DNA of 64,000 bases from contig NC_089312.1 in the NCBI RefSeq assembly GCF_036669915.1, forward strand, positions 29,970,330 through 30,034,329, given 5' to 3'. A program made the position numbers and the translations under genes. The DNA comes from Pocillopora verrucosa. Lineage: Eukaryota; Cnidaria; Anthozoa; Scleractinia; Pocilloporidae. Each line of letters begins with the position of its first letter. Within the stretch, counting starts at the first letter, position 1. Of this stretch, positions 1 through 64,000 are shown in pieces. The notes under the pieces were generated by a model. The model saw only the letters and a program-made list of their open reading frames with translations, had not been told where the DNA came from and made no database searches.

Positions 1-25
1 TCATAAGACTAACCATTAAACCAAC

Positions 26-782
26 CTTTGTGACTGCTCAGCAAAAGCAATCTTGAGTTGCTCATGCTCCTCTGCGACCACTTTCAAGTTCTCATTGTGT
101 CTCATCATGACTTCCATCTGAAAGAAGTCCGAAAAAAATAAATTGATCATAAAAGCGTTAAAAACATTGCGAAAGATTCATGGATAGACTGCTATTTCAT
201 CACGGGCTTGAAAATGGGGTAAAGAATGTCATTGTAAAGAGAATAGGAGAAACATACCAAAAGAAAGCTTTGGAAAAAGGTCAACTTTCACACTTCCTAA
301 TATGTAATAGCGCGCACTTTTTCTCTCTTGGAAAAGTGTAATGTTTATGAATTTATAAAGCATCTTAAAGCATTATGTCACTGCGCCTTTGAGGAATGAC
401 TTGCGCCGACGAAAAACAAACTATATGTAAATGTTGGACATAAGAAAATCTAGACAGAAAACATACCTCTTTTGTCGCCGACTTCTGAGCCTGAAGAAGT
501 TCGTTTATCTGCAAATATATGCGAGTAAAGTATTTCTCATTTTTTGTTGAGAAAAAAAGGCACAGCACACTACTTTTCGACTAATCATCTTGTTTCCCTA
601 ATACTAATTACTCAAGAGCTAATTTTCTAGTTTATAGACTTCATCTCACCACACATGCATTACCTGCTCTGCTTGCTGCTCGGCCTTCTTTTCTGTCGTC
701 TGCAAGAGCTGCATCAGTTTCGCACACTACAAGAGATGAAGCCAAACGAGAAGGGTCGTGAAAACCGGTCTTATATCGACTA

Positions 783-817
<35 letters not shown>

Positions 818-3800
818 GGAAGTTTTATTGGCTTAGACACCATGGGTTATGAGCCATTATACCATGCGCGCGCAGGACTTGACTGTTTCTTAATAGACAT
901 ACATGTCATGAAGACGAGTTGAACTGGAAGTGTTTTGGTACGCTGTAACATTCCGTTAGTTCTTTGAAGATTTGTCTTTATTTTGGGGCGTTTTTAGTTA
1001 AACAATTATTCCACTCGCGCTTGCTGGATATGAGATGCCAGCTCATATCCAACGCGCGCTCTTGGATTAATTGTTTAATCATAACCATTACAATTTTCTT
1101 AAACGTGATTGGTGCATTAGCTGCCCTATTTTTCACTTCTCATTCAGTACAGCTGTAATCGGACAGTTGGCTGTAATCGGAAACCTGAAGTAGCCAATCA
1201 TTCTAAGTCCACTCAGCCAAATCCAACAACCACATAATTAATCACAATAATCATAGCAACAACCACTTATCCTGCAAAAAATTGAGGAATCTCCAAAACG
1301 GAGAATTTTTTTTACTTTAGACATTGTCTCTACCGGAGATATTTGAACTAAATGTATTTGTTGTTTTCGGAAATTGTAACGGTTATGATTAATTGGCAAC
1401 AGGACTTCTTGTCGTTCAATTCTGTCAGTAATCATACAGACAGAACTGTGATTGACAAATTGCACTCCCGCTTCGCGGTCGTCCAAATTTGTTGATTACT
1501 CGTATGATTACAGACTGAATTGGACTCCACTCGGTCCTATTACCATTATTAACATCGAGAGCGACCAATTATTCCAGCGAACTAGAACATCGTCATACCT
1601 CGGCTTCCGATTGAGCCCTCCGACACCGGTACTGTGAAATGAGACGATCAGCTTGAGCCAACGCGAGAGCCTTTGCTTCCAACAGATCTTGAAGATGACT
1701 TTCCTTTGTCTAAAATGAACATTAAAAGGTATATTTCATCCACCTGATGTTCTAACGAGTTAAGCCGAAAAATAACTATGATTGGGATAAAAACGAGAAT
1801 TTCACACTAACCACGAAGGCGGCCATCTTTGCCTCGTATATGTCCATGATTTCAGAAGCGTGAGGATCCGGTTTTATCTACCAAAAAAATGACGAAGTAT
1901 CGGAATGGCGTTATACCAGAGGGAAAAACCCGAATGTTATAGCTACCAATAGGACAGAAAATTTCAAGAAACATTCAAAAACAATACAAACAGTGCACAC
2001 AGAGAAACTGGAACATCCTTTCTGGATATCTCCATTTCAGAGGCACAAACTTTTCTCACGACGGGAAAAATGGCTCCTCATATATAACCTCTGTATGAGA
2101 ACAGATATTAGTTTAAGAGACACTTTCCCTTGTCGCAAGGTTGTTCCCCAAAAAGAAGTTCCATTGCATCCTTTTCATGGCTCACGAAACGTTAACATGC
2201 TAAACCTAAGGAAGTATAAATGTATTATGTGTATACCATGAGGCAGTTCGGTGCAGGAGTCAATGTTGTGCCAAAGAAGAGTTAAAGAGAAAAACGACAA
2301 AACAAGCAAGGAGACCTCTAGTCCTGATTTCATCTTCTCGATCAACGACTCGATGTTTGCATCACGATTTGCATTCTTCACTGGAGCACTTATCTGAACA
2401 GGAGCGTGGTCCAGGCCTGCCGAACGTAAGCTGGTGGAGTTGCGGCTATTGTTGATTGAAACCTGGTGCCGAGGAGACGAAGGCGGACTCAAGTCTGTTT
2501 CGATGGGTCGTCTTAAAAGTGTCATCTCTTCCTCACGGGCCGCGTTATTTGAGGCGATCAAATCACCTAGCCTGAAATAAATGAACATCGAATATTTTAT
2601 AGCTGATTGTGAATCCTCACGCCAATAGAAAGATATGGCATTGTAGAGGATGCTTAATATTAAACGAACTCACCATATGGCTTGGAAATCTGGCAGGCTG
2701 TTAGCATCGCACAGAATCCGGAGAGCTTTTTGAACGCTGTCACGTGAATCACTACTCATCGCGCGCGCCAAGAATGGCACTAACCTCTGGTCTTGTAATG
2801 CGGAAGCAAGCTGTTCCTATAGAGAAATAAAGCCCGTCTGCAGAGTGAGCGCAAAAAAATTTTCCTCTAACTATCGTGCCTAAGAAATAATTTACAAACT
2901 CGAAGTGCCTTTCTTATAAACAAACCAAAATTGAGTTTGAAAAAATAAATTATTTACGGTATGACAAAAGGAAAGGCTTGTACCTTGAGTCCTGTTATAT
3001 CATTCTTCAGCTTACACAGCAAGTCTAACATCTGAAGCACAAGGTTTACGCCTTCCTGGCTGCAATGAATAACGCTATCAGCAGGCGCGCATTTGACAGG
3101 TATATTGCGCATCATATGCACTGCTTTAGAATGATTCACCTTCAGATATAGAATCAGGCTTATGGAATGTGTAAGGTTCAATAGGCTTTGACACATTGCT
3201 TAGTACAAAGCTTCTCTTGGGAACTTCTCGTGAAACAAGAAGAATCATTCGGGAACGTCCTTTTTTTCCTCCAACAAAATAAGATGCTAACTAAGTAAAG
3301 ATGAGGAAGTTTCTCTTTATCAATAATTAAAGAATTTTGGTATGACTTGTTTAGTATTCTATAAGCGAACTAAATTTGGGTTAGTGTAGCTTTACGGCTT
3401 TGTAAACAAGTGTACCGTTTTGTTTGTCTGCTTTAAGCCGTTGTACGTGTAACGACTCTTTACAATGCCGAAACACAACACAGCAGCTCTTGCGAGTGTT
3501 CACTGGCAAGCAATAATTTTACTGTTCATGTTTAGCAGAGAACATCCTGCCACTGTAACATTGTAACATACCTCCAAGGTAACGCTAGGGTGCTTCTTGT
3601 TCCAATACTGTTGTGCTGATATTGATATTCCAATAATTTCCACCAGTACTCGAGCTTTACATGTCCTAAAACAATACTCTTCAAAGAATCCTCAAAACAA
3701 AGAAGTTTGAAGAGTTAAGGGGAGTAACAACTGGTGGACAGTGCACCATGATATGAAGAAGTAAGTTACTCGTCATGTCACAACAATGGGCCAAAAAAAA

Positions 3801-6800
3801 AAGTCCCTATGAGGAATCGAACCCCAGACCTTTGGATTCTGCACTGCGATGCTTTACCTTGAAGCAACAAGGAATATTGCTACTACCCGCTAGACGGTAT
3901 GATAGTCCATCACAAGACACCCCAGCAGTATTCTGTCAGTCTTCCTGACAGTTTGCTAGAAACCAGTCATAGATGATGCTTGTTAGGGAAAGAATACAAC
4001 ACAATGGCTCTAACAGAGCTCACACCCCCATCTTTCAACTAGGAGTTATGCAGTCACTACCCAGGAAACTACTTAATCCCCCATATCTTTGAATGGGAGA
4101 TGAAAAACCATAAATACAATACAATACAATTCTCACAGCAATACAGTTGTCATATAGTTTCCATTTAACAACCTCATCTTTAAGCTAAATTGACGTGCAT
4201 ACTGTGAATATGGAATAACCTGAACAGTATCAAGAAGGATATCATTAAGAACTTCCATGGCCTTGTTGATCTGTGCACATGTTTGTTTGAGTAAGGTGCC
4301 ATCGATTTCCGTGGGTGGTACAAGTAGCTGAGTCAGAACAGAAACAAGATCAGATGTGGGAGGAGAGAGCTGATCCAGAAGACCGCCATCACCAAGTTCC
4401 TAGAGTGGAAAGTAGAGACAACAAATGGACATAATCATGAATTAAAAGGTAACTGATGGCTATGAAGTCAGTTTTTTGGAATACTCTCTAAATGCTTCAG
4501 GTAAAACAGTCACAAGGTGCTTCAAATGTTTCTTTGTTCATTTTTCCACTCAAAAAAACTTTCCTAAATGCAGCTTTATGAGTCATCTGCCAAAACAAAA
4601 CAACAACTCAAAAGTATAAGTCTTCATAAGTCAAATTTACTCCCAGAGTTCAGTATATGGTTACTGCTGCTTATATTTATTTAGGAGTATTTTTGCTTCA
4701 TGGCATTTTTGCTCTAAGATTTTCCATGGGACTGTAATAGATGAAATCATGAAATGTTTCTTGACCAAAATTTAATGCACTCAGGAAATTCATGTTTCAA
4801 AATATCTAATACCAATGTTTAATTTCGTACCCTTAAAACTTACTACACATTTTTGCCAAACAAATTTTAAGTTTGCAGAACATTTCCAACCATTTTTGAC
4901 AATAACTTCATCAAGCAGTGGAGATTTCCTTCTAATGCGTTTAGAAGTTGTAACAACTGTTTTGTACCTCATAAATCTCCTTGATAAAATCAAGAGCCTT
5001 CAGGGACACAGTTGAGTGGGTGTCAACTGACTGACCGGCCCAGTATAAGACAGCATCATATGCACTGTTCACATTTGGGTCCTTTGGTTTGGAGCTTGCA
5101 GGTGAAAACAATGCTCTGCACACAAGACATCGTAACCCAGTAACTGAGCAGAATGTCAACAGCAGCTCAAATACCTTTCAAGAAATAAGCAAACATTATG
5201 TGGTAAATTAAAAGTTCTGGGAGCACCTCCACCAAGCTGAACCAAGCTCCTCAAAAAATTCTCCGAAATTACAAAATAATTCAAAGAACATCTGAAAAAT
5301 GGGACAAGATATAGTTCTATTACCATTCATAATACATTGAATATTTTACTTGCGCATGATTGGTCTCATTGCATCACAGGAATGAATATGTCCTAGCTAA
5401 AATTGTTGAATACCCTCCTTAAACTTTTCTGTATGATAGTGCTAGTATCCTGGATTTTCTTTCCAATATGAACCCTCAATACTCTCAGCTGCACATGAGG
5501 AGAACATTTTTATTTCAGTTGTCTCTTAGCCAGCAGAAGACACCCTTAAATTCACTCTTGAGATACATAGTTACATGTACATGTACACATTCACACAACA
5601 ACCTCTACAGCAAATAAAAGCACATTGTTACAAATATCTACAATAATTTTAATGCCTAAAATGGACGACCTTAACTGCCTCATCTGCATGGTTTAAGTGT
5701 AGCAAAGCCAGAATCTGCTCCAGGTAAAAAGCCAAATGTTCATGTCTGAAACCAAATAAGTCGTGGAGTCATTATACACATTAATTCATACATTTCATTC
5801 CATAGCATACCAATGTGTCCTTTTACAGGTTAAAACTGTATGCACTTTCCAGGAGTTACAATGCATAGTGCACATATTTGCAAGGGGTTTCAAAAAAACC
5901 TTTTTCATAACAAGTTGCTTAAGGTGGGAATGAAGCCTGTTGTCTAAAAGGGCCATAAAAATCGTATTGTTTATAACATATGAACAGATGGTACTAAAAG
6001 TCTTGAGAAGGCCCTCTGAGTGGCAATGGGCTTCATCAAGTCCTTAATTAAGCCAACTGCAATAGAGATAGTGATTATGAAGAAATATATCAGGGCTGTC
6101 AATAAGTTTTAAGGTAGACAGCAAATGAGAATGTTGAGCCATGTTGTTTTGTTGGATTATGCAAAAGACTTGGCACTATCCAGTTAAAATATCCCAAGAG
6201 TCCATGAAGATCCCATACACCTTCCAGAGAATTTGAAATAAACATGGAACTGATTTACACATTCTTATCACTACAAAATCATGCATTCTGCAATTTTGCT
6301 TAAAACTGGGAAATAGCTGCTGTACAAATTTCTTCAATGGTATTTTGATAATTGTTCAATTTTATTGACAGCAATGTTAAAATGAAATAAAAGAAGCAAA
6401 GCTGGCTAAAGGTAGCACTGACACTAGGCAGAGGTTTTGGCCAGCTACCAGCGCTCCTCTAGACAGCTTTGCGAACCTTATGTTTCACTATGATGAACCT
6501 TTTAACAAACTAAGGATCCATACATTAGATGAACTTACATGAGGAGAGATTGCTGAATTTTAGGGCTGGCAAGTAAATCAACAAACAGATCCACTGAGGA
6601 ACGTCTTGTTGTTGAGCCCTCACCATTTATCAGAAATGTGAAAACCAGCTGAAAGGTCTGGTGAATATTCTTGGAATTGAACAGCTAGTTGATATAAAGA
6701 AAAGTGAATGATCATGGTGGTGCTTAAACTACTACATAGTAAGAAGAAACTGTATTTAAACAGATCTTCAGTGACATCTCTGATTAAATAGTCTCACCTA

Positions 6801-9800
6801 AACATGGGGGGTTGGTCAGTAGGATTAAAGACAGAATTTTGAAGCTTTTAATTGAGATCTTAAACACCCCTCCCTTCTGACCCCAGATAGTTGAGATGTG
6901 GCAATGTAAACATGGAAAAAGTCTACTAATGCCAACACACTGTTTATGAATTCTCATTTTTTCAAACCTATTGACAAATGAGATTGGATTTAGCAGTCCT
7001 CAATTCATTAGGGTACAATGCTTTCAGTTTCAAAATTATCTAATTTTATCTACACAAGAGATTTACCTTCTCTCCTAGCTGCTCATGAAGTGATAAGCTT
7101 GTCAAAATGGATAATGCAAACACAATTACTGTCAGGTTACTATGAGACAGAAAGGCTATTAGAGTCCGGTAGAGTGATTTTATGTTCTCCTGCAATGACA
7201 AAATTAGCCTCTGGATCAGTAAACCAAATCAGTGTTTCAAAGTTACTACAAGACTCAAAAAATCTGAGAATACTAAAAATATTCAGAGCATGTGATTGTG
7301 TTTTAGGGACAAAACAACTAGGTGTTAAGAAAACTAAAACCCAAACAGCAATAGTTATAAAGTTGAGGTTAAGATAGTTGCTTGTGTATTTGCCACGATT
7401 ATTTTTATTGATCATTTTGGTAGAAATAGAAATTGACCTGTCAGAATCAAACCAAAATGTTCATAACTTTCTGAGTTTGTAGGTAAACTTTATTGTTATT
7501 ATAAATGATATGCAAGTTAAACTCACAGGTAGCTTTAATGCTTAGCAATACTCAAAAAAACTTTTTCAACTGAAAACTTTATTTTTGCGTATCAGATGGC
7601 TAGGTAATTACAATCTTGAAAAGAAAGTACAGTGTAAAATATTGCATAGTTTCATATACAAATTGCACTGTAAATATACGCAATCATTACACATTTGCTC
7701 ACCAGTGCCTTGACATGGGCTTGGATTGGCAGATTATGTCGGCATAAGTTTGCCAACAGACCTAAACATGGTATAGTAAGGTCTGACTCTTGCATCTGTC
7801 TACGTTGAGTGAAAAGGTAGAAAAGATTAAGATTATCATGAATAAAGTAGAATTCTATACTTATTTTATAACAGATGGACAGATGGACAGACAAACTGAA
7901 AGATGAACAAACACACAGCTGGAGCAACAGTTCTAAAGACAGACAGCAACTAGCATAATTAAAGTGAACAAAAATTATAACAACTCAGACAAAGTTCTGC
8001 AATCTTTGTTCAATTACATTAATACCACAACAAATGCTTGCTGCTTCCTTCAATGCCCAAACTATCATTTTTATGTTTCCCTTGAACTGTTTTCTCCTTC
8101 CTCTTCTCTTCTCTTCTCTTAATAACAATCATGACAAATAATAAACTTTGCTTATTAAACTTCCCAAATATTTCATCAACATAATACTGTTATCAGCCAC
8201 AGTAATTTTATGACAGCAGCATTGTCATCATATTTAACAGCAATAGATACTTTAATTCGTCATGCTGTACATAATATTTTCAATTGATATTTGGTTAACC
8301 ATAATAAAAATCCACATGTACCTACATGTTATTCACTAAATATCTGATCAGTTCACCAATGTATCCACTTGGTGTAGTGAATTTACAGCCATATGTGACT
8401 CTTTCCAGAAGTTGCAGACACTTTGAATTTAAAACAACAGAAATGGTAAATATTTGTACATGATTGTACAACTGAATTCACAGAATTTTTCCTACACTAG
8501 AATGGCTACATCTCTAAATTCCAAATTATCAAAAAGATCTGTCTTTAGCAAACCTCTGCCCAATAAGATTCCTTTGCAGACGAGACAAAACAGCCAGGGT
8601 AACATACAGCACCTCTCATATGAATTGCAGCATTTCATGCTTGTGATACATACATGCAATTCCCACATTTTACACAGGCAAAACATGCACAATATGTCTA
8701 ACTATGTACAAATGCATATGGTAGAAAATGCATGCAAGTAATTGTGACATGCATGTAAATGCAACAAAACATGCACAGTATAACTACACAAATGCATGAT
8801 TGTGATATGCATGTAAATAACATGCAATCACATACAAGCAAGTGCAACTCCCATATTGTACACAAGCAGAACATGCACACTGTATGCAACTTAAGCATAA
8901 ATGGATATGGTAAAAATGCATGCAAGTGATTGTGAAATGCATGTAAAATTTAATCACATACATTAAAATCAGTCCACTAAAACTCATTAAATGCATACAC
9001 TAAGATAATAGTAATAAGATAAACTAACCCTAACTTTGAGAAAGTAAACATGAAGGGTACCTGTAAAATCATTTTGCCATTTGATGCTAGGTGATGTTTA
9101 TGAAGTAGAGCTGCTAATGTAGAGGTCAGGTGATATGTGGAATGAAGAGTTTCTCTTGTGCTTCTGTCATTTGCTGATTGAGTGAGATGGGAAGTTATCA
9201 GCTAGTTGCAATGCAAACTAATACTTTGAATTCATGACTTCCAGATTAAACTCAAGTCTCTAATGTTCTGATATTTATTTCATTCAACATCTTCTTTGAC
9301 CCATGGCTTTTAAAACAAAAAGTTGTAGGACATTTTATGTTTAGTTTCACAAAGGCTACATTTGGTTTGCAAATTAAGACTGTATGATGCACTACCAAAA
9401 TAGACCTTTCCAACAAAATCCCCTTTTATTGATACTCTAGGAATCAGTGAATGTAGTTTACAATGTACATGTTCAGTGAATTTGTAATTCAACAGGACCA
9501 ATGCCCTAAACCCTTCAAAGATTTTAGTGGATTTCCCAACAAAAATAATATATTATATTTATAAATTGAATAACAATAACATGCTTCAAGCCAGACATGT
9601 GCTGTAGCTCTAAAATTTCAGCACAAGCATGCACAAGTTCTGAACTCATACCTCGTTAGCTTACAAATAAAAAGAAGATAACTGGTCAACAAATACTACA
9701 TAGATTTTAAGCTTTTACATGTGCTTGTGCTGAAATTGTGAAGCTCCCCCTTTGAAATCACTCACCAAGATTAAACAATAATGCCATAGCCTTGGTATGT

Positions 9801-10876
9801 AGACTTGGTTTCACACTGCTTTCACTCAATAGACCCACCAGTGAAGAGAGACATTCTGCAGGAAGAAGCTCTTTGGCATTAAATCCACGAAGAGGTTTCC
9901 CAGCTGAGGTGATTCCAATTAAAACCTAATATAAAAAAGAAACACAAATAGAAATTTGAGTCAATTGGCAAAAAGTACGAACATCTAAAACAGGATTTCT
10001 CACATTTCTCATCCAGCTGCATGAGTGCAATGTGGGATAAGAATCCAACTGTAGAATTTTTTAACAGTAATTTACACCTAGTCAGCTTAACGTATCTGCA
10101 GTTAGCCACTAGTATACATTTAACATTTAACCCTTCACCCCCTTACATCAGTATGCATATCCTCCATGCTGTTCTCTATACATTTCTTAAGGTGCTGACA
10201 AGGAGAATTTGTTTAAAAATCAACAGCCTCTTCAGCTAGTGATAGTTTCCGTTATTCTTGTGACCTTAGTGTTTGATTCAGGGGTGATATTGTAAGGAGA
10301 AATTAGATACTTGTCATTCAAAGGAGTTTTAACCCTTTAAAAAGGGTTAAAGTTAGAGATAAAGATCAGCTGAAATTACGCCTGGCATAAACTTTAAAAT
10401 ATTCGCTTATTTGTCTTCTTTTCAATTTTTTACCACAAATTGAAGGCTATCTTATCCAATATGGTTCCTTGGCCCCAGATAATTATAGATCACCCAAACA
10501 CCCAACCCAAACTATTTTATTGTTTAATCACGACTATGACTCTATGCATGTATGCTGAGAAGCTCTTAAAAGAAACTTTTAAAACCTGGAGATCAGTATC
10601 GTAACAAAACTGTCGAATTTCTAAAGATTGTCATGTATATACAGCTAGACCACTAAAACAACGCCGAAGAACCGATTTTCCCAGAAGACAATCATCCACT
10701 GCTTATTTCAATGTTTCTCATTTTCACTCCAATTTCATGAACTAATAAGATTCCAATCTGCAACTTACATCGATTTGTCGTTCAAGATCCTTCGTGTTAT
10801 GATCAGTGTTGTGACTTCTGTATTGACAAAACGCGCTTGAAAGTGCTTTGAGACAAGCTGTCACATCCAGCGACAT
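26..10876 (-). CDS. CIP2A: CIP2A, 19 exons, C-terminus outside window
   Basis: Homolog of the vertebrate PP2A inhibitor and TOPBP1 partner CIP2A. Exons from the start: 10769-10876, 9766-9925, 9061-9173, 8326-8420, 7703-7799, 7067-7189, 6539-6684, 5670-5745, 4968-5174, 4203-4399, 3572-3665, 2984-3139, 2674-2816, 2316-2571, 1812-1877, 1599-1709, 664-726, 467-508, 26-117. Phases join without a stop for about 781 codons; the vertebrate protein is about 905 aa. Diagnostic stretches are [56 protein letters not shown] and [10 protein letters not shown]. The armadillo-like half runs to about residue 600 and the coiled-coil half follows. The start ([12 protein letters not shown]) matches the family N-terminus. 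Less certain: the GTCGTC donor of exon 8 and the exon 10/11 join (CA|GTATGC chosen to keep frame). Confidence 0.93.
1378..1552 (-). repeat. Palindromic MITE, GAGTGGAGTCCAATT family, copy 1
   Basis: Reverse-complement copy of the element also seen at 24694-24842 and 61694-61830. Shared order: TAATGGTAAT, GAGTGGAGTCCAATT, TCTGTAATCATACG, then a GCGAAGCGGGAGT centre and the inverted arm. Lies in the CIP2A intron between exons 16 and 17. Confidence 0.6.
3785..3900 (-). repeat. tRNA-related SINE-like fragment in CIP2A intron
   Basis: On the minus strand there is a T-arm-like box GGTTCGATTCC with a five-base stem (TGGGG/CCTCA), followed by TAGGGAC and a T run like a pol III terminator. The matching 5' acceptor strand and a paired anticodon stem are absent, so it is not a working tRNA. 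An (ACAAT)n tail lies at 4118-4132 on the plus strand. A tRNA-derived SINE is the likeliest reading. Confidence 0.4.
8640..8955. repeat. ATGCATG-rich degenerate minisatellite in CIP2A intron 3
   Basis: Imperfect recurrences of ATGCATGCAAGT, TGTGA(C/A)ATGCATGTAAAT and AACATGCACA, including two copies of a longer unit with AATGCATGCAAGTRATTGTGA. It sits between CIP2A exons 3 (9061-9173) and 4 (8326-8420). Open frames across it are a by-product of the repeat. Confidence 0.6.
10126..10340. repeat. MITE family C (AACCCTTYA ends), copy 1
   Basis: Starts with TTTAACCCTTCACCC and ends near TTTTAACCCTTTAA. The interior has the order CCATGCTGTTCTCTATA, AGGAGAATTTGTTTA, TTCAGGGGTGATATTGTAAGG, shared with 43342-43530 and, reversed, 50090-50297. 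Lies in CIP2A intron 1. Confidence 0.6.
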
Positions 10877-11071
10877 CTTGAGCTTGTGAAAACCAATCTT
10901 CAAGAGCCACAATCGTGCAGTAATACTAAGGAAAAAAAATGAGATGAATTCCCTTCGCCAGTGTTGTTAGATTCTCTTAAAACTGTTCCTGTAGTTTCAA
11001 ATTCCCGCGCATAACATGATGCGCATCGAATTTTACGGATTGCCGCTGACAAAACTGTTCGGGAGTAATGT

Positions 11072-11211
11072 CGGGTTGTTCCAAGGTCGGATAGCACTAT
11101 CCGCTGGATACATCTCTATCCGGTCTAAACCGCCATACCTTTTGCCATCGCTTATCCGCTGGATAGCTATTTATCCTTTGGATAGCGTTATCCGACCTTT
11201 ACACAACCGAG
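11072..11211. repeat. GGATA-rich palindromic MITE next to the CIP2A start
   Basis: Terminal inverted repeats of the type GGTTGT..AAGGTCGGATA and TATCCGACCTTTACACAACC, with internal GCTGGATA/TATCC palindromes. It sits about 200 bp upstream of the CIP2A start codon, in the spacer between divergently oriented genes. Confidence 0.55.
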
Positions 11212-12603
11212 CCCTGCTGATTGGTAAGTAAGAACTTATCAGGAGCTGGTAAGGTGACTGAAACAGGTTTGTCATTTCTTCTCTCAAGCTTACCCACAAT
11301 TATGAGCTTGGCATTAGATAGGTTATTTAACGGTTCAACGTATCAAATTTGGCAGGATTTACCGCAAGTAGACTGTCACGTTCTACAAACGGGAGATCCC
11401 TAAAAAAAAAAAAAATCCCTCTCCCCACTCCCCCCCCCAAAAAGGAGGAAACCTCCCTCCCCCCCCCCAAAAAAAAGAAAAGAAACCGAAGTATTCTCTC
11501 ATTGACGTTAAATGGGTTCTATAATCGTCTCCTAATCAAACTTTGCAAGGCTTCATAAAATTTTCCTTGGTCAGCAGAAAAATGCAGTGAAATTCATGAC
11601 CACTAGTGATACCATCGTCTGGTCGTTCTCTTAAGGTCCCTAATCGCTAATGGCTAGTTGATCAAGCAGTTACACCTCGGTTATCAGAGACTCACATGAT
11701 GAGACCACAGTTATACAAGCGACTTTTCATGACTACTTTGGAGAGTGTTGATTAAGGATGGAAAAAGCTAAAACAAGAATTCTCCTGTTTCGTGGAGAAT
11801 AGAACGAAAATTTGTTTTTAATCGGATAATGTAGAGTTATGAGGAGGGCCTTGGAGTAAGTTATTCAAGTTTAAGTGCCTTCGCTGTGCAAATCCGTATT
11901 GCCCTACATCACAAACGTTAAATCTGAATGCAAGATGAGAGCGTTTTTTTCAAACATTGAAAAATGACTCGTGGAATATGCAGCTCGTGGCACTACTCAA
12001 CAAACACGAGGGGCAATTTATAAGAATTGGGACATAATTTTTTTGTCAAGAAGTTTTCTACATGAAATACGATCGGTCTCTACATGGCCTCGCCCACAAG
12101 CAGGTCTCCGATACGCTAGGCTAACACAGAAAATTTAACACTTTTCTTGATGAAGTTTAAATAAACAACATCGTTGCGCTCCTTATGGAAGTCATGTTAT
12201 TTAATGATCCAATACAATATTCTCCTAAAATATAACAGAATCTGACGGAAAACTAAGAATTGTTTACCATTCGCCAAAGTACATGGTGTCTAACTGATTC
12301 AACCTGTTCACCTGGGACGAATACGAACACTTACCCTCTCTCTGACTGAATCTACCACAAGTGCTAACTCATAATAAATGCATGATGGCATCGTAACTGG
12401 TCTTTGCATTGTTTCTCTCTCATATTTCATGCTACAATGTCGATTTTCTATCTTTTGCTGAGCAGACGACATAAAATTATTTCAATGATGGTTAATCGAA
12501 ATTATGCAAACTTCGACAGTGATTTACGGATAGCTTGAAAATAAGCAGAGTGTGGAAAAAGTAAAGACACATTCTTGACAGATTTTTCTATCAGAGATCT
12601 GAC
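11212..12603. other. Intergenic, no gene seen
   Basis: Spacer upstream of the secreted-protein gene. It holds an A/C homopolymer patch (about 11401-11480) and otherwise AT-rich sequence without a supported exon, RNA gene or repeat pair. It presumably contains the promoter of the 12604 gene; no convincing TATA box was identified. Confidence 0.4.
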
Positions 12604-13815
12604 ATGAACGCTGAGAGAACTTGTGTTATCATCGTCCTTTTTTCAATGTGTCTAACCTTGGAGACACAAGCGCAAAAGAATGGGTTCAGAGGAGGATCGA
12701 AGTCATACGAAATTCACGTTGAGGCAAACACAATGGGAACAAATCTACATTATAAATTGCCCGAGTCCAAGGTGAAGGCTGCTTCTAAAGAAGACTGGCA
12801 GGTGGATAATGATAACGCTGAAATGCTGGCCATGAACAGCCCTGTTTTGGCTACAGTCAATGTAAAACATCCCAAGTTTAGTATGAAAGGACAGTGGCCT
12901 GAGTATAAGACAAGCTTCAAGCTGCCCAAAGATGTAAGTGTGGCTTCGAAACGTGCGGACTTTTCGAAGCTTTTTAAAAGCAAAACGAAAGTACGAGAAA
13001 CTGATCCTGATCAAAGTGACGAGGACTCTTCCAGGAATGCAAAAGCCTCGAGAAATCATCGAGGTGAGAAACAACCTACGGGTTCTGGGATAAGGTTAAA
13101 TAATCTTGCAGGACAGTTGTTTTCTGGGAGAAAAGCAGGGAAGAAAAGGCCGCACAACAAAAGGCTGGACATGTCACAAATTACAAGGCTTCTCCTTCCA
13201 ATCGCAGGAATGAAGAATGTTAACCTTAGCAACCCTCGCGTTAGCAGTGCCATGAAAGGGGTTATCAAGCACGCCCGGAAAGTGGTAGATGAGGCAAAAG
13301 CGGTGCTCAACGACGCCGCAAACTTTGTAACAAAGGTCCGAAAGCTTGTGAAAGTCACTAAAGATCACTCAAAAATACACAAGCAGCTCCACAGAGTTAT
13401 TGCCATGGAAACGTCTTCTAAAAAGCAAAATGAAGACAACCTTAACTCTGTGACTCCTAATGTGGAGACCTACTCTTTGTCATCTAAGGATCAAGGAACT
13501 GAAAGAGCGCGACTCAAAGTAGTGGAGGACGCCAACGGCAGACAAAATGAGTTGAACCACAAAGAGTCAAGTATGCAAAGAACTGTTGATGGGCAAAAGC
13601 ACAATCAAAAAGAGAGAACACCAGCCAGAGAAAATAAAGCAAGAATTGGAACGAGTACCAAAGGTTTTGAGAAACGATCATCCTCAGATTTTATGAAAAC
13701 AGCCGACCAAACAAAACTTGAAAGGAAATCTCGCGTGCGTCGGAGAGGGCTGGCTGAGACACTGGAAAGCATCTTGTCAACAATTAACGACCTTCAAGGT
13801 CTTTCAGAACATTAG
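12604..13815 (+). CDS. Secreted polybasic protein, 403 aa, unrecognised
   Basis: Intronless frame from ATG to TAG. Residues 1-23 form a signal peptide (short polar start, CVIIVLFSMCL core, cleavage likely after QA). The mature chain is very rich in Lys/Arg with many Ser, Asn and Asp and has no cysteine pattern or domain I know. A Lys-rich helical stretch lies near residues 217-270 (about GVIKHARKVVDEAK onward). Several polybasic sites look like proprotein-convertase sites: GKKR near 179-182 and RVRRR near 378-382, the latter leaving a C-terminal peptide that starts GLAETLESILSTINDL. A polyadenylation signal AATAAA is at 14105-14110. It could be a peptide precursor or an extracellular or skeletal-matrix protein; sequence alone does not decide. 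Length and signal peptide argue it is real. Confidence 0.72.
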   Translation: MNAERTCVIIVLFSMCLTLETQAQKNGFRGGSKSYEIHVEANTMGTNLHYKLPESKVKAASKEDWQVDNDNAEMLAMNSPVLATVNVKHPKFSMKGQWPEYKTSFKLPKDVSVASKRADFSKLFKSKTKVRETDPDQSDEDSSRNAKASRNHRGEKQPTGSGIRLNNLAGQLFSGRKAGKKRPHNKRLDMSQITRLLLPIAGMKNVNLSNPRVSSAMKGVIKHARKVVDEAKAVLNDAANFVTKVRKLVKVTKDHSKIHKQLHRVIAMETSSKKQNEDNLNSVTPNVETYSLSSKDQGTERARLKVVEDANGRQNELNHKESSMQRTVDGQKHNQKERTPARENKARIGTSTKGFEKRSSSDFMKTADQTKLERKSRVRRRGLAETLESILSTINDLQGLSEH

Positions 13816-14104
13816 TAATGGCAGTTTTTCTTATTTAAAGCCTAAAATATACGAAGGTGTTCTGTCTTCACTTTCCTCTGGATAGCTAGTTGTGCTTCGA
13901 CGGTGTGCACATTGTGCTCCTCCATTGTCCTCTCCCACCGCACACTTTCAAGGTTTGAAGCACTGCCATCGTGTAAATTTTCAGTAATACCCTCCGCTAT
14001 GCTTGAAAAGGGCTCTTGATTAAACTTACGAAAATTAAGTTACACAAACTCTTCATTATATTCTTTCTGTTCTGGTAAACAGATACAAGATCTGGAGGTA
14101 TCTA

Positions 14105-14110
14105 AATAAA
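14105..14110 (+). terminator. Likely polyadenylation signal for the 12604 gene
   Basis: AATAAA about 290 bp after the stop codon, followed by AT-rich sequence. It is the first good hexamer downstream of the gene. Confidence 0.45.
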
Positions 14111-15831
14111 ATATTTACATTAGTTACTGTAAAGGAGACTGAAAACAAACAACAGCGTTTTTAGCAGGGAATAACCTAAGATGCACTACCATTTGGTAAA
14201 GACATACACAAATTGTAAGATTTTTGAAGGTTGGTAAATTTACAACAACACTTAAAAAAAAAACCAGTTTTGGGCTTTTATCATTGGTTATTGATAGTTC
14301 AGGTGCCCCATGATACTTCATAAAATGTATGTAAACAAGTAATGAAGGGAAAGAAAAACTTTGCACAAACAGTAAAACAGTTTTTCAATAAAAAGTTGTA
14401 TCTATATAACGTTTGAAAAAAAAACAGAAAACAAAAAGACATCCGAAACAATAACCAACAATATAATACTGCATTGACTGTATGTTCAGTACAAGTCTAC
14501 TTTTAATGAGATCAATCTGGATCAGGGTGTTTGACACCCTTTTTATTAACAGCACCCCTCGATGAGCTGCCTACAAACACTAGACTGGCAGTTAACTAAA
14601 TACAAATTAGTTTTAATCAAGCCTTGACCAGTGCCAAGTATGCGAAAAATAATTGAAGTATTTAGACTTTATAGTAGTGGACTAGGAGCAGTCCCACCTT
14701 ATCATTTAAGTCTGTTGAGCAAGTTAAAAAATTCAGGGAATGAAAATTTCAAATATATGCTAGCGCATTATGCAGAACTCTAGGAGTGAGGTGCCTCACT
14801 CTTTGTGCACCTCACTCTCAGGGTTCCATCTAGCACCCTAACATCAATTTATTTTTTCATTGATTTATTTTGACTTGCGTGACTGACTTTGTTGAAAACA
14901 GGGACAGCTTGTAGTCCATTCTAGTAGGGATATACTGTTAAGAGTTACTATAAAAATATCATATCAGTAGCTAACAAACAGTCCAATAGCCAGTAAGCCA
15001 GTGCTATGATGAAGAATAATAGACAAAACATGTATTAAAAAGGTTCACTTCGTTATCTTACTGCTATGCAATGAATAGGTGATGCAGCAAAACAGAGATA
15101 GGTGAACTGATAAGTTTTGCCTGGTGCCCAAAGGTGTCTTGCAAACACTTTCCCTCTTTTTGCTTTAATGTATGCCTGTAGAACTAACTTAGTGGCTATT
15201 TTAGAGCTTGCAAATCAGACTAAATGACCATCAATATGAATCAAGGATCTATTATGGACATTTTGATTACTATTGCGCCTAATAGTATTTGAATTAAATG
15301 ATTATGTTCAACTTTTAAATGTTTTACTACAGTTTCTAGATTATCTAAAAAACTAAAAGATGAAATTATTGCGACTAATTGAATAACTGTGTTTTTAAAG
15401 GCTACATTAATTTGAATGTCTTTCTTTTTTCTTTGCACCCCTTCTTCAGGATGACATGAAATCCTTCCCAGCCTATGGTGACATTCCAAAGGAAATGGCA
15501 AGAAAAGGAGGCAAAATAAATCAAGGATTGTGTTGTTTATGCTTTAATTAGTGCTAATTTCTTTGCCATGTTTGTAACCAAAAGGATACAAAACTAAAAC
15601 TGATTGGGAACTGGTCACTAACATTTTCCTGGACTTAAAGCTGCCAATGTATTTTCTTATAGTAGTCAAATACACCTTAGGCTGCAAAAATTTCTTTGTG
15701 TGGTGATTAAGAAAACTTTACACAGTTCAATAACTCAAAGCATAAACTGGAAATTTACTATATAATGTGAATGACAGATTGTATGTAGAACTAATATAAA
15801 AATGTGAAGCTTATCAACTAATGGCACATTA
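14111..15831. other. Convergent spacer between the 12604 gene and VAMP7
   Basis: Holds the presumed 3' UTR of VAMP7 (minus strand) and AT-rich sequence. No exon, RNA gene or dispersed repeat could be supported. Confidence 0.4.
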
Positions 15832-18800
15832 TTAAAGCTTTCCTTCAACACCAAGAATAGCCAGTACAATTACTGCAATTATGATGGCTACTACAAAAAC
15901 CAAAATGAGGCAGATCTTCTTGTTCTTCCACCACATTTCTCTGCGTAACCTTTTTGCTTGTCTGTGAAACACCTGAGACTGGAAAAATAAAATAACTAAA
16001 TCAGAGGATGGGCCACTTTGCTGAGAGACAACAAATTAGGTATAGAATAAACATATGATCATTGTCAACAGAAAATCTTTCCAAATAGTAAAACTAATTT
16101 AACCTTTAACAGTCCTCCACGAGAGGCCAAATTTCTACTTACAATATCAAGCAGACATTAGTGACAAGAACAGGGAAAATGTCAGTTAGGGAATTACTAT
16201 TTAATCCAAAACCAAATTCTCCAAACAAACATCATACATGTAATTGTATGATTGATAATAAGGAGAATGTCCAAAGAGATCTGGGAGCAAAATGGGTCAA
16301 GCACATATTAGTGCACACATATGTGCTTGTAGGTAAAACCAACTTACACTATGATCCAGTTCCTCTGTCTTTCCCACAAGAACATCGATCTTCTCACCTC
16401 TTTCAAGTACTTTTTCTACAGCAAACAAATGAGGGCAGTTAAAGGATATAGTTAGAGTACATTTACTTCTTATTAAACAAGCGTCAGAAATAATCCAGAA
16501 TTCCTGAGATTCACTTTGCTTTGCTGTGTGATTTGTTTAGAAGCCTTCCTCCAAATCTTTAACAATCAGATGCATATCTAAAACCAATGATGGCTTTCTT
16601 ATTAATTTGCTCCTTTAATACTTGCACCTGTGAAATTAGGCATGAATACAGTGGAGGAATGATTTTTTCCTTACTGTAGACTAGGTACTGTAAATTCCTT
16701 GGCTTTGGTTTTGTTTTGGAACATTTGGAGAACATGCAGTCAGGGATGTAAAGAGCTAAGAAAGCCAAAAGCTAAAGACTGGAACAGCTGTACATGTATG
16801 AAAATCATAAGAACTCAGGAAGAAAGTGCAATCCTTACCTATATTTTGAGTCATGACATCTTTGACCTCATTAACTTCCTTCTGAACTTTAGCAATCTGG
16901 TCTGACTCATCGTATCCAGGATCAGAGTATAATGACTATAATAACAAAAACATTTCATATGTAACAACACAGAACTACCACCGTTTTCAACAAAGAGAAA
17001 AATTTGTGGGGTATGTATGGGAGTAGCAGGATGTTTGAAAGAAAACTCTCATTTCTACTACTGTTTTGTTATTGACATCTTCAATAACAAAACATTTGAA
17101 AGTAACAATTTTTTGGTTAACTCTGGTCTGAATGCCAGCAAGCTGACTGCTGTTGTTTGTACATGTTAAATATGTTTTTGTTAAGTCTCCTCGTGAATCG
17201 ATGGCAAAACTCTGGAAGCAAACAGAACTACTTCATTTAAAAGAAAATGTGCCCCCTTTGACCAAATTCATAGGGTATGTAAACTTTACGGATTGTTTGA
17301 AAATTTGGTCCAAAGACTCCCAGGGGGGGGCAAAAGAGTGCAACAGCCTCCCCCTCCATTTGAAGGCCAAGGATTCTTTTACCGAATTTTAAAGGAAATT
17401 AAGGCCCTTTAAATTGTAACATAGCTAACATTTTTTAGATTGATTGTATACATTATTATTCTTTATAATACCATATAATTATAACTTTTGTAAAGTAAAC
17501 ATTACAATTAACTTACAGAACCCCTATTTATACCAGTGTCATTATACTGAAGGGATTATCAACGATGGCATTCTTGATGTCTGCATTAACTCAGATCTTT
17601 CCTATTGTCTCACCATTTGACTAGCCAGTACTTGTCCAAAATCTCGTCTGAATTCATATGCATGAGCTGAAATTGCTCTTTGCTTCAGTGAACTGTTAAC
17701 AAATCTTCTTTTTATCTGTAAATTGGTCAGACAAGAAAGAACAACACAAAACATGATTACTGGCAATTCAACAAAATATTAGAAATCCTTAATAAGCTGA
17801 GAATAAGTGTACCCTACACAATACCAAGTTATTGTACTCAAGTAAAAATCAAAGTGTCCGTGAAAGTGGTGAATATTTACCTCCCTGCCTTGCAACTTGG
17901 TAGATATCCACTACTATCCACCTACATCGATAAATAATTGTTTACTATTTTCCAGCTACTACATTTCTTGACAAGAACTCTTATCAAGAGGCATTGACAA
18001 AAGATTAGATTTGATCACCCTAATTACTAGCTCCCTGCCACAAGTTAAAATGTCTGTGATATAGGTAGTTGACTCCAAAGGTTACCTCCTCTAGGAATGC
18101 ATATGGCTGTCTCTTTCCAAAGTCCTCATCAGCCATACAAAGATAAACAAGACCATCATCAACTATCACATGAAAATGGTAGCTTGAAAACATAAAAAGA
18201 AACATGACATCATATCAATAAGGTTTATGAAAGGTGTTGACAGTCATGCTACCTTTAATTTTCAGATGTTCCTTGATAATGCTAGATCCTTTTCAAATGG
18301 CAATGAGAATCTTTTCAAATGTCAGCTGGTTTAGGCAGGTACAATGGAAGATGATCTCTTGTTGCTAGTAAAAATTTTTTGTGGTTTCTGCAAACAGAAT
18401 TGGCCGCTACAGTCACCGCTGGGTGATGATGATGATGATGAAATAAAAAAAATTTCCCTCCCATCTACTTCCGCCTCACTGTACAGCTTAAAGGGAAACA
18501 TTTTGTAAGGACCAAACAAGAAAACTCGTTTTCAACCGAATGAAGCAGGGTTATGTATTGTTATTACACGAAGATTGTTTAGGCGACTCGATAATTTTAA
18601 TGGCATTAAAAAACGAGGCCATACTTGTGGGACAGCTGATTGCGACATGTACATCTGACTACAAAAGCTCTTGGCTAACATTTGTAAGAGATTCGAAACA
18701 AGTATTACTTAACAAAAATACCGAGCTTGTTTTTAGAGTTCTCATTAAAACTAAAACTTGGCCAATCTATTTTCCTAGCTACATCCAGATTATGTGAGAA

Positions 18801-18991
18801 TAGATATTCTCAGTTAAAACTTTGTATTCCCAAGTAGCTTACCTTCCAGAAACGTACGTGCACTTCGTATCATCGTGCAAGGGAATCTTTTGCAAAATTG
18901 AACCTGTTATCTGTTGGAAGTTACCACTAGATTCTGTGTAGTCGACTAGAACAGTAGTACCGCGGGCTATGAGACTGTAAATGATCGACAT
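15832..18991 (-). CDS. VAMP7: VAMP7, longin-type R-SNARE, six exons, complete
   Basis: Vesicle SNARE of late endosome/lysosome and secretory traffic. Exons: 18843-18991, 18086-18182, 17614-17715, 16839-16935, 16348-16415, 15832-15978; total 660 nt, 219 aa plus stop, against about 220 aa in vertebrates. All borders are GT-AG and phases match. The longin domain (about 1-115) starts MSIIYSLIARGTTVLVDY and includes YHFHVIVDDGLVYLCMADED. The SNARE motif (about 118-180) carries the zero-layer arginine in KVLERGEKIDVLV. A basic WWKNKK patch precedes one C-terminal membrane anchor (ICLILVFVVAIIIAVIVLAI). The lumenal tail is only a few residues (GVEGKL), shorter than the vertebrate tail. A decayed MITE lies in intron 4. 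Confidence 0.95.
16101..16300. repeat. Decayed MITE family A copy in VAMP7 intron
   Basis: Keeps the family order: an AACCTTTAACAG start, TTACAATATCAAGCAGAC, ACCAAATTCTCCAAAC, a TGTATGATTGATAATAAGGAG segment and GATCTGGGAG near the end. Compare 45847-46025 and 58297-58508. Confidence 0.45.
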
Positions 18992-19493
18992 GATTAAACT
19001 CTCTTTCCCAGTAATAGGATATTACCAGGCGACGATCACCTGGCACTGTCAGTTCGACTTGGTCCGAATTACAAACCATTATATGACTGTTACACCACAT
19101 TCAATCTAGGGTAACCGCTCATTATCGGTACCAGTCTTCTCACAAATAAGGTGAAATTTTTCCTCAGAGGTTGTAAACTTAAACTCTCTCCATCTCTGAA
19201 CGACATTGTCCTTGAGGTCGTATCAAATTAACGAAGGAATTCACGCTGGTTGATGTTGTGTCAAGAAAACTCTGGAATGACAAGAACATTCTAGAAGTTG
19301 CAATGATTAAAAAAAGTGTCTTGATAGGCATTGCAGTGCATCACCACAAAACGTCTGCGCGTGCGCCAGGGGGAGTAGGTTCTTTCGGTCGGCACAGCGG
19401 TCGAAGCAAGGTCGAGGTACGTCGACATTGAGGTCACCTCCCCGAAGACCCTATTTGTATCGCACCTGAATTCAAAATTCATGTTTAAAATAA

Positions 19494-19715
19494 AAGGGGT
19501 AAGTTTCTAAAGAAACTGTGGTACAGCGTTGGTGGGCGATACAACTCCCCGGCAAGATAATTTATCTTCATTAACTGAGATGAAAATGCATGAACAGATT
19601 CCAAGCTGAAGTTTCGAGCGTTAGCCATATGCATTCGCTGTGACGAAGGTCTAACTCTCTGCAGGAAAGTCAGCTTTAAAAACTCTTAACGGTGGCCAAT
19701 TCACATTATCAACTT
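19494..19715 (-). mobile_element. PLE terminal relic with broken hammerhead
   Basis: Shares GGGGTAAGTTTCTAAAGAAA with the start of the element at 24158. About 90 bp on, the minus strand has GGCTAACGCTCGAAACTTCAGC, i.e. hammerhead stem II and GAAA half, but the CUGANGA half is disrupted by an inverted bit. Treated as a dead relic. Confidence 0.5.
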
Positions 19716-20328
19716 AGATGTTAAAACCAAATCATCTTTACACTAAAAACCTTTTTAAAAACACTTCTACCATCGATGTGCTGATTGCTCTCACAACTGA
19801 GTGCTCAAACCATTACACCCGTAAATTTTTAGCCGTGTTGATATGAAAGGTGCTTTACTTTAACCAACCAGGGATGACGCGAAAAAAGGGGAGGAAAAAA
19901 GGTCAGGCAGAGGAAGGAGAGCTATAAGGCAAACACAAAACATGCATTTCGGCGACTGGGTTGATGCTCGAAGCGAAATGCTAAGCGAAATAAGAGTCTG
20001 TCGGTGTGATTTTTCGCGAAGTAGCGCCGCAAAAGAGATTCTGGCCACTGTATCTCTACATTAGACAACAATATTTCCGCTCCGATGCCAACTGCGAAGA
20101 AATTTTCCTTTTTCCACAATGGCCCGATAAAAAAAACACTTGGGGTACCTGAAGAACAATCTATCTAGCTTTCGGAAATAACCAGAGTTAATAGACTTGG
20201 TCAAATGAGCGATTTCATTGCTGTACAAAACTCTTTGGTGCGTCATTGTAAATCAATAAAGGACAATCGGGGGACGAGAGTTGCAAAATTCACTTCACAG
20301 TGTTTTCTTTGCTTATCGTTTTATTTTA

Positions 20329-20490
20329 TTTTGTTGATTACTTTAAATAAGCCTTGTAATCTGATTGGTTGTTTTGTTTTAGGGTTTACTTCCCACTGAC
20401 TTGGAAAAAGATGCAATTCAGAGCAAAAGATAAAGCGATTTGTACATAAGACCAGCGCCAATCGGATCGCAAGGATCACTAATAGATGTA
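20329..20490. repeat. Dispersed repeat, partner at 25031-25280
   Basis: Shares GATTACTTTAAATAAGCCTTG, TCTGATTGGTTGTTTTGTTTT, GAAAAAGATGC and an inverted GCCAATCRGATY..AAGGA block with 25031-25212. Likely a palindromic DNA-element derivative. Confidence 0.5.
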
Positions 20491-20939
20491 ACTCGTTATT
20501 TAACTTTTATTTGTATAATAATTTGTTTATTCATATATCTGTGTGTCCACGTACGATTTAAGTGAATGTTTCTTGTGAAATAAGTTCGTGATAGTTGAAG
20601 AACGGAAACAAGAACCGTTGTCTGCTTCCATCGTCCTCTTCAAAGCATGTTGTCCAAATTTTTGTAAGAAACAACCCATTAATTTTGGAAAGGCAACTGA
20701 AGCCGAATTCGAAGGTCGGAAAGTCTAAATTGAGTCTAAAATAGATAAAATAACTCTATGGACAATTGGCATGCTTGTCTAAAAGAAAGCTGTCACCTAC
20801 CGGGAGGCTGGGAGTCGCAACAATTAAACAAAACTTAGAACCTTCAAGAGCGGAAATAAAAAAATTCAAGTCCCGAAAGTGTATCGTGCCTGTGAACACA
20901 ACTGAAAACGCCCATCAAAATTAAAAAGTATAGACTGAC

Positions 20940-21258
20940 CGAAAACATTGCCGAAATAGTCTGAAGACCAGAAAAGTGTTTCATGGAAAATGGAATTTTC
21001 GTAATGATGCACTGATCTTAAATCCTTATCAGTAGTCAATTTTACTTGCACATTCACGACAACATCCAGTTGTTCGTGGGCGACAAATATCTTATCTGCA
21101 TCAGAATAAAGTTTCCTCGGGATCGACGCTTTTTTCAGAGCTCGAGAATGTGCTGCATGTTCCACGGGCCAAGTGTTCATGAACATCTGATCATCTAATT
21201 TCGTCTCTGCAGACTCGGCAAGTTCAGTCTTGAACCTAACTGATAGGGGTTCAGGTGG
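20940..21258 (-). CDS. Orphan internal exon, 106 codons, unrecognised
   Basis: Open frame bounded by TTTCCAG at the 5' side and G|GTCAGT at the 3' side, phase 0 to 1. It begins PPEPLSVRFKTELAES and contains LYSDADKIFVAHEQLDVVV and HETLFWSSDYFGNVF. Its composition looks protein-like, but I do not recognise the family and found no convincing partner exon within several kb. It may be a lone exon of a long gene, an exon stranded by rearrangement, or chance. Confidence 0.35.
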
Positions 21259-21477
21259 CTGGAAACAGTTTTTCGTCCAATTTTCAAACACGTTATTTAG
21301 ATTAAGGTAGACGAGATTGATGGTAGCAATGTGGGTATCCCCTCTTATATTGCACCACCATGTGCATGGGTATTTCCCCAATATTATGATGAACAATTTT
21401 TCGTTTCTGTTTAGTTAAATTGAGCGTGATTTATTGGAAATTAAACTATTACTTGACTACCTATGAAAGTAAACTGG

Positions 21478-21494
21478 AAGGGGGGGGGGGGGGA
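21478..21494. repeat. Poly-G run
   Basis: An uninterrupted run of more than ten G on the plus strand, in otherwise AT-rich spacer. Region 21259-22357 shows no other supported feature. Confidence 0.7.
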
Positions 21495-22357
21495 AATACT
21501 CAAAACCTTAGTGATGTAAGGAAACTTACCATATGGCTGCTGATTTCTTAGTATTCCTCAAGGTCAACTATTTCAACATCTCCCTGTATTTTTTTTTTCT
21601 GTGATTATCTTTCTCTTGTATTGGTGTGTTTTTTTTTATATACCTTCACTTTTTACATTTCATGACTTTTAAATAGGGAGATGATGTTGCTCTTAATTTT
21701 AGTCGGGCCATGAGGCGGATGGAAGTATATACAATTTTAAAACAATAAAGAGCAAAATTTCCGCACAGCCCCATACTTCATTATGCATCCATTTATGAGG
21801 CTTTATTATTCAGTGTATCACCAATAAGACGTGCATGCACAATTAAGTATGGGACTGTGCAGAAATATTTCCCAATAAAGTTTTATTACAGTTGAAAACC
21901 TCACCTTGGTATGTCTTCTATTATGTGAAATTGCTGAAATTCCAACAAGTGAAAAAATCCTCCTTCCGTACCTGTCTCAAATCGATCGGCTGATCTGTTT
22001 ACATGCGAAGCAACTCACTTGAAACTGCTGACTGATCGCTCTTTCAAATCCAAGATACTTCACAACAAATGAACACTCCTTTTCACCGATCATAATCTCG
22101 AGTGCGTACGGAAGTTAACTTTGGATGACAATTTTTTGACGCCAATGCGTTCGCAAACAATTTTCTGTCCACGATAAATTAACTGTACTAGCCCCAGTCT
22201 CCTGTTTAGCGTCTCGGGTATTCGCAGAGGGGATTAAGAAAATATTAAGAAAACTAAGGAATACTAGATTACGCACTTAGAGTGTTTGAAGAGGTCATAG
22301 ACAGGCCTACACAGACTCCCCTGTGTGGTTTTACGTTTGCGACGCAAAAGCCTTTAA

Positions 22358-23266
22358 TTAAAGCTTCGCTCTGACGAGTATGTCTTTGAGCGATTTACCT
22401 CTTTTGTATGATATAATCGGAGGCGTTTTGTAAATTGTTTTCAGCAGTGGCTGATTTTGGATGAGGTTCCATTCTTGCATCAGTATTTGTTTTAAATTTT
22501 TTACCCCTGGGTGGTATGCTGTCACAAAAGGCAATATTTTGCCTTTAGTTTTTTGGTTTGTTTTTTAAGTGTCGACCGCCTTGCGGAAAACGAGACCTCA
22601 GATAACGTTTTTTCAATTAGGCTTTTTGGGTAACCACGTGCTTCAAGTCGTGTTTTGAAATTACACATGGCCTCCTGGAAATTTCTTTCCGAGGAGTTTG
22701 TTCTTAGAAGTCTGATAGCTTCTCCTTTAATAAAGCCTTTCTTAACACCTGGCGGGTGGCAAGATGAATAGTGTGTATATTGAAAGGTCTCGGTCGGTTT
22801 GTAGTGAGTTTTGACGTCGAGGATAGCTTCGTTTTGGAATCTTTCACCTTTGTAGACAACCGTGTCTAAGAATGTGATTTCAGTCTCTGAGATTTCAGCC
22901 GTGAACTTTATAGTTGGATGGAACGTGTTAGTTTGATCTATGAATAGATCAATGTCCTGTTTACGAACATCCCACAGGGAGAAAATGTCGTCAATGTAAC
23001 GCTTCCATACTCTCGGCTTGATACTACTTTGGTGAAGCAGTTTTGTTTCAATTTCTGCCATAAAGAGATTGGCGAAAGCAACCGCCATTCTTGTTCCCAT
23101 GGCAGTTCCAAAACATTGGAGATAGTTTACTCCGTTGAACTGGAACGAATTTTCTTTCAGTATAAGCCCGAGCATTTGTTTTAAGTAGTGGGACGGAATG
23201 GGAGGGCTGTTATTGTGGTATTTTTCGTATACTTGGTATACTATTGTGATACCCTCTTCTTCTGCA

Positions 23267-23275
<9 letters not shown>
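22358..23275 (-). pseudogene. PLE reverse transcriptase fragment, YIDD type
   Basis: Penelope-like RT without its GIY-YIG endonuclease. The best frame (22522-23175, open further up to about 23275) has GTAMGTRMAVAFANLFM, the catalytic YIDDIFSLW, and FLDTVVYK. A one-base frameshift near 22535 moves the reading to a second frame that continues LPFVTAYHPGVKNLKQIL to SLKDILVRAKL and a stop at 22358. Beyond 23275 the N-terminal palm is broken by stops. Downstream of RAKL, where related elements continue into the endonuclease, none is found. Non-functional remnant. Confidence 0.85.
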
Positions 23276-23299
<24 letters not shown>

Positions 23300-23527
23300 G
23301 ACCCGTGTTTCCCAAGGGCTTTCCTATATATGAAATACTTTTAAATATTTCAATACTTTTACGCCCGGTGCATTGCGTAAGTTTTGGCAAAATTGCGGCC
23401 AAAGATCAAGTCTCTACAAGGCCCACACCGAATTTATAAAAGCAAAAAAATCAGCTAATTTAAAAGAAACTGCCTACCATTTTTCGGAAACCTCTTGTGA
23501 TTTAAATCCTTTGAGTGCAAGGCCTTC

Positions 23528-23782
23528 GGCTAAACTTCAGAATACCCCGCCACTTTGGTCCGCTTCACTTACATGTGTCGGGAGGCTTTGAAGATCGAGG
23601 CATAACACAATAGACGCTATTCTTATTCAATGACATGTAAATGACACTTCAGAATACCCCGCAACTCATTTACATGTCATTGAATAAGAATAGCGTCTAT
23701 TGTGTTATGCCTCGATCTTCAAAGCTTCCCGACACGTGTAAGTGAGGCGGACCAAAGTGGCGGGGTATTCTGAAGTTTAGCC
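23528..23782. repeat. 117-bp inverted repeat with 21-bp spacer
   Basis: Arms 23528-23644 and 23666-23782 are reverse complements with about three mismatches. The spacer repeats CTTCAGAATACCCCGC, a motif also found in the arms, so the motif occurs three times. The left arm abuts the decayed 5' side of the PLE RT fragment. It could extrude as a long hairpin. Confidence 0.85.
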
Positions 23783-24157
23783 AGTCAATCTCCAATTTAA
23801 TTAAAGACGAATGATTAGTCGCCGCCACATTACGCATTCTAGTGTCGAAATAAAATATTGTCTTCAGGTTTTAGATTTCATCCTTTTTGCGGGCTTTCGC
23901 AATATTCGCGGGTTTCGGGTTTCATAATCTCCCCGCTGACTAAAATTACCGTGTACTCTTACCCTTGACGATATGGCGTTGCCCTCGACGATATAGCGTC
24001 ACAAGGAAGAACGTATGAAGGTTTATGGTGTGTGCACAATCTACATGCTACTAAAGAGCTGCACACGGAGAGCTTAAATCGAGGGAAACGTGTTCTATTC
24101 ATCGTTTATGGTAAGTATCAACTTATGCCTCGAACAGAGTTATTCCCGTGAATAAAG

Positions 24158-24358
24158 GGGTAAGTTTCTAAAGAAACTGTGGTGCTACGTCGGTGAGAGA
24201 GTATAGCAGGTAATTAAGTGTTAACAACTGGGTTGAAAAAGTAAAGTAGCCACGGTAAAGGGTAAAAAAGCTGACGTTTCGAGCGTTAGCCCTTCGTCAG
24301 AGCGATAGGGGCTAACGCTTTTCAACCCAGTTGTTAACACTAAATTACCTGCCAGAGT
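24158..24358 (-). mobile_element. PLE/retrozyme-like terminal element with hammerhead
   Basis: Begins with GGGGTAAGTTTCTAAAGAAA (also at 19494) and contains inverted arms 24206-24239 and 24319-24352 (34 bp, one mismatch) around a hammerhead motif. No coding sequence. Structure fits a PLE terminal repeat cut loose from its body. Confidence 0.65.
24270..24303 (-). ncRNA. Hammerhead ribozyme, intact core
   Basis: Minus strand: stem I GCU/AGC, core CUGACGA, stem II GGGC-UAAC-GCUC, GAAAC, then GUC with predicted cleavage before AGC. Every conserved core base of a minimal hammerhead is present with a very short stem III, as known from PLE-associated hammerheads. Activity is inferred. Confidence 0.8.
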
Positions 24359-24603
24359 TATTCCCGGTTCGAAGCTTCCTGAAAACCACGCGTAATTTAG
24401 GATCTAATTCATGTGCTAAGATGCCAACACCTTTTACATGTTGTCAGGAAAAATCCCGTCAGAGGTGAAAAGTACCGTAACTCAGCCAAACGACAATTCT
24501 TTTTTTCTTAACTTCTTACAAAGTAAGCCTGCCTAAGTGAATAGCTTTGTGAATATAAGTAAAGGAAATCGTATGAACGCGAGTGCATTTCGTGACTTAT
24601 GGG

Positions 24604-24687
24604 CACGAGTGATGTTTTGAAAGTTCTCAAAATTGCATGAGCCGTAGGCGAGTGCAATTTGAGAACTTTCAAAACATCACGAGTGAC
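24604..24687. repeat. Palindrome abutting a MITE
   Basis: Arms CACGAGTGATGTTTTGAAAG..TTGCA and its reverse complement, about 33 bp each, separated by GAGCCGTAGGCGAG. It directly precedes the MITE at 24694. Confidence 0.7.
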
Positions 24688-24693
24688 CATAAA

Positions 24694-24842
24694 TAATGGT
24701 AATTGAACTGAGTGGAGTGCAATTTGGGCTGAAATCATACGCGTGATTCCAAAATTGAACGAGCGCGCAGCGCGAGTTCGATTTGAAATCACAAGTATGA
24801 TTTCAGACCAAAATTGCACAACACGAGGTTCAATTACCACTT
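24694..24842 (+). repeat. Palindromic MITE, GAGTGGAGTGCAATT family, copy 2
   Basis: Starts TAATGGTAATTGAACTGAG and ends GAGGTTCAATTACCA, with a GCGCGCAGCGCG centre. Nearly a full hairpin. Copies 1 and 3 are at 1378-1552 and 61694-61830. Confidence 0.7.
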
Positions 24843-25030
24843 TATTACATCCGTTTTGAAATCGCCCAAATACAGGACTTGGTCAGTTCAAATATTTTAT
24901 TAATACAATACTGAGCTGGTTTGAAATTAAATTCATCCATTTTTTGGGAGGAAAAAATAAGAGTTTTGGAAACAAAAGTTGCAAAATTTGCCATATGATA
25001 CTCCATGTCTTTCATCTTCCTGCAATATGA

Positions 25031-25280
25031 TCGGTTACTTTAAACAAGCCTTGAAGTCTGATTGGTTGTTTTGTTTTTAGTGTAGCCTCCTCACTGGGTG
25101 GGGAAAAGATGCGATTTAAAGCAAAAAATGGTGCAATTTGTGAATAAATCGCACCAATTAGAGCCAATCAGATTACAGGGACCATCAGTGATTTCAAAAT
25201 GGGTGTAATAAATTAATAAATCGCACCAATTAGAGCCAATCAGGTTACAAGGACCACTATAGATTTCAAAATGGGTGTAA
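25031..25280. repeat. Dispersed repeat with tandemly doubled end
   Basis: Related to 20329-20490. The block AATAAATCGCACCAATTAGA through GATTTCAAAATGGGTGTAA occurs twice in direct tandem (about 25143-25211 and 25214-25280), the second copy slightly diverged. Confidence 0.65.
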
Positions 25281-25730
25281 CAAAGCCCAAAATTAATACG
25301 TGATACTTGAATTTTAGTGAGATTTGAAGTTCCCTTTTACCAGTAATTGAGATGTTTGAAATACTGGTTACATGATCTGTGAATGTATGCGTGCGTGAAG
25401 TGAAACCTTTGTCACCCTCCTTAGATCTAGGGGTGGATAGGCTTAAATTTGCAGAGGCTTTTGAGTGTGTTATCATTTTATGTTTTTGAAACCCATTGAC
25501 AGTCATGGTTCATTTTCATCTTTACCATGTTTATATCTCATTTTATTTGCCATTGCGTTGCATTGTTTTAAAGTACCTTATTTTGGCAAGACAGTATTTC
25601 TTGGGGTTTAATTTTTGCCATTTTGAAAGAAGGAATTAAATTTCACAATTTTTAGTATTTTTAACTTCATATTATTTTTCAAAAATTCTGAACTTTTTAA
25701 AATTCCTAGAGAATGTGGAACAACAATTAG

Positions 25731-25943
25731 CTTTAACTCTCTACTCCCAAGATCTGATTGTTAATTCTCCCCTGTAGCTGCTACACATTTCCTTGAAAAT
25801 TAGTTATGAAAACTTGGTGCTAGATCAAGATAGCAGCATCTACCTGATAAGTTTGAATATTCTCATTACCTGTTTGCTGCAGAAGGTATGGATATTGTTG
25901 GGAGAAGTTTTATGTTAATCACCTCTGGGAGTTAAAGGGTTAA
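25731..25943 (+). repeat. MITE family B, copy 1
   Basis: CTTTAACTC at one end and GGGAGTTAAAGGGTTAA at the other. Interior TTGTTAATTCTCC, GTAGCTGCTACA, GATAAGTTTGAATATTCTC is shared, reversed, with 50437-50645 in THYN1 intron 3. Confidence 0.65.
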
Positions 25944-27309
25944 ACAATACTTAAGAAACAATTATTTGCCTGTCAGTGAATGTTGATGAACAATCCCCTT
26001 CATCTAAGAACTTATTAACCAGTGTACACTTTGCCTTTGATGACTAATAGTTAGATATAGATAGAATTAGTAGATTTTGTTTCTGCATGAGTACATAATT
26101 CATATGAACAGTTTCAACAAATATTATAGGATTATTTTGAATATACAGGAAGGTCCCTTGGAATTATTACTCTAGATAATTGGCAAGAAGCAGACAAACC
26201 TTTTAACAAACTTAAATGGTTAAGTTGGTTGCTTTACCGTTCCAATGTTCAAACAATCTTTGATTGCATTCAAATCACTTTGAAAAGCAGGAATGAATCC
26301 TAATGTGAAAGAGAAAAGGGGTTTATTTCTATAATTGTCATCTGTATTTGCGTTTTAATTTTTATTAATCATGTAAGCAGTGTGTGCACATTAAGGGTGA
26401 ATGCATCACCCCAACAGGTGATTAAATAGTAGAAACTGATAAAATGAAAAGGAGAGAACTTAATTTCTCCTCTTGGAGTTAATCATTGTTGCCACAGTTC
26501 AGGAAAATTCACCTTGAGTAAGGAAAATTTAGATCTTTGAAATAAGTCAGTTAAAAGTGAAATCCCAGCAAAGATGAACTTATTTAATATCTTATTTTGG
26601 CCTCTAGGCCTCTTCATATTTGAATAACAATGAACTAATTATCACTGATCACTAATTTGGCTTTTGCAGTGAGAGATTTGATTCAAGTTTGAGTAGTTTG
26701 CTTTTTCAAGGGGCAATTTGTAATTGGCATGATGAATTTTAAAAATTCGTGATTGATTTTGTTCTTTCCAGGAATGTTTGTATTTCACAAGACATAATTT
26801 GCATTTGTTGTTTGTCAGGATATTAGTGAGCCACCTTGAATTGCAATTGATTTTCACAGTTCACAAGAGAAATGTTAAAAACTTAGTTAGTGCATGGTAG
26901 GTGATGTGAGCTTGGTTTCACTTGTAGTCATTTTCTTTCTATGGTTGGTATGGCCATAATTTTCGCTACTGAACCACTGGCTCCTCCTGTAGTCAAAGCG
27001 GTATTAAGCAGTTACCCATAGGGAATGGTGGGGTAACTGCTGAATACAGGTTTCAAAAAAGAGGGGTAATATAAAACATGATAAAAAAATGCCATCTCTT
27101 GCCATGGTTGACCACTTAGTGCACAAACACCAGCTCAAAAATACTACTAGTAATTGCTTAGGGTTAACATTCATTTTGGAAGAGAAACATGGATTGAATT
27201 TTACTTCTAGAGATTATTCTTATAGTTTCATTTGAGTGGGTCTGCTTTAAGTGACCATCAATGCAAGTGGAAGACAATGCAACCAGGCTGTTGGGATTCA
27301 GTAAAGGGT

Positions 27310-27450
27310 CACCATGACACCTTAATAGAGGTGATCACTTAATACAGGTGAAAATCACAGTGACAAGGAGGAAACAAATTTGCAACTTTGACAACCAATT
27401 TCTTAATACAGGGTATTGGCTTAATACTGTTCCACTTAATACAGGTGTAA
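27310..27450. repeat. Short CTTAATACAGG direct repeats
   Basis: CTTAATACAGG or close variants recur four times within about 140 bp. Related scattered motifs occur at 26990-27060. A small degenerate repeat array. Confidence 0.45.
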
Positions 27451-28218
27451 CTGTGCATCTGTTTAAACAGATGACTTTCATTTTACAATTAAAAACAATA
27501 CCAGTTGAAAAACATGATCATCATCAAGCCTGATTTTAAATTTATATATTTTACTTCCCTTACAGCATTGAATCATGTCACCTTTAGAGTAGAGATTAAG
27601 CAGTAACATTTCAATACTTCACCTGCAACAAACATAGAGTAACTTTCAGGCAATGGTACCATTTAACATCAAACATCGTGAAACTAGAAGCTTTATTTAC
27701 ATATAATGTATTGCTTCTTATATTAACTCTATGGAACGAGACAAAAAATGATGATTGCATGGAAAAATTAGAAATCTTTATTACCTAATCATTATTAGAG
27801 GGTGGTGTTCCATGTTGTAAACTTGATGTTTAATGCAGTTCCCTATTTGGAAAGCTTTTAAGGTAATAGAACCAATCTGCATACACATAATATTATATAT
27901 GAGTATAGACAAAAAAAAATTCAATTGTCACTGTAAATATGTTACTCAGCAAGTTTCAATCTGATATCATGATTGGTGGTCAAAGCTGCAGAACAGTGGG
28001 AATTTACTCAAAATATTTTAGCACCAAATGAACATTTAATTTTCCCTAACTCTCATTCAATTTTTTTGAAAAACCTGGGAGTGTTTTCTTGTTGTTCTGA
28101 ATACTCCGTGGTAAGAGTTTCAACAAATTTGTTGAGTTTTAGCTATCTTTTCCCCACCATGCCTAAGATGTTAGAAGGCAGGTGATGCACTGACCCAAAA
28201 ATATATTCTTTCTGTCTG

Positions 28219-28574
28219 TTGTCTTTCCACTTGAAGTTCATTCATCAATTTTTTTTAAATCCATCTCCACCAAAAGTGTGGACTGCAAAGCAATTCAAAA
28301 TCCAAGAGAGCTTGAAGCAGGGAAAAAAGTACATTGTACAGGGGAGGGACAAGAAGGGAACATCAAGTAAGCTTATGATGGTCAATAGAAAGCATCAATT
28401 TTTGTTTTAATGATATAAGGATCTTGACTATTGTTTCCCTCAATCATGTGTTCATGCAGAATTTGCAAGAGTTGATTTTTTAACGGAAGAAAAGGCTGTG
28501 AAATGGATCCCTCCAAAGTGGCTTTGTCACACATCCAGTCCCATCTCTTTTATATTCTGGGGGAAGATAGCTTA
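28219..28574 (+). pseudogene. Two-exon coding fragment, unrecognised
   Basis: An open frame ending at 28366 (A|GTAAGC donor) contains KVWTAKQFKIQESLKQGKK. An acceptor GCAG|AATTT at 28459/28460 restores the frame and gives FARVDFLTEEKAVKWIPPKW before a stop at about 28574. The join resembles the short N-terminal 'WL' module of transposon-associated metazoan proteins, but that is only an impression. No further exons seen; probably a gene fragment. Confidence 0.3.
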
Positions 28575-29239
28575 ACTCAACAAAGTCCTCTTGGGATCAT
28601 CAAGTATAAAAAGGTGGTTGTTAAATGGAAGTCAAAAACTTTTCTGGGAACTGGTTTTTACTGAATGATAAGCGGTAATAAACAACAAACCAGCCCCTTT
28701 TTGAATGCCAATACATTTTTGGTGTTTGATGGGTTGCAGTTTCAATGTTACCAAAGAGTAGTAATAGGGAAAATCACAGTTTTAAAAAAAGCAAAAAAAA
28801 ATTGCACAGTCTGTAGGGTTTGCAGTCTGTAGTCTGCAGTTTGTGTTTTATCATGACTGTCCTCACCCATTTAGTGTTTGTAAACTTTTACAAACTCAGA
28901 GAGAAATATCTTCTTTTTTATATTGTGGTATAAATGTAAAATAAAACAATACCTGAATTTGGTTTTTGAATGATATTATAAATTATCAAACCTTGCATCT
29001 GTGTTATCAGCCTCATCCTTTGCCTTCAGTCGATAACTCCAACCTCAGCATTCAATTTGATAATTCATAATATCATTCTCAACCTTATCCAATAATTGCT
29101 TAGCACCTGTAAATTGGGGCTAATGTGCGACTCAAGTTTCCTGCCATGTGGTGTCATTTGGAAATGGTGGCATCGATTCTCTACAAAATCACTTTGTTTT
29201 ATTCATTGTCTATAACATATTGAGAATCAAGTGTGTTAA

Positions 29240-29357
29240 TCAAACTATATCCCCTAGTTAATATTTTTCTGTCCTCTCATCAGCCTTCTGCTTATTAACG
29301 TATAGATATTGTGAGGAGAAATTTCTATTTTGGTCACTCCTTGGAGTGAAAGGGTTA
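29240..29357 (+). repeat. MITE family A, partial copy
   Basis: Right half only: GATATTGTGAGGAGAAATTT..TGGTCACTCCTTGGAGTGAA and a final AGGGTTAA. Compare 56579-56788. Confidence 0.5.
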
Positions 29358-30164
29358 AAGCTAAATGACCCACAAGTTAGAGGAAGGGGCTTCATTGTCT
29401 AGAAAATTTTGCTATTGCAATTGAACCCAGTGTATTTACTGGGTATCTCCTTTACAGCTTGAGAGGTTGTGTCTCCATTCATTGACCCTGGATGTGTCTA
29501 CCATGAAATAAATAAAACAATTCAACAAATAGATTGGATGTCTGTGTTTCTATTCAAAGATATATCACAAGTGACCTCAATGTGCTAAGAATAGACTGAA
29601 AAAGTGGCACTCGAGGTGTGGCACAGTAACTGATGTTCTTGCCACATATGAAGGTCTTCTGTGATCTGCTAACTGCACTGAGGTGCAACAACTTGGAGCC
29701 TCTTTGTTTTATGTCTTACAGAATCACAATTTTGTTAATGGTGTTATCATCTATGTCTAACTTCCACTAGGTCATTAGTTACACCCAACTGAAATATACT
29801 GTGTATAATTCAGTTGATTATTTTATTATTATATTGTTTGTCTATATTAATTATTTAATTAGTTGTTGTTACCAGAGGTTTGTGTACCCCCTGTCCACCA
29901 TATTTACTTCAAGGTTGTATTATAATGATTGTGACTCAAGACTGTTGCAATTCTTGTGAGCACCCAGTATCCTCAGCCACATTTACAACCACATCAATCG
30001 CCAGATATGTCTTCATAGTTAATTAAACTGTATTGAACCTAGTAGTTCATGACTAGAGTGAGGATTAATCATTTTAATCATCAAGGTCATGCTTGAAATA
30101 TTATTCTTAGTAATATTTATATATTTGTGATGTAATATCCACAGACAGTTCAAATCAAAAGGTT

Positions 30165-32412
30165 ATGGCCACCCCTCGTCCAAGGAAGATATTTCTCTGG
30201 TTATTTCCTTTGTTCTTATTGGCTACAATCCTGTCTGTGTACATCTTCAGTGACCATTTAACAGGGTATGTTTTGTGTGACATCATTGGAAAAGTGAAAC
30301 TTATCCATAGATCTGTACCTCTTTACTTTCTAAGAGAACCTTTAGGCAGCTAGGTTTAGTCACTGAGTGTGCAGTTAAAAAAATGCATTTCTAGATCTCT
30401 CCCTTCTAAGTCTGGTCACTTTTACTCCTGTTGGGAATAAGATATCCTTTGTTTAAGAATTATCACTGTTCAAAAAGTTCTTGAAGGGGTGCTTTCAAAC
30501 ATGAAAAACTGACTTGGTAATCTGAGGTAAGGCTTTGCACCAATAGCCTTGATGTAATGGCTGAAATTAGCAGTAAAAGCTCACTTTATTAAGTTTTTGA
30601 AACTATTGTGGTAGGTGCTTGTGTGTGTTGCCTGCAGAATGTGGAAATTGTTTTTAGTTTGTGAACTTTTGGGTATTGTTTTGTCATATGTAAATGGAAT
30701 GAGAGATCTTACTTTTTCCCCACAGATCTAAACATTCTGTTTCATGCAATGCTTACAACTTTGAGTTCCGGAAAAGCCTTGCAGAGGATCTGAGAGAAAT
30801 CCAACAAAAAGTAAGGAAGTCATTCCTGCATAAAGAAGCACCCTCGCCAAAACTACTTTTACAGTTGGAAGAAATTGTGAAACGGCTTGATCCTGAAGTA
30901 GATCTGGCAAGTGTGTTCACTCAGAAGGGTACTGATACTGACAGCTTGGATGTATGTCCAGAGGTATATAATGGGACAAAGTTTGGTTACCCCTTCTATG
31001 AAAAGGGTTGGGTATCAATCAGCTGTACCAATGTAAAACCTCTTCGCTCTGTTGTTAGTGTCCTGGTCAACACTATTGCATATCCCAAGCAAGATGAGAA
31101 CTATATTGAAACCGTTATAAAAGGCATAACAGAGACTTACCCAACAGTTCAGGTTTATTTGGCAACAGGAAGTGTCAATGTAATGAAAGCTGCCCAAAAT
31201 TATAAAAATGTTGATGTTGTTCTGATTGATAAAGCTCAAGTAGCTAAGGGATGGAACATTCTGGTTGGGAAAGCCTCTACTCCTTATGTGCTGGTTGCAC
31301 GTGATGTGTTTCACTTCACATGGCTAACACAACTTGAGAGGCAGATTCGTGTTACCAGTCAGACACCATATGTTGAAGTTGCTGGTGGATCATACCGTAA
31401 CTTCTCTGGTCACTGGAAAGCAGGATGTGTCCAAACTACAATGAAGAACTATGTGTTAAAGTACCAAGAGGGATACTTGCACTCAAAGAATGGGTGTATG
31501 TTATGTGACTATCTTCAGGGACCTTTTGTAACCAAAACAAGTCTGTTCAAGCTTGATGAGAAGCTTCCAATTCAAGTTGTGTTTGAAGACTGGTTTTCAA
31601 GTATTATTAAAAAAGGTAGCTTAGTCATGTCATGTCCAGATGCTATGTATTTTACAACAGACTACTGGTCATATTCTAAAATAATTGATAGAAATGTGTG
31701 GACACCATTGGCTAAAAAGTGGGAACTCAATCAAGTTTTATTGCCGGGAGGGGTAAAGCATTCCTTCTCTTGTGAGGATATAGGTGTTACATGCAAAGCC
31801 AAAAGCGAACTTCTCCCTTTGTGTTGCCTTCAAGAGTATGCTTATGCTTTAGCATTTTTTCAGAAATTTGCTGAAGCTCACAATTTCACTTTTGAACTTG
31901 ATACTGGTTCTGCACTGGGTGGTGTTAAGTTTGAGGGTGTGCTTCCTTATGACCTGGATGGAGATTTTATTATCTCGACATCTGGTTTTGACATCCTTGG
32001 GAAAACTGAAACAGTTGATTATTTCCAGAAAAATGGATACACTTTGGCAGATTATGAACCCAAAAAAGGGTACGCTAGACTTTTTTTCAAGAAGTTTTAT
32101 TTTGAGATATGGAGATGGGGGGATATGTCAAACAAAAGATATCTCCCACCAGAGCTACAGAAACAAGAAACTTTCACAAAAGCCAACATTGGTGGTTATT
32201 GGATAGATACAGCATTTAGTCCTGGTTTGTTCTCTAGGAATCGATATGGAAGAGAAATCCTCAAACACTCTCAATCTTGGATCAAGCTGGGCTTATCACA
32301 CAGCTTTATTGAATACAATCCTGGAGGCTTTGAGCTTTGTAAAAAGCCAGAGCATCATGCATGCATACACAATTTCCCTGCTGACGGCAACATTCCATTT
32401 ATGGTAAATTAG
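30165..32412 (+). CDS. FKRP-like LicD-family transferase, tandem copy 1
   Basis: Predicted type II Golgi membrane protein related to fukutin-related protein, which transfers ribitol-5-phosphate in vertebrates. Exon 1 30165-30265 encodes a short basic start and one membrane anchor (residues about 9-28); exon 2 30726-32412 encodes the rest; the join GG|A gives a 595-aa protein. After a stem comes a GT-A-like half (TPYVLVARDVFHFTW, GSYRNFSGHWKAGC), then the LicD half: LLPLCCL, FELDTGSALGGVKFEG, and the acidic motif Y-D443-L-D445-G-D447, equivalent to the DxD metal site of FKRP. Vertebrate FKRP is about 495 aa, so the stem and inserts are longer. Acceptor and substrate cannot be read from sequence. 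Copy 2 lies 10 kb downstream on the same strand with the same exon layout. Confidence 0.85.
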
Positions 32413-33759
32413 ACATGTGTAATGGTGCACAAAACTCATGAACAGTAAGACTGTAAGATGTCATGTATTATTGCCATTTTAATGTGTCAAGAAAAAATCT
32501 GAATGGTTGACTGAGGAGTAGTGGTTGAGCTTAGTTGTGTTAAGTATGTCACAACTTTCCCCTCTAATAGGATAAGACTTTAATTAAAAACAAATGCTAA
32601 CAGAAAAAAAAAACAACAACAACAGCGCAAATCAGTAAGGTCACGAGGAATGTCAGCGTAGAATCTATTGGATCTAGCTATCTAACGACTGGGAACTTAT
32701 TCTCACGAAAGGGAGGAAAGTTAAAGAATAAAAACGAATGAATAGGTGACAAGACAATCATGATTTTCTTCTTAACAAATTAATAAATCATTCAAACCGT
32801 GAACATTTCCTTAGTGACTCTTCGCGTTCTTGAGAGCTGCCGGGCTTTTCGAGGCCAGATTATTGACCCGAATAACTGCACAGAAAACCTTTAAGATGCC
32901 ATGGCAATTACACCGGTAAACGTGTAGCAACACTATAACCCATGGTTCAAGAGTTCAATTTACTATTAAGTAGAGAACAGCACATTGTTCAATAACAACG
33001 GAGAGCGCACATATCATGTGCAACAAAGTGGTCAAACGTCGGGCATGATGCGCTAGGGGATATTAATTTGGCTGCCCGTGTGTCAATTTCGCGCAAAATT
33101 TTAAGGAAGCTCCAGAGGGTTTTTTGACCGTTCGAGGTCTGGGTGTGAACATAGCGCAAGCTTCAAGTGTCAGTTTGAAAAACAAACATAGCCGCTCAGT
33201 ACGAAAACACAAAATTGCAAATAGCGAGGAAACTGCCTTTGTAACCCCTATTTTCCTCGGTAACATTGTGAAAATTTTGAGATATTTCCCGGAAGCAAAT
33301 TGAAAAATATTTAAGGCAAAGCCAAATTATCACTGGCGTGCGCCTCTTTCGTGGAGCCTAAGCTTAATAGCGAAAATAAATGGTCTGAACCTTGCTCATC
33401 GCCCCTTTGATAGCTTTTAATGATCTATGACACCTTAATTTAAAAAAATAAATAACAATCCCAACACCAGGGTAGTCCCATCAGAACGTAAGGCTCTGCT
33501 ATCAATAGGAGTCCTGGTGAATAGGATCCTAAAATAAATACAATGCACAATACAAAAATAATTATAAATGGTACTACTAATAATAATAACGGCGGCAAGA
33601 ATAATATATATGCTATCTAAATATCGAACAATACTATAAAAATCTATATATATACAATGGTATAAAAATCTATAAATACACACAAAATAAGGATCTAGTC
33701 AATATAAAATATTATGGAAAATTCTAATTAATTTGACTATTATAAACAACACATTCATG
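32413..33759. other. Spacer downstream of FKRP-like copy 1
   Basis: Begins with the 3' UTR of the gene and an A/CAA-rich patch near 32600. 33540-33720 is ATA-rich low-complexity DNA that may be the 3' tail of the neighbouring minus-strand LINE. No gene supported. Confidence 0.4.
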
Positions 33760-34389
33760 ATAATAAAAAGATTTCTTGGCTGTTTCGTTTCAAACGCGAG
33801 GCAAATGAAGTAAATTTCTCTGTCTTGTTCTGGTATTATTAAAATTGAAACATTGCTTAAAAAATTGAGGACAGTTACCAGAAATGCATTTATTAACTAA
33901 TTTAAAAGTACGTTCGTCTCTTCTCGACTGTAACTCAGGCCATTTAAGATCCATTAAAGCTTTGTCACTATCCGTAGATCTCGAAACAATTTTGAATGCC
34001 CTCCTTTGAAAATTATCCAGCAGTCTGGCATTGCCCACTCCACAACAGTTCCATACAGTGTCGCCATAGTCAAAAATTGGATGGATAAATGATAGATATA
34101 AAGTGTTGGCAGCATGACAAGTTAAATCTCTTCGTAATCGAGATAGCATACCTAATCTTTTGCCAGCTTTAGATAAAATGTACTGAATGTGGGGAGCCCA
34201 AGAAGTAGTCTCATCAAATATATTACCAAGATAAGTGAACATGTTTACCCGTTTTAAACTTTGTCCATGAAAAGTAATATCAAAGTATATTAAAGTTCAC
34301 ACGGCAACCAGGTGGACAATCAGACATAGTTTGATGCTACACTGGTTTGCAAATTTAATGAATGTAACCGAAGAAGTTACAATTCATAG

Positions 34390-34432
34390 ACCCAACGTTT
34401 CGACACTCCTGTCTAGTGCCTTCATCAGGGGT
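34390..34432 (-). ncRNA. Hammerhead ribozyme of the PLE, intact core
   Basis: Minus strand: stem I ACCC/GGGU, core CUGAUGA, stem II GGCACU/AGUGUC with loop AGACAGG, GAAAC, and cleavage triplet GUU. All required core bases are present. The opposite inverted repeat has stem II and GAAAC but lacks CUGAUGA, so only one end carries a full ribozyme. Confidence 0.8.
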
Positions 34433-34475
34433 GATCTAAACGCTGCAACAAGAGGTCCTTTTATATGATCACTAA

Positions 34476-34856
34476 TTAGTGGCCTTTTTTTCTGACGAGG
34501 TGTAAATAAGCGTCAGGAAGCGGACCGCCATCGTCACGATTTAAAGGAGCGTGGGCGGAGTTAATGTGCCAAGCCTCCAAACAAAGGCGCTGGTGGTAAC
34601 GCCGATTAGTGGTGATAATTTTAGAATTATCCCACCCATTTGTATGGTTGGTTAGGCATGTGTTCTCCGATAAAGCTGAATTTTCCTTTTTGCAAAGAAA
34701 AACCGCTTTTCGGTGCTCTTTTAACCGTGTACCAAACTGGCGTTTGGTCTGTCCGATGTATTCGTTGTCACAGTCATTGCAAAGAATAGAATAAATGGCG
34801 TCGGTTCGTTGTTCTTTCGTGACAGGATCCTTAGGTTTGGCGAAAATATGCCCCAA
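34476..34856 (-). pseudogene. PLE GIY-YIG endonuclease segment
   Basis: 126 codons: AIYSILCNDCDNEYIGQTKRQ holds the GIY-YIG-like signature (YSI..EYIG), followed by FGTRLKEHRKAV and CLTNHTNGWDNSKII. This is the nuclease that nicks target DNA in endonuclease-bearing PLEs. The frame is open to a stop at the left end, but it is detached from any RT. Confidence 0.8.
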
Positions 34857-35480
34857 AGTCTGAAAAGGTTGTTTTTTTTTTTTCTAGGCACTAGACAGGA
34901 GTGTCGAAACGTTGGGTCTATGAATTGTAACTTCTTCGGTTACATTCATTAAATCTGCAAACCAGTGTAGCATCAAACTATGTCTAATATCAAAGTCTTT
35001 ATGTTTGGACAGTTTAGAATGAGTTCCAAATAGCATGGCTTCAGTTTTGGTGGTATTAAGAAACAAGCTGTTTACTTGAAGCTATTCACCCAATGTATTC
35101 AGGTCCTGATTCAGATTGTCTTCGATGACTTTAGAGTTAGATCCGGCACAAAACAGAACGGTATCATCTGCGTATATAAGCACATTACAAATCTTAATGC
35201 AGAGGGGCGAATCGTTGATATGAATAACAAAGAGTAGAGGGCCCAATATGGAACCTCGTGGAACACCAGATGTTATGTGTGGAGGATCAGATGAGGCACC
35301 ACCGACGCCAACAACTTGGATGCGGCTAGACAGATAGTTTTCAAACCAGTTTAGCTCTTTGCCTTTGATTCCAAGAAAGTGCAGTTTCCTAAACAAAATA
35401 GAATGATCTATTGTATCGAATGCCTTACGCAAGTCCACAAAAACTGCTCCCGTCATAAAACCCTGATCAATATTTCGCCG

Positions 35481-37663
35481 GATTGTGACCCAGAAAAGCG
35501 AACACAAAAATTTTCTAGAGTAACAATACGCTGGCGCGCGCGCCAACATTAAACAAAGACTACAAGGAGCCTCCTTAAAGGAAAATAACCGCTGTCTCGC
35601 AAAATAAGTGAAAGATAATTGAAAAGTTTCTAGAAAGCAGTAAAAGCTGTGAGACCACATGGTCGAGGGTCTCCAAGGGTTCAACCGGTAGCCTTTAAGT
35701 ATAAAAATTGTCAAATTTTGACTAATAATCGTCAAAAAGTTAACTGTTGGAAAAATTTCTGGTGACAACAATTTAGATGGAATGTTATTAACCGTCAGCC
35801 GTAAAAGCCATCACCTCGTTGAAACCCTCTTGGCTCTGAAAGCCTTAAAGCACCTACTCATTACAACACATGCGCAGAAGTTTGACCACTTGGTTGTAAC
35901 ATGTAGTATTAATTTTTTATGATGCAATCTCAGTCATTGCACCTACGCAGCTTTCGGTTTATTGGGTACTCGCTTTCGGTTATCGTTTTTGGAAATTCTT
36001 CGGGGACTTTTCACCAGTCTGACACCTGAAGAGTCATAGAACACGTCAGTTACTTAACGTTTTCTTTCCTTTTTCGTTCCCTTCACTTTACACTGCAATG
36101 CAGTTAGAGCCTGATGAGTAGGTTACAGCTTTTAATTTCCTTCCGCACCGTGCACGATGATCATCTGTCATTTTGTGTCACTCTGGGTGAATAATGTAGA
36201 CAAGCTACATTAATGGGTTGAAATGACCATTGTAGACGGTATAGATTATTAGGCGGGAGATTGGGTTCCGCTCTCTTGTAGGCTCCTTGGCAGCCCGCGG
36301 GGGCTCAGTGGGATGTCACGGTACGCTACACCAAAGTTCTCTTGGCAGAGTGTTGCGTGACATCCGAACAGGCATTCTTGTTTCTTAAGATATCATTTAT
36401 TTTTGGCCATGTGTTTAGAGAGACGATTATGGTGGCAAGTGATTACAGGTGGCCCAGGTGTTAAGAATAGGGCGCTCTACGAGAAAGAAGCTCGAGTAAA
36501 ATGATACACAGCGGCTCGAGCTCCTGGTGGAGAAACCGTCCCAAGTCTCTCGCAGCCTTACTACTCGAAGCCACGAATAACTCCCAAAACTGTGGTGCGT
36601 GCTAGGATACCATTCAAAAAATTTATCTTCACAGTAGCGTTTCCTCATTTTTGGATTAGGTGAACGACCCTGTTTAGCCGGCTTAGCTACTTCTTTTGGA
36701 TTTGCTGAGAAAGCAGTGGCTATGAAGTAAGTCCTCAACGCGTATAAAACATATGAATCCAAATATTTCCTAAAGAAACCGACCAGAATTTTGACGAAGC
36801 AAACATTCACTGACTCGATATAGTTGGGGTTAACTACTTGGGAATACCTGACCATGGCTTTCTGTACCGCATTAATTCGATTTAACGCCGCGGCGTTCGT
36901 TACTTTTTTTTTAATTCGAGTGCAGCGTCTTAACGAGGGCGGCGTTTCTTTAAGATCCAATTTTTTTCTTGCAAACGATAGTATGTGTTTAGTGTTTGTC
37001 TTAAAAGTCTTTTTAGATCGTTCTCAATTTCACAATTTGCATGTTAATACTACCACAGCGATAGTTTAAGTGAATAGAGCGAATAAAGATCTGATGTCGG
37101 ATATGCTTTCTCGACATCAGACCTGGTACATACAAAAGGATTTGTGTCTGGTTCATTGAAAATTTAAAACTGCGATCGAAGCATTGATGAATGCGTGCTT
37201 TTTGAATCTATTATCCGAATAAACGCCTCATCATGTTGCGGCGTTTATTCGAGGGCGGCGTTTATTAACATTTCTGTACTAAAATGCAGTGTTTATTCGA
37301 GGGCGGCGTTTAATCGAATAAATACGATATGCAAATTTACGAATGAGAGAGAAAATGAACCCTCTGATAACTAAGACCATTAATAACTTTGGGAATCTCA
37401 ACCAGATGAAGTTCAGAATGACACTGAATTTACAGCTAGTTAGTTTTCTTATTGCGAGTAAAAGCACAGTGATGTCATGATTGGTACTTTAGTGATTACT
37501 TAGAGTGTATCAAAGGGGAGGTCCTGATCCTGTTTCACTCACAATTAAAATTTTAAAAAAAAAAAGATTCATGCATCATCAATATAAAAGGGAAAACTTC
37601 AAATTTCTCCTCTTGTGTACAAGATTTCTGGGAAATCTGAAATTCACAAGTCATCTCACGCTT
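35481..37663. other. Intergenic, repeat-scarred, no gene supported
   Basis: A 177-codon minus-strand frame at 36427-36960 has no recognisable domain and partly overlaps a degenerate GCGGCGTTT repeat, so it is not called. The rest shows no exon or RNA gene. Confidence 0.4.
37222..37325. repeat. GCGGCGTTTATTCGAGG repeat
   Basis: GCGGCGTTTATTCGAGGGCGG or close variants occur two to three times, with decayed relatives at 36886-36948. Probably a fragment of a dispersed element or small satellite. Confidence 0.5.
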
Positions 37664-38130
37664 ATATTAAAGTTCACATGGCAACCAGGTGGACAATCAG
37701 ACATAGTTTGATGCTACTTTGGTTTACAGATTTAATGAATGTAACCGAAGAAGTTACAATTCATAGACCTAATGTTTCGACACTCCTGTCTAGTGCCTTC
37801 ATCAGGGGTGATCTAAACGCTGCAACAAGAGGTCCTTTTATATGATCACTAATTAGCGGCCTTTTTTCTGACGAGGTGTAAATGGCTTCAGGAAGCAAAC
37901 TGCCATCATCACGATTTAAAGGAGCATGGGCGGAGTTAATATGCCAAGCCTCCAAACAAAGGTGCTGGTGGTAACGCCGATAAGTGGTGATAATTTTAGA
38001 ATTATCCCACCCAATTGTATGGTTAGTTAGGCATGTGTTCTCTGATAAAGCTGAATATACCTTTTTGCAAAAGAAAACCGCTTTTTGATGCTCTCTTAAA
38101 CGTGTACCAAACTGACATTTGGTCTTGGTC
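37664..38130 (-). mobile_element. Second copy of the GIY-YIG PLE end, truncated
   Basis: Closely similar to 34287-34760 over the left tail, inverted-repeat arm and GIY-YIG segment. Similarity stops near 38130, so the right inverted repeat is missing. The coding part is frame-broken (a frame at 37761-37955 retains EAWHINSAHAPLNRDDG). Its hammerhead is damaged. Confidence 0.8.
37767..37809 (-). ncRNA. Hammerhead ribozyme, probably inactive
   Basis: Same fold as 34390-34432 with CUGAUGA, stem II and GAAAC kept, but the cleavage triplet is AUU instead of GUU and stem I is weakened (ACCC opposite AGGU). Confidence 0.6.
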
Positions 38131-38279
38131 TGGTCATCTCATGTTTGTTCATAAATATACGAATCACATTCGCCTTCACATAAAATTCATGCATCAGATT
38201 GTAAATCTGGCCCTGGCTTAATCATGTATAAACCCTTTTACACTCTCTAGACTATGCTGTTTGCATTCTTAAAAGATAT

Positions 38280-38538
38280 TTTTCTTCCCTCCCATAGTAC
38301 CTAGTATTTCATTTTGCTGGTCTTTGTATGTTTGAGGAGTATTCTATTTTTAGCTTATTTATATCATACAAGAGTTGTGTGTATTTGTGAAAAAAAAAAA
38401 TCAGTTAATTAGTAGTCTTGTAATACTTAACATTGCTTGCTATTTTTCTTCCCTTCCATAACACCCAGTATTTCATTTTGCTGGTCTTTGTATGTTTGAG
38501 TAGTATTTCATTTTTAGCTTATTTATATCATACAAGAG
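38280..38538. repeat. Tandem ~160-bp duplication, unit 2 broken by transposon
   Basis: Unit 1 (about 38280-38440) and unit 2 (about 38441-38538, resuming at 41959-42030) share CAGTATTTCATTTTGCTGG-like sequence, TAGCTTATTTATATCATACA and the TTGTGTGTATTTGTGAAAA segment. Unit 1 preserves the uninterrupted site into which the DNA transposon went in unit 2. Confidence 0.8.
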
Positions 38539-41500
38539 CAGGGCGTGAAATTAACTTTTTTTTCTGATAGCCACTTGGCTCCTAACTTCTTCAAAGTGGT
38601 AGCCAATTCAAAAAAAGTTGGTCGCCATTTTCAAAGACAAACAAAATCTTTCTTTACGCTGTCAGCGTTCTAGATAGACCCTCCAAAATTAAGTTAGGGA
38701 AAGATCTTTAACGTGCTACAAAGTGGACACTAGGATGGATGATATACAACGTTCAGGCTCATCTAAATCCAAGATGGCGTCTAGTTATCGATCGAGATGC
38801 ATGTGCTACGTGCTGACCTACGTGGTCAGCATTAGATTCCATCCACCAAAACCACCTCGGTCGAGAGGGACTGAGATGGAATATTTAATGCCTTGCAAAA
38901 CATAACCGAAGATTCTCGGAAATCCGCAAGTGATGTAGCCGAACATCAAAAGCTGTAAATCCCATGATTCTTGAGGAACAAACAGAAACAGCAGAGCGAG
39001 AATTTTAAGTCGCGAACCATTGATGGTAGACATGCAGATAATTTAGGATACGTAAATTCTGTTGATGAGGCGCATAAACTTATTGCGGAATTTGAAACAG
39101 GATTGACGACGCAGTTTTCTTTCTTTAAAGCTGTCAAAGGTTTCGGGAACACATATATATATATATTGATATAGCTCTTTAGCATTACAAAGCTTTGCTA
39201 TCGCTATTGTGCATTCTCACTAGTTTATCTAGTTCAAGTCCTCTGGCATGGCTTGGATGATACCACAATTGTGGAATCATTCGGGTTAATTTAATGCTTA
39301 CTCCTCCTTCCTCGGACAGAAGTCACAAAATACTGGGGGAAGATGCATGAGATATTTAAGGAGCAAAAATTCGTTTTTTACTGGTGTGCCTTTCCTAATT
39401 TTGGGAAGGAAAGTGTTCAATTGCCAGCACGGCATAGATAGAACAGCTGGAGAGAAAAGGAAACGAAAAGATGCAGAAGAAGTAATGTATATAATAATTT
39501 CTTTTTATCCTCAACCTTTGTGTTTCTGTCAACTATGGCTTGCTAATTCGAAAGGTCAAATACTTGAATGGGTCATATGACATTGATCTCAGAATACTTT
39601 TATGACAAACGTGATAACAGTTCAATCTTGGCTAAATTGAAGATGGTTTAGAATTTAACAATTATAAGAACTTTTCACTAACATATGCTGCTGACAAAGG
39701 AGAAAATATATGCAATTCTGCATTTTTTGCTTTCTATCAAGCAATCATATGTTTGCTCCATATCACGCTATGACACTTCCGTTTTGTCACATTCCAAAAA
39801 ATAACTTGAGAAATACACTGTCAATCATCTTACACTGTTATATTTACCTATTACAGAAGGCTGGAAACAAAGATTTTGTTTTCAAGAAAATAAGATTTCT
39901 TGTCCAAGACACAAGGAAGTTTGACTGCAAAGCACAGATAAAAATGCGAGAAATTTTATTTTTTTTCAGAGAACAAGGTAGTTCTACTCATGTATAAACA
40001 GAACAAATGCGATTTAATAAATCAGATATGCGGCATGATTCCTTTTCTTCCATCCCCACTCAAAACGAGCAAACACACCTATAGAGGTTCCAGTCTGGTC
40101 TGCAAATGAAAAGGAGGAAGGTGATCACTGCAAAATTAAGCATTAGGGTTCTTATTTATAACATATTGATTATTGTATACTGATATCTAGAAATTAAGGT
40201 TGCAAGTAGCAGCCAGCTGAGTTATAGTTTGAGTTTATCAAGTCCATTACTTTGTTAAATTTAGAGTAACCTTGTCTTGAGAGAGGAAAATTAAAAAGCT
40301 GTAATATACTTATCATCAATTAGGGACCACAAAGAAAAATTTATTTATAGAGACTTTTGAAGGAGAGGGGTAAGACTTGTGACAAGCTGGCAGACATATA
40401 GATAAACTTTACTGCTAAATGGGTTACAATACAAAGTGCTCAGTATTTGGATCAGCTATGGCTCAACTTAAACTTTGCTTTAGCTTCAAGTTTAATCCTT
40501 TGTGGTTTCCTTTCTCTGTGTTTATTTTTCACGTTATGTACACAGAAGAACACAAAAATGACAAGGAATGCTTTTGAATATTAAGAGGCTGGAATAAGCA
40601 AGAAACCAAAACTGAATTTTAAACAGTACAAAGTTAATTTGATCTTCCAATATTATTTAATTTTAACCATTAATAGAATTTGCTATTTAAATTTATCCCC
40701 TCCATTTTTCTGGATATTGTGAGCAAAAACAAACAATTATCACAAAATGCATGGTATACAATGGTTTGATTCACCAATGTGGCAAAGGCCTTTCACTGTC
40801 TATCCATAAAAAGGGAAATAGTTTGTAAAATGTAAGACATTCTGCATCTTGAGCGTATACTTATTCATCCATGTGAAATTAAAGGTTACTTGAAATAGGA
40901 TTTTCAGACCCCTGATAACAATTACTAATGTGCTGATTTGTTGTACTTAAAGGTTATGATTTTAGCGGAAATAGTGGAAGAAATTTCTGGACCTGGAATT
41001 TTGTTGTAAATGTCTGTTTAAATCAGTTTAAGTCAGTTAAAAACTCTCCTGTTTCAAGATTACATGATTACCACACCAGAACCTTTTGTATTCTATATTG
41101 TGCACCATGTTATGATTATGGTTTCAATAATAAAAGGTGCTGACTCAAGAACTTTGCAAAATATCTCTACATACAAAGAAATAGATTGTGGTTATGTACT
41201 CCAAATAGCAGGTCACATCAGTCTTCTGTAAGGAAGTAGCAGAAATTGCTATGGTGGTTTCGGTGGATGGAGAGAAACATCCACCAAAACCACTTTATTC
41301 TATGTGTTAAGAGTTATGATAATCATTATGAACGTTTGGTCGGTCAGCAATTGTGCACCATAAAAAATAATTAGCCAGAGCACTAACTGCTAATTAGTGG
41401 TATAAATCTTTTGTCTCCCTGAACATCTAACAGTGGCTATAGATAAAATTTAAAAAATATATTGCTGATGGTTTTGGTCAAAGTTTTGGTGGATGTTCCC

Positions 41501-41958
41501 TAATGACATCCACCAAAACTACGTAACATCTGGGCACCTTTTAAATACGTGAAATATCTGCATAAAATTGCGTAAAATGTTTTATAACACTACAATCGAA
41601 CAATAAATTAATACTTACCATTTCTTGAGTAAAAAGTTTTGACGCAATTTCCCAAACAAATGATACACTTGGGTCATCGGGATGAGTCGGCATGTTGTCG
41701 TAGCTTCGTAATTTTCATTTAGTATAACAAGTCATGAGTTGTCCATCATTCCATCTCAGTCCCTCTCGACCAAGGTGGTTTTGGTGGATGGAATCTAATG
41801 CTGACCGTGCTACGTTTTGGAAACAAACTTAATGAGGTTGGTAAGGTTATGATGAAACGTTCTAGTCGCCAATTTGGCGACTAACTTTCAGGATTTGGTC
41901 GCCAAAGTGAAAAATTTAGGCGCATTGGCGCCTGTATTAGGCGCAATTTCACGCCCTG
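38539..41958. mobile_element. 3,420-bp non-autonomous hAT-like DNA transposon
   Basis: Perfect 14-bp terminal inverted repeats (CAGGGCGTGAAATT at the left, reversed at the right), flanked by AAGAG on both sides (38534-38538, 41959-41963). The undisturbed tandem unit beside it has a single AAGAG, so the 5-bp target duplication is real. CAGGG termini fit hAT; a 5-bp duplication fits the minor hAT groups that do not make 8 bp. Longer inverted arms lie inside (38818-38878 and 41752-41814). No transposase frame was found; the open frames within are short and without motifs. Confidence 0.78.
41253..41520. repeat. Two small hairpins sharing TCCACCAAAAC
   Basis: Hairpins at 41253-41293 and 41482-41520 both have GGTGGATG facing CATCCACCAAAAC. 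The same motif is in the long arms at 38818-38878 and 41752-41814, so it occurs repeatedly through the transposon. Confidence 0.6.
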
Positions 41959-42030
41959 AAGAGTTGTGTGTATTTGTGAAAAAAAGTTAGTTGATTAGTA
42001 ATCTTGTAATACCAAACTTTGCTTGTAGTC

Positions 42031-42640
42031 ATGTTTCGTGATTTAGGTCTTTAAAAGTTTTACTGGGTCAACAAAGATGCCAATACCTGGAGCTTATAGT
42101 TACACATAGTCCTTAGGAATCATGTTTAGAAATTAATACAAGATGCTGAAATTTCTAACTAAGGGAGAAATTTGCAAGAAATAAAAATAGCATAAAAGGA
42201 AGGTCCAGGGCAAAAATGTGGGATGCAGAAACCTCCAAAAAAGAAAAAGAAAATGTGAAATTCAGAGTTCTCTTACAGAAGTTATGCATTGTCACTCCAT
42301 GGTCAAGGTGCATGAGTGACACGAACAGTCCCTTCTTTTAAGTACACATGCGTGTCTTGCAGCATTACATGGACACATGATGCATGAAATTTTCACAAAT
42401 GACAGGAATATTGGATGCAAATCCCTTGAAAAAATAGTCTGAAATGTATGAAATTTAAAGAAAAAAAATTAAATTATTTTGAAATGAAAAGGTTTGTCCT
42501 AAGTTCAAAGCAAAAACCTTTGTGGTAAGGGCATTACTGACAATAAATGAAAATTGCTGTTTAATTTAAAGGTTACAGTATCTAGTATATACTAATACAT
42601 GGTTATCTTTGTGTACAATAGGGTAAGACTTGGCACAGTC
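42031..42640. other. Spacer upstream of FKRP-like copy 2
   Basis: AT-rich with no supported gene. Ends with an acceptor-like GTACAATAG just before the first coding exon of copy 2 (ATG 42641), suggesting an upstream non-coding exon. Confidence 0.35.
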
Positions 42641-45355
42641 ATGTCTATTTTTCCTCAGTCTTGGGGAGTAATGTTGATAGCATGCCCAATACTCATGTTG
42701 GTAATGGTCATGTCCTTATTTGTAATCAGCTCACATTGGATTGAAAGCTACAGGTAGATATATTTGGCTTTTTGTGAATTTGTTATTTAACTAAACCTCT
42801 CCTTAACCTTTCCTTGGGCTGATGGCTTCATAAACAAGAAAAAAGTATTTAAATACTAGATCAGAGGTAGTGCTCTCAATAACTGGAATAAAGTGATAAT
42901 GGAGGCATAAATGGTATGTTACAGCCACAGCATGTAAGCTAAGGCAACAGTGGTAATAACACTTGCTAAGATCTTTACAACTTAAGGTTACTTTCCACCT
43001 TCAGTGGCCGAAAAAATTGATTTTTCTTTTATTTGAATAAACTGAATTCAAACTTTTAACAAAATGTTTCCACAAAAATCTTTTCTGAAATCTTTAAAAG
43101 CAACTGAATTATTTAGAAAACATATTTTCAAATTAAAGGTAGTAAATCAGGTGGGTGAGTCCCCTGGGGGAACTTTAGCAGCAACCACTCTTTTTGGGGC
43201 TCATTTTTCATGTTATTTCTGTATCTTGTCCACATCGCACACTTGACAAAAATTACAGGAGGAAGCCCTTTGCTTATAAAAAAAATCTTTGAAGATTTGC
43301 AAAATGTTTGGGATCTGTTTGGTGATTTCCAACACAGTTGATTAAACCCTTTACACTCTAATATTCTCCATACTGTTCTCTATAAATCTCCTAAGGACAA
43401 GGAGAATGTGTTTAACAATCAAGAGCTTCTTTAGTGGGTGATCATTTCCTTTTTTCTCATGACCTTAAACTGTGATTCAGGGGTGACACTGTAAGAAGAA
43501 ATTAGATGCTGTTCACTGTTTAGGGCCCAAGAGTTGATGTGTAGGGAGTAAGGAACAAAGTGGTAATAAACCACAGCTTAATTTCAACTGTTTAAAATCT
43601 TTACCATAACCATTATGAACTTGACAATAGACTGTATTTAATACTGTTTCTTTAAAATATGTTTAAGGCATAAATTTTGTCTCTTACAGGCCATGTGAAG
43701 AGACCCTCAAGTTACAAGAAAGTCTTGTAAATGAACTTAGTGACATTCACCAACAATTGCAGGAATTCCTCCTGTTGAAAAAGGAACCATCGAAAGAATT
43801 GGCTGAGCAGTTAGAAGAAGTTATAAAACAGCTTGATAGAAAGGAAGCTGTGGAAAGTGTGGGCAACAATGATACTATTTTGGATGTGTGTCCAGAAGTT
43901 TACAAGGGGACAAACTTAAGCTCCCTTGAGAATGTTTGGGTGATGACCAACTGTACCAATGTTAAACCTCTTGATTCTGTTGTAAGTGTTCTGGTCAACA
44001 CTGTTGCATATCCCAAGCAAGATGAGGGCCATATTGAAACCATTATAAAAGGCATAACAGAGACTTACCCAACAGTTCAGGTCTATTTGGCAACAGGAAG
44101 TGACAATGTAATAAAAGCTACCCGAAATTATAAAAATGTTGATGTTGTTTTGATTGATAAAGCTCAAGTAGCTAAGGGATGGAACATTCTGGTAAGGAAA
44201 GCCTCTACTCCTTATGTGCTGGTTGCACGTGATGTGTTTCACTTCACATGGCTAACACAACTTGAGAGGCAGATTCGTGTTATCAGTCAGATACCACATG
44301 TTGAGGTTGCTGGTGGATCATACCGTAACTTCTCTGGTCACTGGAAAGCAGGATGTGTCCAAACTACGATGAAGAACTACGTCTTAAAGTACCAAGAGGG
44401 ATACTTGCACTCAAAGAATGAATGCATGTTCTGTGATTATCTTCAGGGACCTTTTGTAACCAAAACAAGTCTGTTCAAGCTTGATGAGATGCTTCCAAAT
44501 GAAGTTTTGTTTGAAGACTGGTTTTCAAGTATTGTTCAGAAAGGCAGCTTAGTGATGTCATGTCCAGATGCTATGTATTTTACAACAGATTACTGGTCGT
44601 ATTCCAAGAGAACTGATAGAGATGTTTGGACCCCTTTGGCTAAGAAATGGCATTTAAATAAAGTGCTTCTGTCAGAAGGGATAAAGCATTCCTTCTCTTG
44701 TAAAGACATTGAAGTTACTTGCAAACCTGACCATGAACTACTCCCTTTGTGCTGCCTAGAATGGTATGCTGATGCCTTGGCATTTTTTCAGAATTTTACT
44801 GAAGCTCACAATCTAACATTTGAACTTGATTGTGGTTCTGCATTGGGTGGTGTCAAGTTCAAAGGCCTTATTGCTTGGGACATAGATGGAGATTTGACTT
44901 TCCTTTATACTGGTATGAACATTTTTGGTGAAAATAGAACAATTGATTATTTCCAGAACAATGGGTACAAGTTACTGAGTTTTGAACCACAAGTGCAAGG
45001 AGGTAGTGCTGGATATGTGAATGTCCATTTCAATGGGTTTGATATTGAAGTATGGGGAATGGGTGACCTGACAAATAAAAGATATCTCCCCAGTGAACTG
45101 CAGAAATATGAAACATATACAAAAGCCAACATTGAAGGTTACTGGATTAATACACCATTTTCTCCTGGTTTGTTCTCAAGAAATCGCTATGGAAGAGAAG
45201 TGCTTAAACATTCTCAGTCCTGGCGTAGGACAGCTTCTAAAGACAGTTGGATTAATTATAAGTCTGGTAGGTTTATGCCTTGTGAGAGGTCAGGTGGTTA
45301 TGGTTGTGTACATGATTTCCCTGCTGATGGTAACATCCCATTTTCAATAACTTAA
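42641..45355 (+). CDS. FKRP-like LicD-family transferase, tandem copy 2
   Basis: Paralog of the 30165 gene. Exon 1 42641-42753 encodes a membrane anchor (about residues 9-30); exon 2 43690-45355 encodes the stem and catalytic parts; the join AG|G makes Arg38 and a 592-aa protein. The GT-A-like half is nearly identical to copy 1 (KGITETYPTVQVYLATGS, STPYVLVARDVFHFTW), while the C-terminal LicD half is clearly more diverged. LicD landmarks: LLPLCCL, FELDCGSALGGVKFKG and W-D435-I-D437-G-D439. The frame is intact and key acidic residues are kept, so both copies look functional. A MITE family C copy sits in the intron. Sharp contrast in divergence along the gene hints at gene conversion. Confidence 0.85.
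43342..43530 (+). repeat. MITE family C, copy 2
   Basis: TTAAACCCTTTACACTC start, CCATACTGTTCTCTATAAA, AGGAGAATGTGTTTAACAATC, TTCAGGGGTGACACTGTAAG. In the intron of FKRP-like copy 2. Confidence 0.65.
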
Positions 45356-45846
45356 CCACTTTCATTTAATAATGCAGAGTGTTTGACAGATGAGATTTGT
45401 CCTGATATTGGACTGTTGGAAGTCTCTAGCCTGAATTAAGGGGAGATCACCATGGAATACAGGAAAGAGTTGTCATATTTTTCACTATTATTATTTATGG
45501 GAAATATTTAAACAGCCTTGCCCAGTTCAATTTAAAGCTGGTTTACATGGGGGCCTTTTACAAACAGGTACATGAAAACCAATTAGCTGAGGAGTAAGTC
45601 ACATGTAGGGGTTTAGTTCACGCAGTTCACAACATTTGTTGCGGAGTTTGTTCTACACGTAGGTTGGTACTCTACATCAGCTTTTTACCTAATATCAGAA
45701 CCTTTAAGATAGTGGCTTCAGTAATGGCTAGGCACTAGCAAAAACACTGCTTTGCCCTGCTGCTATCCAAGTCTAAAGAAACGATGACTCTTCAGCAACT
45801 AAAGTATTTTAGTTTCTGCTCCAAAAAGTTGGAAATTTCATCTCTC

Positions 45847-46025
45847 TAACCCTTAAACTCTCCTTACAACATCAATACAATATCAAGCAGACAAGTGATG
45901 CAAATAAAGAAAAATCAGGGGATTATAAGTTGATCTAAGACCAATTTCTCCAAACTAAAATCACAAGAACTGTATGGTAGACAGTAAGGAGAATTACTGA
46001 TAGGATCTTGGGAGTTAAAGGGTTA
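45847..46025 (-). repeat. MITE family A, copy in convergent spacer
   Basis: TAACCCTTAAACTCTCC to GGGAGTTAAAGGGTTAA, with TTACAACATCAATACAATAT, ACCAATTTCTCC and AAGGAGAATTACTGATAGG inside. The rest of 45356-46598 is 3' flank of two convergent genes, with no other feature seen. Confidence 0.65.
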
Positions 46026-46598
46026 ATGAGGAATTTCAAAATAATTCAGGGAAGTACACCTGGGGATCTTTGTTGAAGGTAGGGGAAGGTGGTCAAAGCT
46101 GTTTCACCTAGTGTTAATTATAGCTAATAAATTCACTTTTATGTAGAGTAAGTAACTGAGAGAGTGACAATCCATTGCAGCTTCCATAATCTGAAAGAAT
46201 TATGTAGTTCTAGTCACACTTGGGACAGGTTGTATGCAGCTTGTTTAGTATTTAAGAAGTTATTTTTTTTTTCTACAAAAATTGAATTTATTTAATAAAA
46301 ATTTACAAAAGCAATAGACAGCATGTTTTTTTTTTCATATACTATAGAACACAAGTCATAATTGCAGTTTTAGACCAGCAGGATTAGATGAATAGTTATT
46401 CCATGTAAAATTAACATACAACAACCCCACAAAATTGAGTGTTAAGGTACTTAAATTCAGCTGAATTAACCAAAATAACCCAAGTAACTCAGGAATAATA
46501 ACCTCTGGAACAGGAACATTTTTCTTCGTGAGAGTGTCCTAAATTTAACTTACATTTGAAAAATTCCCGGTAGGGTGAAAGAGCATTAATTTAATTAA

Positions 46599-49500
46599 TT
46601 AAATTAATTTTCCACAACTGGCATCACCCACTGGTTTGTCCTCCAAACTACAAATGTATTCAAATTCATCTGAAATGATAAAAGGGGAAATAAAATTTTA
46701 TGTTAACTTTTCGAGGTTTACAAAACATTTTGGGGAATAATTTGAGTGCAAATGACTTGAGAAGCAGTGAAACAATTAGTGACTTGAGAGTTACTTCATT
46801 CATTTGCTATGTTCTTTAAAGGAAAGTGCTTTGAAATTTGTGTGTGGCAAATATGAAAATGAAGAGGATAAGTTTCTTAAAAAAAAACTAAGGCTTGTCG
46901 CTGGGGTGTTACAGGATAATTTGGTTTTATAGCAACCGAGTTGATAGTTTAAATTGGCCATTCTGAAGAGTTTTCATAGCTGACATTTAGAGAGTTAAAA
47001 CTTCCTCATTCACTCCAACAACGACTTAACGCTGGAAATAAAATTAAATTATCTTGCAATGTGAAAATAGATATTTCACTAGTATGACAAAAGAAATAAA
47101 TATCAAGTTAACCTTGACTTTATCACTCTACTGGGTTCTTTACAAGCATTTTGAATGTGTACTTTTAAAGAAGTTTACTAATAAATGAGTAACTACATCA
47201 ACTAAGTAATTGCGTCATGTAGGTGTCATGCCAACGGCTAAACATAATTATAAAGTTAAATTTGGTGACTATTTTTTCACAAAAGACAAATTAAACAGAC
47301 ATCAAGTTGTTAACTATCTAATACAGTAGTACAATTTGCATGATTTACCTTCAGTAACAGGTTGAACTGATAGTCGGGCTGAAGTGAAGAGTGCCACTGA
47401 CTTTAATGGACCATTGGTTGCCTTGTGTTCCTATTAAACACAAAAACAAACCATCAACAAACAAACAGGTTACTCCAAGTGTTGCGTACTTGCAGAAAGC
47501 ATTTTACCAGTGAGAGCCAATGCTTTGCAGCTTTTGTTCTGATAAAGGGCTATGCTCCAAACATCAGCTTTGAAACTCTTTACAGTGACCCATTTACATC
47601 ATCAACTTGATTAATGATACTAAATTACCTTTTTATATTCTCCCTCTGACCCAGCACCACAGTTCCTTTAGTACCTGTAATCTATGCCATTTAAATTTAA
47701 GAATTTGTTCATGCTTAGCGTGCATATTTCGAGTTATGGATGCACACAGGAAGTTTGGAGAGCTTGAAAAATGTGTAAGAGTAGCTTGAATCACAGCGGA
47801 GAGCAACTCTAGCTTTTGAGAGCTCTCCAAACTTCCCAAGTGCATTCATAACTCAATATATACACAGCTAAAAGCATGAGCAAATTCTTTTATAACAGAG
47901 CGACAACAAGGATCTGCATGAAGAAGCCTTAATTGTGATAGAGTGCAAAATTCTCACAATGCACAAAAAAAAGGAAATAAATGCCCCTATTAGCTGGTCA
48001 AAAACACAGCACATTTTATACTTTGGTTTGAGCGAGAACATTTGATCCAGTTAACCGATAACTGTGAATGAAAAGCTCAAAATTTACAGGGAAAATGGAG
48101 AAAATCAAACCCAAATGTCATAAAGTGTCACTAAAAAAAATGCTCACGTCATCTTATTTATGCATGGACGTGCATAAATAAAGATTTTGTTCATAGCGGC
48201 TCAATAGGACTTATATAGGGGAAGCATGCGTGCTGTTATAAAATTACTTTATGGATGAGTGAGACAGCTTACTTGATGAAGAGCTTTCAGTTCTTGTAGA
48301 GAAATAAAGCGTTTCATCATACGGACAAACTTTACATCCACCTACAAAAAAAACCAGTAAATATCAAAAACACAGTTTGCACCAGAAGAGGTACTCAAAA
48401 AAGAGAGGCCTAATTTTCTGATGGTCTGTAAAATTCTCCTTCCAACTTGCCTTCTATTTCTTTTAAAACAAGGAGAATTTAATGTTGTATCAAAAGACAT
48501 GAAGCTTTGATCATTCTATGCTGCCCTTAATTAAGATACACCTTCAGTCATCACTCCTGCCATAGGATACTTTATAGTCAACCAATCCATTATGAATGCA
48601 ATACCTTTGTGAAAAAAGATAATACATTCAACCTTTCCTAAGTTTACAAGTCTTCTTTCAAAGTTATTTAATGTTGCCATTGCTACAACTTACCATGAAC
48701 CATTTGGGGTTCTCTTTCTTAGAATTCCTTAAAAAAAAATAAATAATGAATCACTAAATGTAGATCAACTAGTTAAATATATCAGCAGAACTTGAATGTT
48801 TGTTCACATTTCCTCTCTCACTATCCGTGATAACATAGTGAGTTACTGAGATTTGCATATGCACATTTTTTCAAAGGCACCACAAAATGACCTCATGCAT
48901 GGTAATAAAGGAAGGTGCTGACTATTAATTTTGTTATGATCATCCTCTAGAAGGATTGTGATGGCAGACCTTTGGAATACATACAAAAAAAACTTGTTGG
49001 TGAGCCTGCTGGTTCATGTATACAACAAACACCCAGCATACCGATATCAAAAATAGCACAGAGATACAAGTAGAGGACGAGAGGTGGGAATGGAAAGAAA
49101 AAAGATTTCATCTCAAATATTTGATCAATAATTTTGAAGCCTGTTATTACTTACGGGTCATAATGAGGATCTGCTTTATCAAATTGTGTATAGTCCACAT
49201 AACTTTCTTTGACAATCTACAGGTTCAAATGAAAGTATATCAGTTTCTAAATAATGGTTGGAAGATTGACCACACATGACCATAATACACTTTTCTGAAA
49301 TGGCTTGCTCTGGAAATCTGAAATCTGGATAAGTTTCATTTTGGATCACCTTCCCATCCTCCCCTAATTTTGTTATACTTCCTTGTCTCATCCCTGAATT
49401 CACTATGTACTCAAACAACCATCTTTGAGCAGTTTCATCCAAATCATTTTTTTCTAATGGAGATATATGTTACCTGGCTTCCCCCCCCCCCATTTTTTTT

Positions 49501-52500
49501 GTAATACAAACATCAAATTAACCAATATCTGCAAGATTTAGAGGACTGTGGAAGAGAGCAAGAGATTCTTCTCGTAGAGGAGGAAGTAAGCTGTAGACTC
49601 CTACATCTTTTGGGAAGATTTAGTCTGTAAAGTAGGTTGTCAACTATGGGGTTGAAACCCTCTTCAATGTGAGATTTTACCTCCACAATTGCAGCAATGC
49701 CAGGGTTTTTACAGTTACTGTGATAAAAGAATGCAAGGTGACCACTCTTCATTTGATCTCGCATAAAATTTCGAGCCTGAAATGAAAGTAGAATACAACC
49801 AAAAGAGATAAATTCCAAGTTCATTTGCAAAATTTACCAATCATTAAATAAATGCACCTTAGCAGAGATGAAATCATTTTGCTGAGCAATTTCTCTGGAA
49901 AAATTACATTCAACTGATGACTGAGTTGACCCTGAATATTTTGACCATAAAAAGGGACCCTTAAATATTTATTAATTTTTAAGAACTTGGTTCCTCTCAT
50001 CAGGTTTGAGCAAGAAAGGAAGCAAGAACTATTTTACTGTGTAATTTATTACAAATTGATGCTCCTCAAATAAAATATCTATATCTTAATTAATCCTTTG
50101 AGCCTCATTAGCAACTTGCTTCTAATCTCTCCGTGTGATATTACCTCCACATCACACATTAAAGTAACAAAAATATAGAAAACAATCACTAGAGAAGCTC
50201 TTGATTGTTAACCAAATTCTCCTTGCCAGCAACTTAGGAAATGTATAGAGAACAGTATGGAGAATATGCATAGTGATGTTAGGGTGTGAAGGTTCATAAT
50301 AGATGGGAAAATTTTCATATACCTGGTAATTTCTCACACCATCCCAGCAGGCTGTTTGATTGGGTTCTTTCTTTAAGTCCTCAATGCCAAACTAAGATAA
50401 TATTCAGAGAACACTCCTGATTACCACTTACTGTTATTAACCCTTTAAGTGATTAACAAGTAACTGCACCCTATAATAACTAAAAATTATCCAGCAAACA
50501 GGTCATGAGAATATTCAAACTTATCAGGTCAAAGTTGTTACATGTATCTTGATCTGACATCAAATTCTCAAAACTTATTTACAAGGAAATATGTAGCAGC
50601 TAAAGGAGAGAATTAACAATCAGATCTTGGGAGTTAAAGGGTTAAGTAAGATTTATATTAAGTGGCTGGATAATACATTAATTGTAAGATCATAAAAAAA
50701 TTATACATCTCACAAAGATACAGTGTAAGTGAAAGACATTTTCTTGGTTTTAGGCATAGGAGTGTGGATGGTGTGGCATTAGTAAAGGGGAATTGGAAAA
50801 TTAACTAGAATGATAAGTATAAAAAATGGTAATTCTACTAACTTAAAGACTGTGGCACACTTGAAGTTATTGAGAACTTTCATCTCCCATAAAATTGAAG
50901 GAACTTAAATAATGCAGAATAAATAAATGGATTTGGGTGAAATGAGGTAATGCTGGTGTAAACAGATTATCAAGGCTGAAAACACTTAAAATGTACAAAG
51001 GAAAAGAATCACAGCCTCACTTAAATTGTTTTATTATTGTAAATGTTGACTTCTAGAAGTAAGTTGTTGTACCTTTACATCTACTCCTTTCTCAAATCTG
51101 CTTTCAGGTTCAGATTTCATAAGCCATCTTGAGTATTGCACTTCCTGAAAAATTCAATGATTTAAAGTTGCAAATTCATCCCTTTTCATAAAGAAAAGTC
51201 ACCCACAGTCACTGACAAAAATATAATAGTAACTACTTTAGTTAAGAATGTCATTTGTTTCTTAATCTTTTGAGATATAGAAAGCATTGAAATAATATGA
51301 GTGGGGCCTATTTATACATTATCATATTCAGGTTTATTTGCTATTATACTTGGATTTGTTCTAGAAGTGGGAGGGGATTTTGTACAAACAGAAGAACCCC
51401 GCTAACTCAAACTCTGTTAACCTGAACCCCCCCTGTAACTCAAACAAGGTCTGATTTCTTTTCAACCCATTTTTTTCAATCATTTACTATCAGCTAACTC
51501 AAACACCCAGTAAATCAAACCATCTATTCTGTCCCTTGGGAGTTTGAGTTACCAGGGTTGTACTGTATATCATGACAAAGTTCTTAACCCTTTGGCTTGG
51601 AATGATTCATTGATTAATGAACTAAGTAACTTTTACTTCCTTTTGATTTTATTAACCAATTCTATTTAATATTAAAATAGTCTCGTAATAATTTTTCACT
51701 TAGATTCATTTATGCATATCTTATAAATTTATCTTGTAACAACAGACTGAGCAATAAGTCCAACAACATGTTACCTACTATGCTTTTTACACAATATCCT
51801 GTTTACAGGACACAAAAACTGTTGAGATCAGTAGTAACCGCACACTTACTTTTTTTGGAGTCTTGCTTGGTTTGGCACTCTCCTCTATGGAGAGAGTGCA
51901 GTTCATTAATTTATCAATAAACTGCATTTTCAAACAAAATTTAAACAATTCCCACAACATCTGTCATTTAACCTTGCTGGTAAAGTTAGATTCCCTTCCA
52001 GTAGTGTAGCAAGCAGCACCTAGAGTGCCATATAATACAAGCAGTCCCTCCTTTTAAGCAGAGTCTGTCATGCATGTCAAAAAAATTTTTGAAAAAATTT
52101 ATGTTTTAAGTGCCACAGGGAGCTCTTTTTACCTTTATTCTTTTACTATTATCATTTTTGACATCGCCAAAAAGGAGGGACTGTTTTGTTTAAAGGTGCT
52201 AAGACATCCCCCCACCCCCACCCCCACCCACCCCCATCAAGTAATGTGATGTCCTATTATTCCTATTATTATGTAATCAATGCAGCAAGATGAGGGAAAT
52301 ATTAATAACGTTCACTGTTTACGGCCTAGCACTCATTAAACGTTTTGGCTGTATCAAAATACACAAGCTCTTGAAGTCCTCCCTTTTCCTATAGTAAATA
52401 GTTCGAAATAGTAATTTCAGTAATTATTATGGCTCTCTGATGATAACACGTGACATACAGGGCGGTATAGTATTCGAAGCATACTAGCATGCAGGTTTCA

Positions 52501-52756
52501 AGTTCTGTGCAGATAGATAACATAACTTTCTCCTCGACTCCGATTAAGACTTCCGCTCAGGTTGTCGAAACGTCAATCACCACTACCGACAACAGTCCTC
52601 TTCAGGACTACACTCACCCAGACGATCAAACTACACTATTACATGTTACCCCCGAGTTCAAACCATTTACTGTATAACTAAATGTCTTACTCTACCTCTT
52701 TTTGCAGTTTTTGAATGTTTGTCACTGTCGACCTTCGGCTTCTTCTTAGGAGGCAT
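46599..52756 (-). CDS. THYN1: THYN1, EVE-domain nuclear protein, ten exons, complete
   Basis: Thymocyte nuclear protein 1 homolog. Exons: 52696-52756, 51850-51884, 51073-51144, 50323-50391, 49681-49776, 49155-49216, 48694-48727, 48273-48341, 47349-47430, 46599-46669; 651 nt, 216 aa plus stop (vertebrate about 225). The first 36 residues are Lys-rich (MPPKKKPKVD), a likely nuclear signal. The EVE (PUA-like) domain follows: SRWLMKSEPESRFEKGVDVK, TACWDGVRNYQ, ARNFMRDQMKSG, LAFFYHSNCKNPGIAAIVE, then VDVKFVRMMKRFISLQELK and SVALFTSARLSVQPVT. EVE domains in this family are proposed to bind modified nucleobases; here that is inference. Introns carry MITEs and two decayed hammerhead-bearing relics. 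Confidence 0.95.
47450..47620 (+). mobile_element. PLE terminal relic with decayed hammerhead
   Basis: In a THYN1 intron. Plus-strand CTGATAAAGGGCTATGCTCC followed by AAACATCAGC lines up with the 24270 ribozyme, but CUGANGA has become CUGAUAA and GAAA has become CAAA. The flank GAAACTCTTTACAGTG matches the usual continuation of such ends. Confidence 0.55.
47700..47888. repeat. MITE with ~65-bp inverted repeats
   Basis: Left arm CATGCTTAGCG..GAGTTATGGATGCAC..GGAAGTTTGGAGAGC and right arm GCTCTCCAAACTTCC..GTGCATTCATAACTC..AGCATGAGCAAATTC. In a THYN1 intron. Confidence 0.7.
50090..50297 (-). repeat. MITE family C, copy 3 (reversed)
   Basis: Reverse complement of 43342-43530: GTTAACCAAATTCTCCTTG, TATAGAGAACAGTATGGAGA. 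Lies in the THYN1 intron between exons 4 and 5. Confidence 0.65.
50437..50645 (-). repeat. MITE family B, copy 2 (reversed)
   Basis: TTAACCCTTTAAG to GGGAGTTAAAGGGTTAA; interior GAGAATATTCAAACTTATC and ATATGTAGCAGCTAAAGGAG are reverse complements of 25731-25943. Lies in THYN1 intron 3. Confidence 0.65.
51389..51567. repeat. Pogo/Tigger-like MITE in THYN1 intron 2
   Basis: Ends CAGAAGAACCCCGCTAACTC and GAGTTACCAGGGTTGTACTG are imperfect inverted repeats next to TA, with internal AACTCAAAC motifs. This matches the look of Tigger-derived ends. Confidence 0.55.
52489..52675 (+). mobile_element. Hammerhead-bearing repeat relic in THYN1 intron 1
   Basis: Contains GTTGTCGAAACGTCAATCAC and CAGTCCTCTTCAGGACTACA. 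The expected upstream core CUGAAGA is mutated (CCGATTAAGA), so the ribozyme is decayed. The small open frame across it is a by-product. Confidence 0.5.
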
Positions 52757-52967
52757 CTTGAATCCCCTCCTAGCGCGCGCGGTGTCGGCTCTCTAGACTG
52801 AGCCCGCATTTCTTTCGTCTATTTCATGTGGTAACGCAATCCAGTGGTTTGCTTAACCGTCACGTCGATTTCTTAAAGAGACCTTGAGCTCTCCAGGGTA
52901 TTAGCGGGCTTCTGATTTATCCGTACATGCGCACAGTTCTCAGATATGAAAGAAAACGATGGCAATC

Positions 52968-53028
52968 TCGAGTACCGGGTCATTTTGGCTCCTTGGCAGC
53001 GGAGAAGCCAAAATGACCCTGGACTCGA
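52968..53028. repeat. Perfect-looking hairpin upstream of THYN1
   Basis: Arms TCTCGAGTACCGGGTCATTT..GGCT and its near reverse complement AGCCAAAATGACCC..CTCGAGA, about 24 bp each, around CCTTGGCAGCGGAG. About 210 bp upstream of the THYN1 start. Confidence 0.65.
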
Positions 53029-53179
53029 GAGTGACACGATAGTGAAAACACGTAGCTTGGCTACGGTCATGATAAAACTCGTTGTTTGTATTTTGACTCG
53101 CCCAACAGGCTCGTCAAAGGTATATTTGTAAAAATACTCAGCTGTACTGACACACCAAAACGTATAATAATAAGGCCCT

Positions 53180-53875
53180 ATATATATATATAATTGTGGG
53201 AAATTGTACCAAATGCTGTAGGAAAGTGCTCAATACACGTGAGTGTAGAGCGAAACACAATTCAAAATGACTAAAATGAAACACGCATGATTCTCTGTTA
53301 CTCTGAGTTTCATGCTTACGCACTCGTCAGACAGATTTAATGAAAAACATTCTTGTAGGCTAATTTATATATAGAAAAAAAAAGGTAGCTGCTGATTACA
53401 ATAGGTTTTTGTAATATAATAGGTGAGAAAAAGCGAAAATTACAATGGATGTGGGTGTATTAATGAAGGACAATGGGGCAGTAGGTGTGAATATATTGAC
53501 GAAAGTCTATTGTAGCAGGGAGGCGTCAGATGTTCTTTAAGTAAAACTTGTTTTCGTGACGCCATTTAGATATAAGTTCGGATCTTTTATTCCGCAAGTT
53601 GTTGCTGTTGGACTTAATAATCATGAGTTTTTCGGTCAGGCAAAGGTCGCATCTTTTCGTCGTGTTGTTGTAGGGCCTGGCTCTTGCAATAATGGACCAT
53701 TTTATGTTGAAGTTTACAGAGTTGTCCTTCAGTTGCCAGATGTATTTGGATAGTTCAGTGCTGTTAGTGTATTTTCTGTGTCGGAATGTAACCTTGTGTT
53801 GATTAAATCTTTGTTTAAAAGCTCCTTCGGTCAGTCCAATGTAGTTCTTAGGGGTCGTTTTGCCACATGCAGACT
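53180..53875 (-). mobile_element. PLE 3' segment: GIY-YIG, 3' end, hammerhead
   Basis: Minus-strand half of a rearranged PLE. From about 53873 down to a stop at 53526-53528 it encodes STACGKTTPKNYIGLTEG, FKQRFNQHKVTFRHRKY, ELSKYIWQLKD and KRCDLCLTEK, the GIY-YIG endonuclease of the YRDD-type PLE family. Then come about 180 bp of 3' sequence, a hammerhead motif and a TA-rich end. It is joined tail-out to an RT segment on the other strand. Confidence 0.82.
53296..53340 (-). ncRNA. Hammerhead ribozyme motif in PLE end
   Basis: Minus strand: UCUGU, core CUGACGA, stem II GUGC-GUAA-GCAU, GAAAC, then CUC and an ACAGA that can close stem I with UCUGU. Core and stem II are good; stem I needs an internal loop. 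Confidence 0.65.
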
Positions 53876-54750
53876 TATTAACCCAGCCAAAAGTGAAATC
53901 GGACGTTTAAGCAAACATATACTCGAGAATATCAACACTACTGTCAGACAAAAAAACTGGACTTAACCAATGGAAAAACTCCTACTCAGTGATCAACTTG
54001 TTCTCTGATATTCAACACAAGAACCAACACACTTTTGATGTCTTCGACATTGAAAACTTTCATCCATCTATCACCGAAAAGCTATTAACAGACTCTATCT
54101 GCTTTTCCAAACAATCCACTACTATATCGGATCTTGACATTAACATTATTATGCACTCAAGGAAATCACTACTTTTCAACAACGGTACGGCCTGGATCAA
54201 AAAAAAAGGTCCTTTGATGTTACCATGGGTAGCTACGACGGCGCGGAAGTTTGCGAATTAGTCGGTTTATTTATTCTCTGCGGTTTAGGTAACACCTACG
54301 GAAAAGAATGCATTGGTCTGTACAGAGACGACGGACTTGCCGTATTCAAAAACATCTCTGGACCACGAGCCGAAAGAATTAGGAAAGACATTACCAGTCA
54401 TTTCAAGAACAACGGACTCAATATCACTATACAGACCAACTTGAAAATCGTCAACTATCTCGATGTCACATTTAATCTCAACAATGGAACGTACTGCCCT
54501 TACAGAAAGCCTAACAACCAGCCGCTATACATCAATGCAAAGTCAAACCACCCTCCCAACATAATCAAGCAACTACTTGACTCCTTCAGCCGTAGAATAT
54601 CTGATAACTCCTGCAACGAAGACGAATTCAACAAGGCTATGACGGAATACGAAACTGCCCTCAAATCCAGCGGACATAAAATTTTCTCCTCAGATCAAGA
54701 CCTGCTCCTTGTCGAAAGCAAAAAGAAAAAAAAAAAAAGAAAAAGAAAAA
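53876..54750 (+). pseudogene. PLE RT segment, YRDD type, inverted half
   Basis: Plus-strand RT: INPAKSEIGRLSKHILENIN, FDVFDIENFHPSITEKLL, then after a one-base shift in an A-run near 54200 FDVTMGSYDGAEVCELVG, the catalytic LYRDDGLAVFK, LKIVNYLDVTFNLNNGTY and SNHPPNIIKQLLDSFS. It also has a stop near 53964. The frame ends in an A-rich stretch at about 54720-54750. Relative to the endonuclease half it is inverted and lies upstream of it on the minus strand. Non-functional. Confidence 0.82.
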
Positions 54751-54767
54751 TCATTTTTGTCCATTAC

Positions 54768-54857
54768 CTTGGGCAGTGCAAGTTCTTGATCAAGGCCGAT
54801 GTCTAAGTGAGGGATAGCAGCAATGCTTGCAAACAGGAGACCAATGAAGAGGGCAAT
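54768..54857 (-). pseudogene. NPC1: NPC1-like exon (VDIGLDQ region)
   Basis: 30 codons with an AG acceptor side (GTAAAG|ATT) and donor K|GTAATG: IALFIGLLFASIAAI then HLDIGLDQELALPK. This matches the transmembrane stretch and following IGLDQ-L-P of NPC1, the lysosomal cholesterol transporter, in the second half of the protein. The intron side runs into the PLE insertion about 20 bp after the donor. The following exons are not found to the left, so the gene is broken. Confidence 0.7.
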
Positions 54858-55403
54858 CTTTACAAGCAAATAATGAAAAAAAAAGTCTAAGTCTGACATA
54901 CATGGTATAAGTCACATTGACAATAGTGCACAATCATCAGTATACAATTAATGTCGCAGTAACAGAAGAAAAGAAACTACAGTACTACTTGTGGATACTG
55001 CAGCACCCTCACACACATCAAGCATGTGTAATTACTTACATAACGTGAAGTTATACGCATGCATGTAATCAAATGAATGCATTTCAATTTGGTCTTTGTC
55101 ATTTGCTACAATTGCAGATGTGTGTGTACTCTTACACATGAATGCCATCACAATGGAAATTGGTGTTTTTTACTAAAAAAAAACAACAACAACAAAAAAT
55201 TGGAAATATGTACACATGACAAGATGCCAAAACAGTTTTTCAGAACTACAGAGCATAGTTCATGAAAAAATGGACACATAATCAGTTAGTTGTGCACTGA
55301 AGTTCAAAATGGGTTGGATGATTATTTCTAGCACCTTTGATTATTTCAAACACCAAGCTGCCCTAAAGTCAGGGTATTTGGGATCATTGCAGTGGTAACC
55401 CAC

Positions 55404-55568
55404 GCTGGTTAAGCAATTGTTCAGGTTGGTTTTGCTATTTTGAAAATATTGAAAGACACTTTGTATGGTACAAGCTTGAATTTGAGAAGCCAAAGGCTGG
55501 AAGCAGATATCTTGCAATGTGATGTTTGTGTCTTCATGGTGAACTTTTTCGTTCTGAAGATCTAATAC
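55404..55568 (-). pseudogene. NPC1: NPC1-like exon (TLQDIC region)
   Basis: 55 codons, phase 0 to 0, acceptor TTTTTAG|GTA and donor AGC|GTGGGT: starts VLDLQNEK, then NITLQDICFQPLA and CTIQSVFQYFQNSKTNLN. This corresponds to the middle lumenal domain of NPC1. In intact NPC1 several exons, including the sterol-sensing domain, separate it from the exon at 54768-54857; here only about 550 bp of non-coding DNA does. A truncated duplicate is the best explanation. Confidence 0.75.
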
Positions 55569-56578
55569 CTAAAAATAGACATAAAAATATTATAAAGACT
55601 GTTGAATCCCTTTCTTTTTTTTGATCAATCTCTGAATGTTGAGTATAGCAGTTAAAATATGTTGTTTGCCTTTGCTATAACATCTGCAAACGGTTATCAA
55701 CACTCGTCAATAGCAGAAATTAGGGACATTTTTCTCCCTCGGTGAATTCGGTCAGTGGTTTCGTCAAGTACTACTACGCATGCACTTTGAGATCAGATTT
55801 CATGTTTCATTTCAACATGGCTCGGAGCTTTAGTCGATCACAAGGTTTTAAATACTCTTTCCACCGTAGTTTTTTAAAAACATATTTTAAAGCAAGAAGA
55901 AGTGGATCTAAAGTTTATTTTTCGAGAGACTGATTAGCTTGAGAAGATCAAAGAACGAGGTATGAAATGTTCGAACAGTTGATACAAAAATATTATAGTT
56001 GACAAAAATTAATGTGATAGTTAAAGGTTTTTTTATTAACAAACAAAATTTATTTTTAACAATTTCAGGACTTTGAGATCGCGTGAAATAGAAGAATTGC
56101 CCTCTATGGACCAGCACATGGGAACCTTCAGCTCATTTGAGTGAGCAACTTAGCAGGTACTAGACTAAGTTTGTTTTCAGAAAGTGCTAGAAATAATCAT
56201 CCGTGCATGCAGCTTGGGTCCACACCAGGCCTGGGTCCACACAAAGCTTATGCTTTCTTTTAATTAACAATCTTAGAGGGCCTTATACAGCAACCCTCCT
56301 GTTTCTGTGCAAAGGCTACAGCGTGTGTCAGCCTCGTTTCTGAAAGGCATCCTATCTATCCTTAAGTCGAATGCAATCAAAGTTAACTATTCCTCTGAGT
56401 TGAGACAGAGGATCATGATATTGTTAGATATGATTTTAGATGAAGAGATAAAAAAGCACAGAATGGAGTTAGCATGCTCTATGAAAAGGACGATTTTTCT
56501 CGCCTAGAGCTTCCTCCATATTGGTGGTATTATTTAAATAATTTTGGAGAAGGAAGAGCAGTTGACTTTCCTATTAAG
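55569..56578. other. No recognised gene; one unassigned open frame
   Basis: No further NPC1-like exon was found here. A plus-strand frame about 56290-56503 encodes QRLQRVSASFLKGILSILK and ELRQRIMILLDMILDEEIKK, helical and protein-like, but without a family match or clear partner exons. Confidence 0.3.
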
Positions 56579-56788
56579 TTAACCCTTTAACTCCCTGATC
56601 AAATTTGTCATTCTCCTTACTGTCAAGTATACAATTCTTGTAATGTTAGTTCAGAGAATTTAGCATTGGATCAACTAATTATCCCCAAATTAACATTTTT
56701 CTATATTCTCATCACTTATCTAGTTGATCTTGTGTTGATATTGTAAGGAGAAATTCTATCTTTGTCACTCATGGGAGTTAAAAGGTTA
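56579..56788 (+). repeat. MITE family A copy
   Basis: GTTAACCCTTTAACTCCC to GGGAGTTAAAAGGTTAA, interior CATTCTCCTTACTGTCAAG and TGATATTGTAAGGAGAAATT. Clear inverted ends. Confidence 0.7.
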
Positions 56789-57469
56789 AAAATTGTCCTT
56801 ACTCATTCAAAAAAGTGTTTCATGTCATGTACTGTTTAAATCAAATTAGTGCCAAATTTTCCAGCTGAGAAAGTTGTGTTATATCTCAACAGAATTGTAA
56901 CATGCCCTTTTCTCTCTATTGCAGAGCTTTATGGCCTCTTGCCTGTGTTCCAGAAGAAGAACATCCAGAGCAGCACCTTCAAGAGAAACACAACTTAATG
57001 TCACATTATGATGTTAAGCCATGATAGCTGATGATAGTTTTAACTTTCATTCACTATCATTTATTATCATGTTTGCATTCAAATGGTTCATGATAATTGA
57101 CGATAGTTGACAAAATCATGCAAAGAGATGGCATAATTGTAAACAAATATGGCGTGTGCCGAGGTCAGCAATATTGATGGCATTAATAATTTCTGTAAAC
57201 CAAATTTGATAGCTATTTTAGTCAATTTAACATTTGCCATTTAGGTTTCCACAATATTGCTACACTTTGCCCTTATCAGTTCTAATCTGTCATTTTTGTA
57301 ATGGCGGGAATTTAGAAATTGTATACATTCAGGGTTTATTCATCCATCAAAGGATCATCGTTTATTTTATTTTGTTTACTCTGGAGTCACCAGGCCTATA
57401 TCTGCAAAAATCACATCCAGAGGATCAGAGTTCTACTGGTGAGTTCACTTCACTTTGATTTTTGTCTCT

Positions 57470-57512
57470 TTTTCAAAAAAAAAAAAAAGAAAGAAAGAAA
57501 AAAAAAAAACAT
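57470..57512. repeat. A-rich simple repeat
   Basis: Poly-A broken by a few G. The stretch 56789-58296 around it shows no supported gene. Confidence 0.6.
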
Positions 57513-58296
57513 TTGGCAGTTAAGTGTATTACCAGTGTAACATGTAGTGACAAACTGTCACTTCTTTGTTTTTGCTTCCATGTTTGATTGTTTCTTTGTC
57601 TTTTCTAAAAAATACAGATCATTTTGTCTAGCTTGGGTAACTTGCTTTACAATTTGAGAAAGTGGAGTTATAATGTAATTAAGGGGTTTTTTTTAGTTGG
57701 CTTGACTGAGTATTTTATACGGACTGTAATCTCATCGTCGTTTTGGCTTTCTTTTGTTTACTTTTTACCTAAATTTTGTCTGTTTGTTTATTGATTTTTC
57801 TTGTTTTGCCAAAGGTCATCCTCGGGCCCATGCGTTTTGGCTACCACACATGTCTCACTAAGTGTTCAACCACTGGTTCCTTGCTGTCACACTCCTTCGA
57901 AATCCCTCTTTTGTCAAATAGCGCTGGTGGTGTTTCAGAAGAAGAGAAGCCAAAATATGTTGCGTTTCTTCAGTAGATGTAATTCATGAATCCGCTACAC
58001 CAATCTGATCTATATAATTTTTTCCCAAATCATTTCATCCAGTAATAAAAATAGAACTGCCTGCTGAAGAAACAATTGGAAGGGTTATTAGTCTCACTGG
58101 CCACATTCTTCTATTCCAATACTTACAGCTCTGTTGTAGTCTTATATGAGAGGTTAACATCTGTATATAATGTCATATATAGGTAGCAGTTTGTAACAGC
58201 GTGAAAATGCACCTGTCTGCTACTGCTGTATTGCAATTCTCAAAGCTCTTTTTGTTCCTTGCCAAAAAAGGGTGAACCCTCTCCTGCCTTGCCTGA

Positions 58297-58508
58297 TTAA
58301 CCCTTTAACTCCTGTGCATGAGCAAAGGAGAATTTCTCCTTACAATATCAACACAGAATCAAGCTGACAAGTTAGGAGAATAAAGAAGACAACACAATTA
58401 GGGAACTACGAGTTGATTCAATACCAAATTCTCCAAATTGATATCATGAGTATTTTATGGCAGACATTAAGGAGAATTACTAATAGGATCTCGGGAGTTA
58501 AAGGGTAA
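58297..58508 (+). repeat. MITE family A copy
   Basis: TTAACCCTTTAACTCCTG to CGGGAGTTAAAGGGTAA, with CTCCTTACAATATCAACAC, ATACCAAATTCTCC and AAGGAGAATTACTAATAGG. The least decayed copy in the window. Confidence 0.72.
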
Positions 58509-58739
58509 AACCCCCTTCCCTTTTGTGCTCCTAATCGAAGCTCTAAGGTGATTCGATATTTTTACGATGTTCTTTTTACTGGCTGTAAAAGGACTCTTAG
58601 TTCGGCCAAAGAACTTCCAGCTGTGGCGCCTTTTATGAATGATTAAATTACAGAAGAGTCCTGTAAGTTGTCTGAAGTTGTTAAATTGAATAAAGTCGAA
58701 GTCGTTGTCTCTAGTACTGAATATTTCGTACTCTCCTTT

Positions 58740-58890
58740 ATCTCGAATCGTTTCTGTTTATTTTTTTTTTTTGGAGTACTCTGAAATTCGCAGTTCTTAA
58801 ATGCCCTTCCACATTCAGTCACGGGCTTGAACCCTCGACCTCCCGCAAGGCGGTTCGGCGCCCTACAACCCAAACAGGCGGCAGTTTAAC
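58740..58890 (-). repeat. tRNA-derived SINE-like repeat
   Basis: Minus strand: GGTTGTAGGGCGCC, then GGGAGGTCGAGGGTTCAAGC with a B-box (GGTTCAAGCCC), then unique sequence and an A-run (T-run on the plus strand near 58760). Pol III promoter remnant plus A-tail suggests a SINE; not foldable into a full tRNA by eye. Confidence 0.5.
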
Positions 58891-61422
58891 GACACACCAC
58901 ATCAGCAAAAAAATAAATAAATAAGGGAAGTTTATGTCATCATGCTGTGCTCTGGATTAATGAAAATTAAAACTTAAAAAAATGTTGTGTGACGCCTAAT
59001 CCCAACTTGATGTTCCGAAAGTGAAATAGCATAGCCACCAGACCGAATCGTGTATCACGAAATAAACAAATGATGCAAGATTTTCTGTTTCGAGTTCGAT
59101 GAGCTCATATTCAGCTTCTTCAATACTACTGGTGTCACCAAGAGCACCGTTTTGTTACACTTGCCGGGCAAATCACATTTTCACAGGAGTTAAAGGTGAG
59201 GACAGAATTAGTTAATAAGGATCCATTGTAGTGAATGAGATGGGCGAGTATTAACTAGACTACAAAAAAAAATTTGAAATATAAGACGAAAGAATGAAAG
59301 AAATATCGATCGTATTTATTCGTCACGAGTTTAGGAGAAAGAATAATATCGACTTCACTCGAGGCTTCAAATCTTTGACCTTCGGATTTTACGATCTGAA
59401 AGTTAGACCTTGGAGCCTTGCAGCTCTCGTTAATGCGCCAAAACACGCATTGTTTAAGCTTGTTTATATATGACAGCCGTCCTGCATATTGCTAAGATCT
59501 GAAATGTAGTTAAGTGTCATGGCTGGAAATAGATAAAGAAAGAAAGTGAGTTTTGAGCTCTATTGTCGAATGAAAAAAATATTCATAAATCTTGATCTGC
59601 TGGTCTAAAGATTGAATGCTCAAACAGGCTCATATTCTCTCTCTATTATACACTCGTGAAAAAAAGTAAAATCGTTCTTTATCGAAGCCGAGAAAAAAAA
59701 ACATACTCTCCCTTTTTTTATTTAAGGTAGCTTATTTACATACCCATGAGGAATCTATGAAACTACATCATTACTGAGAGAATATCGACTGATATTCTAT
59801 TGATATTACTTATTCCAGTATCATGTGTGCCGCTTGTCCTATATACACCCTAGTAAATAGCCTCAGTTAATGAATCCGTACGCGACAGAAAACGCTGGGC
59901 TCAAAGAGAGAGAGCTAAAGACTCTCATTTCTCTTTCACGGTCCCAACTTACAGAAAACTGATTAAAAAACATTTCATTCACAAAATTCCTGTAAGATAC
60001 ACTGAGGTTTTCTCCACACAGAGATGCATGGAATTTCTAGATAGAAAATATTTCTATAACTTCAGCGGATATTTATTTAAGAAGAGTTCATAAGGTATTC
60101 TGAGTTTAATGTAATCAACGGCGCTCTTTGCAAAACGTGAAACGACTTGAATCTGTTCTTCGTTAGTTACGACGAGAAGTCAAGTATCCTTGGAAAAGAG
60201 CTTTATTGGAATTTAATAGCGGCATTCTTGAGGTGAGGAAATGTAGTGAAGTGACATATTATAATCGACAGAAGGGAAAAATTTTGAAAAAAAGTATACA
60301 AGACAACTGCATTATTTATGGAACCTTTTTAAATTTATATCTGCCTCCGGTTATGAACAATGATGTGGCACTTGTTCTCACAAAGTGGATTTCAATGCAA
60401 TGTTCACCAAAACCAAAATTTAATCGTCCAGAACAGAAAAATTTATCTCATAAACGGAAGAATTTTGATATAACACAAAATTATCTCTTCATGTGAGAGG
60501 CACTCAGTGAATGAATCAGGAAGATGGGTGTCCTTTTAATCTTCTTTGGGACTCAACTGAGTGTGAAAAAATCTATCTTGCAAATCAGCATCCTTTTCTT
60601 GTAAGGAAGGAACACATTTAATTGTTCCAAAAGTAATCGTATTGGGATGAGATATATAGCATCATCATATTTGACTAGGTGTTTTTTTTCACTTTTGACT
60701 GTATATATCTCAAGTGCAGAATTGGCGGGAAGAAGAAATAAGTTCCCCGTTATTATTTTTAGCTACTTTATGAAGTTGTCACGGCAAAAGCGGAATATGA
60801 AATATTGAGAAAATCGTAACGCATTTTTCATATCGCCAATCAGCTGCTGACACGTCACTCGCCTTCCGCGCCACTTTGTCAGGTGGATGAAGGAATATCA
60901 AATTCTCATTTTTAGTATAGTGTCAGTAAAGGACTTTAGTGTTTGTCTAATAAACAAAATAATTCATGGTTGCTTGTAAATATGGAGTTACCCTTCTCGT
61001 TGTCACCTCGATATCTCACGAGTGAGCACGGCAAACGAGTAAGATATCGAGGTGATCACTTGAAGAGGAATTTTACGGGTACGATATTGAACTCACGGTT
61101 TGAAATCATTCTTTTTGATCCAGTATTGGCAGAGAGTGTCCTGCTCTGAGGAGAAAAAGGAATTGCGGGTGTTTCCCACTGAAAGGGGAATAACTAAATT
61201 TGAATCGCAGAATGAAATAATCTTCTCGCAGAAACATTTAAACAAACAGTAATAAAAAATAAAAATAAACAAACAACAACTTTCTTGAAGTAGAAAAGGA
61301 AGTTTTGATCACGACTCTGGGAATTAAACGAGACTAGTAAATGTTTTAAACTAGTGAATATAAAATATTTCATGTTTTCATCGATGTTATTGTGAAGCAA
61401 ACATTGTTCTTGATATTTTCAG
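58891..61422. other. Intergenic, nothing firmly supported
   Basis: AT-rich with several short frames lacking domains. It may hold the promoter and 5' untranslated exons of the gene starting at 63053, but no exon can be fixed. Confidence 0.3.
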
Positions 61423-61488
61423 GCATGTAGAAATAGCAAAGAGCATCGTTTGGAGAATAGAGAGATTCAGAGGAAGACAGTTTAACAG
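61423..61488 (+). other. Candidate small exon upstream of the right-edge gene
   Basis: Bounded by TTTTCAG and AACAG|GTACG. One frame is open across it (VEIAKSIVWRIERFRGRQF). It could be a 5' exon of the 63053 gene or chance; its frame does not prove coding. Confidence 0.25.
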
Positions 61489-61693
61489 GTACGAATCAAT
61501 TTTTAAATTCCAATTTATGACAGTTGTTTAGAGTTCATGTTTTTTGAAATGGAAGCGCGTAATCTTATGTTCCTTACGCCTAACAACAATTAGGTTTAAT
61601 TTCAATCGAATTTTCTTGATTTGCTGCTGTCAGATATGAAATATTTCACTTACATCACGCTAAAAAATTTCATTGGTTTCTCTCATATGATTA

Positions 61694-61830
61694 ATAATGG
61701 TAATAGAACCGAGTGGAGTCCAATTCGGTCTGTAATCTTAAGAGTGATTAACAAAATCAGACGACCGCAAAGCGGGAGTCCGATTTGTCAATCACACTTT
61801 AGTATGATTTTGGGAGCTAAAAGGTTATTA
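61694..61830 (+). repeat. Palindromic MITE, GAGTGGAGTCCAATT family, copy 3
   Basis: TAATGGTAATAGAACCGAG, GTCTGTAATCTTAAGAGTG, GACCGCAAAGCGGGAGTCCG, then the inverted arm with CACACTTTAGTATGATTTT. Closest to copy 1. Confidence 0.65.
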
Positions 61831-62242
61831 GGCGGCAGCCGCATGTGATGAGAGCGTGACAGAACTGGATGACCTGTTGTATTTATAGCTCTCGTCAACA
61901 TCAAAACTAGCCAATATTTCTCGAAAATGAAACGAAGCGTGAGGTTAAAAAAAATACAAATACAAAATGCATTTCCATAAAAAAGTTTTTTCCCTATGTC
62001 TTAAGATCGCGGTTGTAGTTTTGATGTCGCAAAATTCGCGATGTATTGTAATTGTAACAGTATTGTAGATGCCCATGGAATAGAAAACATGACATCTTCA
62101 CCGCACGCAGTAACGCACCATTTATGTCTTCACATGTTAAAATATCAATGTCGCCTTAATAATCGGATTTGTCAACATTACGGTAATACTTTCCGGGAAG
62201 GCTTTTATCTGCGAACGTGTCTAAGGTTGAATTCAACTTAAA

Positions 62243-62271
62243 AAAATAAATAAATAAATAAATAAAAAATA

Positions 62272-62308
<37 letters not shown>

Positions 62309-62340
62309 TGATGATAATAATAATGAAAATATAAAAAAAT
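62243..62340. repeat. AAAT/AAT microsatellite
   Basis: (AAAT)n passing into (AAT)n with a few interruptions. Confidence 0.9.
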
Positions 62341-63052
62341 AATAATTTTAAAAACGTGAAACATTTCTTCTGATGAGATTTTGCTAAATTTTCATGTCCA
62401 AATTTGAAGTAGCTTTTCGGCAAGCTGCGTTTCGATGCACCAGATCGCTTTTCGGTGTTCTCAAAATGTTTCGAAATGATCTATGATTCACATTTGCTGT
62501 TGATATCTACATAAAAGGGAGGATAATACATGTTCACCGCTCAATAAAAATTTATCTATGATCTTCGTTGGTAGACTTCGTGACGGTTACGCAAACCCTC
62601 TTCTGTGTTTTGCGTTAATGATTCAGTAGTGAATACTAGGACCCTTGACGGTCGATGCCAACTTCTTACTTAAAAAGAACTTTTAGTTTAAAAGAGCCTC
62701 GTGGTTCGCAAACAAAAAAAAATTAGAACTTCAATGATGATAATAATAATAATAAAAAATGCCAAAAAAGTTATCCATGTATTATGTTTAAGTAAAATAT
62801 ACAAAATTTAAGGAGTCTTAAGTTTATCGGTTCAAATATAGGTCGAGAGGCTTTCCTTCTACGTGAAGTTAAGTCAACAGAGCGGAACTTGACTCGAGCT
62901 GTCACGCTATTACGCTAGCGTGACAGGAGAAACTTTGGGACTCTTTATTTTTCTCAATCTTCTCTTTAGATTACTTTCATTTCAGTCTGCTCCATTGATT
63001 TGTAACCATGGTTTCTAGCGCATTAGAATCGACTCCTTTTTATTTTCAGCTA

Positions 63053-64000
63053 TGGCAGAAAATAATTTTCCAACAACGGGGGAAGAACTGGACTTGAACA
63101 ATGAACCTCCAGTCACAGGTAAGCGAAAAAGACCGTTATATGATAGTTTTGAAGTGGTTTTTAAACCTTTTGGTCGAATAGTTATGTATATCTTTAATCA
63201 TGTGCAGTAATCTTTAAAACATTTACACTTGAAGGTTTTATGTGTTTTTGGAATCAAATAAATGCGTTGGTATTCTAGGTGGCGAGGATAGTGTGCATGT
63301 TGAAATTGCTTATAGCTGTGATCACTTATAAGATTAATATATTTTCCGCTTGGCAATTTCAGCGATAGAGGAAAGTCAAATTACTTCGAGCGATTCAGAA
63401 CTGGGAATATACGATGACCCCTCAAGAGGTGAGAAAACCAGGCGAAAATGACTTCTTTGAAAGGCGTCCCAATGTAGTTTTGACATATTTACATCAAGAA
63501 TCTGTAGTGTTATGGGAATAACTTGCTGAGAGTCAATAAGCTTCATCTTCTAAGGTACAGCACTCAAAGTCGGACGTAAACCAAACTAAGTTGATTTGGT
63601 TACCACGAAAAGTTTGCAAGGGTCGTTAACGCCTAAAAAGATAATGACTCCCTCATAGTTTACCAACTTTGTACAAAATTACCTTCTGTCAATAACTCGT
63701 GCACGCTTTAAAAGGTGATCTTAATACTTTGGAAAACGTACGCAAGGTGTAAATGGAGTTTAAAAGCTTCTCGACCTAAAAGTCACCTGATTCACTAACT
63801 GGTAATAGGCAAGCTACAGCTAAGACTACTAATAGCCTGTATATTTTACTTTATAAAAATGCATAGATAATCTTTTCTGAAAATTTTGATCATTGTTATT
63901 TTTTTGTGCAGAGCTCTAAGTTTCTTTATGATCTGAAGGTTCGTTGTTACCTCTAAATTTTGCATTAATTACTAGATAATTAACATAAAAAAATGGCCTG
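63053..64000 (+). CDS. 5' end of an unrecognised gene, runs off the right edge
   Basis: Exon 63053-63119 opens with MAENNFPTTGEELDLNNEPP after a TTTCAG acceptor that sits just before the ATG, and ends CACAG|GTAAGC. A second exon from about 63362 (TTTCAG) to 63428 (AGAG|GTGAG) keeps the frame: AIEESQITSSDSELGIYDD. The encoded start is acidic, Ser/Thr-rich and probably disordered. A possible third acceptor at 63912 would give a stop after two codons in this phase, so the true next exon probably lies beyond the window. The leading acceptor implies a non-coding upstream exon. No family recognised. Confidence 0.5.

What the first reader, a model, noticed from the sequence alone, without database searches (positions are those of the whole stretch)
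24270..53340. Several hammerhead ribozymes from at least three PLE-type ends
Reading both strands for CUGANGA..stem II..GAAA gave good motifs at 24270-24303, 34390-34432 and 53296-53340, a damaged one at 37767-37809, and decayed relics near 19600, 47539-47570 and 52545-52590. They have different stem II sequences, so they belong to different families, and all lie in PLE-like or inverted-repeat contexts. Hammerheads in PLE termini are established; this mix of live-looking and decayed versions in 35 kb gives a decay series.
Basis: partly seen in the sequence, partly recalled or inferred. Interest (0 to 1): 0.7.

Follow-up and report, generated by a model that had tools for sequence, protein, structure and literature searches.

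The report
Self-cutting RNA motifs in jumping genes
These are hammerhead-type self-cutting RNA motifs of the sort found in Penelope-like jumping genes; the kind is known, but here the motif seems to sit right where the element's own RNA begins, which would make a long-puzzling function testable.

Summary
A structural scan finds exactly three hammerhead folds in the window, at 24.3, 34.4 and 53.3 kb, all on the minus strand; dinucleotide shuffles average 0.005. The 37.8-kb copy is the damaged twin of the 34.4-kb one. Relics at 47.5 and 19.6 kb are decayed copies of the 24.3-kb family; the 52.5-kb relic is weak. Rfam reaches no gathering score. The 24/34/37.8-kb motifs lack stem III and carry one extra A before stem II, a layout that I also read in the published, protein-dependent hammerhead of an Anolis Penelope-like element. 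The own genome holds 2888 matches of that core pattern against 3 for the reversed pattern, and stem I covaries between families (4 of 4 pairs). So: new members of a known kind. Wrong: each site as its own family; the 'decay series' is only partial. Beyond the finding: in three unrelated families a TATAAA lies about 37-39 nt before the core, and in two of them many short copies begin just before the hammerhead. I infer that transcription starts there, making the ribozyme the RNA's 5' end. The 34-kb family supports this weakly, several subfamilies show no TATA box, and no transcript was seen.

The parts
24265..24308 (-). Stem-III-less type I hammerhead with one extra A: stem I GCU/AGC, CUGACGA-A, stem II GGGC-UAAC-GCUC, GAAA, CGUC; predicted cleavage between 24273 and 24272
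   Evidence: genome family
24206..24352 (.). 34-nt inverted arms (24206-24239 / 24319-24352, 97%) that bracket the 24.3-kb hammerhead: inverted-twin form of the repeat
   Evidence: signs of an inverted arm in 7 of 20 other copies
34386..34436 (-). Stem-III-less hammerhead with one extra A: stem I ACCC/GGGU, CUGAUGA-A, stem II GGCACU..AGUGUC, GAAA, CGUU; predicted cleavage between 34394 and 34393
   Evidence: 403 genome matches of a pattern made from it
34460..34465 (-). TATAAA, first T 37 nt before the core C of the 34.4-kb motif
34286..34883 (-). 3'-terminal PLE-like fragment: GIY-YIG-like frame 34476-34883, then hammerhead, then tail
34886..34988 (+). Inverted copy of the tail (98% to 34319-34421), cut off inside the hammerhead at the start of stem II
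   Evidence: truncated match 34893-34913, E 0.031
37663..38125 (-). Second fragment of the same repeat family, 92.9% to 34286-34750
37763..37813 (-). Damaged hammerhead: same core and stem II, CGUU to CAUU, first stem I pair lost; TATAAA kept at 37837-37842
53290..53341 (-). Hammerhead without extra nucleotide and with a short stem III: stem I UCUGU/ACAGA, CUGACGA, stem II GUGC-GUAA-GCAU, GAAA, ACU-CAG-AGU, GUA; predicted cleavage between 53299 and 53298
   Evidence: dispersed repeat
53364..53369 (-). TATAAA, first T 39 nt before the core C of the 53.3-kb motif (overlapping TATAWA matches also at -41 and -43)
47531..47573 (+). Decayed copy of the 24-kb family (CUGAUAA-A, CAAA, CAUC)
   Evidence: E 8.8e-6, not in training set; repeat match
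19632..19679 (+). Decayed copy of the 24-kb family; 5' part and stem I recognisable
   Evidence: E 2.5e-4, not in training set
52535..52578 (+). Weak candidate relic: CCGAUUA-A, stem II GAC..GUC, GAAACGUC, stem I GACU/AAUC with one mismatch
   Evidence: chance level 0.097 per shuffle; not found by R2
22522..23274 (-). Reverse-transcriptase-like frame (YIDD motif; PLE-like by recollection); link to the 24.3-kb motif not shown
   Evidence: Pfam RVT_1 E 0.007, below cut-off

Best explanation
The motifs are hammerhead ribozymes of Penelope-like retroelements (PLEs) or of repeats of that type. Three unrelated families are represented by good copies in the window. A full unit reads TATAAA - hammerhead - tail. 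I propose that transcription starts about 30 nt after the TATAAA, some 7-11 nt before the hammerhead core, so that the ribozyme forms the 5' end of the element RNA. Cleavage after GUC/GUU/GUA would remove a leader of about 35-43 nt (with the cap, if polymerase II makes it) and separate units in tandem transcripts. Reverse transcription is primed in the tail downstream of the hammerhead and runs back through it; runs that reach the RNA's 5' end leave short [hammerhead+tail] copies, singly or as head-to-head inverted twins. Shown here: motif structure, abundance, stem I covariation, TATAAA spacing in three families, the 5' ends of short copies in two families, and inverted arms in the 53-kb family that end earlier than the direct arms. 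Inferred: transcription start, cleavage, its function, priming in the tail, and dimer or protein help.
For: Descriptor hits against shuffles. 2888 genome matches against 3 for the reversed pattern. On 20 motifs picked by me for diversity (19 distinct rows), 4 of 4 stem I pairs show changes on both sides and the covariation score is 0.382 against 0.146 shuffled, 0 of 500 shuffles as high; the pair L029/L030 has a perfect 5-bp stem I ATCGC/GCGAT. The PAc template RNA printed in PMC11167929 (passage) reads, by my parse, CUGAGGA-U-stem II-GAAACGUC with stem I CCU/AGG, and the paper reports cleavage when PAc protein is added (passages). TATAWA lies at -37 at 34.4 and 37.8 kb and at -36 to -38 in 16 of 29 genome copies, at -38 in 10 of 22 copies of the 24-kb family, and at -39 (also -41, -43) at 53.3 kb; window background 0.0012 per position, TATAAA alone 0.00065. 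In the 24-kb family 14 of 25 copies share only 2-8 nt upstream of the core, 1 shares 50 and 10 share 79-80, ungapped. In the 53-kb family 30 of 60 genome matches start at query 58-63, 8-13 nt before the core. 12 of 13 inverted rows leave the shared sequence within about 8 nt after TTTTGAACT, while 18 of 20 direct rows run on for at least about 60 nt.
Against: In all four monomers the minimum-energy fold is not the hammerhead but a rod in which the core pairs with the cleavage strand (-12.3 against -7.0 kcal/mol at 24 kb, -12.9 against -11.8 at 34 kb, -11.5 against -5.2 at 53 kb). In the 34-kb family only 3 of 29 copies end within 2-11 nt of the core; the others extend further. Of the 20 motifs L029-L048, 16 show no TATAWA in their 60 upstream nt and one has it at -55. 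The window's own 24.3-kb copy carries none. 5 of those 20 lack the first stem I pair. Rfam does not recognise the 24- and 34-kb motifs. [quoted passage not shown] The 24- and 53-kb families were not shown to be joined to a PLE gene. No RNA data were available.
Confidence: 0.6

Rival explanations
1. The motifs are ordinary PLE hammerheads as already published, and the closeness of TATAAA, copy 5' ends and ribozyme has no functional meaning: short copies end there because the reverse transcriptase stalls at the folded motif or because palindromic joints are favoured.
For: Inverted arms can end inside the motif (34421; 24285 in L013); the motifs form stable rods; most 34-kb copies do not end there; 16 of 20 diverse motifs have no TATAWA in 60 nt upstream.
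Against: A stall at a folded ribozyme should fall on its 3' side, whereas the short direct copies of the 24- and 53-kb families include the whole motif and end 2-13 nt beyond the core's 5' side; TATAAA stands at nearly the same distance in three families with unrelated sequence.
Confidence: 0.3
2. The conserved structure is the rod hairpin (core CUGANG paired with CGUYRG), acting as an RNA or DNA signal, and the hammerhead likeness is incidental or dead.
For: The rod is the minimum-energy fold in all four window motifs, and the two changes at 37.8 kb keep and strengthen it (-14.6 against -12.9). 85.2% of cells pair in the rod structure against 80.9% in the hammerhead structure, 82.7% against 72.4% for the distinguishing helix. 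L031-L033 (N7 = A) break the rod and the first stem I pair alike.
Against: Only 1 of 7 rod core pairs has a two-sided change, and that one cell is the 37.8-kb copy, against 4 of 4 hammerhead stem I pairs; L029/L030, L046 and PAc (N7 = A or G) break a rod pair and keep stem I. CUGANGA and GAAA do not vary among the A1 rows, but all fetched rows were selected for those letters.
Confidence: 0.07
3. The 53.3-kb hammerhead belongs to a non-autonomous retrozyme (small circular RNA made from direct tandem repeats), not to a PLE-type element.
For: It has no extra nucleotide and a short stem III, nearer to canonical type I; no PLE gene was found beside it (frame 53526-53906 has no Pfam match); the coral A. 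millepora is reported to carry 1508 canonical type I hammerheads in retrozymes (PMC7229834 passages).
Against: No direct tandem copies in the window; fetched copies are single units or inverted twins; half of the matches begin 8-13 nt before the core, not at the cleavage site.
Confidence: 0.2

Closest known systems
PAc hammerhead (Poseidon PLE of Anolis carolinensis, PMC11167929, passages)
   Same: No stem III, GAAACGUC, one extra nucleotide between CUGANGA and stem II (my parse of the printed RNA), short stem I CCU/AGG, a TATA-like run 43-45 nt before the core
   Different: The extra nucleotide is U, not A; the reading frame starts at stem II; protein-assisted cleavage was demonstrated there and not here
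Minimal type I hammerheads of PLEs and Terminons (Cervera and de la Pena 2014; Lunse et al. 2017: neither held; known through citing passages in PMC7761336 and recollection)
   Same: Stem-III-less, in PLE pseudo-LTRs, thousands per animal genome, thought to act as dimers
   Different: Whether those papers describe the extra nucleotide or a position at the RNA start could not be checked
Metazoan non-LTR retrozymes (PMC7229834, passages)
   Same: Type I hammerheads in small dispersed units
   Different: Retrozymes are direct tandem repeats of about 220-350 bp; here single units or inverted twins
NbRZ1 plant retrozyme promoter (PMC12029980, passages)
   Same: LTR promoter whose transcript is cut by the hammerhead so that the 5' end is lost
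   Different: LTR retrozyme of a plant; start site mapped by experiment with an inactivated ribozyme

Membership tests
Type I hammerhead ribozyme | Core CUGANGA...GAAA...NUH with stem II between | tested here: met
   24.3, 34.4 and 53.3 kb; the first two with one extra A
Type I hammerhead ribozyme | Stem I, open ended, supported by covariation | tested here: met
   4 of 4 pairs with two-sided changes, (24/34-kb types only; sample picked by me)
Type I hammerhead ribozyme | Stem III | tested here: inconclusive
   Absent at 24/34 kb (ACGU only, as reported for PLE minimal forms); 3 bp at 53.3 kb
Type I hammerhead ribozyme | Rfam gathering score | tested here: not met
   best 19.0 bits against 34 at 53.3 kb
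Type I hammerhead ribozyme | Self-cleavage | not testable with these tools
   needs transcripts
Penelope-like element | GIY-YIG endonuclease beside the motif | tested here: inconclusive
   34 kb: PF01541 19.6 bits, cut-off 22.6; 53 kb: none in the frame tested; 24 kb: none among the ten long frames scanned
Penelope-like element | PLE reverse transcriptase in the same element | tested here: inconclusive
   RT at 35082-35810 is closest to R2/LINE chains in the PDB; weak RT frame at 22522-23274, link not shown
Penelope-like element | Hammerhead in repeated terminal (pLTR) segments of one element | tested here: inconclusive
   34286-34750 and 37663-38125 are 92.9% direct repeats each with the motif, but what lies between is LINE-like, so they may be two fragments
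Retrozyme | Direct tandem repeat of a hammerhead unit | tested here: not met
   for the window; for fetched copies of the 53-kb family: single units and inverted twins

The most novel reading that the evidence does not exclude
In several unrelated PLE-type families the hammerhead is placed at the transcription start (TATAAA 37-39 nt before the core), so that each new transcript begins with a ribozyme that can cut off its own leader and cap; the abundant short and inverted-twin copies are reverse transcripts of exactly this 5' unit.
Probability: 0.5. Interest if true: 0.62.

Novelty: new member of a known kind. Interest (0 to 1): 0.45.

Why it matters
[quoted passage not shown] Short copies would then record template 5' ends in the genome and can be counted. 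The extra nucleotide before stem II, seen in the 24/34-kb families and (as U) in the PAc hammerhead, is a concrete feature for covariance models, since Rfam does not find these motifs here.

Tried and rejected
Rejected: one complete PLE between 34.3 and 38.1 kb, because the reverse transcriptase there is closest to R2/LINE enzymes; the two repeats are taken as 3'-terminal fragments. Rejected as the conserved fold: the rod hairpin. Rejected as a general rule: copies always ending at the hammerhead; the 34-kb family does not follow it.

Led nowhere: viral-contig scans for the 34-, 53- and 24-kb motifs (0 matches each) and genome-contig scans for the 53- and 24-kb motifs (0 each). The energy of a double-hammerhead dimer could not be computed (one search returned an invalid value). 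My first structure string was one column off (model R1 was built on it and not used for any search); corrected. My note places stem I of the 53-kb motif at query 61-65; the right place is 66-70 and the report uses that. A draft said that the 53-kb family has two discrete 3' ends; one search shows a common end for inverted arms only, since the fetched stretches stop close to where the direct arms may end. Two planned genome counts did not complete: the pattern without the extra A, and the genome-wide TATAAA-to-core distance. Cervera 2014, Lunse 2017 and the Terminon paper are not held.

Literature limits: I do not claim that the promoter-hammerhead spacing in PLEs is unpublished. Seven papers were seen as passages only (PMC11167929, PMC7229834, PMC6155905, PMC7761336, PMC11014351, PMC10085705, PMC12029980); others only as listings.
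Full report
What is there. The window lies in a 353-Mb genome of 52 contigs whose name is not given; that it is a coral is my recollection of such repeats, not a result. A structural scan of both strands finds three hammerhead folds, with cores at 24300, 34428 and 53330 on the minus strand. Of 400 dinucleotide shuffles, 2 gave one hit and none gave three; the scan rules were set after seeing the motifs. The first two lack stem III (GAAACGUC, GAAACGUU) and have one extra A between CUGANGA and stem II. The third has no extra base and a short stem III. The 37.8-kb copy is the damaged twin of the 34.4-kb one; the repeats around them, 34286-34750 and 37663-38125, are 92.9% identical. A covariance model built from 20 motifs (17 fetched, 3 of the window) finds 47531-47573 and 19632-19679 as further, decayed members (E 8.8e-6 and 2.5e-4); its other matches are the three training motifs, a truncated piece at 34893-34913 (E 0.031) and two at background (E 0.32 and 3.1); 53.3 and 52.5 kb are not among them. 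The 52.5-kb candidate rests on a loose rule that hits in 26 of 300 shuffles.

How common. A pattern made from the 34-kb motif occurs 403 times in the own genome, 0 times reversed. The general pattern with the extra A occurs 2888 times against 3; it does not test stem pairing. In 200 kb of 20 blocks along one contig, a scan allowing one mismatch and either 0 or 1 extra A found 6 motifs, all 6 with the extra A. The 40 scored of 1419 candidates of the 34-kb segment are 97-100% identical over 219-221 nt of it, so that family looks young; these are the best ones. The 53-kb segment gave 60 matches from 40 scored of 233 candidates. The planned count without the extra A did not complete, so the absence of such motifs is known only for the 200-kb sample.

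Hammerhead or rod. In all four window motifs the lowest-energy fold is a rod in which the core pairs with the cleavage strand. By pairing percentage the rod is not worse (85.2% of cells against 80.9%). By compensatory change it is: stem I of the hammerhead shows two-sided changes at 4 of 4 pairs (whole-structure score 0.382, shuffled 0.146), the rod at 1 of 7 core pairs, from a single sequence, the 37.8-kb copy. L029/L030 have a perfect stem I ATCGC/GCGAT and break the rod. In the 24 distinct motifs the first three stem I pairs form in 18, 22 and 21, the three variable rod pairs in 24, 21 and 19. Of the 20 motifs, 14 have three or more stem I pairs in a row, 1 has two and 5 lack the first pair. 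The fetched rows were selected by their core letters, so core conservation was not tested.

Relation to a tested ribozyme. PMC11167929 prints the template RNA of the Anolis element PAc (passage). By my parse it reads stem I CCU, CUGAGGA, an extra U, stem II, GAAA, CGUC, AGG: the layout of the 24/34-kb motifs. The paper reports that this hammerhead cleaves with PAc protein and not without, that single C3 and G8 mutants are inactive and the double mutant is partly restored, and that cleavage mutants do not affect insertion (passages). In the passages I saw, the extra nucleotide is not remarked on.

Anatomy of the units. The 34.4-kb motif follows a GIY-YIG-like frame (Pfam 19.6 bits, cut-off 22.6) and is followed by a tail. 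An inverted copy of that tail, cut off at the start of stem II, sits at 34886-34988. The 24.3-kb motif is bracketed by 34-nt inverted arms; 7 of 20 fetched stretches of its family show signs of an inverted arm upstream, two pairs of them being the two arms of one locus. In the 53-kb family many fetched copies are head-to-head twins. There, 12 of 13 inverted rows leave the shared sequence within about 8 nt after TTTTGAACT (the thirteenth, L059, looks unrelated), while 18 of 20 direct rows run on for at least about 60 nt, to near the end of what was fetched. PMC11167929 reports two adjacent reverse-transcription start sites and extension on both target strands (passages), which could produce such twins; that link is my inference.

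Where copies begin. In the 24-kb family, 25 copies fall into two groups: 14 share only 2-8 nt upstream of the core, 10 share 79-80 nt (the most compared), and 1 shares 50, by ungapped comparison (L095/L096 and L107/L108 are two arms of one twin each). In the 53-kb family 30 of 60 matches start at query 58-63, 8-13 nt before the core; 12 start later, 10 earlier and 8 at query 1, the window itself among them. In the 34-kb family only 3 of 29 copies end 2-11 nt before the core, so the rule is not general. TATAWA stands 38 nt before the core in 10 of 22 copies of the 24-kb family (not in the window's copy), at 36-38 nt in 16 of 29 of the 34-kb family, and at 39, 41 and 43 nt at 53.3 kb; the background is 0.0012 per position, 0.00065 for TATAAA. 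Of the 20 diverse motifs L029-L048, 3 have it at 37-38 nt, 1 at 55 and 16 not at all within 60 nt. A TATA box acts about 30 bp upstream of the start (recalled), which puts the start where the short copies of the 24- and 53-kb families begin.

Reading. The motif is a known kind: minimal type I hammerheads of PLEs, thousands per animal genome (PMC7761336 passages; for A. millepora PMC7229834). The part that may be new is the position: three unrelated families place the ribozyme at the likely transcription start. A plant retrozyme whose hammerhead removes the transcript's 5' end, so that its start could be mapped only after the ribozyme was inactivated, is a precedent of another type (PMC12029980, passages).

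Noticed in passing
window 30773-32400 and 43719-45343 (+): Two long reading frames (569 and 562 aa) in direct repeats 79.6% identical; weak matches to a cholinephosphotransferase model (first frame, 27.1 bits, cut-off 225) and to LicD (second frame, 15.2 bits, cut-off 22.6).
   Followed up: partly
window 23528-23782: A 255-nt near-perfect palindrome (92%) that scores as MIR4371/MIR6274 on both strands, below gathering; looks like a palindromic repeat, not a microRNA.
   Followed up: no
window 35082-35810 (-): LINE/R2-like reverse transcriptase fragment lying between the two PLE-like ends.
   Followed up: partly
window 12565-13815 (+): 416-aa frame with a weak Cohesin_load match (E 0.0043, below cut-off), perhaps a host gene exon.
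   Followed up: no
genome lists: Minus/plus pairs of hammerhead motifs tens to thousands of bases apart recur: inverted twins are a common form of these repeats.
   Followed up: partly
window 52960-53036: 34-nt inverted repeat with 9-nt loop downstream of the 53.3-kb hammerhead, unrelated to it as far as seen.
   Followed up: no
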